From NCBI RefSeq assembly GCF_000716445.1, contig NZ_JNWK01000018.1, positions 44,310 through 108,309 on the forward strand: a DNA stretch of 64,000 bases, given 5' to 3'. The position numbers and the translations under genes are program-made. This stretch comes from Streptomyces wedmorensis (lineage in GTDB: Bacteria > Actinomycetota > Actinomycetes > Streptomycetales > Streptomycetaceae). Shown here one piece after another: positions 1 through 64,000 of this stretch; the first letter of the stretch is position 1; every line of letters begins with the position of its first letter. Below the pieces are notes generated by a model that saw nothing but the letters and a program-made list of their open reading frames with translations, searched no databases and was not told the DNA's origin.

Positions 1-2
1 TT

Positions 3-2759
3 GCGCGGTTCCGGTTGTTGGTGGCGGCGCTGAAGGCGTGTGGGGAACGGCGGCTGAGTGCGGCGCCCGCGTTTCCGATCAATGTGGCGGTGGGGGACTC
101 GCTGCTGCATGGGCGGGGGGCGGAGTCTGTTACGGAGACGCTGGACACGTTGTTTGGTGGCGGGGACGAGGGAATGTTCGCGTACCGGACGGAGGATGTG
201 CGGGAGTACGCAGAGCGGGTAGATCTGCTGGGGCGGGGGACGTATCACGTTGTAGTGGGGAATCCGCCTTACATCGAGGTTAGCGACGAACAGGAGATCA
301 AGAACTATCGGGCAGCGTATGTCTGTTCCAATAAATTCCCGCTCTCCGTTCCTTTTGCTCAGAGGCTGTTCGAGCTCGCTGTTCGTTCGAATGTCTTGGA
401 AGTCCAGGGGGGTCGCGTTGGGCAGATCACTTCCAATTCGTTCATGAAGAGGAATTCAGGTAAGCGTCTAATCGAGGAGTTCTTTCCCGGGGTTTCTCTG
501 AGTCATATTATTGACGTTTCGCGTGCGCATATTCCCGGACATAATCGCGAGGGTACGCCAACGGTCGTCTTGGTCGGCGAAAACAGGATTCCTTCTCGCC
601 GCACTTCGGTGCGGATGGTGACTGGCTTGAAGGGGGGCGACGGTTCTGCCGGAGACGGCCCAATTCATCAGCGTCAACCGTGGTTGTCTATCGCGGATCA
701 GGCGAACGGAATCGGGGACGCGGAGGATGGCTGGTCTGCTGCTGGTGAGGTCCCGCGAGACTATCTGGCGAAGCATCCTTGGATGCTCCCTGGAGGTGGA
801 CGGGAGCAACTGCGTTCCACTCTCGCGAATGGTTCAACGCCTCTGAAGTCCATTATCGAGCCGCCGATTGGGCGAGCTGTGAGAGTTGGCGCGGATGCGG
901 CCTTTGTGCGACCGCTGCATTGTATTGGACGGGGTGAGGCGAACGCAAAGTTCCTTAGGGGGTTCTTGACTGGCCGCTCGGTGCGGGATTGGAGTGCCGT
1001 CGGCGCGGAAGGGATTCTCTACCCCTATGCTGGCGAGGCGTCTCCGGAGGTTCTGGCTCGCGAGCTCTGGCCGTGGAGGACCCTCTTGGCTGCACGTCGC
1101 ACCTTCAAAGGGGATATGGCCGATGCTGGGCTCGAATGGTGGGAGTACATGCAGCACACGGAATCTGCATATGCGACTCCACTTTCGATCACATTTGCCT
1201 TCAAGGCGTCGCATAATCATTTCAGCCTGGATCGCGGGGGTAACGTTTTCAATCGACATGCCCCGATCATTAAGCTAACGTCCAGTGCGGATTTGCGTGC
1301 TCATTACTCCCTGCTTGCCGTTCTGAATTCTTCTGTGTCGTGTTTCTTGATGCGGGAAGCCGCGCAGCATCAGGGCGGCGGCTCGGCCGGGCATCCCTGG
1401 TCGTGGACCATGGAGTTCACCGGAGGAATTGTCCAGAATCTACCGATCCCTGATGGGTCGTTTGACTCCTTCGGGGAGGAGCTGGATGAGCTTTCGCGTA
1501 CTCTGCTTTCGCATGAGCCCGCTAATGTACTGAATTCTGGCATGCCGAGTCGTCAGCGAATGGAGGCTGCGCGAGCCGAGGACGAGCAGACGCGCGCCAA
1601 CATGATTGGCCTGCAGGAGGAGTTGGACTGGGTTGTGTACGGTGCTCATGGTCTCCTCGATCGCGCAGAGATCGCCCGCACGTTGCTGCCTGACGGGATC
1701 GAACCGCCCAGGGTGGCTCTGGGGCAGCGGGCATTTGAGATCGTTCTAGCTCGAAAGGAAGGTGACGGCGAAACTAGTTCGGGATGGTTTAATCGGAGTG
1801 ACGTGATTCGTAGCACGGAGATTCCTGACGACTGGTCTGACCAATATAAGGCCATTGTGCAGGCTCGGATCGATGTTATTAACTCCAGGCGAGACATCGC
1901 TCTCATTGAGAGACCTGAATGTAAGCGTCGATGGGAAAGTAGGCGATGGGAGGACAGAGAGAAGGAAGCGCTCAAATCCTGGCTGCTTAACGCTTGTGAG
2001 CGCCGAGATTTGTGGTTCCATCTCAGGGATGGATTCCCTTCCCCGCGAACACTGAGTGTCAACCAGCTTGCCGATGCACTCCGCAGTGACCCTGAGGTGA
2101 GTGTCGTCGCTGAACTGTACGCCGAGCATTCGGGAAGTCGAGATGTTACCCTTGTGGACATTCTTGCGGACGTACTCGACGTGGAGCATGTGCCGTATCT
2201 GGCTGCATTGCGTTACACAGACTCTGGGCTGCGCAAGCACGCGCAATGGCGTGATGTTTGGATCAGGCAGCGACGAGAGGACGAAGGAGTATCTCCTAGT
2301 GATATCTCCGTCCCGCCTGAGTATGTGAATAGCGGCAGTCGACTCGACTTCCTCAAGGCGTCCTACTGGTCCCACCGCGGCAAGCTGGACGTCCCCAAGG
2401 AGCGGTTCATCTCGTACCCGGACGCGTCGCCCGACTCCGACCCGACCATTCTCCTCGGCTGGGCTGGCTGGGATCACAAGGATCAGGTGCAGGCGCTGGT
2501 CAACGTAATCAACGACCGCACCGAGCAGGCCGGTTGGGACACGCCGCGGCTCACCCCGCTCATCGCCGGCATCCAGGAACTGATGCCCTGGGTCCACCAG
2601 TGGCACGGCGAGCATGACGAAGAGTGGGGCGGCACGCCGTCCGAGGAGTACCAGGCGTACCTGGACGAGCAGCGCGCCAAGCATGGCCTCTCAGTGGAGG
2701 GCCTTACGGCCTGGCGCCCGGAGAAGAAGAAGGGCGGTAGGGCCAAAAAGGCCGACTGA
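3..2759 (+). CDS. pglX: BREX type 2 adenine-specific DNA methyltransferase PglX (5' end outside window)
   Basis: PglX is the N6-adenine methyltransferase of the BREX type 2 (Pgl) phage-defence system; it marks host DNA and is needed for phage restriction. The frame is open from the first bases, so the true start lies upstream. About 918 residues are visible of a protein normally near 1,200. The catalytic NPPY motif of N6-adenine methyltransferases is at about visible residue 87 (GNPPYIEV), and a long target-recognition and C-terminal region follows. pglW, normally upstream, is not in the window. Codons from about 290 to 2330 use clearly more A/T at third positions than the last 420 bases or the flanking genes, which suggests recombination in the specificity region. 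The gene ends in a Lys-rich tail and faces a hairpin terminator. The family call is firm because pglY, pglZ, brxD and brxHI lie downstream. Confidence 0.9.
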   Translation, partial: ARFRLLVAALKACGERRLSAAPAFPINVAVGDSLLHGRGAESVTETLDTLFGGGDEGMFAYRTEDVREYAERVDLLGRGTYHVVVGNPPYIEVSDEQEIKNYRAAYVCSNKFPLSVPFAQRLFELAVRSNVLEVQGGRVGQITSNSFMKRNSGKRLIEEFFPGVSLSHIIDVSRAHIPGHNREGTPTVVLVGENRIPSRRTSVRMVTGLKGGDGSAGDGPIHQRQPWLSIADQANGIGDAEDGWSAAGEVPRDYLAKHPWMLPGGGREQLRSTLANGSTPLKSIIEPPIGRAVRVGADAAFVRPLHCIGRGEANAKFLRGFLTGRSVRDWSAVGAEGILYPYAGEASPEVLARELWPWRTLLAARRTFKGDMADAGLEWWEYMQHTESAYATPLSITFAFKASHNHFSLDRGGNVFNRHAPIIKLTSSADLRAHYSLLAVLNSSVSCFLMREAAQHQGGGSAGHPWSWTMEFTGGIVQNLPIPDGSFDSFGEELDELSRTLLSHEPANVLNSGMPSRQRMEAARAEDEQTRANMIGLQEELDWVVYGAHGLLDRAEIARTLLPDGIEPPRVALGQRAFEIVLARKEGDGETSSGWFNRSDVIRSTEIPDDWSDQYKAIVQARIDVINSRRDIALIERPECKRRWESRRWEDREKEALKSWLLNACERRDLWFHLRDGFPSPRTLSVNQLADALRSDPEVSVVAELYAEHSGSRDVTLVDILADVLDVEHVPYLAALRYTDSGLRKHAQWRDVWIRQRREDEGVSPSDISVPPEYVNSGSRLDFLKASYWSHRGKLDVPKERFISYPDASPDSDPTILLGWAGWDHKDQVQALVNVINDRTEQAGWDTPRLTPLIAGIQELMPWVHQWHGEHDEEWGGTPSEEYQAYLDEQRAKHGLSVEGLTAWRPEKKKGGRAKKAD

Positions 2760-2785
2760 GCCCGCGTGTACAGCCGCGTATAGAT

Positions 2786-2828
2786 GAGGGCGCCCCGCCG
2801 ACGGCACGGTCCGTTGGCGGGTGCCCTC
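2786..2828. terminator. hairpin terminator between pglX and the convergent DUF397 gene
   Basis: A 14-base arm GAGGGCGCCCCGCC at 2786-2799 pairs with GGCGGGTGCCCTC at 2816-2828, with one base unpaired. It sits between two converging stop codons, so it can end transcripts from both sides. It has no U-tract, as is common in Streptomyces. Confidence 0.65.
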
Positions 2829-2841
2829 GTCAATGCAGTGC

Positions 2842-3048
2842 TCAGCCTTGCGCGGTGAACTCCACGAAGGCAGCCCATTTTTCAGGCGCCAGGGACAGGC
2901 GCGGCCCTTCCATGTCCTTCGAATCCCGGACGTACACGGTGCCGGGGCGTACAGCGACCTCAACGCACTGGCCGCCCTCGGCGCCGCTGTAGCTGCTCTT
3001 GCGCCATGCGAGTTCGAGGGCGCTAGCGGTGGTGTCTGCGACGTTCAT
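2842..3048 (-). CDS. DUF397 domain protein (BldB-like small partner of the XRE regulator)
   Basis: A 68-residue protein with the DUF397 pattern: WRKSSYSG near residue 15, then an acidic/polar stretch and VRDSK. DUF397 proteins occur in streptomycetes next to XRE-DUF5753 regulators and RsbW-like ATPases, as in the whiJ neighbourhood, where they affect development. The ATG at 3048 overlaps the regulator's stop (ATGA), indicating translational coupling; the longer frame back to 3090 lacks this logic. Its molecular function is unknown; an antagonist role toward the XRE protein is inferred from family context. Confidence 0.85.
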   Translation of the reverse strand: MNVADTTASALELAWRKSSYSGAEGGQCVEVAVRPGTVYVRDSKDMEGPRLSLAPEKWAAFVEFTAQG

Positions 3049-3902
3049 ACTTCTCCCAGCAGCTTCTCGATGAAGGCCAGAGACTCCCATGGGGTGAGAG
3101 CCTGCGCTCGGATGATCCCATAGCGCGCCGCAAGCGCGCGGACCTCCTCTCGATCCGTCACCAGCGTGCTCCGCCCCTGGGCCTCCATGTATCCGAACTG
3201 ATTGCCACCGCGTTGAGTCATCAGCGTGAAGGGGCCGTCCACGCCGGCGTTGTCCTGTCGGTCGAGCGGCATGACCTGGAGCTCGACGTTGCGCCTCTGT
3301 GCGACCAGACGGATCTGTTCGAGCTGGCCCCTCTGCACAGACCTTCCGCCGAGCGGGCGCCGCAGGGCGGGCTCCTCCATGACGAAGCTGAGCAGCGGAG
3401 AAGGTTGCCGATTGAAGATCTCTTGGCGAGTCATCCGAGCCGTAACGCGCTGCTCGATGATGTCCTCATTCAGTAGCGGGCGGCGCATGGTTAGTAGAGC
3501 TCGGGTGTACTCCTCTGTCTGCAACAGGCCGTTGACTACGTGGTTGTCGTACACGTGAATCTCAGCGGCCTCCATCTCCAACCGCGCCGCGTCCCGAAAG
3601 AACGCCGGATACTGCGCCCGCGCCACCTCCCTCTTCCCCGCCTTCAACACCCCACCCGCATCCAGCACCTCATCCGCCTGGTCGATGAACCTCGGCGGCG
3701 GAATCCGTCTCCCCTGCTCGAACGACGCGATCGTCGACGCCGAGTACCCCGTCCGCGCCCCCAGCTCCGCCCGTTCAACCCCCGCCCGCACCCGGCACAG
3801 CTTCAACTGCTGACCGAAGAGGTGCAGGATCCCCGATCCGGACTCATCCCCGCCCCCACCCCTGGCCTCGTAGCTGTCCTCGGACCCCTGCTGCTCCACC
3901 AC
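3045..3902 (-). CDS. XRE-family regulator with DUF5753 domain (WhiJ type)
   Basis: A DNA-binding regulator of 285 residues. Residues about 28-75 form an XRE helix-turn-helix (GQQLKLCRVRAGVERAELG followed by a GYSASTIASFEQG recognition helix). The rest is the DUF5753 sensor-like domain, with the typical LLQTEEYTRALL and late WESLAFIEKLL. I chose GTG at 3902 because GGAGG lies 8 bases upstream; the frame extends to 3953 without a better ribosome site, and GTG at 3899 is also possible. It is coupled to the DUF397 gene and divergent from the ATPase gene at 4024, completing a WhiJ-type trio. The regulated promoter is probably the one between the divergent genes; the ligand is unknown. The trio interrupts the BREX gene order. 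Confidence 0.88.
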   Translation of the reverse strand: MVEQQGSEDSYEARGGGGDESGSGILHLFGQQLKLCRVRAGVERAELGARTGYSASTIASFEQGRRIPPPRFIDQADEVLDAGGVLKAGKREVARAQYPAFFRDAARLEMEAAEIHVYDNHVVNGLLQTEEYTRALLTMRRPLLNEDIIEQRVTARMTRQEIFNRQPSPLLSFVMEEPALRRPLGGRSVQRGQLEQIRLVAQRRNVELQVMPLDRQDNAGVDGPFTLMTQRGGNQFGYMEAQGRSTLVTDREEVRALAARYGIIRAQALTPWESLAFIEKLLGEV

Positions 3903-4023
3903 GCCCGGCACCTCCGCAACCCGCCCCGCACCACGTACACCGCGCGCCACCAACGCGTACAGCCCGTACCGTCAGCGCGTCACTCCTGGTCAACGGTACG
4001 CACGCTCCGCAACCGTTCTCCGC

Positions 4024-4506
4024 ATGAACCAGGCAATTACTCCTCCCGTGGTGGAACAACAACACCCGACCACCACCCACGAGTTCACGATGCAGTTCAC
4101 CTCCACCCCACGCGGAGCCCGTCTCGCCCGCCGGCTCGTCTCCCACCGGCTCGACGACTGGGGCCACCCCTACACCTCCACCCCCAACGAGACCCTCACC
4201 CTCATCGCTGCCGAACTCACCGCCAACGCCGTCCGCCACGGCCACGTCCCCGGCCGCGACTTCCGCCTCCGCCTGCTCCTCGTCGCCACAACCCTCCGCA
4301 TCGAGGTCACCGACACCCGTACGGAGAGGCAGCTCAACACCGACCTCACGCACGCACCACCGCCGACCGAGGAATCAGGCCGGGGCCTCTACCTCGTCCG
4401 CCACCTGGCCGACCGCCTCGGCTGGTTCCCTCGTGTAGGCGCTCCCGGTAAGACGGTCTGGGCCGAACTCGACCTCCTCGCACCACCACTCGCCGCATCC
4501 TCATAA
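4024..4506 (+). CDS. RsbW-like ATP-binding (HATPase_c) regulatory protein
   Basis: A 160-residue GHKL-fold protein of the anti-sigma/serine-kinase type. It has an N-box (ELTANAVRHG, about residues 63-72), a D-containing G1 region (IEVTDTRTERQ) and a G2-like box (ESGRGLYLVRHLADRLGW). Streptomycetes carry many copies beside XRE-DUF5753 and DUF397 genes, where they help set developmental or antibiotic output. It diverges from the XRE gene across a short promoter region. The partner protein cannot be told from sequence. Codon use is typically streptomycete, unlike the middle of pglX. Confidence 0.85.
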   Translation: MNQAITPPVVEQQHPTTTHEFTMQFTSTPRGARLARRLVSHRLDDWGHPYTSTPNETLTLIAAELTANAVRHGHVPGRDFRLRLLLVATTLRIEVTDTRTERQLNTDLTHAPPPTEESGRGLYLVRHLADRLGWFPRVGAPGKTVWAELDLLAPPLAASS

Positions 4507-4560
4507 AAGTGAAAAGATCTGAAATAGCGTCATCTGTCTCGCTAGCCTTGATCCGTCCCA

Positions 4561-4580
4561 GCGGGCCCCAACGGGCCCGC
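4561..4580. terminator. short GC hairpin upstream of the OLD nuclease gene
   Basis: Perfect 8-base arms GCGGGCCC (4561-4568) and GGGCCCGC (4573-4580) close a CAAC loop. It lies between the ATPase stop and the OLD start at 4604, so it may end the upstream transcript or shape the leader of the nuclease gene. There is no U-tract. Confidence 0.45.
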
Positions 4581-4603
4581 CCGCACCACGTTTCAGGACG
4601 ACC

Positions 4604-6532
4604 GTGAAGATCAAGCGTGTACGCATCGAGAACTTCTGCTGCCTGCACAAGGTGGACATCGCCTTCGACGAGATCACCTCGTTCATCGGCCCGACCGGCG
4701 TCGGCAAGTCCACCGTGCTCCGCGCACTCGACTGGTTCTTCAACGGCGAAAAGTCGGTGGCCCTCACCACTGACGACATCCACTCGGCGGTGGCAGGTGC
4801 CGGCGGCGAGCGCATCTCCGTCGAGGTCGAGTTCGACGGACTGACCGACTTCGACCGAGAGGCCCTCGGCCGGTACGCCCCCGACGACGCCACCACCGTG
4901 AGCATCTGGCGTACCGGGGACAACGGTGAGGACAAGATCACCGGCAAGGCACTCGCGTACGCGCCCTTCGACGAGATCCGGAGCGTGCTCGGCGGCGCGA
5001 TGACAAAGCGCAGGGCGTACAACGCCCTCCGGGACAGCACCCCGAGTCTCGGGATGCCTCCCGCCGGCAGCGAGAAGGCCGTGAACGAGGCCATGCTCGC
5101 CTGGGAGCGGGCGCACCGGGACCAGCTCACCGAGGCGGAGGTCGAGGACACCCACTTCTTCGGGTTCGCCGGGCAGAGCAAGCTCGCCCAGTTGATCGAC
5201 TTCGTCTTCGTCTCCGCCGACCTGCGCGCCTACGAGGAGGCCGACGACCAGAAGGCCTCTGCCATCGCTCGCATCCTCGACCACGCCGTCGACCGTACCG
5301 AGGCCGACGCCCAGCTCGGTGAGATCGAGGAGAACGCCCAGCTCGCCCGCCAGGCGGTCCACGACAACGTCTACGGTCCCGCTCTGAAGGACATCTCCGA
5401 CGCGCTCTCCGCCGAGGTCGCGAAGCTCACCACCGGGCGCCAGGTCATAGTCACCCCGACCGTACGGGCGCCGAGGCCGGCCAAGACCGCGTTCCAGGTG
5501 AGCATCAAGGACGGGGGTGCCGAGACGTCCGTGTACCGCCAGGGGCACGGCTTCCAGCGGGCGCTGATCATTGCCGCGCTGAAGTACCTGGCCGACCGCA
5601 GGCGGCCGGAGGGCGGGACCCGGACGCTGTGTCTGGCGGTCGAGGAGCCGGAGCTGTTCCAGCATCCGCCGCAGGCGCGGACGTTCGCGAAGGTACTGCG
5701 CGAGCTGGTGACCTCGTCCGCCGAGGGGCGTACGCAGGTGATGTACGCGACGCACAGTCCGGTCTTCATCGACCCGGCCGGCTATCACCAGGTCCGGCGG
5801 CTCACTCGCGACGCCGGGGCAGAGCACCCGGTCACCCGGGTGAGGCAGGTGACGGAGGACGAGCTGTGCCGGTCCCTGGAGGGGCTGGTGAAAGAGGAGG
5901 CCGTCCGGCGGCGTAGCGGCGTCGCGATGGCGGGGTCGCTCGCCGAGGCGTTCTTCGCCCACGCGGCGGTCCTGGGCGAGGGGACGACCGACGGCGCGCT
6001 GCTCGACGGCTGTGCCGAGCGGAACGGGATCAACCTCGGCGCCGAGGGAATCACCTACGTCGACGTGACCGGCAGGGATAATCTCCTGCTCAGCCACGCG
6101 ATCCTGTCCGCGATGGGCGTGCCCTGCCACGTGGTCTTCGACGGTGACGCCGGGATGGAGGAGCGCAAGCGCGAGTCGGTGCGGCACTTCGACGAGGAGA
6201 AGCGTGCGGAGAAGGAGGCTGCGTTCGAGCAGCAGGCGCGCAAGATCTCGGGGAGCAACGCGGACCTGCTCGGGTACTTGGGGGAGTCCAGGTCTCCCTG
6301 GCCGGAGACCGGTTCGGCCGGTACGTACACGGTGTTCGCGGACAACCTGGAGACGTATCTCGGGGAGAGCTGGCCCTCCTGGGGTGAGCGGCAGCAGCAG
6401 CTGATCGCCGCGGGCGAGGGCGTCTCGGACAAGAACGCGGCCACGTACCGGGAGGCGGCCCGCACGGCCGCGACAGCCCCGCCGTACGTACTCCAGGCGA
6501 TGCTGGAGAACGTCAGGGGGATGGTTCGCTGA
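4604..6532 (+). CDS. OLD-family ATP-dependent endonuclease (AAA ATPase plus TOPRIM)
   Basis: A 642-residue overcoming-lysogenization-defect (OLD) type protein: an ABC-like ATPase followed by a TOPRIM nuclease. Walker A is GPTGVGKST at about residues 30-38, the signature-like region QGHGFQRALIIAAL is near 312, Walker B VEEPELFQHP near 346 and the switch THSPVFID near 383. The TOPRIM part has GEGTTD near 458, DVTGRDN near 487 and FDGDAG near 511, the expected acidic metal-binding residues. Such proteins cleave DNA in anti-phage defence; GajA of Gabija is a relative. No UvrD-like GajB gene is adjacent, so this looks like a stand-alone OLD protein. The GTG start at 4604 has AGGA six bases before it. 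It lies within the BREX locus, between pglX and pglY. Confidence 0.88.
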   Translation: MKIKRVRIENFCCLHKVDIAFDEITSFIGPTGVGKSTVLRALDWFFNGEKSVALTTDDIHSAVAGAGGERISVEVEFDGLTDFDREALGRYAPDDATTVSIWRTGDNGEDKITGKALAYAPFDEIRSVLGGAMTKRRAYNALRDSTPSLGMPPAGSEKAVNEAMLAWERAHRDQLTEAEVEDTHFFGFAGQSKLAQLIDFVFVSADLRAYEEADDQKASAIARILDHAVDRTEADAQLGEIEENAQLARQAVHDNVYGPALKDISDALSAEVAKLTTGRQVIVTPTVRAPRPAKTAFQVSIKDGGAETSVYRQGHGFQRALIIAALKYLADRRRPEGGTRTLCLAVEEPELFQHPPQARTFAKVLRELVTSSAEGRTQVMYATHSPVFIDPAGYHQVRRLTRDAGAEHPVTRVRQVTEDELCRSLEGLVKEEAVRRRSGVAMAGSLAEAFFAHAAVLGEGTTDGALLDGCAERNGINLGAEGITYVDVTGRDNLLLSHAILSAMGVPCHVVFDGDAGMEERKRESVRHFDEEKRAEKEAAFEQQARKISGSNADLLGYLGESRSPWPETGSAGTYTVFADNLETYLGESWPSWGERQQQLIAAGEGVSDKNAATYREAARTAATAPPYVLQAMLENVRGMVR

Positions 6533-6554
6533 CCCTTGGGCTTCCGCTCCGGCC

Positions 6555-6578
6555 GGGACGGGGGGGAGGGGGAGGGGG
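6555..6578 (+). other. G-run tract able to form a G-quadruplex
   Basis: Four G-runs of 3, 7, 5 and 5 bases are separated by loops of 2, 1 and 1 bases (6555-6578). The tract lies in the 87-base gap between the converging OLD nuclease and membrane-protein genes. It could act as a transcription roadblock or simply be a GC-drift tract. Confidence 0.6.
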
Positions 6579-6619
6579 CACGGCACCCGCTCCAGCCGTC
6601 CCGGGCCGCAGACACTGCC

Positions 6620-8281
6620 TCAACTGCACGCCCGAGACGTTTTCTCCGTCACCGCCACATCCTCCAGACGAACGGAAAGGGGCTCGCCCCGCCGTGGATC
6701 CCACAGCCAGACCCGGTCACCGGACGGGCCGAACGTCAGCAGCGGGCGAGCGGAGGCAAGCGGCCCGTTGAAGACCGCGATGTCCTCGCTCAGCGGCTTC
6801 ACGCAGACGAGGCTGCCCTGGATCCCGTAGTACCGAGCCGGATCGCGGCCGGACGCCACCGCCGCCCGCGCCCGGGACGAGTCGATCTGAGCAACGGCGA
6901 TTCCGGTCAGCAGAGTCATGCCCACGACGAAGAGGGTCATCAGCGCAAGTCCCACTCGCTCCATGCCGCGCACCCGAATGAGGTGGAAATGGCGGGCCCA
7001 CCCGGCGAGGGCCAGAACAACCGTGACACCCAGGGCTGCGGCGCCGACCGGCACGAGTGATGCCGCGTAGGACCAGTACACAGACACGGAGGCGGCTTCT
7101 GACGGAAGATCGAACGCACGCCGCAGGTAGACCGTGTGCATCAAGCCTCCGAACCAGGGGAGGGTGAGCCCGAGCGCGGGGATCAGAGCGGGCACCGCCC
7201 AGTTGGCGTTGCGGCTGAACCAGGAGTGCACGAAGGCGTACCTGAGGCCGTACGACACCGGGGGAATGAGAACCACGGTGACAGCGGCCCATGCGACCGT
7301 CTCTGCGGAGGGCGTACTCGCCACGATGCCCGGGACCTGCATCCCGATCACGACCGAAATGCCCACGAAGAGTGAGCCTCTTACAAGCGGGACGATCTGA
7401 GCCCCGGGCTCGCGACGGGGGGCGAGTTTCGTACCTACCGGCCACACCAGCGCGCATGCGATGAGGATCGGGAGCAGGACGAGCAGGGCTTCCGAAAGGG
7501 CGGCCACGTACCCGCATGCCACTCCTGCGATGGTGTAGGCCGAAAGGAGCAGCGCAGCAGGCCAGAGGTTGAAGGACTCAGCAGGGGCGTCCTCGGGATT
7601 CCGTCCTTCCATTCCCGCGGGGATACGCAGGTGGAGAATCCCTGGGTCGTAAGGGCGACGAGTGAAGGCCCCGCGCGCCAGCAGCTCAGCTACTGCCTCG
7701 ACACGCGGTCGGCCGTCCTGCTTGATGATCCGGACACTCGTCACCAAGCCCAACAGCTCACGCCAGGCGAAGATGCGGCTTCTGAAGTCCTGCCGTACGG
7801 AGGGTCCGGCCAGTGCCTCCCGACGCCCGCGGTAGGCATGCAGCACCGTCCGGTGGTCCACGGACAGCTCGTGTTCGACGAGTGCCGCATCCACCACCCA
7901 CATCCCCGCCTGATGCCGCCGTGCCAGCCACTCGATCTCCGAGACCGCCGCCTGCACCGCGCCGAACCGGGCTCCGTGCAGGCGCACTTCCACCAGCAGC
8001 CCCCGACGTCCGCTCCCCAGAGCGTCTTCCTCTTCGTCGCCGGGCACCCACGGCCGTACCGACCACCCCCGCCCCTCCAACAGCTGCGTCGACAGCTCCG
8101 ACTCCTCCGGGCTGTCGACCACCGCGACGAGTAACTCGACCCGCCGGTTGAACGGCTCGACAGGCAGTGGCGAGGGCGCCGGGTCCGCGCTGTCCTGGCG
8201 GCCACCGGAGCCATTGCCATCCCGCTGAGCCGGAATCGCCCTGCCCGTCCTGCCCGTCGTACGCCGAGACACCCGTCGCAT
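6620..8281 (-). CDS. membrane protein of unknown function with a cytosolic N-terminal domain
   Basis: A 553-residue protein I cannot place in a family. Residues 1-55 are basic and low in complexity. Residues about 55-225 look globular and soluble (VELLVAVVDSPEESE; repeated acidic and Trp-containing segments). Six to eight hydrophobic helices follow (for example LWPAALLLSAYTIAGVACGY, LLVLLPILIACALVW, WAAVTVVLIPPVSYGL), then an approximately 70-residue C-terminal segment predicted outside or cytosolic. The ATG at 8281 has GGAG about 10 bases upstream; the open frame continues to 8509 without support. It is divergent from the PIN gene and convergent with the OLD nuclease. Its position inside a defence locus allows a membrane effector or sensor role, but nothing in the sequence proves this. 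Confidence 0.7.
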   Translation of the reverse strand: MRRVSRRTTGRTGRAIPAQRDGNGSGGRQDSADPAPSPLPVEPFNRRVELLVAVVDSPEESELSTQLLEGRGWSVRPWVPGDEEEDALGSGRRGLLVEVRLHGARFGAVQAAVSEIEWLARRHQAGMWVVDAALVEHELSVDHRTVLHAYRGRREALAGPSVRQDFRSRIFAWRELLGLVTSVRIIKQDGRPRVEAVAELLARGAFTRRPYDPGILHLRIPAGMEGRNPEDAPAESFNLWPAALLLSAYTIAGVACGYVAALSEALLVLLPILIACALVWPVGTKLAPRREPGAQIVPLVRGSLFVGISVVIGMQVPGIVASTPSAETVAWAAVTVVLIPPVSYGLRYAFVHSWFSRNANWAVPALIPALGLTLPWFGGLMHTVYLRRAFDLPSEAASVSVYWSYAASLVPVGAAALGVTVVLALAGWARHFHLIRVRGMERVGLALMTLFVVGMTLLTGIAVAQIDSSRARAAVASGRDPARYYGIQGSLVCVKPLSEDIAVFNGPLASARPLLTFGPSGDRVWLWDPRRGEPLSVRLEDVAVTEKTSRACS

Positions 8282-8426
8282 ACCTGACACTCCACACCTC
8301 CGTGGTCCGACTTCAGCCCAGGCGAGATTTGGCCGAGAGGTCACTCCCGCACCTCGGTCGATCCTGGAACCATCCCTCCTATGCCCGAGGCATGTACCGG
8401 GCCAACGAGGGGAAGCGCACAGCAGT

Positions 8427-9827
8427 ATGGGGTACAAGGACAACCCGGAAGGCCAGACCACCGGACGCGGGATCTTCGACTGCGACGGGGCCCACCGCAC
8501 CCCGCTCAAGAGCGACTACGAGCGGGTCTTCCAGTCCGGGATGATCGTCCTCGACACCAACGTGCTGCTCAACCTCTACCGTTCCAACGCCCGCACCCGG
8601 CAGGACACCTTCGCTGTCCTCTCCAAGCTCCGCGACCGGCTCTGGGTCCCGCACCAGGTGCTCACCGAGTTCTGGCGCAATCGCGAACTCAGGTCGATCC
8701 GCCATCACCACAGCACCCGGGCGAAGGAGACCTCCCTCGCCCTCGACAAGGCGCGCAGGTCGGCGCACGACGCCGTCGACCGGTGGGTGAAGGACGTACG
8801 TCTCAAGCAGGACGAGGGCGTCACCCTGCGCATCGACGAAGGGCTCAAGACGCTCGCGGAGGCGATCGACGGACTACGGGAGATCATCGACGCGCAGGCC
8901 GAGCGGGATGCTCTCCTGGGCACGGCCGAGACGCACAGCGACCCCGTACTGGCCGACCTGGAGCCGCTCCTGCAAGGCCGCATCGGGGAGCCGCTGCCGA
9001 CCGACGAGTACGACAAGGCGGTCCAGGCGGCGCAGAAGCGAGCGGACGAGGAGATCCCGCCCGGGTACGAGGACTTCAAGACGAAGCCGCCGGAGCGCGC
9101 GGCCGGCGACTACCTCCTCTGGGTGCAGCTCCTCAAGGAGGCGCAGAACCACGAAGGCGACGTCTTGCTCGTCACCGGTGACGTCAAGAAGGACTGGTGG
9201 CACCCGAAGGACGGCGACATCTCCGCCCGCCCTCGAGCCGAGCTGGTGGTGGAGCTGCGTGAGCACGCCGGTGTACAGCTCTACATGCTGACCCCCGCCG
9301 ACCTGCTCAAGTGGGCAGAGGAGCTGCTCGAGGGGCTCGATGTCGACAAGGACTCCGTCGACGACCTGGAGCAGCTTCGTGAGGCGGACCGCGAAGAAAC
9401 GACGGCCGAGACCGGCTGGACCCGACAGTCCCTCGGAATCTTCGTCGAGCACCTGCGGGTGCGCTACCCGGCACACGCCAAGGTGATCATCGCCGCCGCG
9501 GCGAACGGCGGCTTCGTGGACAGGGCCACCGTGTACGACCTGGCGGGATATCCCGACGACCGGCGGCTCAAGGGCTTCACCCGGCCCATCAGCACCGTGG
9601 CACGGGAGCTGGAGGACCAGGGGCTGCTGACGGGCGAGGAGTCCTTCCTGCTCCACACCATCTACGGTTCGCCTACCGAGCCCTCGTGGGCCACCGGGTT
9701 CCGGATCCCGGACGAGGCCGTGCCGATACTTCTGGAGACGTTCGTGGAGCCGGGGCGGTCGCCGCAGCCCCCCAAGGGCGAGGGCGACCCCGGCGACGGC
9801 TCGAAGCCTTCAGAGACCGAGCGGTAG
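8427..9827 (+). CDS. PIN-like domain protein with a C-terminal helical/winged-helix-like region
   Basis: A 466-residue protein. The N-terminal part matches the PIN-like (DUF4935-type) ribonuclease fold: VLDTNVLLNLY at about residues 42-52 supplies the first Asp, TEFWRN near 80 an acidic residue, and LLVTGDVKKDWW near 250 the late Asp. Between them lies a long charged helical insertion (about 90-200). The C-terminal 150 residues (LGIFVEHLRVRYPAHAKVIIAAAANGG, then STVARELEDQGLL) resemble a winged-helix or adaptor domain. PIN proteins cut RNA in toxin-antitoxin and defence settings; no small antitoxin gene is adjacent, so a defence nuclease is a better guess than a classic VapC. The ATG start has a GAGGGG about 14 bases upstream, which is long but usable. 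Confidence 0.8.
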   Translation: MGYKDNPEGQTTGRGIFDCDGAHRTPLKSDYERVFQSGMIVLDTNVLLNLYRSNARTRQDTFAVLSKLRDRLWVPHQVLTEFWRNRELRSIRHHHSTRAKETSLALDKARRSAHDAVDRWVKDVRLKQDEGVTLRIDEGLKTLAEAIDGLREIIDAQAERDALLGTAETHSDPVLADLEPLLQGRIGEPLPTDEYDKAVQAAQKRADEEIPPGYEDFKTKPPERAAGDYLLWVQLLKEAQNHEGDVLLVTGDVKKDWWHPKDGDISARPRAELVVELREHAGVQLYMLTPADLLKWAEELLEGLDVDKDSVDDLEQLREADREETTAETGWTRQSLGIFVEHLRVRYPAHAKVIIAAAANGGFVDRATVYDLAGYPDDRRLKGFTRPISTVARELEDQGLLTGEESFLLHTIYGSPTEPSWATGFRIPDEAVPILLETFVEPGRSPQPPKGEGDPGDGSKPSETER

Positions 9828-9946
9828 GAAGAACAGGTCCGTGGCACCGGCGCCGCGGCTCCTGCCCCGAGGCTGAAATCGCACCCTTGCCCTCCTCGTA
9901 TCTCCCTGTCACACAAGGGAGAGCGGATCGAGGACAGGGGGCAACC

Positions 9947-10582
9947 GTGAGCGGGGGCACAGAGAGCAGCGGAGGCGCCGCGGCGCCGTCACGGTGGGCG
10001 CGGGAGTGCTTCGGAAAGCAGGCGAGCGGGCTGGTCGCGGGGATTCCGAAACGGCTGGCGCGTGCTCATCAGCGGGCGAGGATCGCGCACGACCAGGCCG
10101 ATCTCAAGAAGCGCGGGCCGTACGGGCACGTCCTGGCCGAGGCCGTGCTGGAAGAGCTGGCGGACGAAGCCCGCGCCCTCGGAGGATCGGTCCGTGAGCT
10201 CCGTGGCTACGACTTCGCCGTCCTCAACGGATGGGCCCTCTTCCCCTTCAAGTATGCCGACCGGCCGGTCCCTCTCGATCGTGCCCGGTTGCGTGCCGAC
10301 GTTTCCGCCCAGCGAAAGCGCCTGCTGACAGCGCACGGTCCCGAGCCGCGGGAAGGGCTGTTTCCCCTGGAAGAGGTTTCGACCACCCCGGAGTACGACA
10401 AGATCCACGAGGTGTTCGAGGAGCTCGGACGCAGCACCAAACTGGTCTCGGTCTTCTTCACCGCCAGCCGCGGTGAGGGCATCCACTCCATTCACTGGGG
10501 GGAGGCGCACCTCGAGGACGACCGCACCTTCACCTGGTCGCCGGTGGAGCCTCTTCCTCTGTACACGGCCAAGGGCCGGTGA
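9947..10582 (+). CDS. uncharacterised 211-residue protein upstream of pglY
   Basis: I do not recognise this protein. It is soluble and mixed alpha/beta with no signal peptide. Notable segments are an Arg/Lys-rich helix (IPKRLARAHQRARIAHDQAD), a YGHVLAEAVLEELADEA helix, a LRGYDFAVLNGWALFPFKYAD core near the middle, and a late strand region rich in aromatic residues (FFTASRGEGIHSIHWGEAHL). The GTG at 9947 has AGGGGGC six bases upstream; an ATG-type frame extending to 9686 would overlap the PIN gene and is unlikely. It lies 126 bases before pglY on the same strand, so it could be read with the BREX operon. The dense aromatic/Gly core hints at a ligand- or protein-binding module, but no function can be assigned. 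Confidence 0.75.
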   Translation: MSGGTESSGGAAAPSRWARECFGKQASGLVAGIPKRLARAHQRARIAHDQADLKKRGPYGHVLAEAVLEELADEARALGGSVRELRGYDFAVLNGWALFPFKYADRPVPLDRARLRADVSAQRKRLLTAHGPEPREGLFPLEEVSTTPEYDKIHEVFEELGRSTKLVSVFFTASRGEGIHSIHWGEAHLEDDRTFTWSPVEPLPLYTAKGR

Positions 10583-10708
10583 TGATCGACTGGCTGCCGC
10601 GGAAGTTCCCATGCCCCCGCTGAGAGCCCCCGCGAGCTGGCAAGATAGGGGGGACGAGCGCGCTGCGCGGACCATGTGAACCGCCGAGTGAGGGAACGAG
10701 AGCCACCG

Positions 10709-13700
10709 ATGTCCACGAATGAGCTCTTCCTGCGGGATGTCATCGACATCAAGGAAGACGTCCACGCCGGCGATTTCAAGGTGGAGCTCACCGGGGGCTT
10801 CACCGAGACCGCCGCCAGGGTCGCGGAATACGTGGTCACCGACCAGCTGAAGCTTGCCTTCGGCAAGGCCCTCGGAATCGTCCGCGCCGCCGTGCGGGGC
10901 GGGAACTCCCACGCCGCCTACCTCCACGGATCCTTCGGTTCGGGTAAGAGCCACTTCCTGACCGTGCTCCACGCCGTCCTCAACAACGAGCCGTCGGCAC
11001 GCTCCAAGCCCCGGCTCCAGGAAGTCATCGCCGAACACGACGAGTGGCTTCGGGGCAAGCGGTTCCTGATGGTGCCGTACCACCTCGTCGGCTCCACCGA
11101 CCTGGACTCGGCCCTGCTCGGCGGGTACGTGGCCGAGGTGCGGCGCCTGCACCCGGGCGCCCCCACCCCCGCCGTCTACCGTGCCGACTCGATGCTCGCC
11201 GACGCGGCGAAGCTCCGGAACAGCATCGGCCACGACGCTTTCGTGGCGCTGCTTCCCTCCGCCGGTACGGATTCCGGCAACTCGGACGGTGACCTCGACG
11301 ATCTCGATGTGATCGACGGCTCGGGGGTGGCCTGGACCTCCGGCGATCTGGACGCGGCCTTTGCCGCGCCCGCGGGCGACGCCCGACGCGACCGGCTGGT
11401 GTCGGCGCTGCTGACCGGGCCGATGTCCTCCTACGCGGAGGGCGCCCGAGGCGACGCCCAGGCGTTCCTGCCGCTGGAGAACGGTCTCGCCGTCATCAGC
11501 AGGCACGCGAAGTCCCTCGGATACGACGGTCTCGTCCTCTTCCTCGACGAGCTGATCCTGTGGCTCCAGGCGCACATGTCGAACCGGGAGAAGGTGAACT
11601 CCGAGGTCAGCAAGCTGGTCAAGCTGATCGAATCCGGCGACAGCGCCCGCCCCGTTCCCATCGTGTCCTTCATCTCCCGCCAGCGTGACCTCTCGCAGCT
11701 CGTCGGCGCGGACGTCGTCGGTGCCGACGTGAAGAACCTGGAGCAGCAGGTCGAGTACCTGGCGGGTCGCTTCGACGTCGTGAGTCTCGAGGACCGCAAC
11801 CTCCCGGAGATCATCAAGGAGCGCATCCTCAAGCCCAAGGACGAGCAGGCCCGGGCGGCTCTGGACGGGGCTTTCGGAGCCATCGAGTCCACCAGCTCGC
11901 AGGTCAAGGACGTCCTGCTCGACGCGCACGGCGCCACCCATGCCGACTGGGCGGACTTCCGGGCCGTCTACCCCCTCTCGCCCGCGCTCCTCAACGTCCT
12001 CGTGGCACTCTCCGGCGCGCTCCAGCGCGAGCGGACGGGTCTCAAGCTGCTGCAGGAGATGCTGCGGCGCCGGCGCGCCGACTTCAAGCTGGGGGAACTG
12101 ATCCCCCTCGGCGACCTGTGGGACGTGCTCTCCGACGGCACCGGAGAGGCGTTCACCGACCGCCTCAAGAACGAGGCGGAGGCTGCGCACACCTTCCACA
12201 CCAAGGTGCGGGCCCACCTGCTGGAGAAGTACGGATCGGAGGAGAGCGAGAAGTTCATCGCCGACGACCGGTTCGTCAAGACTCTGCTGCTCGCCGCGCT
12301 CGCCCCTGACGTACCCGCCCTCAAGCGGCTCACCGGGGGTCGGATCGCCGCGCTGAACCACGGCTCCATCCGCTCCCGCACCGTCGCTCCGGGCTCGCTG
12401 GTCGTGACGCGACTGCGTGAACTGCAGGCCGAGTTCGGCGAGATCCGGGCCGACGGCGACCAGGACCCCGTGTTCACCCTCCACCTGTCCGATCTGGACA
12501 TCGAGCCCCTGCTCGACATGGTGGCCGACGAGGACCGCACGGGAGCCCGCCGCATCTGGGTCAAGGACCAGCTCTGGAAGGCGCTCGGGCTCAAGGACAC
12601 CGGCGCCTTCGTCTGCGAGCACGACATCGTATGGAAGGGCAGCAGGCGCACCGCCGAGTTCGTCTTCGAGAACGTCCGCGACACCGCGCAGCTCCCCGCC
12701 GAGCAGTTCCGTCCCGGCGTGGACGGCCGTGTGCGGTTCATCCTCGACTACCCCTTCGACGACGGCCAGCACTTCCCCAACGACGACGCCCAGCGGGTCG
12801 AACTGCTGCGCTCCGAAGGGCTCATGGCGCCGACCCTCGTCTGGCTGCCGTCGTTCTTCTCCGAGCAGAAGAACGCCCAGCTGGGGCGCCTCATCAAGAT
12901 CAACTATCTTCTTGAGCGCGACCGTCTCGACGACTACGCCGGGCACCTCGCCTCCGACGACCGCGTCCGCGTCCGCCATCAGCTGGCCGCCCAGCGCGAC
13001 ACCCTGACCTCGCAACTGACCGCCACGCTCGCACAGCTCTACGGCATCGCCAAGGTCGACGAGAACAGCGTGTCTGCGGAAGTCAGCGAGGGGAAGCACA
13101 TCCTCTCGCTGCTGCCCGAGTACAGCCGGCCCCAGCTGCAGGGCGGCAAGTCCTTCATGGACAATCTGCAGCACCTGGCCGACGGCGTCTTCGGCGCCCT
13201 CTACCCCAAGCACCCCGACTTCGACCGGGCCGGTGACCGCAAGCCCGTCACGCCCGCCGAGCTGAAGACCGCGCTCACCTGGATCACCCGGGCCATGGAC
13301 GACGGCGGCCGCCGCATCGAGGTCGACAGCCACCACCTCAAGACCGTCAAGAAGATCGTCGAACCGCTCGAGCTCGGCCAGGTCCATGACGGTCCGCTGG
13401 TTCTCCGCAACGACTGGCGTGCACGGATCAACCAGGCCGCTCATCAGCACCGGCCCGGCGCCGAGGACCTCTCCGTCGAGGAGATCCGCCAGTGGATCGC
13501 CAAGGACCACGGCTGGACCGGCCTCGACAAGAACGTCAGCAGCCTGATCATCGCCACGTACGCGCTTCTCGACGACCGTGCCTGGATCTTCCACGGCGGC
13601 AGCCCCCTGCCCCAGGCGCCCGACCTGAACGACATCGGGGCGGGCCATGGCCTGCGCGCACAGCAGCTGCCCACGGACGAGGAGTACACGACCGCCAGGG

Positions 13701-14569
13701 AAAGGGCTGCCAAGATCTTCGGAGTGGCGGTCCAGCCCACCCTCTTCGCGCGGAACGTGAACAAGCTCCACACCGGCGTACGGGAAAAGATCAGCCAGTA
13801 CGAGCAGGCGGTCTACGGGGTCCGGACGTCTCTGATCCGGCATGCGGAAGCCCTGGGGCTGGATTCGGACACCAGCGCACGGGCGTCGTCCGCGAAGGAC
13901 GCCGCGGATCTCCTCGCTCGCCTGGGGCGTCACCACGAAGCGACCGCGACGGTCAGGGAACTTGCCGGTGTCTCGTATGCCACATCGGACGCGGCGCTGG
14001 CCACGGCCATCACGTCCGCCCCCGAGGTGCTCAAGGCGCTCGACGACGCCGACTGGCAGCTTCTCGACAGTGTCCGTGGCTTCGCCGGGCGGCGGGACAA
14101 CGTCGGCGAGCGGGCCGAGCGGTTGATCGGGGAGATCGCCGAGGCCGCCGCCGCGAGTGAATTCGAACGCTCGCTGGTCCCGGTCCTGGACTCCATCCGC
14201 AGCAAGGCCGTCGCACTGGTCAAGGACGCCGCTCGGCTGGCTCAGGTGGCGGAACCGGTAGTACCGCTGCCCCCTGTCGAGCCGACCCCGGACGATGTCC
14301 GCCTCACCCAGCACGGCACACCACCCGTATCGTCCACACGCTCGACGCCGGGACCCGGCGCCTCCGTGGGCACGGGGGGTGCGGCGGGCTCCCGGACCGT
14401 ACGCCTGCAGCCGAGCCACATGGAGAACGCCCTGAGCAAGGCGATGGACAACCTCTGGGACGAGATCCTCGCCTACTCCGCCGCCAACCCCGGGATGGCA
14501 GTCGAGATCACCTGGCAGGTCGTGCCGCCGGAGGAGAGCCGGTCCGCAGGCGCCGAGGCGCAGTCCTGA
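10709..14569 (+). CDS. pglY: BREX type 2 P-loop ATPase PglY
   Basis: PglY is the large ATPase of BREX type 2, required with PglW, PglX and PglZ for phage resistance in Streptomyces. The 1,286 residues match the family size. The N-terminus ([21 protein letters not shown]) is characteristic. Walker A is [10 protein letters not shown] at about residues 73-82 and the Walker B-like [12 protein letters not shown] is near 275. The C-terminal 250 residues are helical with a Pro/Gly linker before a last conserved helix pair ([19 protein letters not shown]). I start at ATG 10709, preceded by GAGGGAAC; an upstream in-frame GTG at 10676 is less consistent with the family N-terminus. The stop overlaps pglZ by one base (TGATG), so the two are translated together. 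Confidence 0.93.
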
Positions 14570-17313
14570 TGGCGGTGCGGCCGCTCATCGACCGCAGAAT
14601 CGTCGAAGCACTCCTCGAGACGGAGCTGCGGCGGGCCAAGGACCGCCGTCTCCTGTTGGTCCACGCCCGATACGACAGCGCGGCCCCCACCGACTTCACG
14701 GTCCGGATCGACGGTCGGCAGCGCCTGGTGCGGGTCACCGACCAGGATTCCGTTCTGGGAATCGTCGACGCGTGGCAGCGGCTCCTGGCCGAGCCCGAGC
14801 CCGACAGGCTGCTCGTGGTGACGAGCGATGTGCCGGCCACTGCTCTGGGCTGGGACCTGCGTGCCCATGCCGTCGGACGCCGCAGCCTCACGGTCGACCG
14901 GGCCGAGATCGTCAAGCAGCTCTTCGGGGCCGCCGACCTCGACCCTCGCGTGATCCGTGAGGCCTGGTTGCTCGACGCCCTGATCGATGCCGAGCCCGCC
15001 GACGGTTGGCCGCGTGACGGATCCGTCCTCACACGGGATGCCGCCGTAAAGGCACTTGTCGGTGAACGTCTGGGGCTGGGTCGTGCAGCAGGGGGGCACG
15101 CCCCCGATCTGGACACCAATGCGTTGCTGGCCTGGTCCCGGACCACTGCGGGTCCGGCTCGCTTCCGAGAGCTGGCCGCATCGGAGCGCGACGGGCTGAC
15201 CGACTGGCTCAGCGGCGTGATCGGGTCGGCCGCACCCACACTTCTCGCGCTCATCGCGGACGGCAGGGGACAGGACGCCTTGGCCCTCGGTGTCCTCGGC
15301 TCCGTATTGAGCGCGCCGGATGCTCCGGCCGGAACGAGCTTCGCGCTTGGAGGCCTGTTCGGTTCGACCCTGCGTTCGGTGGACGACCTACCCCCCTTCA
15401 CCTCCTCTGTGATCGGCACGCTCGCACGATGGATCGGCGAGGCCGAAGCCAACAGCGCTTCGGGCGCCGAAGCACGGCAGCGTGTCTACGCGGTACTCGA
15501 CCGAGCCGACCAACTCGCGGCCGAAGCCGGACTGGGGCAGGCTCTGCGGGTCGATCCCCTGCTGCCCTCCGGACTCAAGGCGCGCTTGAGAGATCTGGCC
15601 GCCGCTCTGGCGACCTCTGCCGAAGAGGCCGAGGCAGCGCTGAACCACGTCCTGGCCCATCAGCTGGCCCGCCTGCACCCGGCCAGCTGCCATGCCGCAC
15701 GCATGGCGGTGCGCGTCCTGCGATGGCTCGACGGGCCGACTCCTGTCGTGGCATCGGTGGGACAAGGGGTCAGCGAACACTTTGCTCAATGGGGGTGGGT
15801 CGACCGTGCGCTTGCCGTCCTGGCGGAGGGTGACCCGCTCGGGGAATCAGCCGTGGGCCAGGCGTACCACCTGCTCATCGGGAAGGCCCGTGACCGGCGC
15901 GCGGCCATCGACGAGCAGTTCGCTGCCCGATTGTCGGGTTGGGCCCTGACCGCCTCGACACAGGCGCCGGCGGGCGCTCTCCTCATCGAGGACGTGCTCA
16001 CCACCCTCGCCGTACCACTCGCCGGAGCGGGCAGGACGGCAGCGGCTCCGCTCGTGCTCGTACTGGACGGCATGAGCGCAGCCATAGCGGCGCAGCTCGG
16101 GGACGAGATCGACCGTCGTGTCTGGACGGAGATCGTCCCGGCGCCGCAAGGGGCGGAGGGCGCACGGCGTCAGGCGGCCGTGTCCATGCTGCCGTCGGTC
16201 ACCACCATCAGCCGGGCCTCGCTGCTGTCGGGGACAGCCACGAGCGGCAAGCAGCCGGCGGAGAGCAAGGGGTTCGCAGCTCTGTGGCAACGGCATCGGC
16301 GCACTGCGACGCTCTTTCACAAGGGCCGGATCGGCGGGGTCGAAGGCCACCGCCTTGCCCCTGAGCTGCTCGATGCGCTCGCCGGCGACGGGGTGGTGGG
16401 TGTCGTACTGAACACCATCGACGATGCGCTGGACCACGGGCAGGAGGGCGAACGCACCACCTGGCGGCTCAAGGACATCAGTCACTTGCTGGACCTGCTC
16501 AACGCCGCTCGCGGCTACGGCCGTCCCGTCCTGCTCGTCTCCGACCACGGCCACGTCATCGACCGTTCGCCCCCGGGCCGCGGACCGGTCAAGGCAGCGG
16601 GCGTGCAGAGCGCCCGCTGGCGCACGGGCACAGCCGGGGAGGGCGAAGTCGAGCTCAGCGGACCGCGCGTCCTGGCAGGCGAGGGCTCCATCGTGGCGCC
16701 ATGGCGTGAGGACATCAGGTACACACCGCGCAAGGCGGGGTACCACGGTGGGGCGTCGATCGCCGAGGTGACCGTGCCGGTGATCGCCTTGGTGCCGTCA
16801 CAGGAGCTGCTGCCGGCGGGGTGGGTCCTTCTGCCGCCCGAACAGAGCGTGCCGTCCTGGTGGGAACCTCGCACCGAGACCGCAGCCGTCGCGGAGCCGG
16901 AGGCTTCGGCGAGCCGCCGGGGCCGGAAGCCCAAGGAAGCGCAGGCCGGCGAGGGACTCTTCGCAGCGGACGACGTGGCACCGGAGACGCCGACGCTCGG
17001 CGACAAGGTCGTGCGGACACAGCGGTACACGGCACAGAAGGCGTTCGTCCGCAGGGCCCCGGACGCCAAGGCGGTGGCTGCTGTGATCGACGCGCTCACC
17101 GCGGCCGGTGGAAAGCTGACCCCGGACGCGGTCGCCGCCGCCGCGACCGCTGCCACCGGAAGGTCGCAGCGGAACCCCGAAATCTTCGTCACCGTGGTGC
17201 AGCGCCTTCTCAACGTCGAAGGCTACGGCGTGATCAATCTGGTGGACGCGGGACGGACCGTTGAGCTGAACGTCCCGCTTCTGCACGAGCAGTTCGGAAC
17301 GGAGCGTCCGTGA
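14569..17313 (+). CDS. pglZ: BREX type 2 alkaline-phosphatase-superfamily protein PglZ
   Basis: PglZ is the signature protein of all BREX systems and carries a metal-binding alkaline-phosphatase-like core. In this 914-residue copy the core motifs are LVLDGMSAA near residue 500 and LVSDHGHVI near 655, typical metal-site segments. The N-terminal 400 residues are the type-2-specific region, and the C-terminus includes a Lys/Arg linker (SRRGRKPKE) and a final helical domain. The ATG overlaps the pglY stop by one base, and its own stop overlaps the brxD GTG (GTGA), so the cluster is a tightly coupled operon. No frameshift or missing motif is visible. Confidence 0.93.
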   Translation: MAVRPLIDRRIVEALLETELRRAKDRRLLLVHARYDSAAPTDFTVRIDGRQRLVRVTDQDSVLGIVDAWQRLLAEPEPDRLLVVTSDVPATALGWDLRAHAVGRRSLTVDRAEIVKQLFGAADLDPRVIREAWLLDALIDAEPADGWPRDGSVLTRDAAVKALVGERLGLGRAAGGHAPDLDTNALLAWSRTTAGPARFRELAASERDGLTDWLSGVIGSAAPTLLALIADGRGQDALALGVLGSVLSAPDAPAGTSFALGGLFGSTLRSVDDLPPFTSSVIGTLARWIGEAEANSASGAEARQRVYAVLDRADQLAAEAGLGQALRVDPLLPSGLKARLRDLAAALATSAEEAEAALNHVLAHQLARLHPASCHAARMAVRVLRWLDGPTPVVASVGQGVSEHFAQWGWVDRALAVLAEGDPLGESAVGQAYHLLIGKARDRRAAIDEQFAARLSGWALTASTQAPAGALLIEDVLTTLAVPLAGAGRTAAAPLVLVLDGMSAAIAAQLGDEIDRRVWTEIVPAPQGAEGARRQAAVSMLPSVTTISRASLLSGTATSGKQPAESKGFAALWQRHRRTATLFHKGRIGGVEGHRLAPELLDALAGDGVVGVVLNTIDDALDHGQEGERTTWRLKDISHLLDLLNAARGYGRPVLLVSDHGHVIDRSPPGRGPVKAAGVQSARWRTGTAGEGEVELSGPRVLAGEGSIVAPWREDIRYTPRKAGYHGGASIAEVTVPVIALVPSQELLPAGWVLLPPEQSVPSWWEPRTETAAVAEPEASASRRGRKPKEAQAGEGLFAADDVAPETPTLGDKVVRTQRYTAQKAFVRRAPDAKAVAAVIDALTAAGGKLTPDAVAAAATAATGRSQRNPEIFVTVVQRLLNVEGYGVINLVDAGRTVELNVPLLHEQFGTERP

Positions 17314-18641
17314 CCGGTGTGACGGAGGTCAGCGCGGCCCGCCGCCGCGAAGTGGTGGACGCGCTGAGGCGCGGCACCGTGCCGCAAGCGGGGCTCGATC
17401 TGTTCGCGGTCGGTCTCGACCGCTTCGCCGCGGCCCTGGACGATGACCTTGCGACAGCGGCGCGCGGTGGGTCGGCGTTTCACGCCATTCGTGGTGAGTA
17501 CGGTTCCGGCAAGACGTTCTTCGCCCGCTGGCTCGCCGAGCGGGCCAAGCGCGCGGGGCTGGCCACCACGGAAGTGCAGATCTCCGAGACCGAAACCCCG
17601 CTTCACCGCTTGGAGACGGTCTACCGACGTCTCACGGAACGGCTCACCACAGCCACCCATCAGCCCAGCGCGCTCAAGGCGGTGGTCGATTCGTGGTTCT
17701 ACACCCTCGAGGAGGAGATCCTCGACGCCGGTGAAGTGGCGGACGACGACGAGAAGGCACTTGCCGTGGCCGTCGACGAACTGATGGAGCAGCGACTTGC
17801 CGAAGTCGCCCGGACGACGCCTGCGTTCGCGGCGGCCCTGCGCGGCTATCGGGAGGCGCGTGCTGCGGGCGACAACGCGACGGCCGAGGCGCTCATCGCC
17901 TGGCTGGGCGGGCAGAAGTCGGTCGCGGCCTCGGCCCGCAGAGCTGCGGGGGTCCGTGGAGACCTGGACCATTTCGGCGCCATGGGCTTCCTGCAGGGCC
18001 TGCTCACCGTGCTGCGTGACTGCGGCCACCCCGGACTCCTCGTGGTTCTCGACGAGATCGAGACCCTGCAGCGGGTGCGAGGCGATGTACGCGAGAAGGG
18101 GCTCAACGCCCTGCGGCAGCTGCTGGACGAGATCGACGCCGGACGTTTTCCCGGCTTGTTCCTCGTGATCACGGGCACGCCCGCGTTCTACGACGGTCAG
18201 CAGGGCGTCCAGCGGCTTGCCCCGCTGGCTCAACGCCTCGCCACCGACTTCACCACCGATCCTCGGTTCGACTCCCCGCGCGCGGTGCAACTACGCCTTG
18301 CCGGTTTCGATCTGCCGAGGCTGGGAGAGCTCGGGCGCAATGTCCGCGACCTGTACGCCGGTGCTGCACGGAACCCGGAACGGATCGGAGCGCGTGTCGA
18401 CGACACGTACCTGAGCGAACTTGCCACGGCGGTCACAGGTGGCCTCGGGGGAAAGGTGGGAGTCGCCCCCCGATTGTTCCTGCGCAAGCTCGTCGCCGAT
18501 GTCCTGGATCGTGTCGACGAGTTCGACGATTTCGACCCGCGTCGGCACTACGCGCTCACCGTGTCCGGTGCCGAGCTCAACGAGGTCGAGAGGAACGCCG
18601 CACGGGCTGACGCGGACGACATCGAGCTGGACCTTCCGTGA
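17310..18641 (+). CDS. brxD: BREX type 2 P-loop protein BrxD
   Basis: A 443-residue AAA-type ATPase found with pglZ and brxHI in BREX type 2 loci. Walker A is GEYGSGKTFF at about residues 61-70, Walker B is LLVVLDEIETLQR near 243, and a sensor-1-like LVITGTPAF follows near 288. The N-terminus (RRREVVDALRRGTVP) is typical of the DUF2791 family. Both ends use GTGA overlaps, with pglZ before and brxHI after, showing co-translation. The biochemical role is unproven; ATP-driven remodelling of the BREX complex on DNA is the usual suggestion. Confidence 0.9.
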   Translation: MTGVTEVSAARRREVVDALRRGTVPQAGLDLFAVGLDRFAAALDDDLATAARGGSAFHAIRGEYGSGKTFFARWLAERAKRAGLATTEVQISETETPLHRLETVYRRLTERLTTATHQPSALKAVVDSWFYTLEEEILDAGEVADDDEKALAVAVDELMEQRLAEVARTTPAFAAALRGYREARAAGDNATAEALIAWLGGQKSVAASARRAAGVRGDLDHFGAMGFLQGLLTVLRDCGHPGLLVVLDEIETLQRVRGDVREKGLNALRQLLDEIDAGRFPGLFLVITGTPAFYDGQQGVQRLAPLAQRLATDFTTDPRFDSPRAVQLRLAGFDLPRLGELGRNVRDLYAGAARNPERIGARVDDTYLSELATAVTGGLGGKVGVAPRLFLRKLVADVLDRVDEFDDFDPRRHYALTVSGAELNEVERNAARADADDIELDLP

Positions 18642-20770
18642 CCTCTCTCGACGACCTCGATCCCGTATTGACGCATCACATCGTCAACTCCCTGGGCTGG
18701 CGTGGCCTTCGTCCACTGCAGGAAGAGGCGATCGAACCACTGATGGCCGGTGAGGACGCGATCCTGCTGGCACCCACGGCAGGCGGAAAGACTGAGGCCG
18801 CCTCTTTCCCCCTGTTGTCGCGGATGTCCGCAGGGCGGTGGCAGGGCACCTCCGTCCTCTACGTGTGCCCTTTGAAGGCCCTGCTCAACAACCTGTTGCC
18901 GCGATTGGAGACGTATGCCTCGTGGCTCGGCCGTACCGCGGCTCTGTGGCACGGCGATGTCACCGCAGGCCACCGTAAACGCATTCTGAACAACCGGCCC
19001 GATGTCCTGCTCACCACGCCTGAGTCGCTGGAAGCCATGCTGGTCAGTGCGAACGTCGATCACAAGGCGTTCTTCTCCGGGCTGCGGACGATCGTGGTCG
19101 ACGAGGTACACGCCTTCGCGGGGGACGATCGAGGCTGGCATCTGCTCGCGCTCCTCGAGCGGCTGCAGAAGTCTGTCGGGCGTCCGATCCAACGCGTGGG
19201 CCTGTCAGCGACCGTAGGCAATCCGACGGAACTCCTCCATTGGCTCCAGGGGTCCGGAGCCGGCATTCGCCCGGCACGAGTGGTCGCCCCCCACCTCGCC
19301 GCTCCGAGCGATACGAGTCCTGCGACACAGCCGCCCTCGGGCGACATCCAGCTCGACTACGTCGGTTCCGTCGAGAACGCGGCCCGGGTGATCTCTTCCT
19401 TGCACCAGGGAGAGAAGCGGCTCGTCTTCTGCGAGTCACGGCGACTCGTGGAAGAACTGGGCGAGCAGTTGCGTATCCGAGGAGTCACCACCTTCCTCTC
19501 GCACGCCTCACTGTCGGTCGATGAACGGCGGCGTGCCGAGCAGGCGTTCGCGGAGGCGCGGGACTGCGTGATCGTCTCGACCAGCACCCTGGAACTCGGC
19601 ATCGATGTCGGAGACCTGGACCGGGTCATTCAGATCGACGCCCCGGCGACTGTCGCGTCCTTCCTCCAGCGGCTCGGCAGAACGGGGCGGAGGGCCGATA
19701 CGACGCGGAACTGTCTCTTCCTTGCGCTGACGGAAGACGGACTGTTGTCGGCGGCCGGCATGCTCCTCCTGTGGTCACGAGGCTGGGTGGAGCCGGTCGT
19801 CGCCCCACCCGAGCCGCGTCACATCGTCGCTCAGCAGCTCCTTGCTCTCTGCCTCCAGGAACACCAGGTCGGAGACCAGCTGTGGCGGGAGTGGTGGAAC
19901 GGCCTGGGGCCGTTCGGACAGCCCGCGGAGCCGGTTGTGAAGCACCTCGTGAACGAGGGCTACCTCGATCGTGACGGCGGCATGCTCTTCATCGGCCCGG
20001 AGGCGGAACGACGCTTCGGGCACCGGCACTTCATGGGCCTCACGGCTGTCTTCACCGCGCCCCCCCAGTTCACTGTGTTCCAGGGCCGTACGGAAATCGG
20101 CCGTACCGACCCGGATCTCTTGACGGAGGAGGTCGAGGGGCCGCGAAAGCTTCTCCTCGCGGGCCGCAGCTGGGTGGTCACGTACATCGACTGGCGCCGC
20201 AAACGATGCTACGTAGAGCCGACCGACGGGGGCGGAAAAGCGAAGTGGAGCGGACTCGGATTCACCCGCGCGACATCGTTCGAGCTGACCCGAGCGGTCC
20301 GCGAGGTGCTTCTGGGGGCGGATCCGCCGGTGAACCTCACCAAGCGGGCCGTGGCCTCTCTCGCTGACGCGAGAGACCATTTCATGGACGCGGTACATCC
20401 GGTCGGAACACTGATCGTGCGCGGAGCCGGCGGATATACGCGTTGGTGGACCTGGGCAGGGCACCGGGCCAATGCCACGCTCGCCAGTTCGCTCAGCGCG
20501 GTAGCCGTCCCTGCGCAGCACGTCAACGATTGTTGGGTCCGCCTCAGGGAAGACGTCGATCCGCAGGTCTGGAAGCAAGCACTCGCAGACGCATCAGGAC
20601 AGCTGTGCCTCCCTGAGGTGGACGCCCGGGCGGTGAAGGGGCTGAAGTTCGGCGAGGCGCTTCCGCCCCGACTTGCCGAATCGACCCTTGCGGCGCGCTT
20701 CTCCGACCTGGTGGGGGCGCAGACCGTGTTGGACGAACCGACGCGATTCATGGCGGGCCTGGGTACCTGA
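18638..20770 (+). CDS. brxHI: BREX type 2 Lhr-like superfamily 2 helicase BrxHI
   Basis: A 710-residue DEAD/DEAH-like helicase that ends the BREX type 2 operon. Visible motifs are Q-like LRPLQEEAIEPL, Walker A APTAGGKTEA near residue 45, DEVHAF near 153, SATVGNP near 190, TSTLELGIDVGD near 315 and the arginine-finger motif QRLGRTGRR near 344. The rest is an Lhr-type C-terminal region. The GTG start overlaps the brxD stop by four bases. The helicase is expected to move on DNA or strip phage DNA of bound proteins, but its exact role in BREX is not settled. Confidence 0.92.
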   Translation: MTSLDDLDPVLTHHIVNSLGWRGLRPLQEEAIEPLMAGEDAILLAPTAGGKTEAASFPLLSRMSAGRWQGTSVLYVCPLKALLNNLLPRLETYASWLGRTAALWHGDVTAGHRKRILNNRPDVLLTTPESLEAMLVSANVDHKAFFSGLRTIVVDEVHAFAGDDRGWHLLALLERLQKSVGRPIQRVGLSATVGNPTELLHWLQGSGAGIRPARVVAPHLAAPSDTSPATQPPSGDIQLDYVGSVENAARVISSLHQGEKRLVFCESRRLVEELGEQLRIRGVTTFLSHASLSVDERRRAEQAFAEARDCVIVSTSTLELGIDVGDLDRVIQIDAPATVASFLQRLGRTGRRADTTRNCLFLALTEDGLLSAAGMLLLWSRGWVEPVVAPPEPRHIVAQQLLALCLQEHQVGDQLWREWWNGLGPFGQPAEPVVKHLVNEGYLDRDGGMLFIGPEAERRFGHRHFMGLTAVFTAPPQFTVFQGRTEIGRTDPDLLTEEVEGPRKLLLAGRSWVVTYIDWRRKRCYVEPTDGGGKAKWSGLGFTRATSFELTRAVREVLLGADPPVNLTKRAVASLADARDHFMDAVHPVGTLIVRGAGGYTRWWTWAGHRANATLASSLSAVAVPAQHVNDCWVRLREDVDPQVWKQALADASGQLCLPEVDARAVKGLKFGEALPPRLAESTLAARFSDLVGAQTVLDEPTRFMAGLGT

Positions 20771-21051
20771 CATTGTCTGCCGGTCGAAGCCTGTGATGAG
20801 AAGAGTGCCTGACGCTCTTCTGAGCGACACGGGGCTCGAGGCGTTTCTCGCCAGGATCCGTGAGCTCTGCGCTCCGTCGCCGGAACGTGGCCGTTCGAGT
20901 GGCGCAAAGTGATCGCCCACCTGAGGTGGTGACCGTTCAGGTCGTCTTGTCGACGCTCTATGATCACTGAAGTCATCGCGGCCCGACGGGCTTCCACCAA
21001 GGGACAGGCCCCCACCCGCACGAGCTTTCTCGTGTCCTGGGGGATCCCTTC
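20771..21051 (+). promoter_or_regulatory. intergenic region with a likely promoter for the nuclease-helicase gene
   Basis: This 281-base gap separates brxHI from the next gene. A sigma-70-like pair is visible: TTCAGG at 20936-20941, then 17 bases, then TATGAT at 20959-20964. A 13-base palindrome CCACCTGAGGTGG (20917-20929) lies just upstream of the -35 box and could be an operator. I see no convincing gene in the gap, although a short out-of-frame ORF runs through 20912. The gap suggests the downstream gene is not part of the coupled BREX operon. Confidence 0.5.
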
Positions 21052-23121
21052 GTGCTTCTGTTGCAGCTCTCTGCGCGGCACCTTCTGAAACTCCACCGTA
21101 GGGACCGTCTGTTGCCGCACTTGGCCGCACGCTGGGTTCGGTTCAAGGGGAAGCCGGCCTCTGATTCGGAGCAGGAGGCATGGAGGGAAAGCCTGGTCAG
21201 GCTGGCGGAGGAGCTGGTGGACGCCGGGCACGGTGATCTGCATATGTTCGTGGAGTGTCAGCCGCAGGGAGTGGACGGCGCGGCGGACGTGATCCTGGTC
21301 GGAGTGCACCCGGAGACAGGTCAGGATTCCCTCCTCGTCGTGGAGCTCAAGCGGTGGAGCTCTGTGGAAGCGACAGAGAATCCTGAGAAGGTGGCTGTGC
21401 AGGGCTACAGGAAGCCCAAGAAACATCCCAGTACGCAGGTGGGAAAGGTTGTCGACTTCTTTTCCTCTGATGCGTCGATGAACGGCCTGAGCGTCTCCTA
21501 CGCGGGAATCTCTTATCTGCACAATGCGCTCGAGGAGTCCGTGAAGCCCCTGCTCGCGGCGGGAACCCCCAAGGGGGCGCATGCCTTCTATTTCACGGAT
21601 GACACGCGTCTCGATCTCCTGGAAGAGGTGCGTGACCGATTCCGGAGGGAGAGCGGTGAGCCTGCCGCGGGACGGTTGTTGCGGCGGCTCGGGCTGCGCA
21701 ACGCTCCACTGTTGGAGGCGATGGCGCTCTCTGAAGGGGTGGACACGGCATTCACCCTGAGGGGTGAGCAGCGAAGCGTCTGGCGTGATGTGAAGCGGGC
21801 GGTGGAACGAGGGCGGGAGGGTGGCGGCGAAGAAGATGCCGAACGTGCTGTCTTCCTGGTCCGGGGAGGGGCGGGTACCGGGAAGAGCGCCATCGGTCTG
21901 CAGCTGCTGAGGCATTTCACGGCGGCCGGCCTGAGCGCACGCTATGCCACTGGATCGATCGCCTTCCATGCTGCCCTGGAGGAGCTGTTTCAACGTGACG
22001 CGGTTCTCTCCAAGGAGCAGTTGGCGCATTTCCTGAGTTTCGTCGAGCCACCTACGCCCGCACTTGATCTGCTGATCTGTGACGAAGCCCACCGCGTACG
22101 CGAGTTGTCGAATCTGCAGTACTGGTCAGCGGAGAAACGCGGCACCAAGCCTCAGGTGGACGAGCTGATCCAGGCGGCTCGGGTAACCGTGTTCCTATTG
22201 GACGACAATCAGTCACTGCGACGCGGCGAGGTGGGCTCCAGTCGGCTCGTGGCCGATGCGGCGCTGCGTCACGGCGTCACTCCGGATATCTACGACCTGC
22301 ACAACGAGTTTCGGTGCGGTGGAAGCGAAGGGTATCGAAGGTGGGTTCTGGACCTCCTCGGCCTTTCCGGCGAAACACCGCACGTGTGGGAGTGGGACGG
22401 GCTCATGCACGTCGAAGTCGCCGACAGCGTGGAGGACCTCGAGAAGGTGGTTCTGGAGGAACAGCGAGACGGCGCTACGGCTCGGATGGTCGCGGGGTTC
22501 TGCTGGCCATGGAACTTTCCCGATGAAGAGACCCGTGAGCTTCCGCTCGACGTGGACATCCGGGGCTGGAATCGCCCATGGAACGCGAAAGGGACGCTCC
22601 GTCGATACGCGAACGGTGAACCTCCTGCCGAGCTGTGGGGAGTGGACCCGGCCGGCATCGGCCAGATCGGCTGCGTGTACACCGCGCAGGGCCTCGAGTG
22701 GGATTGGTGCGGGGTCGTTCTGGGTGAGGACATGGTGCGACGTGGCGACGAGTGGCACTTCAAGAAGGGGAAGGTATCGAAGAAGGACGAGGAGACCGGG
22801 CGGCGGGAGTTGCTCGAAACGGGCTCCGTGGACCCTGGATTGCCGAAGGATCCGGACGAGTTCGCTCGCCGCATCCGGAACGCCTATCACGTGCTCCTGA
22901 CGCGTGCCAGCTCCGCTACCGTTCTCTACTCGGTCGACCCGGAAACCCAGCGTTATCTCAAGAAGATGGTCGCTCCCGTCGAAGAAGAGGGGCTGAGGCC
23001 TACGGCTGCAGCACAGTCGGAGCTGCAACGGTTCGAACGCAAGCTTCGGGCGCATGACGCCAAACAGAAGCGAAAGCGGGATAATCCGGGCAGCCGTCAG
23101 CTAGGCCTGTTCGACTCGTGA
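21052..23121 (+). CDS. PD-(D/E)XK-like nuclease fused to a DUF2075 (Schlafen-type) helicase
   Basis: A 689-residue protein with two parts. The N-terminal about 230 residues contain GAADVILVG near 78 and LLVVELKRW near 95, spaced like the D...ExK core of PD-(D/E)XK nucleases. From about residue 265 comes a DUF2075 ATPase/helicase: Walker A RGGAGTGKSAIG near 273, Walker B LLICDEAHRV near 340, motif III-like FLLDDNQSLRRGE near 385, and late UvrD-like motifs YTAQGLEWDWCGVVLG near 545 and HVLLTRASSAT near 615. The C-terminus is a Lys/Arg tail. DUF2075 proteins include Schlafen-group helicases implicated in defence. The GTG start has GGGGG about 8 bases upstream. A/T at third positions is somewhat higher than in pglY-brxHI. 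The nuclease assignment is an inference from the motif. Confidence 0.8.
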   Translation: MLLLQLSARHLLKLHRRDRLLPHLAARWVRFKGKPASDSEQEAWRESLVRLAEELVDAGHGDLHMFVECQPQGVDGAADVILVGVHPETGQDSLLVVELKRWSSVEATENPEKVAVQGYRKPKKHPSTQVGKVVDFFSSDASMNGLSVSYAGISYLHNALEESVKPLLAAGTPKGAHAFYFTDDTRLDLLEEVRDRFRRESGEPAAGRLLRRLGLRNAPLLEAMALSEGVDTAFTLRGEQRSVWRDVKRAVERGREGGGEEDAERAVFLVRGGAGTGKSAIGLQLLRHFTAAGLSARYATGSIAFHAALEELFQRDAVLSKEQLAHFLSFVEPPTPALDLLICDEAHRVRELSNLQYWSAEKRGTKPQVDELIQAARVTVFLLDDNQSLRRGEVGSSRLVADAALRHGVTPDIYDLHNEFRCGGSEGYRRWVLDLLGLSGETPHVWEWDGLMHVEVADSVEDLEKVVLEEQRDGATARMVAGFCWPWNFPDEETRELPLDVDIRGWNRPWNAKGTLRRYANGEPPAELWGVDPAGIGQIGCVYTAQGLEWDWCGVVLGEDMVRRGDEWHFKKGKVSKKDEETGRRELLETGSVDPGLPKDPDEFARRIRNAYHVLLTRASSATVLYSVDPETQRYLKKMVAPVEEEGLRPTAAAQSELQRFERKLRAHDAKQKRKRDNPGSRQLGLFDS

Positions 23122-23170
23122 GGGGCCTGGCGAAATGAGGCGGCGGGCCGCGAAGGCCCGCCGCCGTCCA

Positions 23171-23305
23171 CTACCGGATTCCGGTGATGGACGCTGCCAT
23201 GTGCCCTGCCCAGAGCAGCAGTTCCGTCGCCAGGCCACCAGCAATGCTGAGGGCGAGGTCGTACAACCAATTGCGCCGAGAGGGCTTGTACTTGGCGGGC
23301 TCCAT
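23171..23305 (-). CDS. small single-helix membrane protein (DUF6408-like)
   Basis: A 44-residue peptide: a charged N-terminus containing YKPSRRNWLYD, then one hydrophobic helix (LALSIAGGLATELLLW) and a short tail. Streptomyces genomes carry many small proteins with a YKP-RR-W start and one membrane helix; I recall this group as DUF6408, without being certain. The ATG at 23305 has GGAG nine bases upstream (CAAGGAG). Function is unknown. It lies alone between the defence island and aceB. Confidence 0.55.
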   Translation of the reverse strand: MEPAKYKPSRRNWLYDLALSIAGGLATELLLWAGHMAASITGIR

Positions 23306-23390
23306 GCCAGGCATCTCCTTGAGGAGTCGGATCATTGGCAGGGAAGTCCCCAGCCGGGGCACCAGCCGATCCGAGAAACCGCGACAAGCA

Positions 23391-23411
23391 CACCCCTTCG
23401 GGGAAGGGGTG
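23391..23411. repeat. perfect 9-base hairpin upstream of the small membrane-protein gene
   Basis: Arms CACCCCTTC (23391-23399) and GAAGGGGTG (23403-23411) close a GGG loop. It lies about 85 bases upstream of the 23305 start on the minus strand, so it may sit in that gene's leader or end a transcript reading in from aceB. Confidence 0.5.
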
Positions 23412-23480
23412 GCAAGCTCCCCAACGGTACCTCGCAACAGCTCCTTTGTGCACAGGCGTAAGGAGGCACGGGGAGGCAAG

Positions 23481-23523
23481 AAGGCCTTGGCGTGGTGTCG
23501 TTTCGACACCACGCCAAGGCCTT
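23481..23523 (-). terminator. 20-base perfect hairpin terminator of aceB
   Basis: A perfect 20-base stem (23481-23500 with 23504-23523, beginning AAGGCCTTGGCGTGGTG) has a 3-base TTT loop. It starts about 40 bases past the aceB stop on the minus strand. It is among the longest perfect stems in the window and should terminate strongly. Confidence 0.85.
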
Positions 23524-23564
23524 CTGGGTTCGGCTGCTGTGCGATTCAGCCGAGGGTCAGGGAA

Positions 23565-25187
23565 TCAGCCGACCAGTTGCTCGTACGCGGGGAGGGTGAG
23601 GAAGTCGGCGTAGTCGGCGTCGAGGGAGACGTGGAGGAGGAGGTCGTGGGCCTGCTGCCACTTGCCGGAGGTGAAGGCCTCCTCGCCGATCTCGGTGCGG
23701 ATGGCGGCGAGTTCCTCGGCGGCGACCTTGCGGGCCAGCTCCGGGGTGGCCTTCTCGCCGTTCTCGAAGACGACGCCCGCGTTGATCCACTGCCAGATCT
23801 GGGAGCGGGAGATCTCGGCGGTGGCCGCGTCCTCCATGAGGTTGAAGATGGCGACGGCGCCGAGGCCGCGCAGCCACGCCTCGATGTAGCGCGTGCCGAC
23901 CTGCACGGCGCTCACCAGGCCCGCGTAGGTGGGCTTGGCGTCGAGGGAGTCGATGGCGATGAGGTCGCCGGGGGCGACGGAGACGTCCTCGCGGAGGCGG
24001 TCCTTCTGGTTGGGCTTGTCGCCGAGGACGGCGTCGAAGGAGGCCATGGCGATCGGGACCAGGTCGGGGTGGGCGACCCAGGAGCCGTCGAAGCCGTCGC
24101 CGGCCTCGCGGTCCTTGTCGGCCTTGACCTTCTCGAAGGCGACCTTGTTGACCTCGGCGTCCTTGCGGGACGGGATGAAGGCCGCCATGCCGCCGATCGC
24201 GTGCGCGCCACGCTTGTGGCAGGTGCGGACGAGGAGTTCGGTGTAGGCGCGCATGAACGGGGCGGTCATCGTGACCGCGTTGCGGTCCGGCAGGACGAAC
24301 TTGGCGCCGCCGTCACGGAAGTTCTTGACGATGGAGAAGAGGTAGTCCCAGCGGCCGGCGTTGAGGCCGGCGGCGTGGTCGCGGAGCTCGTAGAGGATCT
24401 CCTCCATCTCGTACGCGGCCGTGATGGTCTCGATGAGGACCGTGGCGCGGACGGTGCCCTGCGGGATGCCGACGTAGTCCTGCGCGAAGACGAAGATGTC
24501 GTTCCAGAGGCGGGCCTCCAGGTGCGACTCCGTCTTCGGGAGGTAGAAGTAGGGGCCCTTGCCGAGGTCGATCAGGCGCTGGGCGTTGTGGAAGAAGTAG
24601 AGGCCGAAGTCGACGAGCGCGCCGGGCACCGGGCGTCCGTCGAAGGTGAGGTGGCGCTCCTCCAGGTGCCAGCCGCGGGGGCGCATGACGACCGTGGCGA
24701 GCTGGTCGGCGGGCTTGAGGGCGTACGACTTGCCGGAGCGCGGGTCGGTGAAGTCGATGTTCCGCGTGTAGGCGTCGATCAGGTTGACCTGGCCGAGGAC
24801 CACGTTCTCCCAGGTGGGCGCCGAGGCGTCCTCGAAGTCGGCGAGCCAGACCCGCGCGCCCGAGTTGAGCGCGTTGATCGTCATCTTGCGGTCGGTCGGG
24901 CCGGTGATCTCGACGCGGCGGTCGTTCAGGGCCGCCGGGGCCGGCGCGACCTTCCAGGAGTCGTCGGCGCGGATCGCGGCGGTCTCCGGCAGGAAGTCCA
25001 GGGTGGACGTACGAGCGATCTCGGCGCGGCGCTCCGCCCGGCGGGCGAGGAGTTCGTCCCGGCGCGGGGTGAACCGCCGGTGCAGTTCGGCGACGAAGGC
25101 CAGAGCTGCTTCGGTGAGCACCTCTTCCTGGCGCGGCAGGGGCTCGGCATCGACGACGGCCAGGGGGGACGGCGCTGGTGCGGACAT
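23565..25187 (-). CDS. aceB: malate synthase A
   Basis: Malate synthase condenses glyoxylate with acetyl-CoA to form malate. The 540-residue length fits the A isoform. Diagnostic segments are ARVWLADFEDASAPTWEN near 108, the glyoxylate-site Arg region GTVRATVLIETI near 245, a central YLPKTESHLEARLWND, and FNLMEDAATAEISRSQIWQW near 465. ATG 25187 has GGAAG nine bases upstream. The gene is monocistronic, with a strong hairpin downstream and a palindrome pair upstream that also occurs before allB. This implies shared control by the nearby IclR regulator and a role in using glyoxylate from allantoin as well as C2 carbon. Confidence 0.95.
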   Translation of the reverse strand: MSAPAPSPLAVVDAEPLPRQEEVLTEAALAFVAELHRRFTPRRDELLARRAERRAEIARTSTLDFLPETAAIRADDSWKVAPAPAALNDRRVEITGPTDRKMTINALNSGARVWLADFEDASAPTWENVVLGQVNLIDAYTRNIDFTDPRSGKSYALKPADQLATVVMRPRGWHLEERHLTFDGRPVPGALVDFGLYFFHNAQRLIDLGKGPYFYLPKTESHLEARLWNDIFVFAQDYVGIPQGTVRATVLIETITAAYEMEEILYELRDHAAGLNAGRWDYLFSIVKNFRDGGAKFVLPDRNAVTMTAPFMRAYTELLVRTCHKRGAHAIGGMAAFIPSRKDAEVNKVAFEKVKADKDREAGDGFDGSWVAHPDLVPIAMASFDAVLGDKPNQKDRLREDVSVAPGDLIAIDSLDAKPTYAGLVSAVQVGTRYIEAWLRGLGAVAIFNLMEDAATAEISRSQIWQWINAGVVFENGEKATPELARKVAAEELAAIRTEIGEEAFTSGKWQQAHDLLLHVSLDADYADFLTLPAYEQLVG

Positions 25188-25331
25188 GAACTGTCACTTC
25201 CTTCAGCGGACTTCACGGGCGGTGCCAGGCGGCCGCCGGGCGTCGCGGGACGGCACGGAGTGCCGGAGGCGCCGAGATACGGCCGCAAGCGCCTTCTGAA
25301 CGAGCAGGCGCTTCTGAACAGTGGATACTAG

Positions 25332-25365
25332 TTTCCTCATGGTGGAAGTTCAATGGTTTGTTGAT
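25332..25365 (-). promoter_or_regulatory. candidate IclR-type operator pair upstream of aceB
   Basis: Two adjacent imperfect palindromes lie about 145 bases before the aceB start: TTTCCTCATGGTGGAAG at 25332-25348, and TTCAATGGTTTGTTGAT at 25349-25365. Each has a closely matching, more perfect counterpart in front of allB, with the same arm and spacer lengths. The rest of the 226-base gap up to 25413 shows nothing else clear. Confidence 0.6.
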
Positions 25366-25413
25366 GTCGAGATTCTCCGGATCGACAGAACATGGCGCGC
25401 GGTGCCAGCGCGT

Positions 25414-26028
25414 TCACTCCAGGTGGGACAGATCCGCCTCCGTGTCGATGTCATAGGGCTCGGCCACATCCGAACAGTCCACCGGGGTGATCGCATCCCG
25501 GTGCGCCGCCAGATAGTCCCGGGCCCCCCGGTCGCCCACCGCCGACTCCTCGACGCCCGCCCAGTGTCCGGCGCCGAACAGCACCGGGTGGCCCCGCTCC
25601 CCGTCGTACGAGGCCGCCGCCAGCGTGTCCCGCGAGCCGTACGCCGCCCGGACCCGGGCCACCGCCTCCACCCCGATCCCCGGCTGGTCGACGAGCAGCA
25701 CCAGCGCCGCGTCCACCCCGCGCGCGTCGGCGGCCAGCGAGGAGAGCCCGGCCCGCAGCGAGGAACCCATCCCCGCCGCCCACTCCGGGTTGTCCACCAG
25801 CACGCACCCGGGCAGCTCCGCCCGCTCCCGTACGACGTCGGCCGACGCCCCGAGCACCACGTGCACCACCTCGCACCCGGCCCCGCGCAGCACCTCCACG
25901 GCATGCTCGACCAGCGGCCGCCCCCGGTGCGTGAGCAACGCCTTCGGCCGTCCCCCGAGGCGCCTCCCGCCCCCCGCGGCGAGCAGCAGTCCGGCGACGA
26001 CGGGGCTTCGATCCTCTGCAGCTGTCAT
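25414..26028 (-). CDS. MobA-like nucleotidyltransferase
   Basis: A 204-residue NTP-transferase of the MobA/MocA group, which attach a nucleotide to molybdenum cofactor or related substrates. The nucleotide-binding signature LLLAAGGGRRLGGRPKALL starts near residue 15, LLVDQPGI near 100 supplies the metal-binding Asp region, and the C-terminus has DIDTEADL. I chose ATG 26028 (GAGG 12 bases upstream) over ATG 26046, which has no ribosome site. Xanthine-handling enzymes of the purine-ureide route use molybdenum cofactor, so a place next to aceB and not far from allB is sensible, but the substrate is not proven. Confidence 0.8.
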   Translation of the reverse strand: MTAAEDRSPVVAGLLLAAGGGRRLGGRPKALLTHRGRPLVEHAVEVLRGAGCEVVHVVLGASADVVRERAELPGCVLVDNPEWAAGMGSSLRAGLSSLAADARGVDAALVLLVDQPGIGVEAVARVRAAYGSRDTLAAASYDGERGHPVLFGAGHWAGVEESAVGDRGARDYLAAHRDAITPVDCSDVAEPYDIDTEADLSHLE

Positions 26029-26225
26029 GGGGACTGCATACCTCATCAGGCGGAATCACACGGTCGCCTGAATTCCGTCCACCAAGGGTGGCGCGGCGGG
26101 GTGGCGAAGGAGTTAACTGGCCCGCGGCTCACGGCGCCCGACCGCCGTCCGGGGGGTCGGCTCGGAGTGTCCGGAGTGTTCGTCGTACGGAGTTCTGCGC
26201 ACAGTGTCGTGCGAGGGGGAGAACC

Positions 26226-26546
26226 ATGTTGCGAAGCGTGGGGCAGAGGCGAGTGACCGGCGAGGGCGTGGACCCCAGGGTGGCCGAACTGCGGTCCGCC
26301 GTGTCCCGGCTCCGGCGCGAACTCGCGGCGCACCGGGTCGAGTTTGCCGACCGTGGCATCGCCGAGGACGAGCTCGCCGCGCTCGACGCCATGGCGCTCA
26401 GCGGCGACCCCGAGGTACGGCGGCTGCGCCGCTCGCTGCTGCTCGTCGCAGGCTCCGTCGGCTCCGTCAGCGCCCTCGCCGAGGGACTCGCCGGGGTCAG
26501 ACGCGCGGTCGAGCTCTTCGGGCCGCCGCAGCCCGGCGGGCAGTAG
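26226..26546 (+). CDS. DUF5955-like small coiled protein
   Basis: A 106-residue, mostly helical Arg/Glu/Leu-rich protein (VAELRSAVSRLRRELAAHRVEF; DELAALDAMALSGD). It resembles small streptomycete proteins annotated as DUF5955. The ATG at 26226 follows a strong GAGGGGGAG. No catalytic motif, membrane helix or signal is visible. It is divergent from the nucleotidyltransferase gene across about 197 bases. Function is unknown; a regulatory or scaffold coiled protein is a guess. Confidence 0.65.
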   Translation: MLRSVGQRRVTGEGVDPRVAELRSAVSRLRRELAAHRVEFADRGIAEDELAALDAMALSGDPEVRRLRRSLLLVAGSVGSVSALAEGLAGVRRAVELFGPPQPGGQ

Positions 26547-26820
26547 GCCGACGGCCCGGGCACAGCACCGGTTCACGACCCACCACGACCGGGCCCGACG
26601 CCGACGACGCTTCCCACGGTGACCGGACCGGATGCTCGCAGGACGCCCACGACGACCGGGCCGAGTTCCTCCGGTGGCCCCTCGGATCCCCCCGGCGGTC
26701 CCCTCGGACCGGGACCTTCGGGTACCCAGGAGGGGTTCTCACCGCTCTGTGCGGTGGCCGATTCGGGGAGAAGACTTCCATCCTGAAGGGAGGCCCCTCC
26801 CCGGCGGGCCCGGCCGGAAG

Positions 26821-29499
26821 GTGGTGGTGGAGGTGGAGGACACGGGGGACGAGCTTCCGCGGGGCGTGCCGCTCAGCGGCGGCGCAGACCCACTGGGAGA
26901 CCCGTTCCTGCGGACCCGGTTCGCCCTGCCGGGCCGCCCCGGCACGTTTCTGCGGCGCGACCGTCTGGTCGAGCACCTCGGGCAGGCCCTGCGGACCCCG
27001 CTGACCCTGGTCAACGGCAGCGCGGGGGCCGGGAAGACCCTCCTGGTCGCGGACTGGGCCGCGAACCTCGGGCAGCCGCTCGCCTGGCTGACGCTCGACG
27101 CGGAGGTCGAAGGCCCCGGGATGTTCTGGGCCCACCTCCTCCAGGCACTGAACGCGGGTGGCGTACCGCCGCCGACCGCGATCGACCTCCCCGCCGACGC
27201 CACCCGGGTCCACCACACGCTCCTGAGCCGGCTCGCCTGGGAACTCGCCGGGCGCGACCGGCCCGTCGTCCTGGTGGTCGACGAGTTCGACCGGATGACC
27301 GACCCCGAGGTCGCACGGCAGCTGGAGTTCGTCCTGCGGCACGCACGCCAGGGACTCCGCCTCGTCCTCGTCAGCCGCACCGAACCCCTCCTCCCGCTCC
27401 ACCGCTACCGCCTCACCGGTGAGATGACCGAGATCCGGGACGCCGAGCTGTCCTTCACCCCCGAGGAGGCGGTCGAGCTCCTCGAACTGCACGGGCTGCC
27501 GCTGGCCGTCCCGGTGGCCCGGGCGCTCGTGGAGCGCACCCGGGGATGGGCGGCGGGGCTCCGGCTGAGCGCCCTGGCGGCACGGTCGAGCCCGGATCCC
27601 GAGCTCTATCTGAAGGAGTTCGAGGCGGGACAGGGCACCATCGCCGACTTCCTGCTGGCCGAGGTGCTGGAACGGCAGCCCCCCGAGACCCAGGACCTGC
27701 TGCTGCGGATCAGCGTGCTGGACCGCTTCTGCCCCGACCTGGCGGACGAACTGACCCAGCGGCGCGACGCCGCGACGATCCTGGCGGGACTGCACCGGGC
27801 GAACGCCTTCGTCGAGGACTTCGGGCACGGCTGGTACCGGCTCCATCCACTGTTCCAGGAGATCCTCCGGGCCCATCTGCGCCGCCGCGCCCCCGGTCTC
27901 GAACCGCAGCTGCACCGGCAGGCCGCGCACTGGCTGCGGCGCTCCGGCATGCTGCCGGAGATGCTGGCCCACGGCGCCGCCGCGCAGGACTGGACGTACA
28001 TGGCCCAGGCCCTGGTCGAGGATCTGGCGATCGGACAGCTCTTCACCGGCCTGGGCGCCGGGGAACCGGCGGACTGGTTCGCCGGCATGGACGGGGAGAC
28101 GCCCGACCCGGCCACGAACCTCGTCCGCGCCGCGTACGCGCTGTCCCGGTCGGACCTCGACGGAGGCATGACGCATCTGCGCCGTGCGGCCGGACAGCCG
28201 GCGGTCGACGGCCGCGACTCCCCGGCGGCCCTGCTGAGCCGCGCCCTCCTCGAGGCACTGGCCGGGCGGCTGGCCGGCTCGGCGCGGCCGGGGGAGGAAG
28301 CCATCCGGTCGGCCCGGGAGCTGATGCCGCGGCTGCCCTCCCGCCTGCTGGACGGACACCCGGAACTCGGCGCCCTGCTGCTGACCCACGTGGGCTCGTC
28401 CCGGCTGTGGGCCGGACGCTTCGACGAGGCCCGGGAGGCCCTCACCGCGGTGACCCGCGGGCCCCGTACGGCCTCCACGGTGCTCCCGCGGCTGGAGGCA
28501 CTGGAACACCTGGCGCTCGTCGACCACCTCAACGGGTGGCCGGGCGCGGCGGAACGCAAGGTGCTCGCGATGACGGCCGAGGCCCAGCGGTACGGCCTCG
28601 CCCCGCCGTGGGGTTCCGGACTGGGACAGCTGGTCCTGGCCGCGGTCGCCCTCGGCCGGGACGACGTGGACCGGGCCGAGGCCCTCCTCGCCGGGACGCC
28701 CGGTCCGACGTCGGCGGACCCGGTGGTGGCCGCGGCCGCACGCGCCGGGACGGCCCGCGTACTCCTGGCCCGGGGCCGCACGAGCGCCGCTCTGGCCGTG
28801 GCGGCCCGGGCCGTCCCCGCCACCGACGTCTCGCCCTGGGCGGAGGGTCACGCCGCCCTGGTCCTCGCGGAGGCCCACCTGGCCGAAGGCCGCCCGGACG
28901 CGGCCGTCGAAGCCCTCCGGGAGTTCGCCGCGGACCAGCCGCCGTGCACCGTCGGCGCGGCACGGGCCCACCTCGCCGCAGGGGACCCCCGCACGGCCGT
29001 CCACCTGCTCGACGGCCTCGCGGCCCACGGGCGGTCAGGGCCGGGAGTGGCCGTACCGGCCGCGCTGGTACGGGCCCAGGCGGCGGCGCTGGAGGGAGAT
29101 CCCGCCACCGCCCGCAGGCTGCTCGCGCAGGCTCTCGTCGACGGCCGCCGCGAGGAGCTCAAGCGCGCCTTCCGGAGCGCCGGGCCGTGGATCGGCCCGT
29201 TCCTGGCAGAGCCCGCGCTGCGGGCGCTGGCCGCCGGATGGCTCGTACCCGACCCGGAGCCGCACGGTGGACCGGAGCAGGGCGGACCCGGGCCCGGAGC
29301 ACCGCTGGAGGAGCTCAGCGGGCGGGAACGCGAGGTCCTGGAGCGGCTCGCCCGGGCGATGTCGACCGAGGACATCGCCGCCGACCTGTATGTGTCCGTG
29401 AACACGGTGAAGACCCACCTCAAGAGCGTCTACCGCAAGCTGTCGGTCCACCGGCGCAACGACGCGGTCCGCCGCGCCCGCGAGCTGCGGCTCCTGTGA
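26821..29499 (+). CDS. large ATP-binding LuxR-family regulator (MalT/LAL type)
   Basis: A transcription activator of about 892 residues. It has a STAND-type ATPase (Walker A NGSAGAGKTLL near residue 63; VVLVVDEFDRM near 150), a long helical TPR-like middle, and a C-terminal LuxR helix-turn-helix (LSGREREVLERLARAMSTED and VNTVKTHLKSVYRKL). Such proteins sense a ligand and activate nearby genes. The start is uncertain: GTG codons at 26821, 26824, 26827 and 26833 are all possible, with GGAAG just before. The gap from 26547 holds no clear gene. It precedes the MFS gene in the same direction, so that transporter and the following small genes are likely targets. Confidence 0.85.
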   Translation: MVVEVEDTGDELPRGVPLSGGADPLGDPFLRTRFALPGRPGTFLRRDRLVEHLGQALRTPLTLVNGSAGAGKTLLVADWAANLGQPLAWLTLDAEVEGPGMFWAHLLQALNAGGVPPPTAIDLPADATRVHHTLLSRLAWELAGRDRPVVLVVDEFDRMTDPEVARQLEFVLRHARQGLRLVLVSRTEPLLPLHRYRLTGEMTEIRDAELSFTPEEAVELLELHGLPLAVPVARALVERTRGWAAGLRLSALAARSSPDPELYLKEFEAGQGTIADFLLAEVLERQPPETQDLLLRISVLDRFCPDLADELTQRRDAATILAGLHRANAFVEDFGHGWYRLHPLFQEILRAHLRRRAPGLEPQLHRQAAHWLRRSGMLPEMLAHGAAAQDWTYMAQALVEDLAIGQLFTGLGAGEPADWFAGMDGETPDPATNLVRAAYALSRSDLDGGMTHLRRAAGQPAVDGRDSPAALLSRALLEALAGRLAGSARPGEEAIRSARELMPRLPSRLLDGHPELGALLLTHVGSSRLWAGRFDEAREALTAVTRGPRTASTVLPRLEALEHLALVDHLNGWPGAAERKVLAMTAEAQRYGLAPPWGSGLGQLVLAAVALGRDDVDRAEALLAGTPGPTSADPVVAAAARAGTARVLLARGRTSAALAVAARAVPATDVSPWAEGHAALVLAEAHLAEGRPDAAVEALREFAADQPPCTVGAARAHLAAGDPRTAVHLLDGLAAHGRSGPGVAVPAALVRAQAAALEGDPATARRLLAQALVDGRREELKRAFRSAGPWIGPFLAEPALRALAAGWLVPDPEPHGGPEQGGPGPGAPLEELSGREREVLERLARAMSTEDIAADLYVSVNTVKTHLKSVYRKLSVHRRNDAVRRARELRLL

Positions 29500-29653
29500 C
29501 CGGACGCCCGCCGCCCGGACGACGGACGCCACCCGCGCTCACCCGCGGCGGGTGAGGCGACGGGCGACCGTTTCGGATGTGATGGCGGCGAGGGCGGGCT
29601 CACCCCGTCTGCTGCCGCGGGCAACGGCAGCCTGGCCCGGCGAGGTGGCGACC

Positions 29654-31382
29654 GTGAGGAAACGGCTCGCTCCGATGGTGCTGGGGACGGCCCAGTTCCT
29701 GATGGTGCTGGACACCGCCGTCATGAACGTCTCCATCAGCCAGCTGGTCGAGGACTTCGACACCGAAGTGACCGCCATCCAGGCCGTCATCACCCTGTAC
29801 GCCCTGGTCATGGCAGCCTTCATGATCATCGGAGGCGGGTTCGGGGACATCCTGGGCCGGCGCCGGGTCTTCCTGATCGGCATGGCGGTCTACGGCGTCG
29901 GATCGGCCGTGACCGCCGTCGCGCCCCCTCTGGGTCCTGGCCTTGGGATGGTCGGTCATCGAGGGGCTCGGCGCCGCCCTGGTGTTCCCGTCGATGGCGG
30001 CCCTCGTCGCCGAGTCCTACCGGGGCCGCGACCGCTCCGTCGCGTACGGCGTCATCGGAGGCCTGGCCGGCGCCGGCATCGCCGTCGGTCCGCTGCTCGT
30101 GCTCGGCGGCTGGGTGACGACGTACCTCACCTGGCGCCTGGTCTTCGCGGACGAGGTCGTGGTGGTGCTGGCCGTCCTCCTCCTGCGGCGGGCGATCCCG
30201 GAGTCGACCCCGGCGACCCGGCGCCCCGGCCTGGACGTCGTCGGCGCCGTGCTGTCGGCGGCCGGCCTGGGCCTCGGGGTGCTCGGCGTGCTGCAGAGCA
30301 GCAGCTGGGGGTGGGTCGAGCCGCGCAACCCGCCCTTCACGGTCTTCGGCTTCGCCCCCACGCTGTTCGTGGTCGGGGCCGGAGCGGTGGTCTGTTCCTC
30401 TTCCGGGCCCGGGAGGAAAGGCGGGAGGCCCGCGGCGCCGACCCCTGGTCCACGGGCCCTCCTCAGCAGGCCCACCCTGCGGTCGGGGCTGCTGACCCTG
30501 CTGAGCCAGAACCTCATCCTGCTGGGACTGTTCTTCACCATCCCGCTCTACCTGCAGGTAGTCCAGGGACTCCACGCCTTCGAGACGGGACCGCGGCTGC
30601 TGCCGGTCTCCGTCACCATGCTCGCGGCCTCCCTCGGCGCGGCGAAGCTCGGCCGCAGGCTGGGCCCGCGGCGGATCGTACGGACGGCCCTGGTACCGCT
30701 CCTCGCCTCCATCGCCTGGCTCCTCGGCACCATCGACCCCGTCATCGACGACGCCCAGTTCTTCGGGGCCATGGCGCTCCTCGGCCTGGGCATGGGGCTG
30801 CCGGCCTCCCAGCTCGGCAACGTCGTCCAGTCCAGCGTGGGCGAACAGGAGCGCAGCGAGGTCGGAGGACCGCAGTTCACCGCCCAGAACCTGGGGTCCG
30901 CGCTGGGCACGGCCCTCATCGGATCCCTGCTGATCGGAGCCCTCGCCCAGGCCTTCACCCGCCAGGTGGAGGACGACCCGAGGCTCTCGGACGAGGCGCG
31001 CGAGCAGACGAGCATCGCCCTGGAGTCCGGGATCAGCTTCGTCTCCACCGACCAGGTCCGCTCGGCGGCGGAGAGCGCGGGACTCCCGCCCCAGGAGGTG
31101 GAGGCCGTCACCGACTCGTACGCCTCGGCCCAGCTCGACGGCCTCAAGGCGGCCGTCCTCGCGACCGGAGGCATCACCCTCGCCGGCTTCCTGGTGACAC
31201 GCGGTCTGCCCGGCGTCGGCCAGACCGGAGGAGGCGCGGCCGCGGCCGGAAGACCGCCGGCCCCGACCCGCCGGAGCCCGACCCGCCGGAGCCGAACCGG
31301 CCGGAGCCCGGCCCCGCCGGCCCGTGATTCACCCGCGCGGGGTGAGGCCGGCGGAGACACCGAGGCAGACCATGGCGACTAG
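29654..31382 (+). pseudogene. MFS drug-efflux type transporter broken by several small indels
   Basis: Two overlapping frames together encode one 14-helix-like MFS permease. The first (GTG 29654, GAGG 8 bases upstream) gives MVLDTAVMNVSISQLV and FGDILGRRRVF; the second resumes near 29940 with GWSVIEGLGAALVFPS and runs to 31382. The frame must change near 29923-29930 in a CCCCC run. Three further one-base losses appear at about 30390 (GTGGTC-TG), 30446 (GACCCC-TGG) and 30456 (CACGGG-CC): between them the family-like LFLFRAREERREARGADP reads in another frame, after which the original frame returns. All sit in or beside C or G runs, so either the gene is decaying or the assembly has homopolymer errors. 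Substrate unknown. Confidence 0.8.
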
Positions 31383-31396
31383 GGCACGACCGGAGC

Positions 31397-31486
31397 GAGG
31401 ACACCAGGGACACGAACCGCACGGTCGAGGACACCAGGGACACGAACCGCACGGTCGGGGACACCAGGGACACGAACCTCATGGAC
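31397..31486 (+). repeat. three tandem 30-base repeats
   Basis: Three units of 30 bases start at 31397, 31427 and 31457; the first two are identical and the third diverges at its end. The unit contains ACACCAGGGACACGAAC. In the frame of the downstream gene it would encode the ten-residue unit GHQGHEPHGR, but codon use there is unlike Streptomyces genes. It may be a leader element or an N-terminal extension starting at ATG 31372. Confidence 0.75.
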
Positions 31487-31566
31487 GGGGCCACGAGAGA
31501 CATGGAGGGCACGACCGGAAGAGGCGCACGACCGGCCAGGTGACAGCCAACCCGGAAGGGCACGCC

Positions 31567-31773
31567 ATGCAGTACGAGATCCGCGTCGACGGGCTCATGT
31601 CCGAGACGCTGATCGGATCCTTCCCCGAACTGGAGCACGTGATGATCTCCGGCCAGACGGTGCTGTACGGCCCGCTCGTGGACGAGGCACATCTCTACGG
31701 CCTGCTGGCCCGCTTCCAGTCGCTCGGACTGCACGTGACGGAACTACGGCGGCTGCCGGAACGACCGAAGTGA
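31567..31773 (+). CDS. small uncharacterised protein
   Basis: A 68-residue soluble protein (QYEIRVDGLMSETLIGSFPELEH; VDEAHLYGLLARFQSLGLHVTELRRL). It resembles small streptomycete proteins that pair with SHOCT and DUF7144 genes, as here. ATG 31567 has GGAAGGG about seven bases upstream. The frame is open to ATG 31372, which would add a His-rich repeat N-terminus; typical GC-third codon use starts only near 31560, so I prefer the short form. The fold looks like a beta-alpha-beta unit; no catalytic residues are evident. Confidence 0.7.
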   Translation: MQYEIRVDGLMSETLIGSFPELEHVMISGQTVLYGPLVDEAHLYGLLARFQSLGLHVTELRRLPERPK

Positions 31774-31810
31774 TTCCGGCGGGAGAAGGACCCGGAAACG
31801 GAGCGGAGAC

Positions 31811-32272
31811 ATGGACACACCTACGTACCTCGCCTACGACTATCCGCTGCTCAGCATGTTCTGGACCATGCTGTGGCTCTTCCTGTGGATCCTCTGGTTC
31901 ATCCTGCTCTTCCGGATCATCGGCGACATCTTCCGCGACGACACCATGAACGGCTGGGGCAAGGGCGGCTGGCTCGCCTTCGTCATCCTGCTGCCGTTCC
32001 TCGGCGTGCTCGTCTACGTGATCGCCCGCGGCAAGGCCATGGGCGGTCGGGAGATCGAGCACGCCCGCAAGAAGCAGCAGGCCTTCGACGCCTACGTCCG
32101 CGATACCGCAGGCGGCGACAGTCGTCCCAGCCGGGCCGAGGAACTCGGCCGGCTCGCCGAGCTCCGCACCCGGGGCGACATCAGCGAGGAGGAGTTCCAA
32201 CGGGCCAAGGGCCTCGTCCTGAACGACGACCGCCCGTCCACACCCGCCGGCACCACCACGACCGGTGCCTGA
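31811..32272 (+). CDS. SHOCT-domain membrane protein
   Basis: A 153-residue protein with two or three hydrophobic segments near the N-terminus (LLSMFWTMLWLFLWILWFILLFRIIGDIF; GWLAFVILLPFLGVLVYVIARG, the PLDc_N-like pattern) and a C-terminal SHOCT motif (LAELRTRGDISEEEFQRAKGLVL). SHOCT proteins are short and often oligomeric, with unknown targets. It lies 37 bases after the previous gene and 28 before the next, so it belongs to the same short operon. Confidence 0.82.
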   Translation: MDTPTYLAYDYPLLSMFWTMLWLFLWILWFILLFRIIGDIFRDDTMNGWGKGGWLAFVILLPFLGVLVYVIARGKAMGGREIEHARKKQQAFDAYVRDTAGGDSRPSRAEELGRLAELRTRGDISEEEFQRAKGLVLNDDRPSTPAGTTTTGA

Positions 32273-32300
32273 GACGGGCCGGGGAGAAGGAGAGACCGAC

Positions 32301-32750
32301 ATGAACGCCACCCGCACCCCTCCCGCGTCATCGGCGAAATACGCCTGGGCCGGGGGACTCCGGGCCTTCGCCGCCGTCATGCTGTCCCTCGCGGGGCTGC
32401 TCGGCATCTTCCGCGGGATCATGGCCATCGCCGAGGACGAGGTCTTCGTCACCACGCCCGACTACGTCTTCAAGTTCGACCTCACCGGCTGGGGCTGGAT
32501 CCATCTCTGCCTGGGCATAGTCGCCCTGCTGGTCAGCTTCGGACTCTTCCAGGCGGCCGCCTGGGCGCGTTACACCGGCATCGGCATCGCCGCCCTGGTC
32601 ATCATCGCCAACTTCCTGTCGCTGCCGTACTACCCGTGGTGGTCCGTCATCATGATCGTGATGTCCGGGATCGTCATCTGGGCCCTGTGCGTCGCCCCGG
32701 CCGATGACGTGGACGTCTCAGGCCGTCCCACCGGTGGGAGGCAGCTGTGA
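32301..32750 (+). CDS. DUF7144-like four-helix membrane protein
   Basis: A 149-residue protein with four membrane helices (GGLRAFAAVMLSLAGLLGIF; WGWIHLCLGIVALLVSFGLF; YTGIGIAALVIIANFLSLPY; WSVIMIVMSGIVIWALCV), matching the streptomycete DUF7144 pattern. ATG 32301 follows GGAGAAGGAGA. The stop overlaps the next gene's GTG (GTGA). Function unknown; the neighbouring SHOCT and amphi-Trp genes suggest an envelope or stress role. Confidence 0.8.
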   Translation: MNATRTPPASSAKYAWAGGLRAFAAVMLSLAGLLGIFRGIMAIAEDEVFVTTPDYVFKFDLTGWGWIHLCLGIVALLVSFGLFQAAAWARYTGIGIAALVIIANFLSLPYYPWWSVIMIVMSGIVIWALCVAPADDVDVSGRPTGGRQL

Positions 32751-33232
32751 ACGACCTGAAGTTCGAGCAGAAGAGCTCCATGACCCGTACCGAGGCCGCC
32801 GAACTGCTGGAGGAGCTCGCGGGGGCGCTCAGGGAGGGCGAGGAGGCCGAGCTCCGACTGGGGGCCGGTGTGCTGAGCCTGCGGGTCCCCGAAGAACTCC
32901 GCAGCGAGGTGGAGTTCGAGGTCGACGACGGCGAGATCGAGCTGGAGATCGAGCTGAAGTGGCCTATCGGCGGCCGATCGCGCGAGCCGGCCGCCCCCAC
33001 GGGCAAGGCCGACAAGACCGAGGCCCCGAAGTCGAAGGCCGAGCCCGACGCCAAGGCCGAGCCCGAGGCCAAGCCCGAGGCGAAGAAGCCCGAAGCCAAG
33101 AAGCCCGAAGCCAAGAAGCCCGAGGTCAAGACCAAGCCCGAGACCAAGGCCGGGTCGCCCGCACCCGCCGCGCGGGGTCGCAAGTCCGCGTCGACCGCCA
33201 AGTCGAAGCGAACCGCCGCGAAGCCCACGTGA
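32747..33232 (+). CDS. amphi-Trp domain protein with Lys/Pro/Glu-rich repeat tail
   Basis: A 161-residue protein. Residues 1-75 fit the amphi-Trp domain (LKFEQKSSMTRTEAAELLEEL, ending ELEIELKW). The rest is disordered and rich in Ala, Lys, Pro and Glu, including tandem KKPEA units encoded by near-identical 15-base repeats around 33080-33125, and a basic Ala/Lys C-terminus (TAKSKRTAAKPT). The tail could bind nucleic acid or cell-wall polymer. It starts at GTG 32747, overlapping the previous stop, so the two are co-translated. Confidence 0.82.
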   Translation: MNDLKFEQKSSMTRTEAAELLEELAGALREGEEAELRLGAGVLSLRVPEELRSEVEFEVDDGEIELEIELKWPIGGRSREPAAPTGKADKTEAPKSKAEPDAKAEPEAKPEAKKPEAKKPEAKKPEVKTKPETKAGSPAPAARGRKSASTAKSKRTAAKPT

Positions 33233-33349
33233 GGAGGTTCCCGCTCGGGGGCGCGGGGGCCCGGGTTCACCCACTTGGCCTGGTCGCCGTGCCGGTGCCG
33301 CCCGGCACGAGTTGGGTGGGAACCTGGACACCCGAGAACGGAACCTGCC

Positions 33350-33574
33350 ATGTACGAGATGCACATCGCGCCCGACCACTCCAGCGGCCTTCTGGTCTGG
33401 CACGTGATCGCCAAGCAGGCGGGCAGCAGCCTCTGCGGTCAGACCGTCGACCGTGACGCCGACGGGGTGCGGACCGACCGGCACTGCCTGCCGTGCATGC
33501 GGTCGTTCCAGGACCTGATGGCCGCCCGGGCCGACACGTCGGCCGAGGGCCGGCCGGACAGCCTCACCGCCTGA
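33350..33574 (+). CDS. small protein with one CxxC motif
   Basis: A 74-residue protein with a beta-rich start (MYEMHIAPDHSSGLLVWHVIA), a CGQTVDRDADGV segment and HCLPCMRSFQDLMAARA, giving a CxxC plus another Cys and His that could bind a metal. ATG 33350 has only a weak ribosome site. It ends 11 bases inside the convergent response-regulator gene. Function unknown. Confidence 0.6.
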   Translation: MYEMHIAPDHSSGLLVWHVIAKQAGSSLCGQTVDRDADGVRTDRHCLPCMRSFQDLMAARADTSAEGRPDSLTA

Positions 33575-34190
33575 TCAGCCGGCGCGCCGTCGCCGCCGCC
33601 ACCGCCGCCGTGCGCGAGTCCACGCCCAGCTTCGCGAACACGTGCACCAGGTGGGACTTCACGGTCGCCTGGCTCAGGAACAGGGCCTTGCTGATCTGCT
33701 GGTTCGACAGGCCCTCGCCCACCAGCTGGAGCACCTCCAGCTCGCGTTTGGTCAGGGCCTCCGCCGGTGTCCGCATGCGGTCCATGAGCCGGTGCGCCAC
33801 CGCGGGGGCGAGGGCCGACTGTCCGGCGGCCGCCGTGCGGACCGCCGCCGCCAGCTCCTCCGGCGGCGCGTCCTTCAGGAGGTAGCCGGAGGCCCCCGCC
33901 TCCACCGCCGCCAGGATGTCCGCGTCCGTGTCGTACGTGGTCAGGACCAGTACCTTCGGCCCACCGGGCGCCGCCGTGATCGCCGCCGTCGCCTCCGAGC
34001 CGTGCATCCCGGCGCCGAACTGCAGGTCCATCAGGACCACGTCGATGTCACCGGCGGCGGCCAGCTCCACCGCGCGCTCGGCGGTGGCTGCCTCGGCGAC
34101 CACCGCGAAGTCCGGCTCGGTGTCGAGGACCGCGCGCAGGCCCGCCCGTACCACCGGGTGGTCGTCGGCGAGGAGGAGTCGGATGGTCAT
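33564..34190 (-). CDS. NarL/LuxR-type response regulator
   Basis: A 208-residue response regulator. The receiver domain has the acidic pair near residues 9-10 (LLADDHP), the phospho-acceptor Asp in VVLMDLQF near 54 and the conserved Lys in GYLLKDA near 106. The C-terminal LuxR helix-turn-helix has LTKRELEVLQLVGEGLSN and SQATVKSHLVHVFAKL. It overlaps the histidine kinase stop by four bases (ATGA) and is therefore co-translated with its kinase. It probably controls the divergent ABC exporter genes. Confidence 0.93.
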   Translation of the reverse strand: MTIRLLLADDHPVVRAGLRAVLDTEPDFAVVAEAATAERAVELAAAGDIDVVLMDLQFGAGMHGSEATAAITAAPGGPKVLVLTTYDTDADILAAVEAGASGYLLKDAPPEELAAAVRTAAAGQSALAPAVAHRLMDRMRTPAEALTKRELEVLQLVGEGLSNQQISKALFLSQATVKSHLVHVFAKLGVDSRTAAVAAATARRLIRR

Positions 34191-35416
34191 GCGGAGGCTC
34201 CAGTGGGGAGGGGGAGGGCGACGGCGACGGCGGTGCCCTGGCCCGGCGCCGACTCGACGGTGAACGTGCCGCCCAGCGACTCCGCCCGCGAGCGCATCGC
34301 CGGAAGCCCGAAACCGCCGTCCGACGAGGGGCGTACGGAAGCGGGGTCGAAGCCCCGGCCGTCGTCGACCACGTCCAGGGTCACCGACGCGTCCATGAAC
34401 GACAAGGTGATCTCCGCGCGCGAGGCCGAGGCGTGCCGCACCGTGTTCGCCAGAGCCGACTGCGCGATCCGCAGCAGCGCCACCTCGTAGGGAGTGGGCA
34501 GCTCGACCGGCGTGCCGCTCACCGAGAAGCGGACCCGGGGTCCCGGCCCGTACGCGCCCGCGTCGGCCGGACCTTCCGGAGCCGGGCCGGGACCGGGCTC
34601 GCACAGGCGCTCCAGGGCCGCCGCGAGGGAGCCGTGCTCCAGGTCCGGCGGCGAGAGCGCCCGGACGAAGCGCCGCGCCTCCGCCAGGTTGTCCTGCGCC
34701 GCCTCGCGGGCCCGGCCGATGTGACCCGCGGCGGGTGAGTCCGCCGGGAGCACCCGCTCGGCCGCCCGCAGCAGCAGCTGGATCGAGGACAGGCCCTGCG
34801 CGAGCGTGTCGTGGATCTCCCGCGCGAGCCGCTCCCGCTCGGCGAGCGTCCCCGCGTGCCGCTCGGCCGCCGCCAGCTCCGCCCGCGTCTCGATCAGCTC
34901 CTCGATGAGCCGCCGCCGACGCTCGCTCTCCCGGTACAGGGCGTGGTAGCCGAGGACCGTCGCCACCGCGACCGCCGCGCCGAGCAGCGGCCCGATGAAG
35001 ACCCCCGGATTGAGCGCGGCGCCGTGTCCCACGTACGAGAGGATCGCGGCCGCCGCCGTGAGGGACACGGCCGGCAGCGACCAGCGCGTGGACAGCAGGT
35101 GCAGCTGGAGGAAGTACAGCGGGAAGGCCAGCCAGAGCGCCTCCGGGGTGAGCCAGAGCAGCGCGAGCCAGGACGCTCCGAGGACCGCCAGCCACGCGCC
35201 GGCGGCGCGCTGCGAGCTCCGCACGGACGGCAGGTACGAGCCGGCCGCGTAGACCGCGCCCATGACGGCCGCCATGACCGTCCCTGCGGCCGAGTCCGCC
35301 CGTACCGCCGCCAGGACGAGCAGGCCCGCCATCAGGACGTGCAGGCAGAGGCGAAGCACGCGCAGCACGGGGGTGAGGGGACGCCGGGCGGGGTGGAAGG
35401 GGGAGCGGGGATCCAT
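34187..35416 (-). CDS. sensor histidine kinase, HisKA_3 type
   Basis: A 409-residue membrane sensor. Five or six N-terminal helices (about residues 15-150) are followed by a coiled linker and the H-box LAREIHDTLAQGLSSIQLL near 205, with His the likely phosphorylation site. The GHKL ATPase part has SALANTVRHASAS (N-box), VVDDGRGFDP and GGFGLPAMRSRAESLGG. ATG 35416 is preceded by GGAGGGATC; the longer frame to 36001 only shadows the permease gene. Membrane helices with no large external loop suggest an envelope or membrane signal, as in antibiotic-sensing kinases next to ABC exporters. Confidence 0.92.
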   Translation of the reverse strand: MDPRSPFHPARRPLTPVLRVLRLCLHVLMAGLLVLAAVRADSAAGTVMAAVMGAVYAAGSYLPSVRSSQRAAGAWLAVLGASWLALLWLTPEALWLAFPLYFLQLHLLSTRWSLPAVSLTAAAAILSYVGHGAALNPGVFIGPLLGAAVAVATVLGYHALYRESERRRRLIEELIETRAELAAAERHAGTLAERERLAREIHDTLAQGLSSIQLLLRAAERVLPADSPAAGHIGRAREAAQDNLAEARRFVRALSPPDLEHGSLAAALERLCEPGPGPAPEGPADAGAYGPGPRVRFSVSGTPVELPTPYEVALLRIAQSALANTVRHASASRAEITLSFMDASVTLDVVDDGRGFDPASVRPSSDGGFGLPAMRSRAESLGGTFTVESAPGQGTAVAVALPLPTGASA

Positions 35417-35528
35417 GATCCCTCCAGCGTAGACAGCGGGAGACAATCCGGACTCAACCGAAAGATTGATTGCGGAGCCATCCGTGGCGCGATGCCCGCG
35501 GGGCACCTCGCCGACCACTCTGGTCAGC

Positions 35529-36605
35529 ATGTTCGTGGCATGGAGAGACCTGAGATTCGCCAAGGGGCGGTTCGCCCTCATGGGGACCGTGATCGTGTTG
35601 ATCACCCTGCTCGTGGGGTTGCTGTCCGGGCTGACCGCCGGGCTCGCGCGGGAGAACGTATCCGCGATCACCGGCCTGCCCGCCGACCGGCTGGCCTTCG
35701 CGGCGCCGCCGGCCGGGCAGTCGGTCTCGTTCACCAATTCGACGGTGACGGAGGAGCAGTGGGAGCGGTGGGCGGGGCGGCCCGGGGTGACGGAGGCCGA
35801 CCCGATCGGCATCCGCACGCTCAACGCCGCCGCCGGCGACCGTACCGCCGCCGTCTCGGCGTTCGGCACGGAGCCGGACGCGGGGCTCGCGCCCGTGCCC
35901 GTCGGCACGGGGAAGGCGGTCCTCTCGGAGTCGGCCGCGGAGGAGCTCGGCGTGGCGGCGGGAGACGCCGTCCGCCTCGGCCCCCTGGAGGTCACGGTCA
36001 CCGCGGTCTCCGGCGACGCCTCCTACAGCCACACCCCGGTGGTGTGGACCTCGCTGGACGACTGGCAGGAGCTCGGCCGCAGCGGCACGACCCCGCAGGA
36101 GCAGGCCACCGTCATCGCGCTGAGCGGCGGCGGCACGGACTGGGCGGCCGGCGACCAGGCCGCCGGGACCGAGGCGCGGACGATCGACGGAGCGCTCACC
36201 GCCATAGGGTCCTACCAGGCCGAGAACGGATCGCTCCAGCTGATGCGCGGCTTCCTCTTCGCCATCTCCGCGCTCGTCATAGGAGCGTTCTTCACCGTCT
36301 GGACCATCCAGCGCAGCGGTGACGTCGCCGTCCTCAAGGCGCTCGGCGCCTCCACCCCGTACCTCCTGAGGGACGCCCTGGGGCAGGCCGTCCTCATGCT
36401 CGCCGCCGGCACCCTGCTCGGCACCGGGCTCGCGGTCGGCATCGGCGCGCTGGTCAGCGGCGGGAACGTGCCCTTCGTCCTGGAGCCGCTGACGGTTCTC
36501 GGGCCGGCCGCCGTGATCGTCGTCCTCGGTGTGCTCGGCGCCGCCCTGTCCATCCGGCGCATCACCGCCGTCGACCCCCTCACCGCCCTCGGGAGCGCCC
36601 GATGA
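35529..36605 (+). CDS. FtsX-type ABC transporter permease
   Basis: A 358-residue permease of the macrolide/lipoprotein-export (MacB-like) group. One helix near residues 15-37 (FALMGTVIVLITLLVGLLSGL), a large extracytoplasmic domain of about 190 residues, and three C-terminal helices with the FtsX pattern (AVLKALGASTPYLLRDAL). ATG 35529 (MFVAWRDLRFAKGRF) fits the family start better than the upstream ATG at 35466. Its stop overlaps the ATPase gene (ATGA). The pair likely expels an amphipathic or antibiotic-like compound under control of the divergent two-component system. Confidence 0.88.
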   Translation: MFVAWRDLRFAKGRFALMGTVIVLITLLVGLLSGLTAGLARENVSAITGLPADRLAFAAPPAGQSVSFTNSTVTEEQWERWAGRPGVTEADPIGIRTLNAAAGDRTAAVSAFGTEPDAGLAPVPVGTGKAVLSESAAEELGVAAGDAVRLGPLEVTVTAVSGDASYSHTPVVWTSLDDWQELGRSGTTPQEQATVIALSGGGTDWAAGDQAAGTEARTIDGALTAIGSYQAENGSLQLMRGFLFAISALVIGAFFTVWTIQRSGDVAVLKALGASTPYLLRDALGQAVLMLAAGTLLGTGLAVGIGALVSGGNVPFVLEPLTVLGPAAVIVVLGVLGAALSIRRITAVDPLTALGSAR

Positions 36606-37282
36606 GTCTCGTCCTCGACGCCGTCACCCTCACCTACCCCGACGGCGAGGGCCGGCTCACCGCCCTCGACGCCGTCTCCCTCGACGTCCCGGCCGGTACG
36701 CTCACGGCCGTCGTCGGGCCGTCCGGCTCCGGCAAGTCCAGCCTCCTCGCGGTGGCCGCCACCCTGGTGACCCCGGACGAGGGGCGGGTCGTCGTCGCCG
36801 GCAAGGACACCGGGTCGCTCACCCCGGCCGCCAAGGCGGAGCTGCGGCGCGAGCGCATCGGGATCGTCTTCCAGCAGCCCAACCTGCTGCCCTCGCTCAG
36901 CGCGGCCGAGCAGCTCCAGGTCATGGCCCACCTCTCCGGGCGTCCGCCCAAGGCGGTACGGGGCCGGGCCCTCGACCTGCTCGACGCGGTCGGCCTCGCG
37001 GACCAGGCCCACCGGCGGCCGCACCAGCTGTCCGGCGGTCAGCGGCAGCGCGTCAACATCGCCCGGGCCCTGATGAACGAGCCGTCCGTCCTCCTCGTCG
37101 ACGAGCCGACCAGCGCGCTGGACCACGAGCGGGGAGCCGCGGTCATGGACCTGCTCGCCACGCTGACGGCCGAGCGGGGGACGGCGACCGTCCTGGTCAC
37201 CCACGACCGCACGCACCTGGCCCGGACCGACCGCACGGTGACGGTCCAGGACGGCCGGCTGACGGACTCGGTACCGGTCTGA
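36602..37282 (+). CDS. ABC transporter ATP-binding protein (MacB/LolD type)
   Basis: A 226-residue ATPase, the usual size for the LolD/MacB group. Walker A GPSGSGKSSLLA near residue 39, Q-loop VFQQPNLLPSL near 90, signature LSGGQRQRVNIARAL near 143, Walker B VLLVDEPTSALDHE near 163 and H-loop LVTHDR near 199 are all intact. It is translationally coupled to the permease upstream. Confidence 0.93.
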   Translation: MSLVLDAVTLTYPDGEGRLTALDAVSLDVPAGTLTAVVGPSGSGKSSLLAVAATLVTPDEGRVVVAGKDTGSLTPAAKAELRRERIGIVFQQPNLLPSLSAAEQLQVMAHLSGRPPKAVRGRALDLLDAVGLADQAHRRPHQLSGGQRQRVNIARALMNEPSVLLVDEPTSALDHERGAAVMDLLATLTAERGTATVLVTHDRTHLARTDRTVTVQDGRLTDSVPV

Positions 37283-37322
37283 GACGCCGGACCGGACCGG
37301 ACTGGACCGGATCAGGCGTCTC
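37281..37322. terminator. hairpin after the ABC exporter operon
   Basis: Perfect 8-base arms GAGACGCC (37281-37288, overlapping the stop codon) and GGCGTCTC (37315-37322) enclose a 26-base loop of repeated GGACC. It lies between convergent genes and may serve both. Confidence 0.5.
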
Positions 37323-37328
37323 GCGGCA

Positions 37329-37928
37329 TCAGCCGAACCAGACGACCAGCCGGACGTTCTCGGCCCCGTGGGCGGCGGCCCGTTCCCGCATCGCCGCCCA
37401 GACGGGGGCCCAGTCGCCGTCCGGCGGGACGAACATGCGGGGCGTGAAGGTGACGGGGCGGTAGACGGCCCCGTCCCGGTGGACCTCGCCGCCCGCCGGC
37501 CACTCGTGGGGCATGAGGTCCTCGCCGAAGAGGTCCTCGGCGGCGTCGAGGACCTCGACGGGCGTCCAGGGGGTGGCGTGCAGGGCGAGCGCGCCGTCCG
37601 GGCCGGGCCGCCATTCGCCGATGTGGTTCCCGTCGGGACGGTCGCAGAGCGGCGCGTCCCAGTCGACCGCGGCGATCTCGGCCCAGGTGGCGTACGAGTG
37701 GCTGTGGTGGAGTTCGTCGTACGTGTCGGGGACCGGCTCCGAGGCGTCCTCGGGGATGCCTCGCCGGTCGAACAGGGGCCGGTCCACCCGGAGGACCCCG
37801 CCGTAGCCGAAGAGGCACTCGCGGGCGTGCCGGTCGCGGCGCAGCGCGCTGTCCGGCAGGTCGAGGGAGAACTCCCACCGGCCGCCGGGAGAGCGGACCT
37901 CGATCACCCCGTCGATGTCCGCCCCCAT
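37329..37928 (-). CDS. uncharacterised protein downstream of the IclR regulator
   Basis: A 199-residue soluble protein I cannot assign to a family. It is rich in Trp, Asp and Pro (HHSHSYATWAEIAAVDWDAP; DGNHIGEWRPGPDG; DLMPHEWPAGGEVHRDGAVYRPVTF), with a beta-like pattern and no signal or membrane helix. It starts 7 bases after the IclR gene stop on the same strand and is probably co-transcribed with it. A link to ureide metabolism is only inferred from this position. Confidence 0.65.
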   Translation of the reverse strand: MGADIDGVIEVRSPGGRWEFSLDLPDSALRRDRHARECLFGYGGVLRVDRPLFDRRGIPEDASEPVPDTYDELHHSHSYATWAEIAAVDWDAPLCDRPDGNHIGEWRPGPDGALALHATPWTPVEVLDAAEDLFGEDLMPHEWPAGGEVHRDGAVYRPVTFTPRMFVPPDGDWAPVWAAMRERAAAHGAENVRLVVWFG

Positions 37929-37935
37929 GGCGGCG

Positions 37936-38745
37936 TCAGCCCTGGCCGTTGCCCGAGGTGTTCGCCAGCGCGGCCGAGAGTTCGCGGGCCACTTCCTGGA
38001 GGATCGGGACGATCTTCTCCGTGGCCGCCTCGGTGACGCGGCCCGCGGGGCCCGAGATGGAGATGGCCGCGGCGGTGGGGGAGTCCGGCACGGAGACCGC
38101 GAGGCAGCGGACTCCTATCTCCTGCTCGTTGTCGTCGACGGCGTAGCCGGTCTCGCGGACCGCGACGAGCGCGTCGAGGAAGCCGTCCGGCGTGGTGATG
38201 GTCTTCTCGGTGGCGGCCGGCATGCCGGTACGGGCGAGCAGCGCGCGCACCTCGTCCGCCGGGGTGTGCGCGAGGAGGGCCTTGCCGACGCCGGTCGAGT
38301 GCGGCAGCACCCGGCGGCCGACCTCGGTGAACATGCGCATCGAGTGCTTGGACGGCACCTGTGCCACGTACACGATCTCGTCGCCGTCGAGCAGCGCCAT
38401 GTTCGCCGTCTCGCCGGTCTCCTCGACGAGCCGCGCCAGGTAGGGCCGCGCCCAGGTGCCGAGGAGGCGGGCGGAGGACTCGCCGAGCCGGATGAGGCGG
38501 GGGCCGAGCGCGTACCGCCGGTTGGGCTGCTGGCGGACGTAGCCGCAGGCCACCAGGGTGCGCATCAGGCGGTGGATGGTGGGCAGCGGGAGCCCGCTGC
38601 TGGCGGAGAGTTCGCTGAGCCCGACCTCGCCCCCGGCGTCGGCCATCCGCTCCAGGAGGTCGAAGGCACGCTCAAGGGACTGGACGCCACCGCTCGCGGC
38701 GGAGGGCTTGGCGGCGTCGGTGGTGCTGGCGCTGGACGTCGGCAC
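37936..38745 (-). CDS. allR: IclR-family regulator, likely allantoin repressor AllR
   Basis: A 269-residue IclR protein: an N-terminal winged helix (VQSLERAFDLLERMADAGGEV; SELSASSGLPLPTIHRLMRTL) and a ligand-binding domain (GETANMALLDGDEIVYVAQVPS; LPHSTGVGKALLAH; GYAVDDNEQEIGVRCLAVSV). GTG 38745 has AAAGGA eight bases upstream; the frame runs to 38775 without support. It faces allB, and the same palindromes occur before allB and aceB. In Streptomyces and E. coli, AllR-type regulators repress allantoin use and respond to allantoin or glyoxylate products; the name here rests on context and family, not on a test. Confidence 0.85.
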   Translation of the reverse strand: MPTSSASTTDAAKPSAASGGVQSLERAFDLLERMADAGGEVGLSELSASSGLPLPTIHRLMRTLVACGYVRQQPNRRYALGPRLIRLGESSARLLGTWARPYLARLVEETGETANMALLDGDEIVYVAQVPSKHSMRMFTEVGRRVLPHSTGVGKALLAHTPADEVRALLARTGMPAATEKTITTPDGFLDALVAVRETGYAVDDNEQEIGVRCLAVSVPDSPTAAAISISGPAGRVTEAATEKIVPILQEVARELSAALANTSGNGQG

Positions 38746-38928
38746 GTCAACGGTCCTTTCGAGGCAGGCGGGCAAGGCAGCAGCCTACCGGGCCGGCGGC
38801 CGGGGCACATGGTCCCGGGCTCGGTGTACGGGCCGGTCAGGGGGTGTTTGTCCGGTGTCGGCGAGGGCCCGGCGGGGTCCGCGTCCGCCCCACATGTGCG
38901 GAGCTACGTTCTACTGTACGGAATTTCC

Positions 38929-38945
38929 TTTCCACTTTGTGGAAA
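38929..38945 (+). promoter_or_regulatory. palindrome A: candidate IclR operator before allB
   Basis: TTTCCACTTTGTGGAAA is a perfect palindrome of 7-base arms with a 3-base centre, about 130 bases before allB. The aceB upstream region has TTTCCTCATGGTGGAAG with the same geometry. Confidence 0.65.
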
Positions 38946-39021
38946 CGTCCAAGGCGGGTTCATTGAGGGCCGATGCTGGAAGTGTGCCCTTGACGGCATG
39001 TCGTCCGGAAGTGAAGACTCC

Positions 39022-39038
39022 TTCAACAGTTCGTTGAA
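39022..39038 (+). promoter_or_regulatory. palindrome B: second candidate IclR operator before allB
   Basis: TTCAACAGTTCGTTGAA has perfect 6-base arms around a 5-base centre, 33 bases before the allB start. The aceB region carries TTCAATGGTTTGTTGAT next to its palindrome A. Here the two palindromes are about 76 bases apart, whereas at aceB they abut. Confidence 0.6.
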
Positions 39039-39071
39039 TTTCTCGCCGAAGTGCTTGAAGAAGGGGTACGG

Positions 39072-40406
39072 GTGGACGTCGACCTGGTCCTGCGCTCGAC
39101 ACGCGTCATCACCCCCGAGGGGACGCGCCCGGCGTCGATCGCCGTCTCCGGAGGGACGATCGCGGCCGTGCTGCCGTACGACGCCGAGGTGCCCGCCGGG
39201 GCCCGGCTGGAGGACGTCGGCGACGACGTCGTCCTCCCCGGCCTCGTCGACACCCACGTGCACGTCAACGACCCCGGCCGCACCGAGTGGGAGGGCTTCT
39301 GGACCGCCACCCGCGCGGCCGCCGCCGGCGGCATCACCACGCTGCTCGACATGCCGCTCAACTCGCTGCCCCCCACCACCACCGTGGAGAACCTCCGCGT
39401 CAAGCAGGACGTCGCCCGCCGCAAGGCGCACATCGACGTCGGCTTCTGGGGCGGCGCCCTGCCGGACAACGTCAAGGACCTGCGGCCGCTCCACGACGCC
39501 GGCGTCTACGGCTTCAAGTGCTTCCTGTCGCCCTCCGGCGTCGACGAGTTCCCCTCCCTCGACCAGGAACAGCTGGCGACCTCGCTCGCCGAGATCTCCG
39601 GCTTCGACGGCCTGATGATCGTCCACGCCGAGGACCCCCACCACCTCGCCGCCGCGCCCCAGCGCTCCGGCGGCGCGTACGCCGACTTCCTCGCCTCCCG
39701 CCCCCGGGACGCCGAGAACACCGCCATCGAGAACCTGATCAACCAGGCCCGCAGGCTGAACGCCCGCGTCCACGTCCTGCACCTGTCCTCCTCCGACGCC
39801 CTGCCGCTCATCGCCGCCGCCAGGGCCGAGGGCGTCAAGATCACCGTGGAGTCCTGCCCGCACTTCCTCACCCTCACCGCCGAGGAGATCCCGGACGGCG
39901 CCACCGAGTTCAAGTGCTGTCCGCCCATCCGCGAGGCCTCCAACCAGGACGCCCTCTGGCAAGGGCTCGCGGACGGCACGATCGACTGCATCGTCTCCGA
40001 CCACTCCCCGTCCACCGCGGACCTCAAGACCCCCGACTTCGCCTCCGCCTGGGGCGGCATCTCCTCGCTCCAGCTCGGCCTCCCCGCCATCTGGACCGAG
40101 GCCCGCCGCCGCGGCTTCGACCTGACCGACGTCGCCCGCTGGATGTCCGAAGCCCCGGCCCGGCTCGCCGGACTCACCCGCAAGGGCGCCATCGAGGCCG
40201 GCCGCGACGCCGACTTCGCCGTCCTCGACCCCGACGCCACCTTCACCGTCGACCCGGCCGAGCTCCAGCACCGCAACCGCATCACCGCCTACGCGGGCAG
40301 GACCCTCAGCGGCGTCGTGACCTCCACCTGGCTGCGCGGAGAGCGGATCGCCGACCACGGCACCCTCGCCGAGCCCTCCGGCCGCCTCCTCGAAAGGAAC
40401 AACTGA
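39072..40406 (+). CDS. allB: allantoinase
   Basis: Allantoinase opens allantoin to allantoate, the first step of ureide use. The 444-residue amidohydrolase has the expected metal ligands: [10 protein letters not shown] near 60, the carboxylated Lys in [11 protein letters not shown] near 150, HAED near 186, a His in ESCPHFLTL near 260 and SDHSP near 312. GTG 39072 has AAGGGG just upstream; the frame is also open from 39051. It ends two bases before alc, so both are one operon. Control is most likely by the divergent IclR regulator through palindromes A and B. Confidence 0.93.
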
Positions 40407-40407
40407 C

Positions 40408-41523
40408 GTGTCGTCCATACCCAGCTTCACCGGTGACGCCAGCCCCTACGGCGGCGGCGACCCGTACGCCGACTACCGGACGGCCGACTTCCCCTTCACC
40501 CGGTACGCCGACCTCGCCGACCGGCGCCTCGGCGCGGGCGTCATCGCGGCCAACGACGAGTTCTTCGCCGAGCGCGAGAACCTCCTCAAGCCCGAGGCCG
40601 CCGAGTTCGACCCCGAGCACTTCGGCCACAAGGGCAAGATCATGGACGGCTGGGAGACCCGCCGCCGCCGCGGCGTCTCGGCCCAGCAGCCGCACCCCAC
40701 CGAGGACGACCACGACTGGGCCCTCGTACGGCTCGGCGCGCCCGGCGTCATCCGCGGCATCGTCGTCGACACCGCCCACTTCCGCGGCAACTACCCGCAG
40801 GCCGTCTCCGTCGAGGCCGCCTCGGTCGCCGGCTCGCCCTCGCCCGAGGAACTCCTCGCCGACGACGTGAAGTGGACGACGCTCGTCCCCCGCACCGCCG
40901 TCGGCGGCCACGCCGCCAACGGCTTCGCCGTCGACGTCGAGCAGCGCTTCACCCACCTGCGCGTCAACCAGCACCCCGACGGCGGCATCGCCCGCCTCCG
41001 CGTCCACGGCGAGGTCGCCCCCGACCCGGCGTGGCTCGGCGTGCTCGGCACCTTCGACCTCGCCGCCCTGGAGAACGGCGGCCAGGTCGAGGACGCCTCC
41101 GACCGCTTCTACTCCCCGGCCACCAACACCATCCAGCCGGGCCGCTCCCGCAAGATGGACGACGGCTGGGAGACCCGCCGCCGCCGCGACAAGGGCAACG
41201 ACTGGATCCGCTACGGCCTCGTCGCCGAGTCCGAGATCCGCGCCGTCGAGATCGACACCGCGTACCTCAAGGGCAACAGCGCCGGCTGGGCCGCGCTCTC
41301 CGTCGCGGCCGAAGGCTCCGACGACTGGACCGAGATCCTCCCCCGGACCCGCCTCCAGCCCGACACGAACCACCGCTTCGTCCTGGACACCCCGGCCGTC
41401 GGCTCCCGCGTCCGCATCGACATCTACCCGGACGGCGGCATCTCCCGCCTCCGCCTCTTCGGCTCCCTCACGGACGCCGGCACGGCGCGCCTGACCGCCC
41501 GCCACCAGGAGCTCGGCGGCTGA
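40408..41523 (+). CDS. alc: allantoicase
   Basis: Allantoicase hydrolyses allantoate to ureidoglycolate and urea, directly after allantoinase. The 371 residues form two homologous halves: HFGHKGKIMDGWETRRRR...VDTAHFRGNYPQ in the first and RKMDDGWETRRRRDKGNDW...IDTAYLKGNSAG in the second, each ending with HPDGGIARLRV or YPDGGISRLRL. This internal duplication is typical of the family. GTG 40408 follows the allB stop by one base, so translation is probably coupled. Glyoxylate from later steps can enter aceB. Confidence 0.95.
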   Translation: MSSIPSFTGDASPYGGGDPYADYRTADFPFTRYADLADRRLGAGVIAANDEFFAERENLLKPEAAEFDPEHFGHKGKIMDGWETRRRRGVSAQQPHPTEDDHDWALVRLGAPGVIRGIVVDTAHFRGNYPQAVSVEAASVAGSPSPEELLADDVKWTTLVPRTAVGGHAANGFAVDVEQRFTHLRVNQHPDGGIARLRVHGEVAPDPAWLGVLGTFDLAALENGGQVEDASDRFYSPATNTIQPGRSRKMDDGWETRRRRDKGNDWIRYGLVAESEIRAVEIDTAYLKGNSAGWAALSVAAEGSDDWTEILPRTRLQPDTNHRFVLDTPAVGSRVRIDIYPDGGISRLRLFGSLTDAGTARLTARHQELGG

Positions 41524-41604
41524 CGCCACCCCCTCCCCGAGCCGGACGCGGCCACGCGGCCCGGCACCCCGAACTGGGCGGGCACGACACCCCGTCCGGC
41601 CCGC

Positions 41605-41651
41605 GAGGGCGCACCGACCCGACAGCACCGGTGCGCCCTCTCGTCTTTTTC
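41605..41651 (+). terminator. rho-independent terminator of allB-alc
   Basis: Arms GAGGGCGCACCG (41605-41616) and CGGTGCGCCCTC (41629-41640) pair perfectly around a 12-base loop, followed by TCGTCTTTTT. It is one of the few hairpins here with a real T-run. Confidence 0.85.
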
Positions 41652-41681
41652 CAAGGCTCGGTTCGCCTCCGGGCGCCCGCA

Positions 41682-41725
41682 GCCGGGGGAACGACCCCGA
41701 CCGTGCTCGGGGTCGTTCCCCCGGC
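41682..41725 (-). terminator. 19-base perfect hairpin, probable terminator of the SDR gene
   Basis: Arms GCCGGGGGAACGACCCCGA (41682-41700) and its exact complement (41707-41725) close a 6-base loop CCGTGC. It lies downstream of the minus-strand SDR gene and opposes the allB-alc terminator. A further GGGCGCC/GGCGCCC pair flanks it with small bulges. Confidence 0.75.
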
Positions 41726-41852
41726 GGCGCCCTTCGGCTCACTCGCCGGTCCTGGGTGTGGGCGTCACAGGACGGGGCCTGTGGGTGGGCGTTGCTCGGT
41801 GGGTTCGGCTCGGTTCAGGTGTCGCGGCCCTGGTGTGCTTCGGCCGTCATCG

Positions 41853-42593
41853 TTACGCCGCGTGCCCGCCGTCCACCGAGAACTCGGCGCCCGTCACGTA
41901 ACGGCCTTCCGGGCCGGCGAGGAAGGCGACCATGGCCGCCACCTCGTCCGGGGTGCCGAAGCGGCCGAGTGCCGTCAGGGCGGCCTGGCCCTGGGCGTAC
42001 GGGCCGTCCGCCGGGTTCATGTCGGTGTCGACGGGGCCGGGGTGGACGATGTTGGCGGTGATGCCGCGGCTGCCCAGCTCCCGGGCGAGCGCCTTCGTCA
42101 GGCCTGTCAGCGCGGCCTTGCTCATCGTGTAGAGGCTTCCGCCGGGGCCCGGCACGCGCCGGGTCATGCAGGTGCCGATGGTGACGATCCGCCCGCCCTC
42201 GGGCAGTCGCGCGGCCGCCGCCTGGGAGGCGAGGAAGGCGGCGCGGACGTTGACCGCGAGGGTCCGGTCCACGTCCGCGAGGGTGAGGGACTCCAGCGGG
42301 CCGAGGACGCCGACGCCCACGTTGTTGACCAGCACGTCGAGCCGGCCCAGGGCGTCCGCCGCCCACTCCACCGCGCCCGCGGCGTCGCCGGCGTCGGCCG
42401 CGTCGGCCCGCAGGGGGAGCGCCTTGCGGCCGGTCTCCTCGATGCGTGCGGCGACCTCCTTGGCCCGTGCCTCGTCCTGGACGTAGGTGAAGGCCACGTC
42501 GGCGCCCTCCCGGGCCAGCCGTACGGCCGTGGCCGCGCCGATCCCCCGACTGCCGCCCGTGACCAGGACCGCCGTGCCGTTCATCGTGGACAT
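41853..42593 (-). CDS. short-chain dehydrogenase/reductase (FabG-like)
   Basis: A 246-residue classical SDR that reduces or oxidises a carbonyl/alcohol with NAD(P)H. The cofactor loop is GGSRGIGAAT near 13-22, NNVGVGV near 90, the active-site Ser region TIGTC near 141, and the catalytic Tyr/Lys pair YTMSK near 155-159. The ATG at 42593 has GGAGG seven bases before it. It is convergent with alc and divergent from the DHFR-family gene. The substrate is not predictable. Confidence 0.92.
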   Translation of the reverse strand: MSTMNGTAVLVTGGSRGIGAATAVRLAREGADVAFTYVQDEARAKEVAARIEETGRKALPLRADAADAGDAAGAVEWAADALGRLDVLVNNVGVGVLGPLESLTLADVDRTLAVNVRAAFLASQAAAARLPEGGRIVTIGTCMTRRVPGPGGSLYTMSKAALTGLTKALARELGSRGITANIVHPGPVDTDMNPADGPYAQGQAALTALGRFGTPDEVAAMVAFLAGPEGRYVTGAEFSVDGGHAA

Positions 42594-42761
42594 CCCGAAA
42601 CCTCCGTGTAGTGCTGAGTGGTTGCGGGTTCAATGAAAGTCGGCGGGGCGGGCGGAGACCGGCGGGAATCGGACGCCGACCCGACCGCCGATGACTTCCG
42701 CCGGGCGGTGGAGTCGGAAGGGGTGGGACACGATGTCCCGAGAACAGAAAGGGCACCCGAC

Positions 42762-43370
42762 ATGGCCACCCTCAGCCTCACCCAGTTCCTCACCCTCGAC
42801 GGCGTCGTGCAGGCGCCCGGCGGCCCCGACGAGGACCGCAGCGGCGGCTTCGAACACGGCGGCTGGTCCGTGCCGTTCGGCGACGAGGACTTCGGACGGC
42901 GCATCGACGAGATCTTCGCCCGGCCGACCGCCTTCCTCCTCGGCCGCCGCACGTACGACATCTTCGCGGGCTACTGGCCCAAGCAGACCGACCCCGCCGA
43001 CCCCGTCGCCGCCAAGCTGAACGCCCTCCCCAAGTACGTCGCCAGCACCACCCTGACCTCGGCGGACTGGGAGGGCACCACGGTGCTCCGCGGCGACGTG
43101 GTCGAGGAGGTCGCCGCCCTCAAGGAGCGGACGGACGGCGAGATCCAGATGCACGGCAGCGCGGGCCTCGCCCGGACCCTCCTCGACCACGACCTCATCG
43201 ACACCCTCCACCTGCATGTCTTCCCCGTGGTCCTGGGCACCGGGCGTCGCCTCTTCACCGACGGGGTCCGGCCCACCGCGTTCCGCCTCACCGACGCGCG
43301 CACCACCGGCGCGGGCGTCGCCCTCCACACGTACGAGCTGGCCGGTCGTCCCGAGTACGGCAGCTACTGA
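42762..43370 (+). CDS. dihydrofolate-reductase-family (RibD C-terminal) protein
   Basis: A 202-residue protein of the RibD C-terminal/DHFR-like family: MATLSLTQFLTLDGVVQAPGG at the start, LLGRRTYDIFAGYWP near 70, the NADPH-binding GEIQMHGSAGLARTLLDHDLID near 130 and VLGTGRRLF near 160. Members are usually NADPH-dependent reductases of unknown substrate and not true folate enzymes. ATG 42762 has GAAAGGG upstream; the longer frame begins in the divergent promoter. Confidence 0.88.
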   Translation: MATLSLTQFLTLDGVVQAPGGPDEDRSGGFEHGGWSVPFGDEDFGRRIDEIFARPTAFLLGRRTYDIFAGYWPKQTDPADPVAAKLNALPKYVASTTLTSADWEGTTVLRGDVVEEVAALKERTDGEIQMHGSAGLARTLLDHDLIDTLHLHVFPVVLGTGRRLFTDGVRPTAFRLTDARTTGAGVALHTYELAGRPEYGSY

Positions 43371-43483
43371 TCGGGGCCCGGCGAAAGGTGTAGCCGCCAC
43401 GCGCCCGTCCGGGTACGGTGATCGCTCCGAGTGCGAGCCGTCGAAGTCTCCACCACGCCCAGAGACTTGGAGAACCGGCCGCA

Positions 43484-44413
43484 ATGTCCTCGATCGCCGC
43501 ACCCGTGTCCCTCGACGCCCCGCGCCGGGCCTGGCTCACCGACCTGCCCGTGCTGCTCGTCGCCGTCGTCTGGGGTGCCAGCTACCTCGCCGCCAAGGGC
43601 ATCACCACCACCCACACCGTCATCGCGGTCCTCGTCCTGCGGTTCGCCGTGGTCCTGCCGGTCCTCGTGGCCGCCGGGTGGAGCAGGCTCCGGGCTCTGG
43701 GCGCGGCCCAGTGGCGCGGCGCCGTGACCCTCGGCCTGATCCTCGGCGGGATCTTCCTCCTGGAGACGTACGGGGTCGTGCACACGTCGGCCACCAACGC
43801 GGGCCTGATCATCAGCCTCACGATGATCTTCACTCCGCTGGCGGAGGCGGCCGTCACGCGGGTCAGGCCGCCCCGCGCCTTCCTCGCCGCGGCCGCGCTC
43901 TCCGTGGCGGGCGTGGTCCTGCTCACCCAGAGCGGCGGATTCACCACGCCCTCCCTCGGCGACCTGCTCATGCTGCTCGCCGCCCTCGCCCGAACCGTCC
44001 ACGTCCTGGCCATGTCCCGGATCAAGGCGGTCCGCTCGGCCGACTCGCTGTCGCTCACCACGGTCCAGCTCGGCTCGGCGGTCGCCGTGTTCGCCGTCAT
44101 CGCGGCCTTCCCGGGCACCGGCGCGTCGCCCTGGGCCGTGGCCCTCGACTTCGGGCCGCGCGAGTGGGCCGGGCTGCTGTTCCTCTCCGTCTTCTGCACG
44201 CTCTTCGCCTTCTTCGTGCAGATGTGGGCGGTCCGCCGGACCTCCCCGTCCCGGGTCAGCCTCCTCCTCGGCACGGAGCCGCTCTGGGCCGCCGCCGCGG
44301 GCATCGCCGTCGCCGGTGACCGCCCCGGCGTCCTCGGCCTCGCCGGGGCCGTCCTCGTCCTGGCCGGCACGACGTGGGGCCGCCGCGCCGCCGACGGGGC
44401 GGCGACCGGCTGA
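43484..44413 (+). CDS. EamA/DMT-family transporter
   Basis: A 309-residue drug/metabolite-superfamily exporter with about ten helices in two EamA repeats (VLLVAVVWGASYLAAKGI in the first; LGDLLMLLAALARTVHVLAM and LFLSVFCTLFAFFVQMWAV in the second). ATG 43484 is preceded by GGAGA. Exported metabolite unknown. It converges on the small membrane-protein gene at 44518, with a repeat pair between. Confidence 0.88.
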   Translation: MSSIAAPVSLDAPRRAWLTDLPVLLVAVVWGASYLAAKGITTTHTVIAVLVLRFAVVLPVLVAAGWSRLRALGAAQWRGAVTLGLILGGIFLLETYGVVHTSATNAGLIISLTMIFTPLAEAAVTRVRPPRAFLAAAALSVAGVVLLTQSGGFTTPSLGDLLMLLAALARTVHVLAMSRIKAVRSADSLSLTTVQLGSAVAVFAVIAAFPGTGASPWAVALDFGPREWAGLLFLSVFCTLFAFFVQMWAVRRTSPSRVSLLLGTEPLWAAAAGIAVAGDRPGVLGLAGAVLVLAGTTWGRRAADGAATG

Positions 44414-44456
44414 GTCGTACGCGCTTCCGCGGGGGCGAGGGCTGCCGGTCGACCGT

Positions 44457-44510
44457 CCGTACGCCCCCGGGGGCGACGGCCGACCGAGCCGTACGCCCCC
44501 GGGGGCGACG
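44457..44510. repeat. two copies of a 22-base GC-rich palindromic repeat
   Basis: Two identical 22-base units at 44457-44478 and 44489-44510 lie 32 bases apart. Each contains the palindrome CGCCCCCGGGGGCG. They fill the 104-base gap between two convergent genes, so they may act as a bidirectional terminator; they are not CRISPR repeats because there are only two. Confidence 0.7.
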
Positions 44511-44517
44511 CGTACGG

Positions 44518-44739
44518 TCAGGACTTCGGTACGCGGTCCGAGGCGACCATCAGGACCAGGCCGAGGACCGCCATCACGATGTTGGCGAACACCTCCCGGC
44601 CCTCGAGGAACCCCACGTTGTCGGTCAGGAAGCGGGTCAGGCCCATCAGCTTGAACCAGCCGTCCGTCAGCTCGCGGATCACCCCGCAGACGCCGAGGAC
44701 GGTGAGCAGGAAACCGACGACCTCCAGGAATCTCTTCAT
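44518..44739 (-). CDS. small membrane protein
   Basis: A 73-residue protein with two hydrophobic helices (FLEVVGFLLTVLGVCGVI; VFANIVMAVLGLVLMVAS) joined by a short amphipathic segment, which gives a hairpin-like membrane topology. ATG 44739 (MKRFLEVV) is a better start than 44796. It shares its upstream region with the divergent histidine kinase. Function unknown. Confidence 0.65.
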   Translation of the reverse strand: MKRFLEVVGFLLTVLGVCGVIRELTDGWFKLMGLTRFLTDNVGFLEGREVFANIVMAVLGLVLMVASDRVPKS

Positions 44740-44796
44740 GCCGTGATCATGGCCGGGGCGGGGGAGCGGCCGCGTCCGCCTCCGGTCCACGGCCAC

Positions 44797-44833
44797 CGCT
44801 ACCGAAGTATCGACCCGCGCGACTTAGGTAGCG
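44797..44833 (+). promoter_or_regulatory. inverted repeat before the second histidine kinase gene
   Basis: CGCTACCGAAGT (44797-44808) and ACTTAGGTAGCG (44822-44833) match at 11 of 12 pairs around a 13-base centre, 52 bases before the kinase start. Its place between divergent genes fits an operator for the LuxR-type regulator of this operon. Confidence 0.55.
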
Positions 44834-44884
44834 TCCCTGCCGCTCGTGCCCGGTGCGGGCCCCTGGGCTGCGTACATTGCGGAC

Positions 44885-46096
44885 ATGACTCGTACGGACC
44901 GGCAGCGCTGGCTGCTCCCCTCCCACCTGGTCGAATCGGGCGGGAGCGGGGCGGCGCGGCCCCGCCGAACGGCCCGCGACTGGGTCGTGGACACCTCGCT
45001 CTTCCTGCTCGCGGCGTTCGTCGGGCTGCTCGCCGCCGACGCCAGCGCGGAGTACACCAGCGAGACCGTCACCCTCGTCGACCAGCTCGCCGGCGCCGCC
45101 GCCTGCTCGGCCCTCTGGCTGCGCCGGCGGTGGCCGGTGGGACTCGCCGTCGCGCTGGCCCTGGTGAACGTCGTGGCCCCGGTCGCCGCCGGAGCGCTCC
45201 TCGCGAGCCTGTTCAGCGTCGCCGTACGCCGTCCCTTCCGCGAGGTGGCGTGGATCGGGGCGCTGGCCGTCGCCACCTCCGCCGCCCAGGTCTTCGTCCG
45301 CCCCGACCCCACCACCAACGCGGGGCTCAACGTAGCCATCGGCGCGATCCTCATCCTCCTCGTCACCGCCTGGGGCATGCTCGTCCGCTCCCGGCGCCAG
45401 CTCGTCGAGGCCCTCCGCGAGCGGGCCCGCCGCGCCGAGGCCGAGGCCGAACTGCGCGCGGCCCAGGCCCAGCGGCTCGCCCGCGAGGCCATCGCCCGCG
45501 AGATGCACGACGTCCTCGCCCACCGGCTCACCCTGCTCAGCGTCCACGCGGGCGCCCTGGAGTTCCGGCCCGACGCCCCGCCCGAGCAGATCGCCCGCGC
45601 CGCCGGCGTCATCCGCGACAGCGCCCACGAGGCCCTCCAGGACCTCCGCGAGATCATCGGCGTCCTGCGCGCCCCCGGCGAGAACGGGGACGGCGACCGG
45701 CCCCAGCCGACCCTCGCCACCCTCGACGCGCTCGCCGCGGAGTCCCGCGAGGCCGGAGCGGACGTCGTCCTCGACGTCGAAGTGGACGACCCCTCCGCCG
45801 TCCCCGCCTCCACCGGCCGTACGGCCTACCGCATCGCGCAGGAGGGCCTCACCAACGCCCGCAAGCACGCACCCGGAACGAAGGTCACCGTCACCGTCGC
45901 GGGCCGTCCCGGCGAAGGCCTCACCGTCACCGTCCACAACCCGGCCCCCGAGGGACCCGTCCCGCACGTCCCCGGCTCCGGCCAGGGACTCATCGGCCTC
46001 ACCGAACGCGCCACCCTCGCCGGCGGCCGGATGGACCACGGTCCGGACCCCGACGGCGGATTCGCCCTGCGCGCCTGGCTACCGTGGCCCGCATGA
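44885..46096 (+). CDS. sensor histidine kinase, HisKA_3 type
   Basis: A 403-residue kinase. About five helices span residues 30-165 (VVDTSLFLLAAFVGLLAAD; VGLAVALALVNVVAPVAAGALLASL; LNVAIGAILILLVTAWGMLV), followed by a long Ala/Glu/Arg coiled coil. The H-box AREMHDVLAHRLTLLSVHAG is near 212, the N-box AQEGLTNARKHAPG near 320 and the G box GSGQGLIGLTERATLAGG near 365. Start ATG 44885 (MTRTDRQRW). It is coupled to the regulator gene by an ATGA overlap, so the pair is one two-component operon. Confidence 0.93.
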   Translation: MTRTDRQRWLLPSHLVESGGSGAARPRRTARDWVVDTSLFLLAAFVGLLAADASAEYTSETVTLVDQLAGAAACSALWLRRRWPVGLAVALALVNVVAPVAAGALLASLFSVAVRRPFREVAWIGALAVATSAAQVFVRPDPTTNAGLNVAIGAILILLVTAWGMLVRSRRQLVEALRERARRAEAEAELRAAQAQRLAREAIAREMHDVLAHRLTLLSVHAGALEFRPDAPPEQIARAAGVIRDSAHEALQDLREIIGVLRAPGENGDGDRPQPTLATLDALAAESREAGADVVLDVEVDDPSAVPASTGRTAYRIAQEGLTNARKHAPGTKVTVTVAGRPGEGLTVTVHNPAPEGPVPHVPGSGQGLIGLTERATLAGGRMDHGPDPDGGFALRAWLPWPA

Positions 46097-46830
46097 CCAT
46101 CCGGCTGCTCATCGTCGACGACGACCCCCTGGTCCGCGCGGGCCTCACGTTCATGCTCGGCGGCGCCGACGACCTGGAGATCGTCGGCGAGGGCGCCGAC
46201 GGCGCCGACGTCCCCGAACTCGTCGCCCGGCACGTCCCGGACGTCGTCCTGATGGACATCCGCATGCCCCGCGTGGACGGGCTCACCGCCACCGAACGCC
46301 TCCGCGCCCACCCGGGCGCCCCCGAGGTCGTCGTCCTCACCACCTTCCACGCCGACGAGCAGGTGCTCCGCGCCCTGCGGGCCGGAGCCGCCGGTTTCGT
46401 CCTCAAGGACACCGCGCCCGCCGAGATCGTCGCCGCCGTCCGCCGCGTCGCGGCCGGCGACCCCGTCCTCTCCCCGGCCGTCACCCGCCAGTTGATGACC
46501 CACGTCGCCGGCGTGCCGGAACGGCCCCGGCGTGCCACGGCCGCCGACCGCCTCGACCGCCTCGCCGACCGCGAACGGGAAGTGGCCGTCGCCGTCGGCC
46601 ACGGCCGCTCCAACGCCGAGATCGCCGCCGGGCTGTACATGAGCGTCCCCACGGTCAAGGCCCACGTCTCGCGCATCCTCGCCAAACTCGACCTCAACAA
46701 CCGGGTGCAGATCGCCCTCCTCGTCCACGACGCGGGCCTCCTCGACGACGACGGGGACGGCGATGGGGACGGGGGCGGGGGCCAGGGCGGGGACGGCGAC
46801 CGCGACGGGGGCCAGGGCGGGAACGGTTAG
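46093..46830 (+). CDS. NarL/LuxR-type response regulator with a Gly/Asp tail
   Basis: A 245-residue regulator: acidic pair in LLIVDDDP, phospho-acceptor Asp in VVLMDIRMPRVDG near 54, Lys in GFVLKDTAP near 105, and LuxR helices REREVAVAVGHGRSNAEI and SVPTVKAHVSRIL. After residue 217 the protein ends in a low-complexity tail of Asp, Gly and Gln (repeated GDGDG and GGQGG). The tail is absent in typical members and its DNA is repetitive, so it may have grown by slippage. The last four bases overlap the end of the SRPBCC gene on the other strand. Confidence 0.92.
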   Translation: MTIRLLIVDDDPLVRAGLTFMLGGADDLEIVGEGADGADVPELVARHVPDVVLMDIRMPRVDGLTATERLRAHPGAPEVVVLTTFHADEQVLRALRAGAAGFVLKDTAPAEIVAAVRRVAAGDPVLSPAVTRQLMTHVAGVPERPRRATAADRLDRLADREREVAVAVGHGRSNAEIAAGLYMSVPTVKAHVSRILAKLDLNNRVQIALLVHDAGLLDDDGDGDGDGGGGQGGDGDRDGGQGGNG

Positions 46831-47324
46831 GCCGGTCGTTCGGCCGCCTGCTTCACCGCGCTCAGGAACTGCTCGTGCTGGGCGCGCAGGCGGGCCTCGC
46901 CGAAGAAGAGCGGGATGAGGGGAGCCGCCATGGACTCCTCCAGGCGGTAGAGGGTCGCGCCGTCACCGGTGGGGGTCAGGAGGTTGCGATCGACGGCCTT
47001 CACGCCCATCGACACGCCCGTCCAGGTCAGTTCGCGCGCGGGGTCGACGACGGCGAAGCGGCTGTGGATGCGGTTGCGGCCGATCGCCCAGGTGAAACGG
47101 GCGTCGACGGCCACGCCCTGGTCCAGCTTCAGCAGGCGGTGGCCGGGGCGGATCCCGGCCCAGCCGGTCAGGTCGCTGAGCACCTGCCAGCCCCGCTCGG
47201 CCGGGGCCTCGACGCGTATCTCCGAGGCCGAGGTGACGGGCGCCGCCGCGTCGATCCGGCGCCGCTTGGCGTACTGCTCGTGCAGCGCCTCCAGCGACGG
47301 TCCTGTGTGGAACAGCTTCGGCAT
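46827..47324 (-). CDS. SRPBCC-family polyketide-cyclase-like protein
   Basis: A 165-residue protein of the START/SRPBCC fold: VTSASEIRVEAPAERGWQVLSDLTGWAGIRPG early, the long strand region WTGVSMGVKAVDRNLLTPTGDGATLYRLEES, and a C-terminal helix (FGEARLRAQHEQFLSAVKQAAE) that closes the hydrophobic pocket. Members bind lipid-like or polyketide ligands. The ATG has GGAAGG six bases upstream. Its promoter region contains three copies of one palindrome shared with the P450 gene, so both may answer to one regulator. Confidence 0.87.
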   Translation of the reverse strand: MPKLFHTGPSLEALHEQYAKRRRIDAAAPVTSASEIRVEAPAERGWQVLSDLTGWAGIRPGHRLLKLDQGVAVDARFTWAIGRNRIHSRFAVVDPARELTWTGVSMGVKAVDRNLLTPTGDGATLYRLEESMAAPLIPLFFGEARLRAQHEQFLSAVKQAAERPA

Positions 47325-47343
47325 GACGGTCCTTCCGCCTGCG

Positions 47344-47420
47344 AGAGCGATGCTCTAGTTATGGAGCAATGCTCTCCCGTCGAGTGTCGTCGAGTGTCGT
47401 CGGGTCAAGAGCAGTGCTCT
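47344..47420. promoter_or_regulatory. three AGAGC-N3-GCTCT palindromes between the SRPBCC and P450 genes
   Basis: AGAGCGATGCTCT (47344-47356) and AGAGCAGTGCTCT (47408-47420) are perfect; GGAGCAATGCTCT (47363-47375) has one changed base. Between them lies a tandem CGAGTGTCGT pair (47381-47400). The spacing of 19 and 45 bases and the divergent genes fit an operator array for a dimeric repressor, such as MarR or TetR type. No such regulator gene is adjacent. Confidence 0.7.
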
Positions 47421-47497
47421 CGTTTCGGTCCGTGGCGGCAGGCGCGGGGGGAAGCCGGGGCAGTGGTCGCCGGATCCCGGTCGGATAGTCTGCCGAG

Positions 47498-48676
47498 ATG
47501 TCCGTCATCGAACTGGGGGAGTACGGCGCGGACTTCACCGCGAACCCGTACCCCTACTACGCGAAGCTCCGCGAAGCCGGCCCCGTGCACGAGGTGCGGA
47601 TGCCCGACGGCTTCCAGTTCTGGCTGGTCGTCGGTCACGAGGAGGGGCGCGCGGCGCTCGCCGACCCGCGCCTCGCCAAGTCCCCGTCCGTCATCGGCGT
47701 ACGGCCGCCCGAGGAGGACATCATCGGCGTCCACCTCCTCGCGGCGGACGCCCCCGACCACACACGGCTGCGCCGCCTGGTCACGGCGGAGTTCACCGGA
47801 CGCCGCGTCGAGGGCCTGCGGCCCCGTATCGAACGGCTCACCCACGAACTCGCCGACGCGATGGAACCGGCCGGACGCGCCGACCTCGTCGACGCGTACG
47901 CGTTCCCGCTGCCGATCACCGTCATCTGCGAACTCCTCGGCGTGCCCGCCGAGGACCGGGACACCTTCCGGCGCTGGTCGCACGAGCTCGTCGTGCCGAC
48001 CGGCGAGCGGGGCATCCAGGAGGCCCTGGAGGGCTTCGGCGGCTACCTCGACGAACTCATCGAGGACAAGCGGTGCGCCGGACCCGCCGACGACCTGCTC
48101 TCGGGCCTGATCGCCGCCCGCGCCGAGGACGGCGACCGGCTCTCCGGCCCCGAACTCAGGGCCATGGCCTACCTGTTGCTCATCGCCGGCCACGAGACCA
48201 CCGTCAACCTGATCTCCAACACCGTCCGCAACCTGCTCACCCACCCCGAGCAGCTCGCCGCCCTGCGCGCCGACCCGGACCTCCTCGACGGCGCGATCGA
48301 GGAGTCCCTGCGGTACGACGGGCCGGTGGAGACCGGGACCTTCCGCTTCACCCGGGAGGACGTCACCCTCGGCGGCAGGGAGATCCCGGCCGGCCAGAGC
48401 GTCCTCGTCGGGATCGGCGCGCTCGACCGCGACCCCGCCCGCTTCTCCGACCCCGACCGCTTCGACATCCGCCGCGACACCCGCGGCCACCTCGCCTTCG
48501 GCCACGGCATCCACTACTGCCTCGGCGCCCCCCTCGCCCGCCTGGAGGGCAGGATCGCGCTCCGCACCCTCCTGGACCGCTTCCCCGACCTCGCCCTCGA
48601 TCCCGAGGGCGCCCCCTGGGAGTGGCTGCCCGGCCTCCTCATGCGCGGTGTCCGCGCCCTTCCGGTCCGGTGGTGA
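47498..48676 (+). CDS. cytochrome P450
   Basis: A 392-residue soluble bacterial P450 (CYP107-like length). The oxygen-activation motif AGHETT is near 231, the ExxR pair in EESLRY near 268, and the heme loop FGHGIHYCLGAPLARLE near 333 with the thiolate Cys intact. It oxidises an unknown hydrophobic substrate and would need a ferredoxin and reductase, neither of which is adjacent. The ATG start has a weak ribosome site. The three-palindrome region upstream suggests controlled expression with the SRPBCC gene. Confidence 0.93.
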   Translation: MSVIELGEYGADFTANPYPYYAKLREAGPVHEVRMPDGFQFWLVVGHEEGRAALADPRLAKSPSVIGVRPPEEDIIGVHLLAADAPDHTRLRRLVTAEFTGRRVEGLRPRIERLTHELADAMEPAGRADLVDAYAFPLPITVICELLGVPAEDRDTFRRWSHELVVPTGERGIQEALEGFGGYLDELIEDKRCAGPADDLLSGLIAARAEDGDRLSGPELRAMAYLLLIAGHETTVNLISNTVRNLLTHPEQLAALRADPDLLDGAIEESLRYDGPVETGTFRFTREDVTLGGREIPAGQSVLVGIGALDRDPARFSDPDRFDIRRDTRGHLAFGHGIHYCLGAPLARLEGRIALRTLLDRFPDLALDPEGAPWEWLPGLLMRGVRALPVRW

Positions 48677-48695
48677 CGCCGGCCCGGGGCGCCTC

Positions 48696-49688
48696 CTAGG
48701 AGTCCACCCTCACCGGACGCCGCTCCCGGCGCGAGCGTTCGCAGGCCTCGGCGATCCGCAGCGCCGCCAAGGCCTCCCGGCCGTCGCAGGGGTTGGCGGC
48801 CTCGCCGCGCACGAGGCGTACGAAGGCGTCGAGTTCGGCCTCGTACGCGGGACCGAACCGGTCGAGGAAGCCCGGCCAGGGCTTCCCCGGCGGGGGAGGG
48901 CCCTGCGGTTCGAGCGAGGTGAGCGGCGCGCGGTCGTCCAGGCCGACCACGAGTTGGTCCAGGTCGCCCGCCAGCTCCATCCGCACGTCGTACCCGGCGC
49001 CGTTGCACCGGGTTCCCGTGACCGTCACGAGCGTGCCGTCGTCCAGGGTGAGGAGGGCGGCGGCGGTGGCGACGTCGCCCGCCTCCCGGAACATCGCCGG
49101 GCCCGTGTCCGAGCCCGTCGCGTACACCTCGACGACCTCCCGGCCGGTCACCCAGCGGACGACGTCGAAGTCGTGCACCAGACAGTCCCGGAAGAGACCG
49201 CCGGAGAGCGGCAGGTACGCGGCGGGCGGCGGCTCCGGGTCGGAGGTCACCGCCCGCACGGTGTGCAGCCGGCCGAGCCGCCCCGACCGCACCGCCGCGC
49301 GCGCGGCCCGGTACCCCGCGTCGAAGCGGCGCATGAACCCCAGCTGGAGCTCCGTACCCGCCGCCGACACCGCCGCGAGCGCCGTCGCCGTGCCCGGCAC
49401 GTCCAGGGCGATCGGCTTCTCGCAGAACGCCGGCAGACCCGCCGCGGCGACGCGGGCGATCAGCTCCGCGTGCGCCGCGGTCGCCGACGCGATCACCACG
49501 GCGTCCAGCGCGTGCCCGAGCAGCGCGTCCACGTCCGGCGCGGCCTCGGCGCCGAGCGCCCCCGCGACGCCGGCCGCCCGCGTCGCGTCCGCGTCCGCCA
49601 CGACCAGCGCCCCGACCTCCGGATGCCGGGCCAGCACACCCGCGTGAAAGCTCCCGATCCGTCCCGTACCGATGAGTCCGATGCGCAT
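48696..49688 (-). CDS. Gfo/Idh/MocA-family NAD(P)-dependent oxidoreductase
   Basis: A 330-residue sugar or polyol dehydrogenase. The nucleotide-binding GLIGTGRIGSFHAGVL is at residues 3-18, EKPIALDVPGTA near 95 carries the catalytic Lys, and DCLVHDFDVVRWV near 168 matches the conserved HDxD-like site. The length and motifs fit myo-inositol 2-dehydrogenase-type enzymes. It is divergent from the GntR gene of the ABC/ROK sugar cluster and probably acts in the same pathway. Confidence 0.9.
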   Translation of the reverse strand: MRIGLIGTGRIGSFHAGVLARHPEVGALVVADADATRAAGVAGALGAEAAPDVDALLGHALDAVVIASATAAHAELIARVAAAGLPAFCEKPIALDVPGTATALAAVSAAGTELQLGFMRRFDAGYRAARAAVRSGRLGRLHTVRAVTSDPEPPPAAYLPLSGGLFRDCLVHDFDVVRWVTGREVVEVYATGSDTGPAMFREAGDVATAAALLTLDDGTLVTVTGTRCNGAGYDVRMELAGDLDQLVVGLDDRAPLTSLEPQGPPPPGKPWPGFLDRFGPAYEAELDAFVRLVRGEAANPCDGREALAALRIAEACERSRRERRPVRVDS

Positions 49689-49805
49689 GCCCCCACCGTG
49701 GGGGCGGCCTGCCCGACTGTCAAGGATTTGTCAGGACATCCGGACGTCACGACTTCCCGTCATGAAGCTTCCTGTCCTCCGCTCACCGGGGCTACGCTCC
49801 TTCCC

Positions 49806-50564
49806 GTGTCCAAGCAGTCCGGATCCGCCCTGCCCCCGCTCTCCGTGGACCGCACCAGCCCGGTTCCGCTCTACTTCCAGCTCGCCCAGCAGCTGGAGAG
49901 CGCCGTGGAGAACGGGACGCTCGCCCCGGGCAGCCTCCTCGGCAACGAGATCGACCTCGCCACCCGCCTCGGCCTCTCCCGCCCCACCGTCCGCCAGGCC
50001 ATCCAGACCCTCGTCGACAAGGGCCTCCTGGTCCGCCGCCGGGGCGTCGGCACGCAGGTCCTGCACAGCAGGGTCCGGCGCCCGCTGGAACTCAGCAGCC
50101 TCTACGACGACCTCGACGCGGCCGGGCAGCGGCCCGCCACCCGGGTCCTCGTCAACCGGCTCGAACCCGCCACCGGCCCGGTCGCCGCCGCCCTCGGCGT
50201 ACCCGAGGGAAGCGAGGTCCACTACCTGGAACGGCTCCGCACCGCGCACGGCGAACCCATGGCGTACCTGCGCAACCACCTCCCCGCCGGGCTCGTCGCA
50301 CCGGACACCGCGCTCCTGGAGACCACCGGCCTGTACCGGATGCTCCGCTCCGCCGCGCTCACCCTGCACAGCGCCCGGCAGTCGATCGGCGCCCGCGCCG
50401 CGACCGCCGCCGAGGCCGCGCTCCTCGACGAGCGGGAGGGTGCCCCGCTCCTGACCATGGAGCGCACCACCTTCGACGACACCGGTCGGGCCGTCGAGTA
50501 CGGCTCCCACCTCTACCGGGCCGCCCGCTACTCGTTCGAGTTCCGGCTGATGGTCCGTCCCTAG
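49806..50564 (+). CDS. GntR-family (HutC/UTRA) transcriptional regulator
   Basis: A 252-residue GntR protein: winged helix (PVPLYFQLAQQLESAVENGTL; LGLSRPTVRQAIQTLVDKGLLVRRRGVGT) and a UTRA ligand domain (RRPLELSSLYDDL; VHYLERLRTAHGEPMAYLRNHLPAGL; EYGSHLYRAARYSFEF). It starts at GTG 49806. It precedes the ABC transporter genes and is divergent from the oxidoreductase, so it likely senses the imported sugar or its phosphate. Confidence 0.92.
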   Translation: MSKQSGSALPPLSVDRTSPVPLYFQLAQQLESAVENGTLAPGSLLGNEIDLATRLGLSRPTVRQAIQTLVDKGLLVRRRGVGTQVLHSRVRRPLELSSLYDDLDAAGQRPATRVLVNRLEPATGPVAAALGVPEGSEVHYLERLRTAHGEPMAYLRNHLPAGLVAPDTALLETTGLYRMLRSAALTLHSARQSIGARAATAAEAALLDEREGAPLLTMERTTFDDTGRAVEYGSHLYRAARYSFEFRLMVRP

Positions 50565-50662
50565 GGGGTGCACGGACCAGGGCGGGCCCCCTGACGAGCG
50601 CCATGACCCGCATGACCGATACTGCAATGCACGCAGAAGGACACAAAGGAGGGCACGGCCTC

Positions 50663-51688
50663 GTGACCAGGCTTCGGACCGGAGGGGTACGCGCCGTCGT
50701 CGGCGCCGTGCTCGCGCTCACACTCACAGGGGCGCTCGCGGGGTGCAGCAGCACCGGCGGAAAGCGGGCGGAGGACGCCCGCAAGGCCGCCCAGGCACAG
50801 GCCCAGGGCCGCGCGGCCGTCGACACCCCGAAGTGGACCTTCGCGATGGTCACCCACTCGGGAGACGGCGACACGTTCTGGGACATCGTCCAGAAGGGCG
50901 CCCAGCAGGCCGCCGCCAAGGACAACATCAACTTCCTGTACGCCCACAGCGACGAGGCGCAGCAGCAGGCGCAGCTGATCGACTCGTACGTCTCCAAGGG
51001 CGTCGACGGCCTCATCGTGACCCTGGCCAAGCCCGACGCCATGAAGGCCGCCGTCGAGAAGGCCGTGAAGGCCGGCATCCCCGTGATCACGGTGAACTCG
51101 GGCGCCGAGCAGTCCAAGGCCTACGGCGCGCTCACCCACATCGGCCAGGACGAGACCGTCGCCGGCGAGGCCGTCGGCGAGGAACTCGACACACGCGGCA
51201 GGAAGAAGGCCCTCTGTGTCCTGCACGAGCAGGGCAACGTCGGCCACGAGCAGCGCTGCGCCGGTGCGAAGAAGACCTTCGGCGGCGAGCTCGTGAACCT
51301 CTACGTCGACGGCACCAACATGCCCGACGTCAAGGCGTCCATCGAGGCCAAGCTCCAGTCCGACAAGGCCATCGACGCCGTCGTCACCCTCGGCGCCCCC
51401 TTCGCCGACGCCGCCGTCCAGGCCGCGAAGAGCGCGGGCAGCAAGGCCGAGATCGACACCTTCGACCTGAACGCCAAGGTCGCCACCGCCCTCCAGGACG
51501 GCACCCTCGGCTTCGCCGTCGACCAGCAGCCCTACCTCCAGGGCTACGAGGCCGTCGACCTGCTCTGGCTGTACCGCTACAACGCCGACGTCCTCGGCGG
51601 CGGCAAGCCGGTCCTCACCGGCCCCCAGATCATCACCAAGGACGACGCCGCCGCACTCGTCGGCTACGCGGAGCGGGGCACCCGATGA
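50663..51688 (+). CDS. sugar ABC transporter substrate-binding lipoprotein (CUT2/RbsB type)
   Basis: A 341-residue solute-binding lipoprotein with a signal peptide and lipobox LAGC near residue 28. The mature part is a periplasmic-binding-protein type 1 fold ([68 protein letters not shown]). GTG 50663 follows AAAGGAGGG with about 10 bases; the frame is open from ATG 50603. Its stop overlaps the permease ATG. The sugar is unknown; a pentose or polyol is likely from the family. Confidence 0.9.
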
Positions 51689-52740
51689 GCTCCACCGCCC
51701 CGCCGTCGGACGGCGTCGACCACGTCGACGAACGGCTCCTGCGCACCACCCCGCTGAAGAAGCTGCTCGCCCGCCCCGAGCTCGGCTCGGTCGTCGGCGC
51801 GATCGCCGTCTTCGTGTTCTTCTCGGTCGTCGCCGACAGCTTCCTGCGCGCATCGAGCCTCGGCACCGTCCTCTACGCGGCCTCCACCATCGGCATCATG
51901 GCGGTCCCCGTCGCCCTGCTGATGATCGGCGGCGAGTTCGACCTCTCCGCCGGCGTGCTGGTGACGAGCTCGGCGCTGGTCTCGTCGATGTTCAGCTACC
52001 AGATGACCGCGAACGTCTGGGTAGGCGTCGGCGTCTCGCTGCTCGTCACCCTGGCGATCGGCTGCTTCAACGGCTTCATGCTGACCCGCACCAAGCTGCC
52101 CAGCTTCATCATCACGCTCGGCACCTTCCTCATGCTGACCGGCCTGAACCTCGGCCTCACCAAGCTGATCGCCGGCACCGTCTCCACCAAGACCATCGCC
52201 GACATGGAGGGCTTCGACTCGGCCCGGAAGCTCTTCGCCTCGCAGCTGACGATCGGCGGCGTCGAGTTCAAGGTCACCATCCTGTGGTGGTTCGGCCTCG
52301 TCGCCCTCGCCACCTGGATCCTGCTCCGCACCCGCTTCGGCAACTGGATCTTCGCCGTCGGCGGCGGCGCCGACGCGGCCCGCGCGGTCGGCGTCCCCGT
52401 CTACCGGACGAAGATCGGCCTGTACATGGGCGTGGCCTTCTGCGCCTGGATCTCCGGCCAGCACCTGCTCTTCTCCTTCGACGTCGTCCAGTCGGGCGAA
52501 GGCGTCGGGAACGAACTCATCTACATCATCGCGGCTGTCATCGGCGGCTGCCTGATCACCGGCGGATACGGCTCCGCCATCGGCTCGGCCGTCGGCGCCC
52601 TCATCTTCGGCATGACCAGCAAGGGCATCGTGTACGCCGAGTGGAACCCGGACTGGTTCAAGTTCTTCCTCGGGGCGATGCTGCTGCTCGCGACCCTGCT
52701 GAACGCCTGGATCCGCAAGCGCGTGGAGGCCACCAAGTGA
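51685..52740 (+). CDS. sugar ABC transporter permease (CUT2/RbsC type)
   Basis: A 351-residue permease with about ten helices ([38 protein letters not shown], the hallmark of this family; [48 protein letters not shown]). ATG 51685 overlaps the previous stop; its own stop overlaps the ATPase GTG. It forms the membrane channel for the importer. Confidence 0.93.
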
Positions 52741-53531
52741 CGACCGAGACCACCGCCCTGGTCGAGCTGGACGACGTCAGCAAGTACTACGGCAACATCC
52801 GCGCCCTCGAAGGGGTGTCCCTGGAGGTCCGCTCCGGCGAGATCACCTGCGTCCTCGGCGACAACGGCGCCGGCAAGTCCACCCTCATCAAGATCGTCGC
52901 CGGCCTGCACCGGCACGACGCCGGCACCTTCCGCATCGAGGGCGAGGAGGTCACCCTCGCCAACCCGCGCGACGCCCTCGACCGGGGCATCGCCACCGTC
53001 TACCAGGACCTCGCCGTGGTCCCCCTCATGCCCGTCTGGCGGAACTTCTTCCTCGGCTCCGAGCCCACCAAGGGCTCCGGCCCCCTCAAGCGGCTCGACG
53101 TCGGCCTGATGCGGTCCACCACCCGCGAGGCGCTGCTCCGCATGGGCATCGACCTGCGCGACGTCGACCAGCCCATCGGCACCCTCTCCGGCGGCGAGCG
53201 CCAGTGCGTGGCCATCGCCCGCGCCGTCCACTTCGGAGCCAAGGTCCTCGTCCTCGACGAGCCGACCGCCGCCCTCGGCGTCAAGCAGTCCGGCGTCGTC
53301 CTGAAGTACGTGGCCGCCGCCCGCGACCAGGGCCTCGGCGTGGTCCTCATCACCCACAACCCGCACCACGCGTACCTGGTGGGCGACCGTTTCGTCCTCC
53401 TCAAGCGGGGCGTCATGGCCGGCAGCCACACCAAGGAGTCCGTGACGCTCGACGAGTTGACCCGGCAGATGGCCGGCGGCACCGAGCTGGAGGACCTCCG
53501 CCACGAACTGGAGCGGCCCGCCGCTTCGTGA
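52737..53531 (+). CDS. sugar ABC transporter ATP-binding protein, half-size
   Basis: A 264-residue ATPase with Walker [13 protein letters not shown] near 40, Q-loop [11 protein letters not shown] near 93, signature [15 protein letters not shown] near 150, Walker [16 protein letters not shown] near 172 and H-loop [10 protein letters not shown] near 206. Most CUT2 importers use a double-length ATPase (RbsA, about 500 residues); this one is half size, as in FrcA-type systems, and would act as a homodimer. It is translationally coupled to the permease by a GTGA overlap. Confidence 0.92.
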
Positions 53532-53567
53532 CGCGCCCCACACACCCCACCTGGCAGAATCGAGCCG

Positions 53568-54743
53568 ATGAGTACCTACCGTGACCTGACCCACCGCGGC
53601 TCGGCCCGCGGCACGGTCCTGCGGACCGTGGGGACCCGGGAGCGGCGCTCCCACCTGACGGCGCCCCGCGTGCCGACCGTCGGCATCGACATCGGCGGTA
53701 CGAAGGTGATGGCCGGTGTCGTCGACGCCGACGGCAACATCCTGGAGAAGCTCCGCACGGAGACCCCGGACAAGTCCAAGAGCCCGAAGGTCGTCGAGGA
53801 CACCATCGTCGAGCTGGTCCTCGACCTCTCCGACCGGCACGACGTGCACGCCGTCGGCATCGGCGCCGCGGGCTGGGTCGACGCCGACCGGGCCCGGGTC
53901 CTCTTCGCCCCGCACCTCGCCTGGCGCAACGAGCCCCTCCGTGACGCCCTCCAGGGCCGCCTCGCCGTCCCCGTCATGGTCGACAACGACGCCAACACCG
54001 CCGCCTGGGCCGAATGGCGCTTCGGCGCCGGACGCGGCGAGGACCACCTCGTCATGATCACCCTCGGTACCGGCATCGGCGGCGCCATCCTGGAGGACGG
54101 CCAGGTCAAGCGGGGCAAGTACGGCGTCGCCGGCGAGTTCGGCCACATGCAGGTCGTCCCCGGCGGCCACCGCTGCCCCTGCGGCAACCGCGGCTGCTGG
54201 GAGCAGTACAGCTCCGGCAACGCGCTGGTCCGCGAGGCCCGCGAGCTCGCCGCGGCCGACTCCCCGGTCGCGTACGAGATCATCGAACGGGTCAAGGGGA
54301 ACATCCCCGAGATCACCGGCCCCCTCATCACCGAGCTCGCCCGCGAGGGCGACGCCATGTGCGTGGAGCTGCTCCAGGACATCGGCCAGTGGCTCGGCGT
54401 CGGCATCGCCAACCTCGCCGCCGCCCTCGACCCCTCCTGCTTCGTCATCGGCGGCGGCGTCTCCGCCGCCGACGACCTCCTCATCGGCCCCGCCCGGGAC
54501 GCCTTCCGCCGCCACCTCACCGGCCGCGGCTACCGCCCCGAGGCCCGCATCACCCGCGCCCAGCTCGGCCCCGAGGCCGGCATGGTCGGCGCCGCCGACC
54601 TCGCCCGGCTCGTCGCCCGCCGCTTCCGCCGCGCCAACCGGCGCCGCGTCGAGCGGTACGAACGGTACGAGCGCTACGCCCAGGTCCTGCGCAACGGGAC
54701 CTCGGGCCGGGCCGCCCGTACCCCCGAGGACCCCCCTTCATGA
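53568..54743 (+). CDS. ROK-family sugar kinase (glucokinase-like)
   Basis: A 391-residue ROK kinase. The phosphate loop is GIDIGGTKVMAGVVD near 39, the catalytic DNDANTAAWAEW near 140 and the zinc motif CPCGNRGCWEQYSSG near 203. ROK kinases phosphorylate glucose or related sugars, which fits import by the preceding ABC genes. The C-terminus is Arg/Tyr-rich (RRRVERYERYERYAQ), longer than usual and derived from repeated GAACGGTACGA-like DNA. Its stop overlaps the next start (ATGA). Confidence 0.92.
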   Translation: MSTYRDLTHRGSARGTVLRTVGTRERRSHLTAPRVPTVGIDIGGTKVMAGVVDADGNILEKLRTETPDKSKSPKVVEDTIVELVLDLSDRHDVHAVGIGAAGWVDADRARVLFAPHLAWRNEPLRDALQGRLAVPVMVDNDANTAAWAEWRFGAGRGEDHLVMITLGTGIGGAILEDGQVKRGKYGVAGEFGHMQVVPGGHRCPCGNRGCWEQYSSGNALVREARELAAADSPVAYEIIERVKGNIPEITGPLITELAREGDAMCVELLQDIGQWLGVGIANLAAALDPSCFVIGGGVSAADDLLIGPARDAFRRHLTGRGYRPEARITRAQLGPEAGMVGAADLARLVARRFRRANRRRVERYERYERYAQVLRNGTSGRAARTPEDPPS

Positions 54744-55447
54744 CCGTGCCCCACCAGTCCACCACGCCCCGCGCCCCGCAGGACAAGCTGCCCGAGGACC
54801 GCCGGCACATGATCCGCCGCCGCTGGCTGACGGCCGTCATCATCGTGCTGCTCGTCGGCATCCCGGCCGGCTATCTCGTCATCTCCGCCGGCCAGAGCCG
54901 CGACAGCGGCCGCGACAAGGAACGCGAGTCCTCCGCGGCCGGCCTCCAGGCGAACCGGCCCTCCCAGATGAAGCGCCGGGTCTTCGAGGTCCCGATCCCC
55001 GCCGGCGCCTGGGACGTCGCCTACTACGAGACCAGCAACTGGAAGACGAGCCGGCTGTACGTCCAGTTCACGACCACCGCCACCGGCCTCGACGCCTTCC
55101 TGGCCGAGTCCGGCACCAGCCGCGCCCAGCTCGTCCCGGGCCACGTCACCGTCAGCGAACGCGACGCCGACATCGCCGACTGGACCTTCGACGACGGCCC
55201 GACCGGCGGGACGGCCACCCCGCCTACCGGCGGCGCGGCGACTCCGGCGACCGTCGGCACCACCGCTCCGGCGACCGTCGGCCCCTCCACCGGTGCGACC
55301 GAGGCATCCGGCGGGGCGACCGGAGCCACGGTCTGGGCGGGCACCACCGTCACCCGCGAGGAACCCCGGCCCGACACCGACATCACCGTCGACCTCACCG
55401 ACCCGGCGTTCCCCCGGGTGTACGCGGTCTCCACCACCAGCCCCTGA
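54740..55447 (+). CDS. single-helix membrane-anchored extracytoplasmic protein
   Basis: A 235-residue protein with a basic N-terminus (MIRRRWL), one helix (TAVIIVLLVGIPAGYLVISAG), then an outside domain with FEVPIPAGAWDVAYYETSNW and a Thr/Gly/Pro/Ala-rich repeat stretch (about 158-190) before a short end domain. The repeats are degenerate TPATVG-like units. I do not recognise a family. Coupling to the ROK kinase gene suggests it works with this sugar system, perhaps at the cell surface. Confidence 0.7.
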   Translation: MTVPHQSTTPRAPQDKLPEDRRHMIRRRWLTAVIIVLLVGIPAGYLVISAGQSRDSGRDKERESSAAGLQANRPSQMKRRVFEVPIPAGAWDVAYYETSNWKTSRLYVQFTTTATGLDAFLAESGTSRAQLVPGHVTVSERDADIADWTFDDGPTGGTATPPTGGAATPATVGTTAPATVGPSTGATEASGGATGATVWAGTTVTREEPRPDTDITVDLTDPAFPRVYAVSTTSP

Positions 55448-55465
55448 CCACGGAGCCGGACCCGC

Positions 55466-55482
55466 CCGGGCTCAGAGCCCGG
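55466..55482 (-). terminator. short hairpin over the end of the first DUF4139 gene
   Basis: Arms CCGGGCT (55466-55472) and AGCCCGG (55476-55482) close a CAG loop and include the stop codon of the minus-strand gene. It lies at a convergence of two genes and could serve both. Confidence 0.45.
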
Positions 55483-57043
55483 TGACCTTGCCGCTCGCCG
55501 ACAGCTCGTACACCAGGGTGACGGTGCGGCGGCCGCCCGGCGGGAGGGCCAGGTCCCAGCGGGCGACGCCCTCGGCGTCGACCACGTCGGGCGCCGGGGA
55601 GCACGCGTCCTTGTGGAGACGCACCTCCACCGCCGACACCTCCGAGACGGGGATCCGCTCCCGCAGGACGACCGTCCGCTCGCCGCGTTCCCCGGGCGCG
55701 GAGAACCGGGAGACGTGCAGCCGCACCGTGCGGGTGACCACCGTCCGCTGGGTCAGGCCGACGGAGTCGCGGGACTCCTCGGTCCGCCGGACCACCCGGT
55801 AGTCGTCCCGGCTGCCGAAGGCCAGCTCGACGGGGGCGCCGACGGCCGTGAAGTCCAGCGTGCCGCGGCCGCCGAACCCGCTGTCGCGGACCAGGTCCAC
55901 GGGCCCGGCGAGCAGCACGTGGCCGGACAGGTTGTCGCACCGCACCACCTGGGTGACCAGCGGGGACAGCTCCGGCGCGCAGGCGTACTCACCACGCGCC
56001 GCCGTGGTGAACGCGGAGAGCGGCACCCGGTGGGCGCGGCCGTCCCCGCGCACCGAGACCGCCGCGGGGGCGCTCAGCACCCGCGCCTCCCCGCCGTCGT
56101 CCACGCCCGGCAGGCCGAGCACGGACGCCGGGCCGAGGTCCCCGATCTCCTCTTCGCGCAGCTCCACGTCGACCGTACGGCGCTCCGCCGACGAGCGGTC
56201 CTTCAGCGTCAGCCGGTCCTCGGTCAGGCGCGGCGGATCGGTGGCCAGCGCCGACCGGGCCGTCGACAGCGTCAGCCGTACGCCCGACCAGTCCTCACCC
56301 GTCCGCTGCCAGACCATCGCGTCGGTCTCGAGGGTCAGCGAGTCGCCGTCGAGCACGGCCCGGTAGGCCGGCCGCCACAGCGCGCACGGGGTGAGGTGGC
56401 TCAGCCGCAGCTCCACGGGCCCGTCGGCCGCGGCCTCCACGGTCAGTTCGACATGGCCGACGAGTTCGGCGGGCTCCTCCTCGGAGGCGTACAGCGCCCG
56501 CTGGGTCTCCATGGACTCGGCGTCGAGCTCGACCAGCCGGACCTGCACGAGGCGGAGCCGTTCGGCGTACGTGTCGCGTTCGGCGTCCACCCGGTCCAGT
56601 TCGGCGGCCCAGCGGGACCGCTCGCTCTCGCCCGAGCCGGCGCCCTCGCCGATCTCGCGCAGCAGGTCGGCGGCGAGCTTGCCGAGGAGACCGAGGCGCG
56701 CCCGCAGCCGGTCGCCCTGCCGCTCCAGGGACGACTGCTCCGCTTCGAGGGCGGCCTCGCGCCGGCGCAGGGGGGAGTCGCCGTCGGCGGAGGGCCGCGG
56801 CGCGCGCGGCGTCCAGGTGCGGACGATCCGCGCGTCGAGCACGGTCGCGGGGTGCCCGGCGGTCAACTCGGCGTGCAGGGTCCGGTCGACGGCCAGCGCG
56901 CTGACGGGGCCGAGGCGCAGCCGCTGGACGCCGGCCGTCAGGTCGAGCACGGCGGTGCGCTCGATGTGGGCGCGGTCCTCCAGGCACGTCACGGCGGTGA
57001 CGGGAAGGGCGATCGGCTGTGTCGTCGTGGTGGTCGTGGTCAT
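55472..57043 (-). CDS. DUF4139 (MuiA-type) protein
   Basis: A 523-residue protein of the mucoidy-inhibitor MuiA/DUF4139 family. An N-terminal strand domain (VTCLEDRAHIERTAVLDL), a long coiled coil (about residues 85-190) and the DUF4139 beta domain (YRAVLDGDSLTLETDAMVWQRTGEDWSGVRLTLST) are visible, and it ends in a beta sandwich (RWDLALPPGGRRTVTLVYEL). It starts at ATG 57043 (AGGAG upstream), not at the longer frame to 57199. It is 7 bases downstream of a second DUF4139 gene, so both come from one transcript. The function of this family is unclear; an adhesion or protein-protein scaffold role is assumed. Confidence 0.85.
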   Translation of the reverse strand: MTTTTTTTQPIALPVTAVTCLEDRAHIERTAVLDLTAGVQRLRLGPVSALAVDRTLHAELTAGHPATVLDARIVRTWTPRAPRPSADGDSPLRRREAALEAEQSSLERQGDRLRARLGLLGKLAADLLREIGEGAGSGESERSRWAAELDRVDAERDTYAERLRLVQVRLVELDAESMETQRALYASEEEPAELVGHVELTVEAAADGPVELRLSHLTPCALWRPAYRAVLDGDSLTLETDAMVWQRTGEDWSGVRLTLSTARSALATDPPRLTEDRLTLKDRSSAERRTVDVELREEEIGDLGPASVLGLPGVDDGGEARVLSAPAAVSVRGDGRAHRVPLSAFTTAARGEYACAPELSPLVTQVVRCDNLSGHVLLAGPVDLVRDSGFGGRGTLDFTAVGAPVELAFGSRDDYRVVRRTEESRDSVGLTQRTVVTRTVRLHVSRFSAPGERGERTVVLRERIPVSEVSAVEVRLHKDACSPAPDVVDAEGVARWDLALPPGGRRTVTLVYELSASGKVTGL

Positions 57044-57050
57044 GGCGGTG

Positions 57051-59105
57051 TCAGCTCCTGCGGTTTCCGCCGACCAGGGCCTTGCCGGTCGGGATGCGGA
57101 TCTCGTAGCCGCCGTCGAGGGCGGCGGTGGTGCCCGCGGGCAGGTCGAGGCGCCAGACGCGGGTGCCCGGTGCGTGGCGATCGGCCCCCGCGCCCTCATC
57201 GGGCGTCGTCCAGTCGGCCCGCTCCTCGATCCGGACGTCCCCGTCGGAGGTGACCGGCACCCGCTCCTGGACCTCGACGGTGACGGGCCTCGCCAGCCGG
57301 TTGGCCAGCTCCACGTGGACGCGGTGGTCGAGCACGGTGACGTTGTTCCGCAGGCCTGCGGTCGACTCCCGCAGGTTCGTCCGGCGGGTGACCCGGATGC
57401 CCTCGGCGGGCCCGAGCCCCACCCGCCGGACCCCGCCGGGGGCGAGCGTGGGCAGCGCCGCGGTCAGCAGGAAGTCGTCGTCCACGGTGACCTCCACCGG
57501 GCCGGCGAGCAGCGCCTGGTCGGTGGCGTTGGACAGGACCAGCGTCGCGTACACCGTCTGCTCGACGGACGGCACGCACAGGTACTCGATGCGCAGACCG
57601 ACCGCGATCTCGCCGACGGTGACGGTGTGCCAGGTGCCGTCCGACGGGATGTCGGCGCGGGCGGCCGCGTCGAAGCGGTGGTCGAAGGAGCCCGCCGACT
57701 CGCGGGGCCACACGGCCTGTCCGGGCAGCGGCAGCTCGGCCACCGCCTCGGCACGGCGGCGGTACTCCGTCGCCACCGGATCGAAGGGCGTGTCGGGGAA
57801 CAGCCGGCCCCGGCGGCCGCCCTGCTCGTCGGGGCCGCGCAGGACGAGCGCGGCGTAGTCGAGCTCGGCGCCGCTCGGCTGCGGCGGACCCGGCGGTGGC
57901 GGCGGCTGAGGCGGCGGCACCGCCGCGCCGGGCGCCCCCGGCATGAAGGGGGCCGCGGGCGCGAGGGAGGCCGGGGGCCCGGCGAACGCCGGCGGGGCGC
58001 CGCCGTACGCGCCGCCCGGCGCCTGCGGCGCGGGCGGGACGGCGGGCCGCCGGGCGCGGGCCGCGGGCGCCGGCGGGGGCACCGGCGGCGGAACGGACAC
58101 GGGCATGGCCACGTCGACCTCGGCCGCGGCTCCGACCGCGACACCCCCCGGCCCGGAGGGCGTGAACGGGCGGGGGCCCGCCGCGTCGTACCCGGCGAAC
58201 AGGTCCGCGAGCCCGGCCGGCGGCTCGCGCCAGCCGGACGGCGCGGGGGCCTCCTGACGGCGGCCGAGCCGGATCGACCGCAGCTTCGGCAGGTCGGTGC
58301 GGCGCCGCAGGTCGGCGGTCGACAGGGCGATGCGCACGCCGTTCCAGTCCTCGTCCGTGCGCTGGGCCACCGAGGCCCGCAGCAGCAGCCGGCCGCTGCC
58401 GTCGCCCTGACGGTGCGACAGCCGGTAGGTCGGCACCCAGACGGCGCCCGGCACCCCGTACTCCAGCTCCACTTCCACCTGGACGTCGTCCTCGGCGTCA
58501 CCGGCGCCGTCGAGGGTCAGAGCCGCGCAGACCCGGGTCCCCACGTGCTCCGACGGCGCGTCGGTGGAGGCGCGGTGGTGACGGTCGGCGGCGACGGCGA
58601 ACGCGTGCTCGGCCTCGACCACCGCCTCCTCCAGCTCGGCCAGACGCGCGTGCAGTGCCGTCAGCCGCTCGTCCACGAAGTCGGCGAGTTCCAGCCATGC
58701 GTCGACCGGGGTCCGGCGGTACGACTCGTCCCGCTTCCGGCCGGGCGCCACCGGGTGGAGTCCCTCGACCTCCTTGATCAGAACCAGCTGCCGGTCCCGC
58801 CGGGCCTCCGCCGCGGCGCGCGCGTCCCTCAGCCGCTCGACCTCACGCCCCGCCCCGTCGGGCACCTCCGACCCGAGCGGCTCCGCCTCGACCACCACCC
58901 GTGCCTCGGTCACCCGCAGGCCGGACGGGCCGAGGACCCGGGCCCGCAGCGATCCCGGGTCCAGCGACCGGGGCAGCCCCGTCACCCGCACCCGTCCGCC
59001 CGGCGCCACCGTCCCCCGCGCCAGCCGGCGGCACACCGCGCCCCGCGCGTACACCACCACCGAATCCAGAGCCGACGTCCACCGCTGCTCCGAACCGTCC
59101 GTCAT
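57051..59105 (-). CDS. larger DUF4139 protein with a Pro-rich insert
   Basis: A 684-residue relative of the next gene. The N-terminal part (DSVVVYARGAVCRRLARGTV; helical coil 90-180) and the DUF4139 part (YRLSHRQGDGSGRLLLRASVAQRTDEDWNGVRIALSTADL) match the smaller protein. Between about residues 320 and 410 sits a long Pro/Ala/Gly-rich segment with runs of Pro, probably disordered. The C-terminus has ERVPVTSDGDVRIEERADW. The two genes look like a tandem duplication with later divergence, and may form a heteromer. Confidence 0.87.
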   Translation of the reverse strand: MTDGSEQRWTSALDSVVVYARGAVCRRLARGTVAPGGRVRVTGLPRSLDPGSLRARVLGPSGLRVTEARVVVEAEPLGSEVPDGAGREVERLRDARAAAEARRDRQLVLIKEVEGLHPVAPGRKRDESYRRTPVDAWLELADFVDERLTALHARLAELEEAVVEAEHAFAVAADRHHRASTDAPSEHVGTRVCAALTLDGAGDAEDDVQVEVELEYGVPGAVWVPTYRLSHRQGDGSGRLLLRASVAQRTDEDWNGVRIALSTADLRRRTDLPKLRSIRLGRRQEAPAPSGWREPPAGLADLFAGYDAAGPRPFTPSGPGGVAVGAAAEVDVAMPVSVPPPVPPPAPAARARRPAVPPAPQAPGGAYGGAPPAFAGPPASLAPAAPFMPGAPGAAVPPPQPPPPPGPPQPSGAELDYAALVLRGPDEQGGRRGRLFPDTPFDPVATEYRRRAEAVAELPLPGQAVWPRESAGSFDHRFDAAARADIPSDGTWHTVTVGEIAVGLRIEYLCVPSVEQTVYATLVLSNATDQALLAGPVEVTVDDDFLLTAALPTLAPGGVRRVGLGPAEGIRVTRRTNLRESTAGLRNNVTVLDHRVHVELANRLARPVTVEVQERVPVTSDGDVRIEERADWTTPDEGAGADRHAPGTRVWRLDLPAGTTAALDGGYEIRIPTGKALVGGNRRS

Positions 59106-59317
59106 GTACTCCGCCCCCCGTCGCTTTCACGCCAACCGAAGCGTACGCCCCGCAACTGCGTGCCGGGCAGGCGTTTTCGGACGCCGACTTCGCCCGTTGG
59201 CCGATTGTCTCCAGGCCGGTTCGAGACATCCCCCGTTCGCTGTAACGTACCGCTGACCCAGCGTTCTCGGGCCTGTCCGAGAGTCCGTCCGAGGGTCTGA
59301 GCGGGGGAGCTGCCGGA
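59106..59317 (+). promoter_or_regulatory. divergent promoter region for the trypco2/protease operon
   Basis: This 212-base gap holds a possible promoter, TTCGAG at 59220-59225 and TAACGT at 59243-59248 with 17 bases between, about 70 bases before the trypco2 start. No gene is supported here. Confidence 0.35.
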
Positions 59318-59635
59318 ATGTCGACGATCGGCCTGGCCGCGGCCATCGAGGAGTTGCGGCAGGAGCTGTACGAGGCGCAGCGGCAGGGCGTCGGCCAGCA
59401 GTTCGCCTTCGGTGTGGAAGAGGCAGAGCTGGAGCTCCAGCTCGAACTGCGCCACTCCCGGAAGGGCGACGGCAAGCTCTCCTTCGGCGTCGTCACCGTC
59501 GGCGGGGGCGTCGAGCGGGTCGGCGTCCGCACCCACACGCTGAGGATCCGGCTGTCCGTCGCGGACAAGGCAGCCGGTGGCACCCGACCCGAGGTCAACG
59601 ACGACGAGACCGGGTCGTGGGACGACGGGGAGTGA
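59318..59635 (+). CDS. trypco2 (trypsin-co-occurring domain) protein
   Basis: A 105-residue protein whose N-terminal 80 residues match trypco2: LAAAIEELRQELYEAQ helix, then FAFGVEEAELELQLELRHSRKG and LSFGVVTVGGGVERVGVRTHTLRIRLSV strands. The family is named for occurring beside trypsin-like proteases in actinobacterial conflict loci, exactly as here: the next gene is a trypsin-like protease one base after its stop. The ATG has GGGGGAG upstream. It probably modulates or targets the protease. Confidence 0.88.
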   Translation: MSTIGLAAAIEELRQELYEAQRQGVGQQFAFGVEEAELELQLELRHSRKGDGKLSFGVVTVGGGVERVGVRTHTLRIRLSVADKAAGGTRPEVNDDETGSWDDGE

Positions 59636-59636
59636 C

Positions 59637-61802
59637 GTGGAGCCGGCGCGACTGGCACTGATCCGCGGCGGTACGAAGGACGGGCCACGCAGCACCGGCT
59701 CCGGATATCTCATCGGCCCCCGACTCGTGCTGACGGCACGTCATGTTCTGGTGGACCGCGAGACCGGCGAGACGTGGCCGAAGCTCTCCGTACAGATCGG
59801 CCACCCCGCACAGGGCCCCACACGGACCGCGAAGGCGGAGCTGCTGTGGACCCCGCCGGACGAACTCGACGTCGCGCTGCTGCGCATCGACCAGGCCATG
59901 GACATACCCGGCTCCGTCCTCTGGGGCCGCCCCGCCGGCCGGGCACCGCTGCCGTACGCCGGACTCGGCTACCCGAAGGCCGCCGCCGTCGAGACGCGCG
60001 ACGTCGAGAACCTGCGGGGCACGCTGTCGCCCCTCTCCGGCTCCGGCCGCCACTACGTCCTCGACCAGGACCCCGCCCCCGAACCCGGCGCGGACGGCGG
60101 GAACGCCTGGGGAGGGGTCTCCGGCGCCGCCGTCTTCTGCGGCCACAGGCTCGTCGGCGTCGTCGTCCAGGAACCCGCGGCTTACGGCGCCAGGAGACTC
60201 CTCGCCGTCCCCGCGCACTCCTTCGTCCAGGACGCCGGGTTCCTGAACCACCTCGCCGAGCACGCGTGCGCCCTCTCCGAACCCACCGCGATCGGCGTAC
60301 CGGCACCGAGGGCCGCGCCGGGCACCGAGCGCACACCCGCGGAACGGACCCTGGAGCAACTGCTCCGCCCGCTCTTCGCCGACCCCGCCGCCCGCACCGC
60401 CCACGCCCGGGAACTCGCGGGCGAACTCGGCTACGAGACCGCCGACTACACCCCCACCGCGGCCGATCTCGTGACCCTCCTCCTGGCGCACCCCCGCGCG
60501 CACGCCGCACTCGGGCAGGCCCTCGCCGCGCGCGCCGTGGACCAGGCGTTCCGCTCCTGCCTCACCGCGTTCCTCACCCAGGCGAGGGTGCTCGGCCGCG
60601 GCCCGTTCCTCGCGCCGGAGGAGTTCGACGACCTCCTGCACCTGCTGCGCGGGATCCGCGACGAGCAGTCGGCGCTGCTGCCCCAGGCCGCCCGCGACGC
60701 GCTGCCGTACGCGGCGCTGCCCGACTGCCTGGACCGGCCCCGCATCGAGGAGCACGAACTCGCCGACGCGGTGGAGGCACTCGAGGAACTGCCCGACGGG
60801 GAGGGCATCCCCGAGGGCAGCCCGCCCGTCCCGGCGCTCCTCCGCCTGGTCGAGTACGTGGCCGCCGCCGTGGACGGCGAACGACAGCACGAGCTGCGCG
60901 CCTGGTCGAAGCGGACGGCCGACCGGATCGGCATCCACGGCGACGCCCTGGCGGAGCGGCGCATGGACGCCGCGCGGTGGGCCGAGCGCCGCAGGAACTC
61001 GCTCGTGTCCCGCGTGGTCATGGAACTGGAGCGCGACGGTGCCGCGGACGGCGACCGGTACGCCTGCCGGATCCTGCTGGTCCGCACCGACGGCACCCAT
61101 CGGATCCTCAAGAGCCCGTCGTCGGAGCCGAAGACCCCGCGGGAGGCGGCGAGCGCCCTCGCCGAGGCCGTCGGCGCCGCACGGCAGGAGCCCGGCGGGC
61201 ACGACCACGTGCCCTGGGTGACCGTCGTCGTCGACCGGCCCGGCCTCCACCTGGCCGTCGACGAATGGGAGTCCGGGGCACCCGACGACCTCCTCCCGCC
61301 CTCGCCGATCGGCGCCGACTACCAGCTCTCCCTCAGCTGCCCGGACCTCGACCGGCTCGTCGCCACCCGGGGCCAGGACCGGGAACGCCGGTGGAAGAAG
61401 GGCCGTACGTCGGTCGTCGTCACCGAACCGTCCTGCGGCGACCGGGACAAGCTGATGCACCTGCTCCGCACCGAACACCGCGACACCGCCCGCGTCGTCC
61501 TCCACGGCCCCGCCGACCAGCGCCAGGCCTGGCTCGAGACCTGCCTCGCCTACGGGGTACCCGTCGTGCTCTGGGACCGCGACGCCACCGGTTACGACGA
61601 CGCCGACCGGCTCGGCGAACTGGCGCCCTCCGACGAGCTCGACGGACTCGCCGAGCGGGTACGCGTCTTCCGCAGCCGCACCGCCGCCCACCCGGAGGAA
61701 CGACGGGCCCGCCCCTCGCTCGTCTGGGAACCCGAAGGCTCCTACCCGAGGACCGAACAGCTCCACCTGAGGGACCCCTGGAGAGGAACCCACGCGTCAT
61801 GA
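59637..61802 (+). CDS. trypsin-like serine protease with VMAP-type C-terminal region
   Basis: A 721-residue protein. Residues 1-215 are a trypsin-like domain with a complete triad: His in LTARHVL near 35, Asp in DVALLRI near 79 and Ser in WGGVSGAAVF near 162. A helical linker (about 225-420) and a C-terminal VMAP-like domain follow (ACRILLVRTDGTHRILKSPSS; LPPSPIGADYQLSLSCPDL; VVLWDRDATGYDDADRLGEL). VMAP (vWA-MoxR-associated protein) C-terminal domains are the mobile effector scaffold in MoxR/vWA ternary conflict systems. GTG 59637 follows the trypco2 stop; its stop overlaps the MoxR start. No signal peptide is seen, so the protease would act in the cytosol. Confidence 0.82.
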   Translation: MEPARLALIRGGTKDGPRSTGSGYLIGPRLVLTARHVLVDRETGETWPKLSVQIGHPAQGPTRTAKAELLWTPPDELDVALLRIDQAMDIPGSVLWGRPAGRAPLPYAGLGYPKAAAVETRDVENLRGTLSPLSGSGRHYVLDQDPAPEPGADGGNAWGGVSGAAVFCGHRLVGVVVQEPAAYGARRLLAVPAHSFVQDAGFLNHLAEHACALSEPTAIGVPAPRAAPGTERTPAERTLEQLLRPLFADPAARTAHARELAGELGYETADYTPTAADLVTLLLAHPRAHAALGQALAARAVDQAFRSCLTAFLTQARVLGRGPFLAPEEFDDLLHLLRGIRDEQSALLPQAARDALPYAALPDCLDRPRIEEHELADAVEALEELPDGEGIPEGSPPVPALLRLVEYVAAAVDGERQHELRAWSKRTADRIGIHGDALAERRMDAARWAERRRNSLVSRVVMELERDGAADGDRYACRILLVRTDGTHRILKSPSSEPKTPREAASALAEAVGAARQEPGGHDHVPWVTVVVDRPGLHLAVDEWESGAPDDLLPPSPIGADYQLSLSCPDLDRLVATRGQDRERRWKKGRTSVVVTEPSCGDRDKLMHLLRTEHRDTARVVLHGPADQRQAWLETCLAYGVPVVLWDRDATGYDDADRLGELAPSDELDGLAERVRVFRSRTAAHPEERRARPSLVWEPEGSYPRTEQLHLRDPWRGTHAS

Positions 61803-62851
61803 CCACCCCCGAACAGCCGACCGGCACGAGCTCCCCGGAGCAGGCCCCCGCCGGAGACGGCCGGCCCGTCCACGTGGCCGACCCGCGTCTCGCCGGAGAC
61901 GACTGGCGCCTCTTCCGCGGGAACGGCGAGCGCCGCGACGTCGCATTCCCCGAAGCACCCCCGTGGCGCCGCTTCGACCGCCCCGAGTCCGAGTCCGGGA
62001 CCGGCGCCAAGGTCCCCTACCCCCGGCCCTACCTCATCGGCCCCGACGAGGCCGACGTGGTCAACGCGGCGCTGCACCTGCGCCGGCCCCTCCTCGTCAC
62101 CGGTCAGCCCGGCACCGGCAAGTCCTCCCTCGCCCACGCCATCGCCCACGAACTGAACCTCGGCCGCGTCCTCCAGTGGCCCGTGAACAGCCGCTCCACC
62201 CTCCAGGACGCCCTCTACCAGTACGACGCCGTCGGCCGGCTCCGCGAGGCCACCCTGCCGCGCGACGCCGACGGCACGGAACCCGACATCGGGCAGTACA
62301 TCCAGCTCGGCCCCCTCGGCAACGCCCTCGTCGACCGCCGGCGCCCCCGCGTCCTCCTCATCGACGAACTCGACAAGGGCGACGTGGACCTCCCCAACGA
62401 CCTGCTGACCGTCTTCGAGGAGGGCGAGTTCGTCATCCCCGAACTCGCCCGGCTCCCCAAGGACCACGCCCCCGTCCACGTACAGACCGACGACCCCGAC
62501 GAGCCCGCCGCCATCGGGCGCGGCCACGTCCGCTGCACCGAGTTCCCCGTCGTCGTCATCACCAGCAACGGCGAACGCGAGTTCCCGCCCGCCTTCCTCC
62601 GCCGCTGCATCCGCCTCGACCTCCCCGAACCCGACGAACAACGCCTGCGCGACATCGTCGCCGCCCATCTCGGCCCCGCCGCCCTCGCCGAGGTCGACGA
62701 CCTCCTGACCACCTTCCTCGCCCGCCGCGCCGCCGGCGAACTCGCCACCGACCAACTCCTCAACGCCGTCTTCCTCCGCAAGGGCGGCATCGGCCTCGAC
62801 TCCGGTCCCCTCCTCCAATCCGTACTCCACCGCCTCGGCGGAGCCGTGTGA
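61799..62851 (+). CDS. MoxR-type AAA ATPase of a VMAP ternary system
   Basis: A 350-residue AAA+ ATPase of the MoxR group. Walker A GQPGTGKSSLAHA near 99, Walker B VLLIDELDKGDVDLPNDLL near 185, sensor 1 VVVITSNGERE near 255 and an arginine-finger segment PPAFLRRCIRLDLPEPDEQRL near 268. The N-terminal 70 residues are a Pro-rich extension. ATG 61799 overlaps the protease stop. It would remodel or release the vWA partner encoded just downstream. Confidence 0.92.
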   Translation: MTTPEQPTGTSSPEQAPAGDGRPVHVADPRLAGDDWRLFRGNGERRDVAFPEAPPWRRFDRPESESGTGAKVPYPRPYLIGPDEADVVNAALHLRRPLLVTGQPGTGKSSLAHAIAHELNLGRVLQWPVNSRSTLQDALYQYDAVGRLREATLPRDADGTEPDIGQYIQLGPLGNALVDRRRPRVLLIDELDKGDVDLPNDLLTVFEEGEFVIPELARLPKDHAPVHVQTDDPDEPAAIGRGHVRCTEFPVVVITSNGEREFPPAFLRRCIRLDLPEPDEQRLRDIVAAHLGPAALAEVDDLLTTFLARRAAGELATDQLLNAVFLRKGGIGLDSGPLLQSVLHRLGGAV

Positions 62852-62855
62852 CACC

Positions 62856-64000
62856 GTGATCTCCCACGTCACCGGACTCCTCGCCGCAAGCGGCCTGGAC
62901 CTCTCCCACGAGGAACTCCTCGACGCCCTCTGGCTCGCCGGAAGGCTGCCCCACCTCACCGGACCCCTCGCCCGCGCCGCCCTGCACCCGTCCCACCCCG
63001 GCGTGCCCCAGCCCCACCAACCCGACGGCCCCGACGCGCCGCAACCCGACTCCCCACCCGGCGACGCCCGCCGGGGAGCCCGCCAGGAACACCCGCTGCT
63101 GGCCGCCCCGCAAGGGCGCCGCGCCGACGGCGACCGGGCCACGGGCTCCTACCCGGCCCACCCCGTCGGCGTCCCCGACCACCACTCCCTCGGTCCCGGC
63201 CGTCTCCGGTTGGAGAAATCCCTCCGCCCCCTCAGACAGCGCTTCCCCGACCCGCGCCGCCGCTCCCTCGACATCCCCGGCACCGTCACCGCCATCGCCG
63301 AGACGGGCGTGCCCGAGACCGTCACCCGGCCCCTCCGCACCCGCTGGCTCACCCTCGCCCTCGTCGTCGACGACGGCATCTCCATGCTCCTCTGGCAGCG
63401 CCTTGCCTCCGACATCCGCGCCCTCATGGAACGCGCCGGCTCGTTCCGCGACGTCCGGGTGTACGGACTCGACACCCGCGACGCCACCCCGACCCTGCGC
63501 AGCAGCCCCTACAGCCACGGCACCCGTCCCGAGTCCCCCAAGGCCCTCTGCGACCCCACGGGCAACACCCTCGTCCTGGTCGTCAGCGACGGCGTCGGCC
63601 GTGCCTGGCGAGACGGCGCGATGCTTCGCGTCATGGAACGGTGGGCCCGATCCGGCCCCACCGCGATCATCCACGCCCTCCCGCCCCGCCTCTGGCCGAG
63701 CACCGGCATCGACGCCCGCCCCTGGCAGGTCACCACCCCCGGCCGCGGCGGCCCCACCCACGCCTGGCACGTCACCGACCCCACCCTCCCCCCGGAACTC
63801 GTCCGCTTCGACTCCGTGCCCGTCCCCGTCCTCGAACCCACCCCCACCGCCATCGCCGACTGGGCCCACCTCATCGCCGCCCCCGGCGGCACCGCCCACC
63901 TCCCGCTCTGGGACACCGCCCGCCCCCCCCCCCCCCAGACGCCCGGCGCCGTTCCCGCCCCGCGGACCCGCGGCGCCGCCCCCGACCCCGCCCCCGACCC
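62856..64000 (+). CDS. SAV_2336-type vWA protein (cut by the window end)
   Basis: The visible 381 residues match the SAV_2336 N-terminal family: a small helical start (GLDLSHEELLDALWLAGRLPHL), a Pro-rich region, then a vWA-like Rossmann core (TLALVVDDGISMLLWQRLASDIRALM; NTLVLVVSDGVGRAW; MLRVMERWARSGPTAIIHALPP). GTG 62856 is four bases after the MoxR stop. Near the right edge is a 14-base run of C (63923-63936) in a Pro-rich linker; a single-base error there would shift the frame. With the MoxR and VMAP-protease genes it completes the ternary set. The rest lies outside the window. Confidence 0.85.
   Translation, partial: MISHVTGLLAASGLDLSHEELLDALWLAGRLPHLTGPLARAALHPSHPGVPQPHQPDGPDAPQPDSPPGDARRGARQEHPLLAAPQGRRADGDRATGSYPAHPVGVPDHHSLGPGRLRLEKSLRPLRQRFPDPRRRSLDIPGTVTAIAETGVPETVTRPLRTRWLTLALVVDDGISMLLWQRLASDIRALMERAGSFRDVRVYGLDTRDATPTLRSSPYSHGTRPESPKALCDPTGNTLVLVVSDGVGRAWRDGAMLRVMERWARSGPTAIIHALPPRLWPSTGIDARPWQVTTPGRGGPTHAWHVTDPTLPPELVRFDSVPVPVLEPTPTAIADWAHLIAAPGGTAHLPLWDTARPPPPQTPGAVPAPRTRGAAPDPAPD

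Follow-up and report, generated by a model that had tools for sequence, protein, structure and literature searches.

The window, a 64,000-nucleotide stretch of the Streptomyces wedmorensis genome, opens within a complete BREX type 2 (Pgl) locus, in which 7,949 bp (2760-10708, pglX stop to pglY start) separate pglX from pglY. Profile searches recovered the PglX, PglY/BrxC and PglZ core, together with PglW, BrxD and BrxHI. The window truncates pglX, encoding the BREX-2 N6-adenine methyltransferase (3..2759, + strand, 918 of 1229 codons; PDLC02529); the full gene, L003:11070-14759 (1229 aa), starts ~930 bp further upstream, and whole PglX (L003:11070-14756) scored 1538.8 bits on NF033451, against a cut-off of 400. 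Beyond the gap, pglY (10709..14569, +; BrxC-type ATPase, 1286 aa) scored 1055.9 bits on NCBIfam NF047891, under the cut-off of 1700, yet reached 1461.1 bits on PDLC02488. It is followed by pglZ (14569..17313, +; 914 aa; PDLC02565, 838.4 bits), brxD (17310..18641, +; 443 aa; PF10923, PDLC02494) and the helicase gene brxHI (18638..20770, +; 710 aa; PDLC02503, 1072.1 bits), and the fusion of these genes by 1-4 base overlaps, described in an earlier sequence-only reading of this DNA, is confirmed (pglY/pglZ 1, pglZ/brxD 4, brxD/brxHI 4). PglW (1542 bits) is encoded upstream of the window. Between pglW and pglX, also outside the window, lies a gene for a ProA-like, 1655-aa DUF4011/AAA_11/AAA_12/MTES_1575 protein (PDC-S37); on NF058533, the profile for the anti-phage protein ProA, it scored 1157.5 bits, below the cut-off of 1500. 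On the right, a gene for a Schlafen group 3 helicase-domain protein (21052..23121, +; 689 aa; PF09848, 259.8 bits), located between brxHI and the chromosomal flank, is probably a further island member; in L143 and L144, malate synthase comes straight after brxHI. The malate synthase gene (23565..25187, −; PF01274) forms the right chromosomal flank in the window, S. atratus, Streptomyces sp. A0642 and G400, and is 92% identical to its copies in L143, L144 and L243.

The island between pglX and pglY has the composition first reported for it. After a DUF397-WhiJ-HATPase trio come the genes for an OLD nuclease, for a membrane protein (here MEM), for a PIN_8 protein and for a protein of 211 aa (here ORPH). 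The trio comprises a DUF397 protein of the BldB family (2842..3048, −; 68 aa; PF04149, 74.9 bits), a WhiJ-type regulator with an XRE helix-turn-helix and DUF5753 (3045..3899, −; PF13560; PF19054, 165.6 bits; also placed by trees) and an AbaA/OrfA-like, anti-sigma-like HATPase_c_2 protein (4024..4506, +; 160 aa; PF13581, 46.3 bits). An XRE-DUF5753 gene adjoins DUF397 and HATPase_c genes, as in WhiJ-BldB-AbaA trios. The divergent whiJ-HATPase intergenic region (3900..4023), a proposed WhiJ operator, holds the direct repeats CGTACA/CGTACA/CGTACC, 22 and 9 bp apart, and an exact 17-mer in this spacer (3954-3970) is unique in the genome.

Among the cargo, the OLD family protein (4604..6532, +; 642 aa; PF13175, PF20469; PADLOC Old, 163.8 bits) joins an ABC/AAA_15 ATPase and a TOPRIM domain in one polypeptide, as in single-gene OLD nucleases. 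Its Walker A, Walker B EE and TOPRIM acidic positions, which we take to be catalytic, are kept in 7/7 lineage copies, with some neighbouring changes. Two identities for the set were rejected: Gabija (GajAB), as no UvrD-like GajB lies beside OLD, whose neighbours are HATPase and MEM, and PARIS (AriA/AriB), which would need separate ATPase and TOPRIM proteins. MEM (6620..8281, −; 553 aa), characterized by hydropathy, a structure model and VIA-align, had no Pfam, PADLOC or NCBIfam match and has at least 46 relatives among the matches listed; its model, of moderate confidence (mean pLDDT 74.4, pTM 0.45), predicts a ferredoxin-like N-terminal domain, about seven transmembrane helices and a small C-terminal beta domain. 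The PIN_8 protein (8427..9827, +; 466 aa; PF18476, 202.9 bits) carries an extra C-terminal part, and four acidic positions, presumably catalytic, are kept in all 12 copies compared. ORPH (9947..10582, +), studied by alignment and a structure model, has no Pfam match, but it is no orphan, as had been proposed, given the 38 relatives found. Its model (pLDDT 81.6, pTM 0.80) weakly resembles restriction-endonuclease folds by VIA-align; no conserved (D/E)xK occurs among its invariant or nearly invariant alignment columns.

The pglX-pglY gap across BREX-2 loci

The view of pglX and pglY as normally adjacent, on which the island had appeared exceptional, is corrected for this family by a survey of 59 loci other than the window. 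Specifically, of the 58 with pglX within the stretch (G198 left out), 39 have a pglX-pglY gap of more than 600 bp (median 5,913 bp, total 217 kb), and the Streptomyces coelicolor Pgl operons are 6 kbp apart in print; two thirds of the surveyed streptomycete BREX-2 loci have the accessory pocket. A WhiJ-type regulator occurs in 38 of the 39 gaps, some of them in related, non-independent loci, compared with about 0.6 copies expected by chance in 217 kb, given 390 DUF5753 matches in ~148 Mb (18 genomes of our choosing, all BREX-2 carriers). The regulator, listed in the sequence-only reading and given no weight there, is a constant feature of the gap. The gap contents differ between loci (Qat, PDC-M28, kinases, helicases), amounting overall to 106 proteins, with 112 Pfam families matched. 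In G198, where pglX lies outside the first stretch, the trio adjoins pglX (L237).

The 19 compact junctions (≤325 bp) are too small for a WhiJ gene. In five of these loci, WhiJ occupies another place in the cluster: immediately before pglW (G080, G235), between pglW and pglX (the second G044 locus, G280) or, in G139, alongside a type III-A retron RT in the pglZ-brxD interval. WhiJ was absent from the upstream and downstream stretches read for 13 of the 19; these counts were made by tblastn, with the window's WhiJ alone as query downstream, and our own gene caller misses some trio genes. Inserts without WhiJ occur at other junctions (~3.0 kb at pglZ-brxD in G073; ~3.6 kb at pglW-pglX in G042). 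Six further loci, chosen unseen, had WhiJ in the gap in 4/4 cases with pglX and a gap; the fifth, with pglX outside the stretch, has WhiJ ~9 kb before pglY, and the sixth is compact and without WhiJ. Further, 23 named loci were read, of which five equal first-sample contigs (L147, L151, L156, L162, L165), leaving 18: a gap with WhiJ is present in L143, L144, L148, L149 and L158; L145, L146, L150, L152, L153, L154, L155, L157, L159 and L160 are compact loci whose stretch contains no WhiJ; in L161 and L163, the stretch read contains HATPase but neither pglX nor WhiJ; and L164, a proteobacterial MAG, has a ~2.1 kb gap without WhiJ.

The WhiJ trees show that the regulator was recruited into BREX-2 more than once. 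In the first tree (built without L237 and L184, which duplicate the G198 and G080 loci), one subclade (100/99) is common to WhiJ from PglY clades only ~36% alike. In the second, from which L067 (a distant partial hit) and L241 (a near copy of the window) were also dropped, the BREX label has to change 9 times, with at least 7 of the changes forced by well supported branches, and a 32-row clade (100/100) gathers 29/48 BREX WhiJ, 2/3 WhiJ near MEM/PIN relatives and 1/50 controls, the controls being 30 top-scoring and 20 middle-scoring paralogs rather than a random sample. With L040 dropped as the same gene as L237, pairs of CGTAC[AC] at 9-11 or 20-22 bp were found in 12 of 51 whiJ upstream regions, while 300 shuffles of the 51-region set gave a mean of 0.05 and a maximum of 2; the pair is absent from the other 39, including 5 of the 14 closest.

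Cargo genes within and outside one PglY lineage

A PglY lineage of eight loci in eight genomes carries MEM (8/8), PIN (8/8), OLD (7/8) and ORPH (6/8), and the cargo genes present are always in the same order. The full OLD-MEM-PIN-ORPH order is found in the window, G533, G150, S. atratus, A0642 and G540; ORPH is absent from G384 and G239, and OLD from G239. OLD and PIN co-diverge with PglY, with identities to the window falling in the same order (PglY, OLD and PIN, respectively: G533, 99, 98 and 97%; G150, 95, 93 and 95%; G384, 90, 83 and 83%; S. atratus, 86, 74 and 76%; A0642, 86, 72 and 75%; G540, 82, 67 and 71%; G239, 76%, absent and 65%). The MEM count is biased, because three of these loci (G533, G384, G540) were found through MEM; a PglY search led to the other four relatives (G150, G239, S. 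atratus, A0642), each of which has both MEM and PIN. The cargo is under purifying selection, with dN/dS of 0.08-0.35 for OLD, PIN, ORPH and MEM (window against G533, G150 and G384, the last lacking ORPH). Between the window and G150, dS is 0.63-0.81 for the trio, pglX and MEM and 0.27-0.45 for PglY, OLD, PIN and ORPH; thus, regulator and effectors have not remained linked by descent.

Outside this lineage, the proposed preference of the cargo families for BREX found no support. Relatives of ORPH, MEM and PIN occur in 52, 41 and 31 of 297 genomes, and 2, 3 and 3 of these, respectively, our own genome included, hold them inside a pglX-pglY gap; a further relative of PIN, in G080 (38%), sits immediately before pglW. 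We thus rejected MEM, PIN and ORPH as general BREX travellers. In a second sample of 382 genomes, 87 with PglY (nine of their PglY places read, three found by MEM plus six, besides first-sample ones), 13 had MEM at a strict threshold: G000, four at 54-92% identity and eight at 34-40%. Three of the four lie in a BREX-2 gap, and the fourth, G400, lies beside a ProA-like gene without BREX. Seven of the eight were read in context (G354 was left out), and no BREX protein was found near MEM in these stretches (G024, already read in the first sample, and G342, G479, G557, G326, G390 and G440); G326 has a WhiJ trio beside MEM. What stands of the nested OLD-membrane-PIN-orphan island proposed to travel with BREX is its kept order within one PglY lineage; wider travel does not, as MEM, PIN and ORPH relatives are mostly elsewhere.

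Explanations for the pocket

On balance, we favor reading the gap as an accessory pocket in which a constant WhiJ/BldB/AbaA-type regulator controls variable, largely defence-type genes. The constant part is XRE-DUF5753 plus DUF397, often with HATPase; the variable part consists of extra, largely defence-type genes, here OLD, MEM, PIN_8 and the 211-aa protein, kept with pglY over several species in this lineage. The BREX-2 core would restrict unmodified phage. WhiJ, restrained or released by its DUF397 partner, would act on the direct repeats of the divergent promoter, for which the repeats bound by WhiJ9 in S. venezuelae offer a precedent (PMC10294661), and would regulate two genes at the level of transcription, HATPase and, 97 bp further on, OLD. 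The OLD (on DNA) and PIN (on RNA) proteins could then serve as backup or abortive effectors when the core is inhibited or overrun, a backup role being reported for OLD, PIN and Schlafen proteins in BREX (PMC12839542). The locus anatomy, the WhiJ-pocket association, OLD/PIN-PglY co-divergence, purifying selection, the kept motifs and the repeats are seen in the data; WhiJ binding, an inducing signal, these effector roles and any roles for MEM and ORPH are inferred. The locus holds no second exact repeat site, so the WhiJ link is not extended to pglW, pglY, MEM or PIN. Cargo placed between WhiJ and HATPase in L072, L074, L078 and L079 further means that a single promoter cannot serve all cargo.

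A somewhat unlikely alternative is that the gap is a tolerated insertion site, in which mobile, addictive or toxin-antitoxin-like WhiJ trios accumulate and OLD, PIN and the rest hitchhike without a regulatory tie to BREX. The pocket is dispensable, given the 13/58 loci with neither gap nor WhiJ found upstream or downstream; the gap contents are widely varied; a 524-aa open frame interrupts HATPase in S. atratus; and DUF397+HTH pairs have been proposed as toxin-antitoxin modules (PMC7159879). However, passive accumulation sits poorly with WhiJ in nearly every gap, with its recruitment on more than one occasion, with purifying selection on the cargo and with a block order kept as far as G540, where PglY is 82% alike. 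Further, fourteen S. coelicolor XRE/DUF397 pairs are reported not to behave like toxin-antitoxin modules (PMC10364602).

A functional partnership of MEM with the ProA-like helicase encoded between pglW and pglX, in place of OLD and PIN, is quite unlikely. A ProA-like gene lies nearby in 9/9 loci read with a close MEM (~46% or more: the window, G533, G150, G239, G384, G540, A0642, S. atratus and the BREX-less G400), but 8 of the 9 belong to a single BREX lineage, from which G400 may derive by deletion, context was read for a minority of the at least 46 MEM relatives, and the ProA-like parts read in G384 and G540 match the window's at only ~50%, compared with 82-90% for PglY. Finally, it is very unlikely that OLD, membrane protein, PIN and orphan form one nested defence system travelling with BREX as a unit, as the sequence-only reading suggested: despite the order shared by six loci, single parts are lost in G384 and G239, the history of MEM between the window and G150 departs from that of OLD and PIN, the ORPH of G540 is 54% alike to the window's while two unlinked copies are closer (59 and 62%), G400, with no PglY match, retains the ProA-like gene together with an SF1 helicase and MEM next to malate synthase, and the PIN of G285, which has no PglY match, is nearer (71%) than that of the G239 BREX locus (65%).

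Relation to known systems

Among known systems, the locus is close to BREX type 2 (Pgl) of S. coelicolor A3(2), where an XRE-DUF397 pair is SCO6629/SCO6630 (PMC10364602), PglW is SCO6626 (PMC9739823) and PglX is SCO6627 (PMC1934918, which elsewhere gives SCO6627/28/37/38 as the Pgl system). As the pair is numbered just after SCO6626 and SCO6627, we infer that it lies within the S. coelicolor gap. The window differs in that its gap carries OLD, MEM, PIN_8 and ORPH and in the ProA-like gene between pglW and pglX. Overexpression of SCO6629/30 gave no visible phenotype (PMC10364602), which is neutral for defence. The iosA-whiJ9-bldB9 cluster of S. venezuelae likewise combines an XRE regulator, DUF397 and HATPase with intergenic direct repeats, there bound by the regulator (PMC10294661), whereas the window trio is embedded in a BREX locus, has no known developmental role and has a different repeat (CGTAC[AC] versus CGXXCTCAAC for WhiJ9). 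BrxR, a WYL-domain repressor, likewise regulates transcription from within a defence island that carries BREX, and roughly half of its homologs neighbour defence systems; it differs in belonging to another protein family and, apparently, in its inverted rather than direct repeats and its mostly proteobacterial distribution (PMC9122601).

That BREX loci carry OLD and PIN proteins as backup effectors was already reported in 2026, in a paper that lists nucleases with OLD-ABC ATPases from at least 1242 taxa, along with PIN endoRNases of BREX and related loci (PMC12839542). Neither DUF397 nor XRE occurs in its main text, and the literature searched contained no WhiJ/BldB/AbaA-type trio described as the constant part of a BREX-2 pocket. 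The presence of developmental-type regulators beside defence genes suggests that they may switch phage defences on or off. More speculatively, WhiJ/BldB/AbaA clusters, to date investigated for their part in development and antibiotic regulation, might include a large class that mainly switches defence pockets, recruited repeatedly and exchanged between distant BREX-2 types, with suicide effectors silent until infection or a mycelial stage, coupling development to defence; we regard this as rather unlikely to hold in full. Control of BREX-2 defence pockets by one WhiJ class, if true, would explain how several suicide effectors can be kept beside a restriction system and would supply a sequence marker for new defence genes. 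It would also provide a testable job for these WhiJ-type paralogs, few of which have a known role, and which number 12-34 per genome in the 18 genomes counted.

Locus organization and the pglX-pglY gap

The BREX type 2 locus proved complete when the same contig was read upstream: the window's first base falls within pglX, which is preceded by pglW and a 1655-aa DUF4011/AAA_11/AAA_12/MTES_1575 protein. After pglX (3-2759), the gap (2760-10708) carries, in order, DUF397 (-), WhiJ-type XRE-DUF5753 (-) and HATPase (+) genes, which we call the trio, followed by genes for an OLD-TOPRIM nuclease (+), a membrane protein (MEM, -), a PIN_8 protein (+) and a 211-aa protein (ORPH, +); pglY, pglZ, brxD and brxHI then follow with overlaps of 1, 4 and 4 bases. 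This order and these overlaps confirm what the sequence-only reading had described, namely accessory genes between pglX and pglY and an overlapping pglY-brxHI run. The 1655-aa protein between pglW and pglX (L003:6026-10993, on the window's own contig, G000:C18), a PDC-S37, ProA-like SF1 helicase, is ProA-like yet below the NCBIfam cut-off, and had matches only in G150 and G239 among the 59 other first-sample stretches, some of which did not reach the pglW-pglX junction. Directly behind brxHI lies a Schlafen group 3 helicase-domain protein (21052-23121), not found at that place in S. atratus or Streptomyces sp. A0642; malate synthase comes next, and the same right flank occurs in S. atratus, A0642 and genome G400.

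The premise that pglX and pglY are normally close was contradicted by our survey. A PglY search of 297 genomes of the family gave matches in 65, and for each of the 59 full-length PglY (own genome excluded) we read pglY itself and ~15.6 kb upstream, less at contig ends. PglX lay within the stretch in 58 of 59 loci; the gap exceeded 600 bp in 39 of the 58 (median 5,913 bp), while 19 had compact junctions of at most 325 bp. In S. coelicolor, 6 kbp is described as separating the operons pglWX and pglYZ (PMC4365076). A pglX-pglY gap is thus not unusual.

A WhiJ-type regulator as the constant gap gene

A WhiJ-type gene was present in 38 of the 39 gaps, the sole exception being a 919-bp gap in G185. 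Given 390 DUF5753 matches in ~148 Mb of background (18 genomes, all chosen BREX-2 carriers), only ~0.6 would be expected in the 217 kb of gaps. Compact junctions are no test by themselves, being too short for a WhiJ gene; nonetheless, five of these 19 loci had a WhiJ-type regulator at another cluster position, specifically before pglW (G080 and G235), between pglW and pglX (G280 and the second G044 locus), and between pglZ and brxD (G139). In the G139 locus (L220, G139:C1:7842000-7858000), the WhiJ trio sits at pglZ-brxD and not at pglX-pglY, together with ~7.7 kb of cargo in which a retron reverse transcriptase (type III-A, 705 aa) lies beside the regulator. A weak partial WhiJ match ~7 kb upstream of pglW in G202 was left uncounted, and in the remaining 13 compact loci no WhiJ was found in the stretches read on either side. 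WhiJ-less inserts also occur, at pglZ-brxD in G073 (~3.0 kb) and at pglW-pglX in G042 (~3.6 kb).

For replication, six loci with gaps unseen beforehand were taken from a second sample (382 genomes, 87 with PglY). WhiJ lay inside the gap in all four loci having pglX and a gap, and ~9 kb before pglY in a fifth, where pglX fell beyond the stretch; the sixth was compact and had no WhiJ. Eighteen new named loci comprised five with a gap and WhiJ, ten compact without WhiJ, two with HATPase only and pglX beyond reach, and one proteobacterial MAG with a 2.1-kb gap lacking WhiJ.

The whiJ-HATPase intergenic region of the window (3900-4023) contains CGTACA, CGTACA and CGTACC, spaced by 22 and 9 bp. Of 51 whiJ upstream regions, 12 carry two CGTAC[AC] units spaced by 9-11 or 20-22 bp (shuffles average 0.05), and G139, with its distant WhiJ, has four such units. 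The exact 17-mer at 3954-3970 had no second exact site genome-wide and no near match elsewhere in the locus. These repeats suggest that WhiJ may control HATPase, plus OLD, which begins 97 bp behind it. Key residues are conserved in 7/7 OLD and 12/12 PIN copies, and backup effectors of these classes are reported in BREX loci (PMC12839542).

The nearest precedent for a BREX-tied regulator is BrxR, a WYL repressor (PMC9122601). S. coelicolor SCO6629/SCO6630, numbered right after SCO6626 (PglW) and SCO6627 (PglX), are an XRE-DUF397 pair, and their overexpression is described as making no appreciable difference versus the control (PMC10364602). One review lists 6629 as whiJ-like and present in about half of streptomycetes; the words pgl and phage do not occur in it (PMC4255298). 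In a literature library lacking preprints and most subscription journals, nothing was found that connects the trio with Pgl or BREX-2. The BREX type 2 system and its effector classes are already known; the tie of the WhiJ class to BREX-2 appears to be unreported.

Variable cargo and the OLD-MEM-PIN-ORPH set

Beyond the regulator, gap contents varied widely. Specifically, once trio and cargo relatives were set aside, the gaps, together with the insert of G139 and the gap of A0642, yielded 106 proteins with a length of 110 aa or more, which matched 112 Pfam and 134 PADLOC families, and 20 picked proteins were also scanned one by one; among the matches listed (25 of 112 and 25 of 134, respectively) were QatC, PDC-M28, PD-T4-6-like kinases, Mko-type helicases and PIN. 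In four loci (L072, L074, L078 and L079), cargo lies between WhiJ and HATPase. The pocket is therefore a general accessory site, such variety being what the nested-island proposal had itself named as counting against it.

The related suggestion, that the set travels with BREX, fared differently at two scales. Relatives of ORPH, MEM and PIN occur in 52, 41 and 31 of the 297 genomes, but inside the pglX-pglY gap in only 2, 3 and 3 (own genome counted), with one further PIN relative before pglW in G080; hence, these three show no BREX preference by family. Within the window's PglY lineage (the window, G533, G150, G384, S. atratus, A0642, G540 and G239), the suggestion found support in a narrow form, as the order is constant, with PIN in 8/8, OLD in 7/8, ORPH in 6/8 and MEM in 8/8, the MEM count being biased because G533, G384 and G540 came from MEM matches; the four relatives found via PglY have MEM and PIN in 4/4. 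The rank order of divergence is the same for OLD, PIN and PglY, and dN/dS is 0.08-0.35 for OLD, PIN, ORPH and MEM (window versus G533, G150 and G384). MEM is predicted, from a model and hydropathy, to have a ferredoxin-like N-terminal domain and ~7 membrane helices. The ORPH model weakly resembles restriction-endonuclease folds, and an alignment of its relatives contains no conserved (D/E)xK.

Mosaic history and recruitment of the regulator

Divergence is uneven across the locus. Between the window and G150, dS was 0.27-0.45 for PglY, OLD, PIN and ORPH, whereas PglX, MEM and the three trio genes reached 0.63-0.81, with 82 codons behind the HATPase estimate and 55 behind that for DUF397. Against G533 (L241), a near copy of the window, PglX alone deviates (dS 0.81 versus 0.08-0.22 in its neighbors). 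These patterns argue for piecewise exchange of PglX, the regulator and MEM, and for exchange of pglX alone between the otherwise near-identical window and L241 loci, which would suit a methyltransferase that sets specificity. In G400 (L243, G400:C5:444400-464300), which is absent from the 87 of 382 genomes with a PglY match, the same malate synthase site holds MEM along with a ProA-like gene (72%) and an SF1 helicase that is 77% identical to its A0642 counterpart; this may be what is left of the island or a precursor of it. In S. atratus OK807 (L189/L143), the HATPase gene is broken by a 524-aa open frame on the opposite strand, which had no Pfam match and by eye looks like an IS605-type TnpB, and the upstream SF1 helicase is called as two pieces.

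The regulator's own phylogeny comprised 48 BREX WhiJ, 50 control paralogs (top- and middle-scoring, hence non-random) and three WhiJ near MEM or PIN relatives, related loci not being independent. One clade (100/100) united 29 BREX rows with two of those three and one control, and the BREX label needed nine changes on the tree, at least seven forced by well supported branches. In an earlier tree, one subclade (100/99) united WhiJ from PglY clades only ~36% alike. Both trees point to WhiJ-kind regulators having been recruited more than once, with one type exchanged among distant BREX-2 systems. Two loci carry the regulator beside cargo relatives: L248 (G326), a WhiJ trio beside a MEM relative with no BREX-2 genes in the stretch, and L179 (G178), WhiJ-DUF397 beside a PIN relative with none in the stretch save a weak PglX-like match (33%); both WhiJ fall inside the main BREX WhiJ clade.
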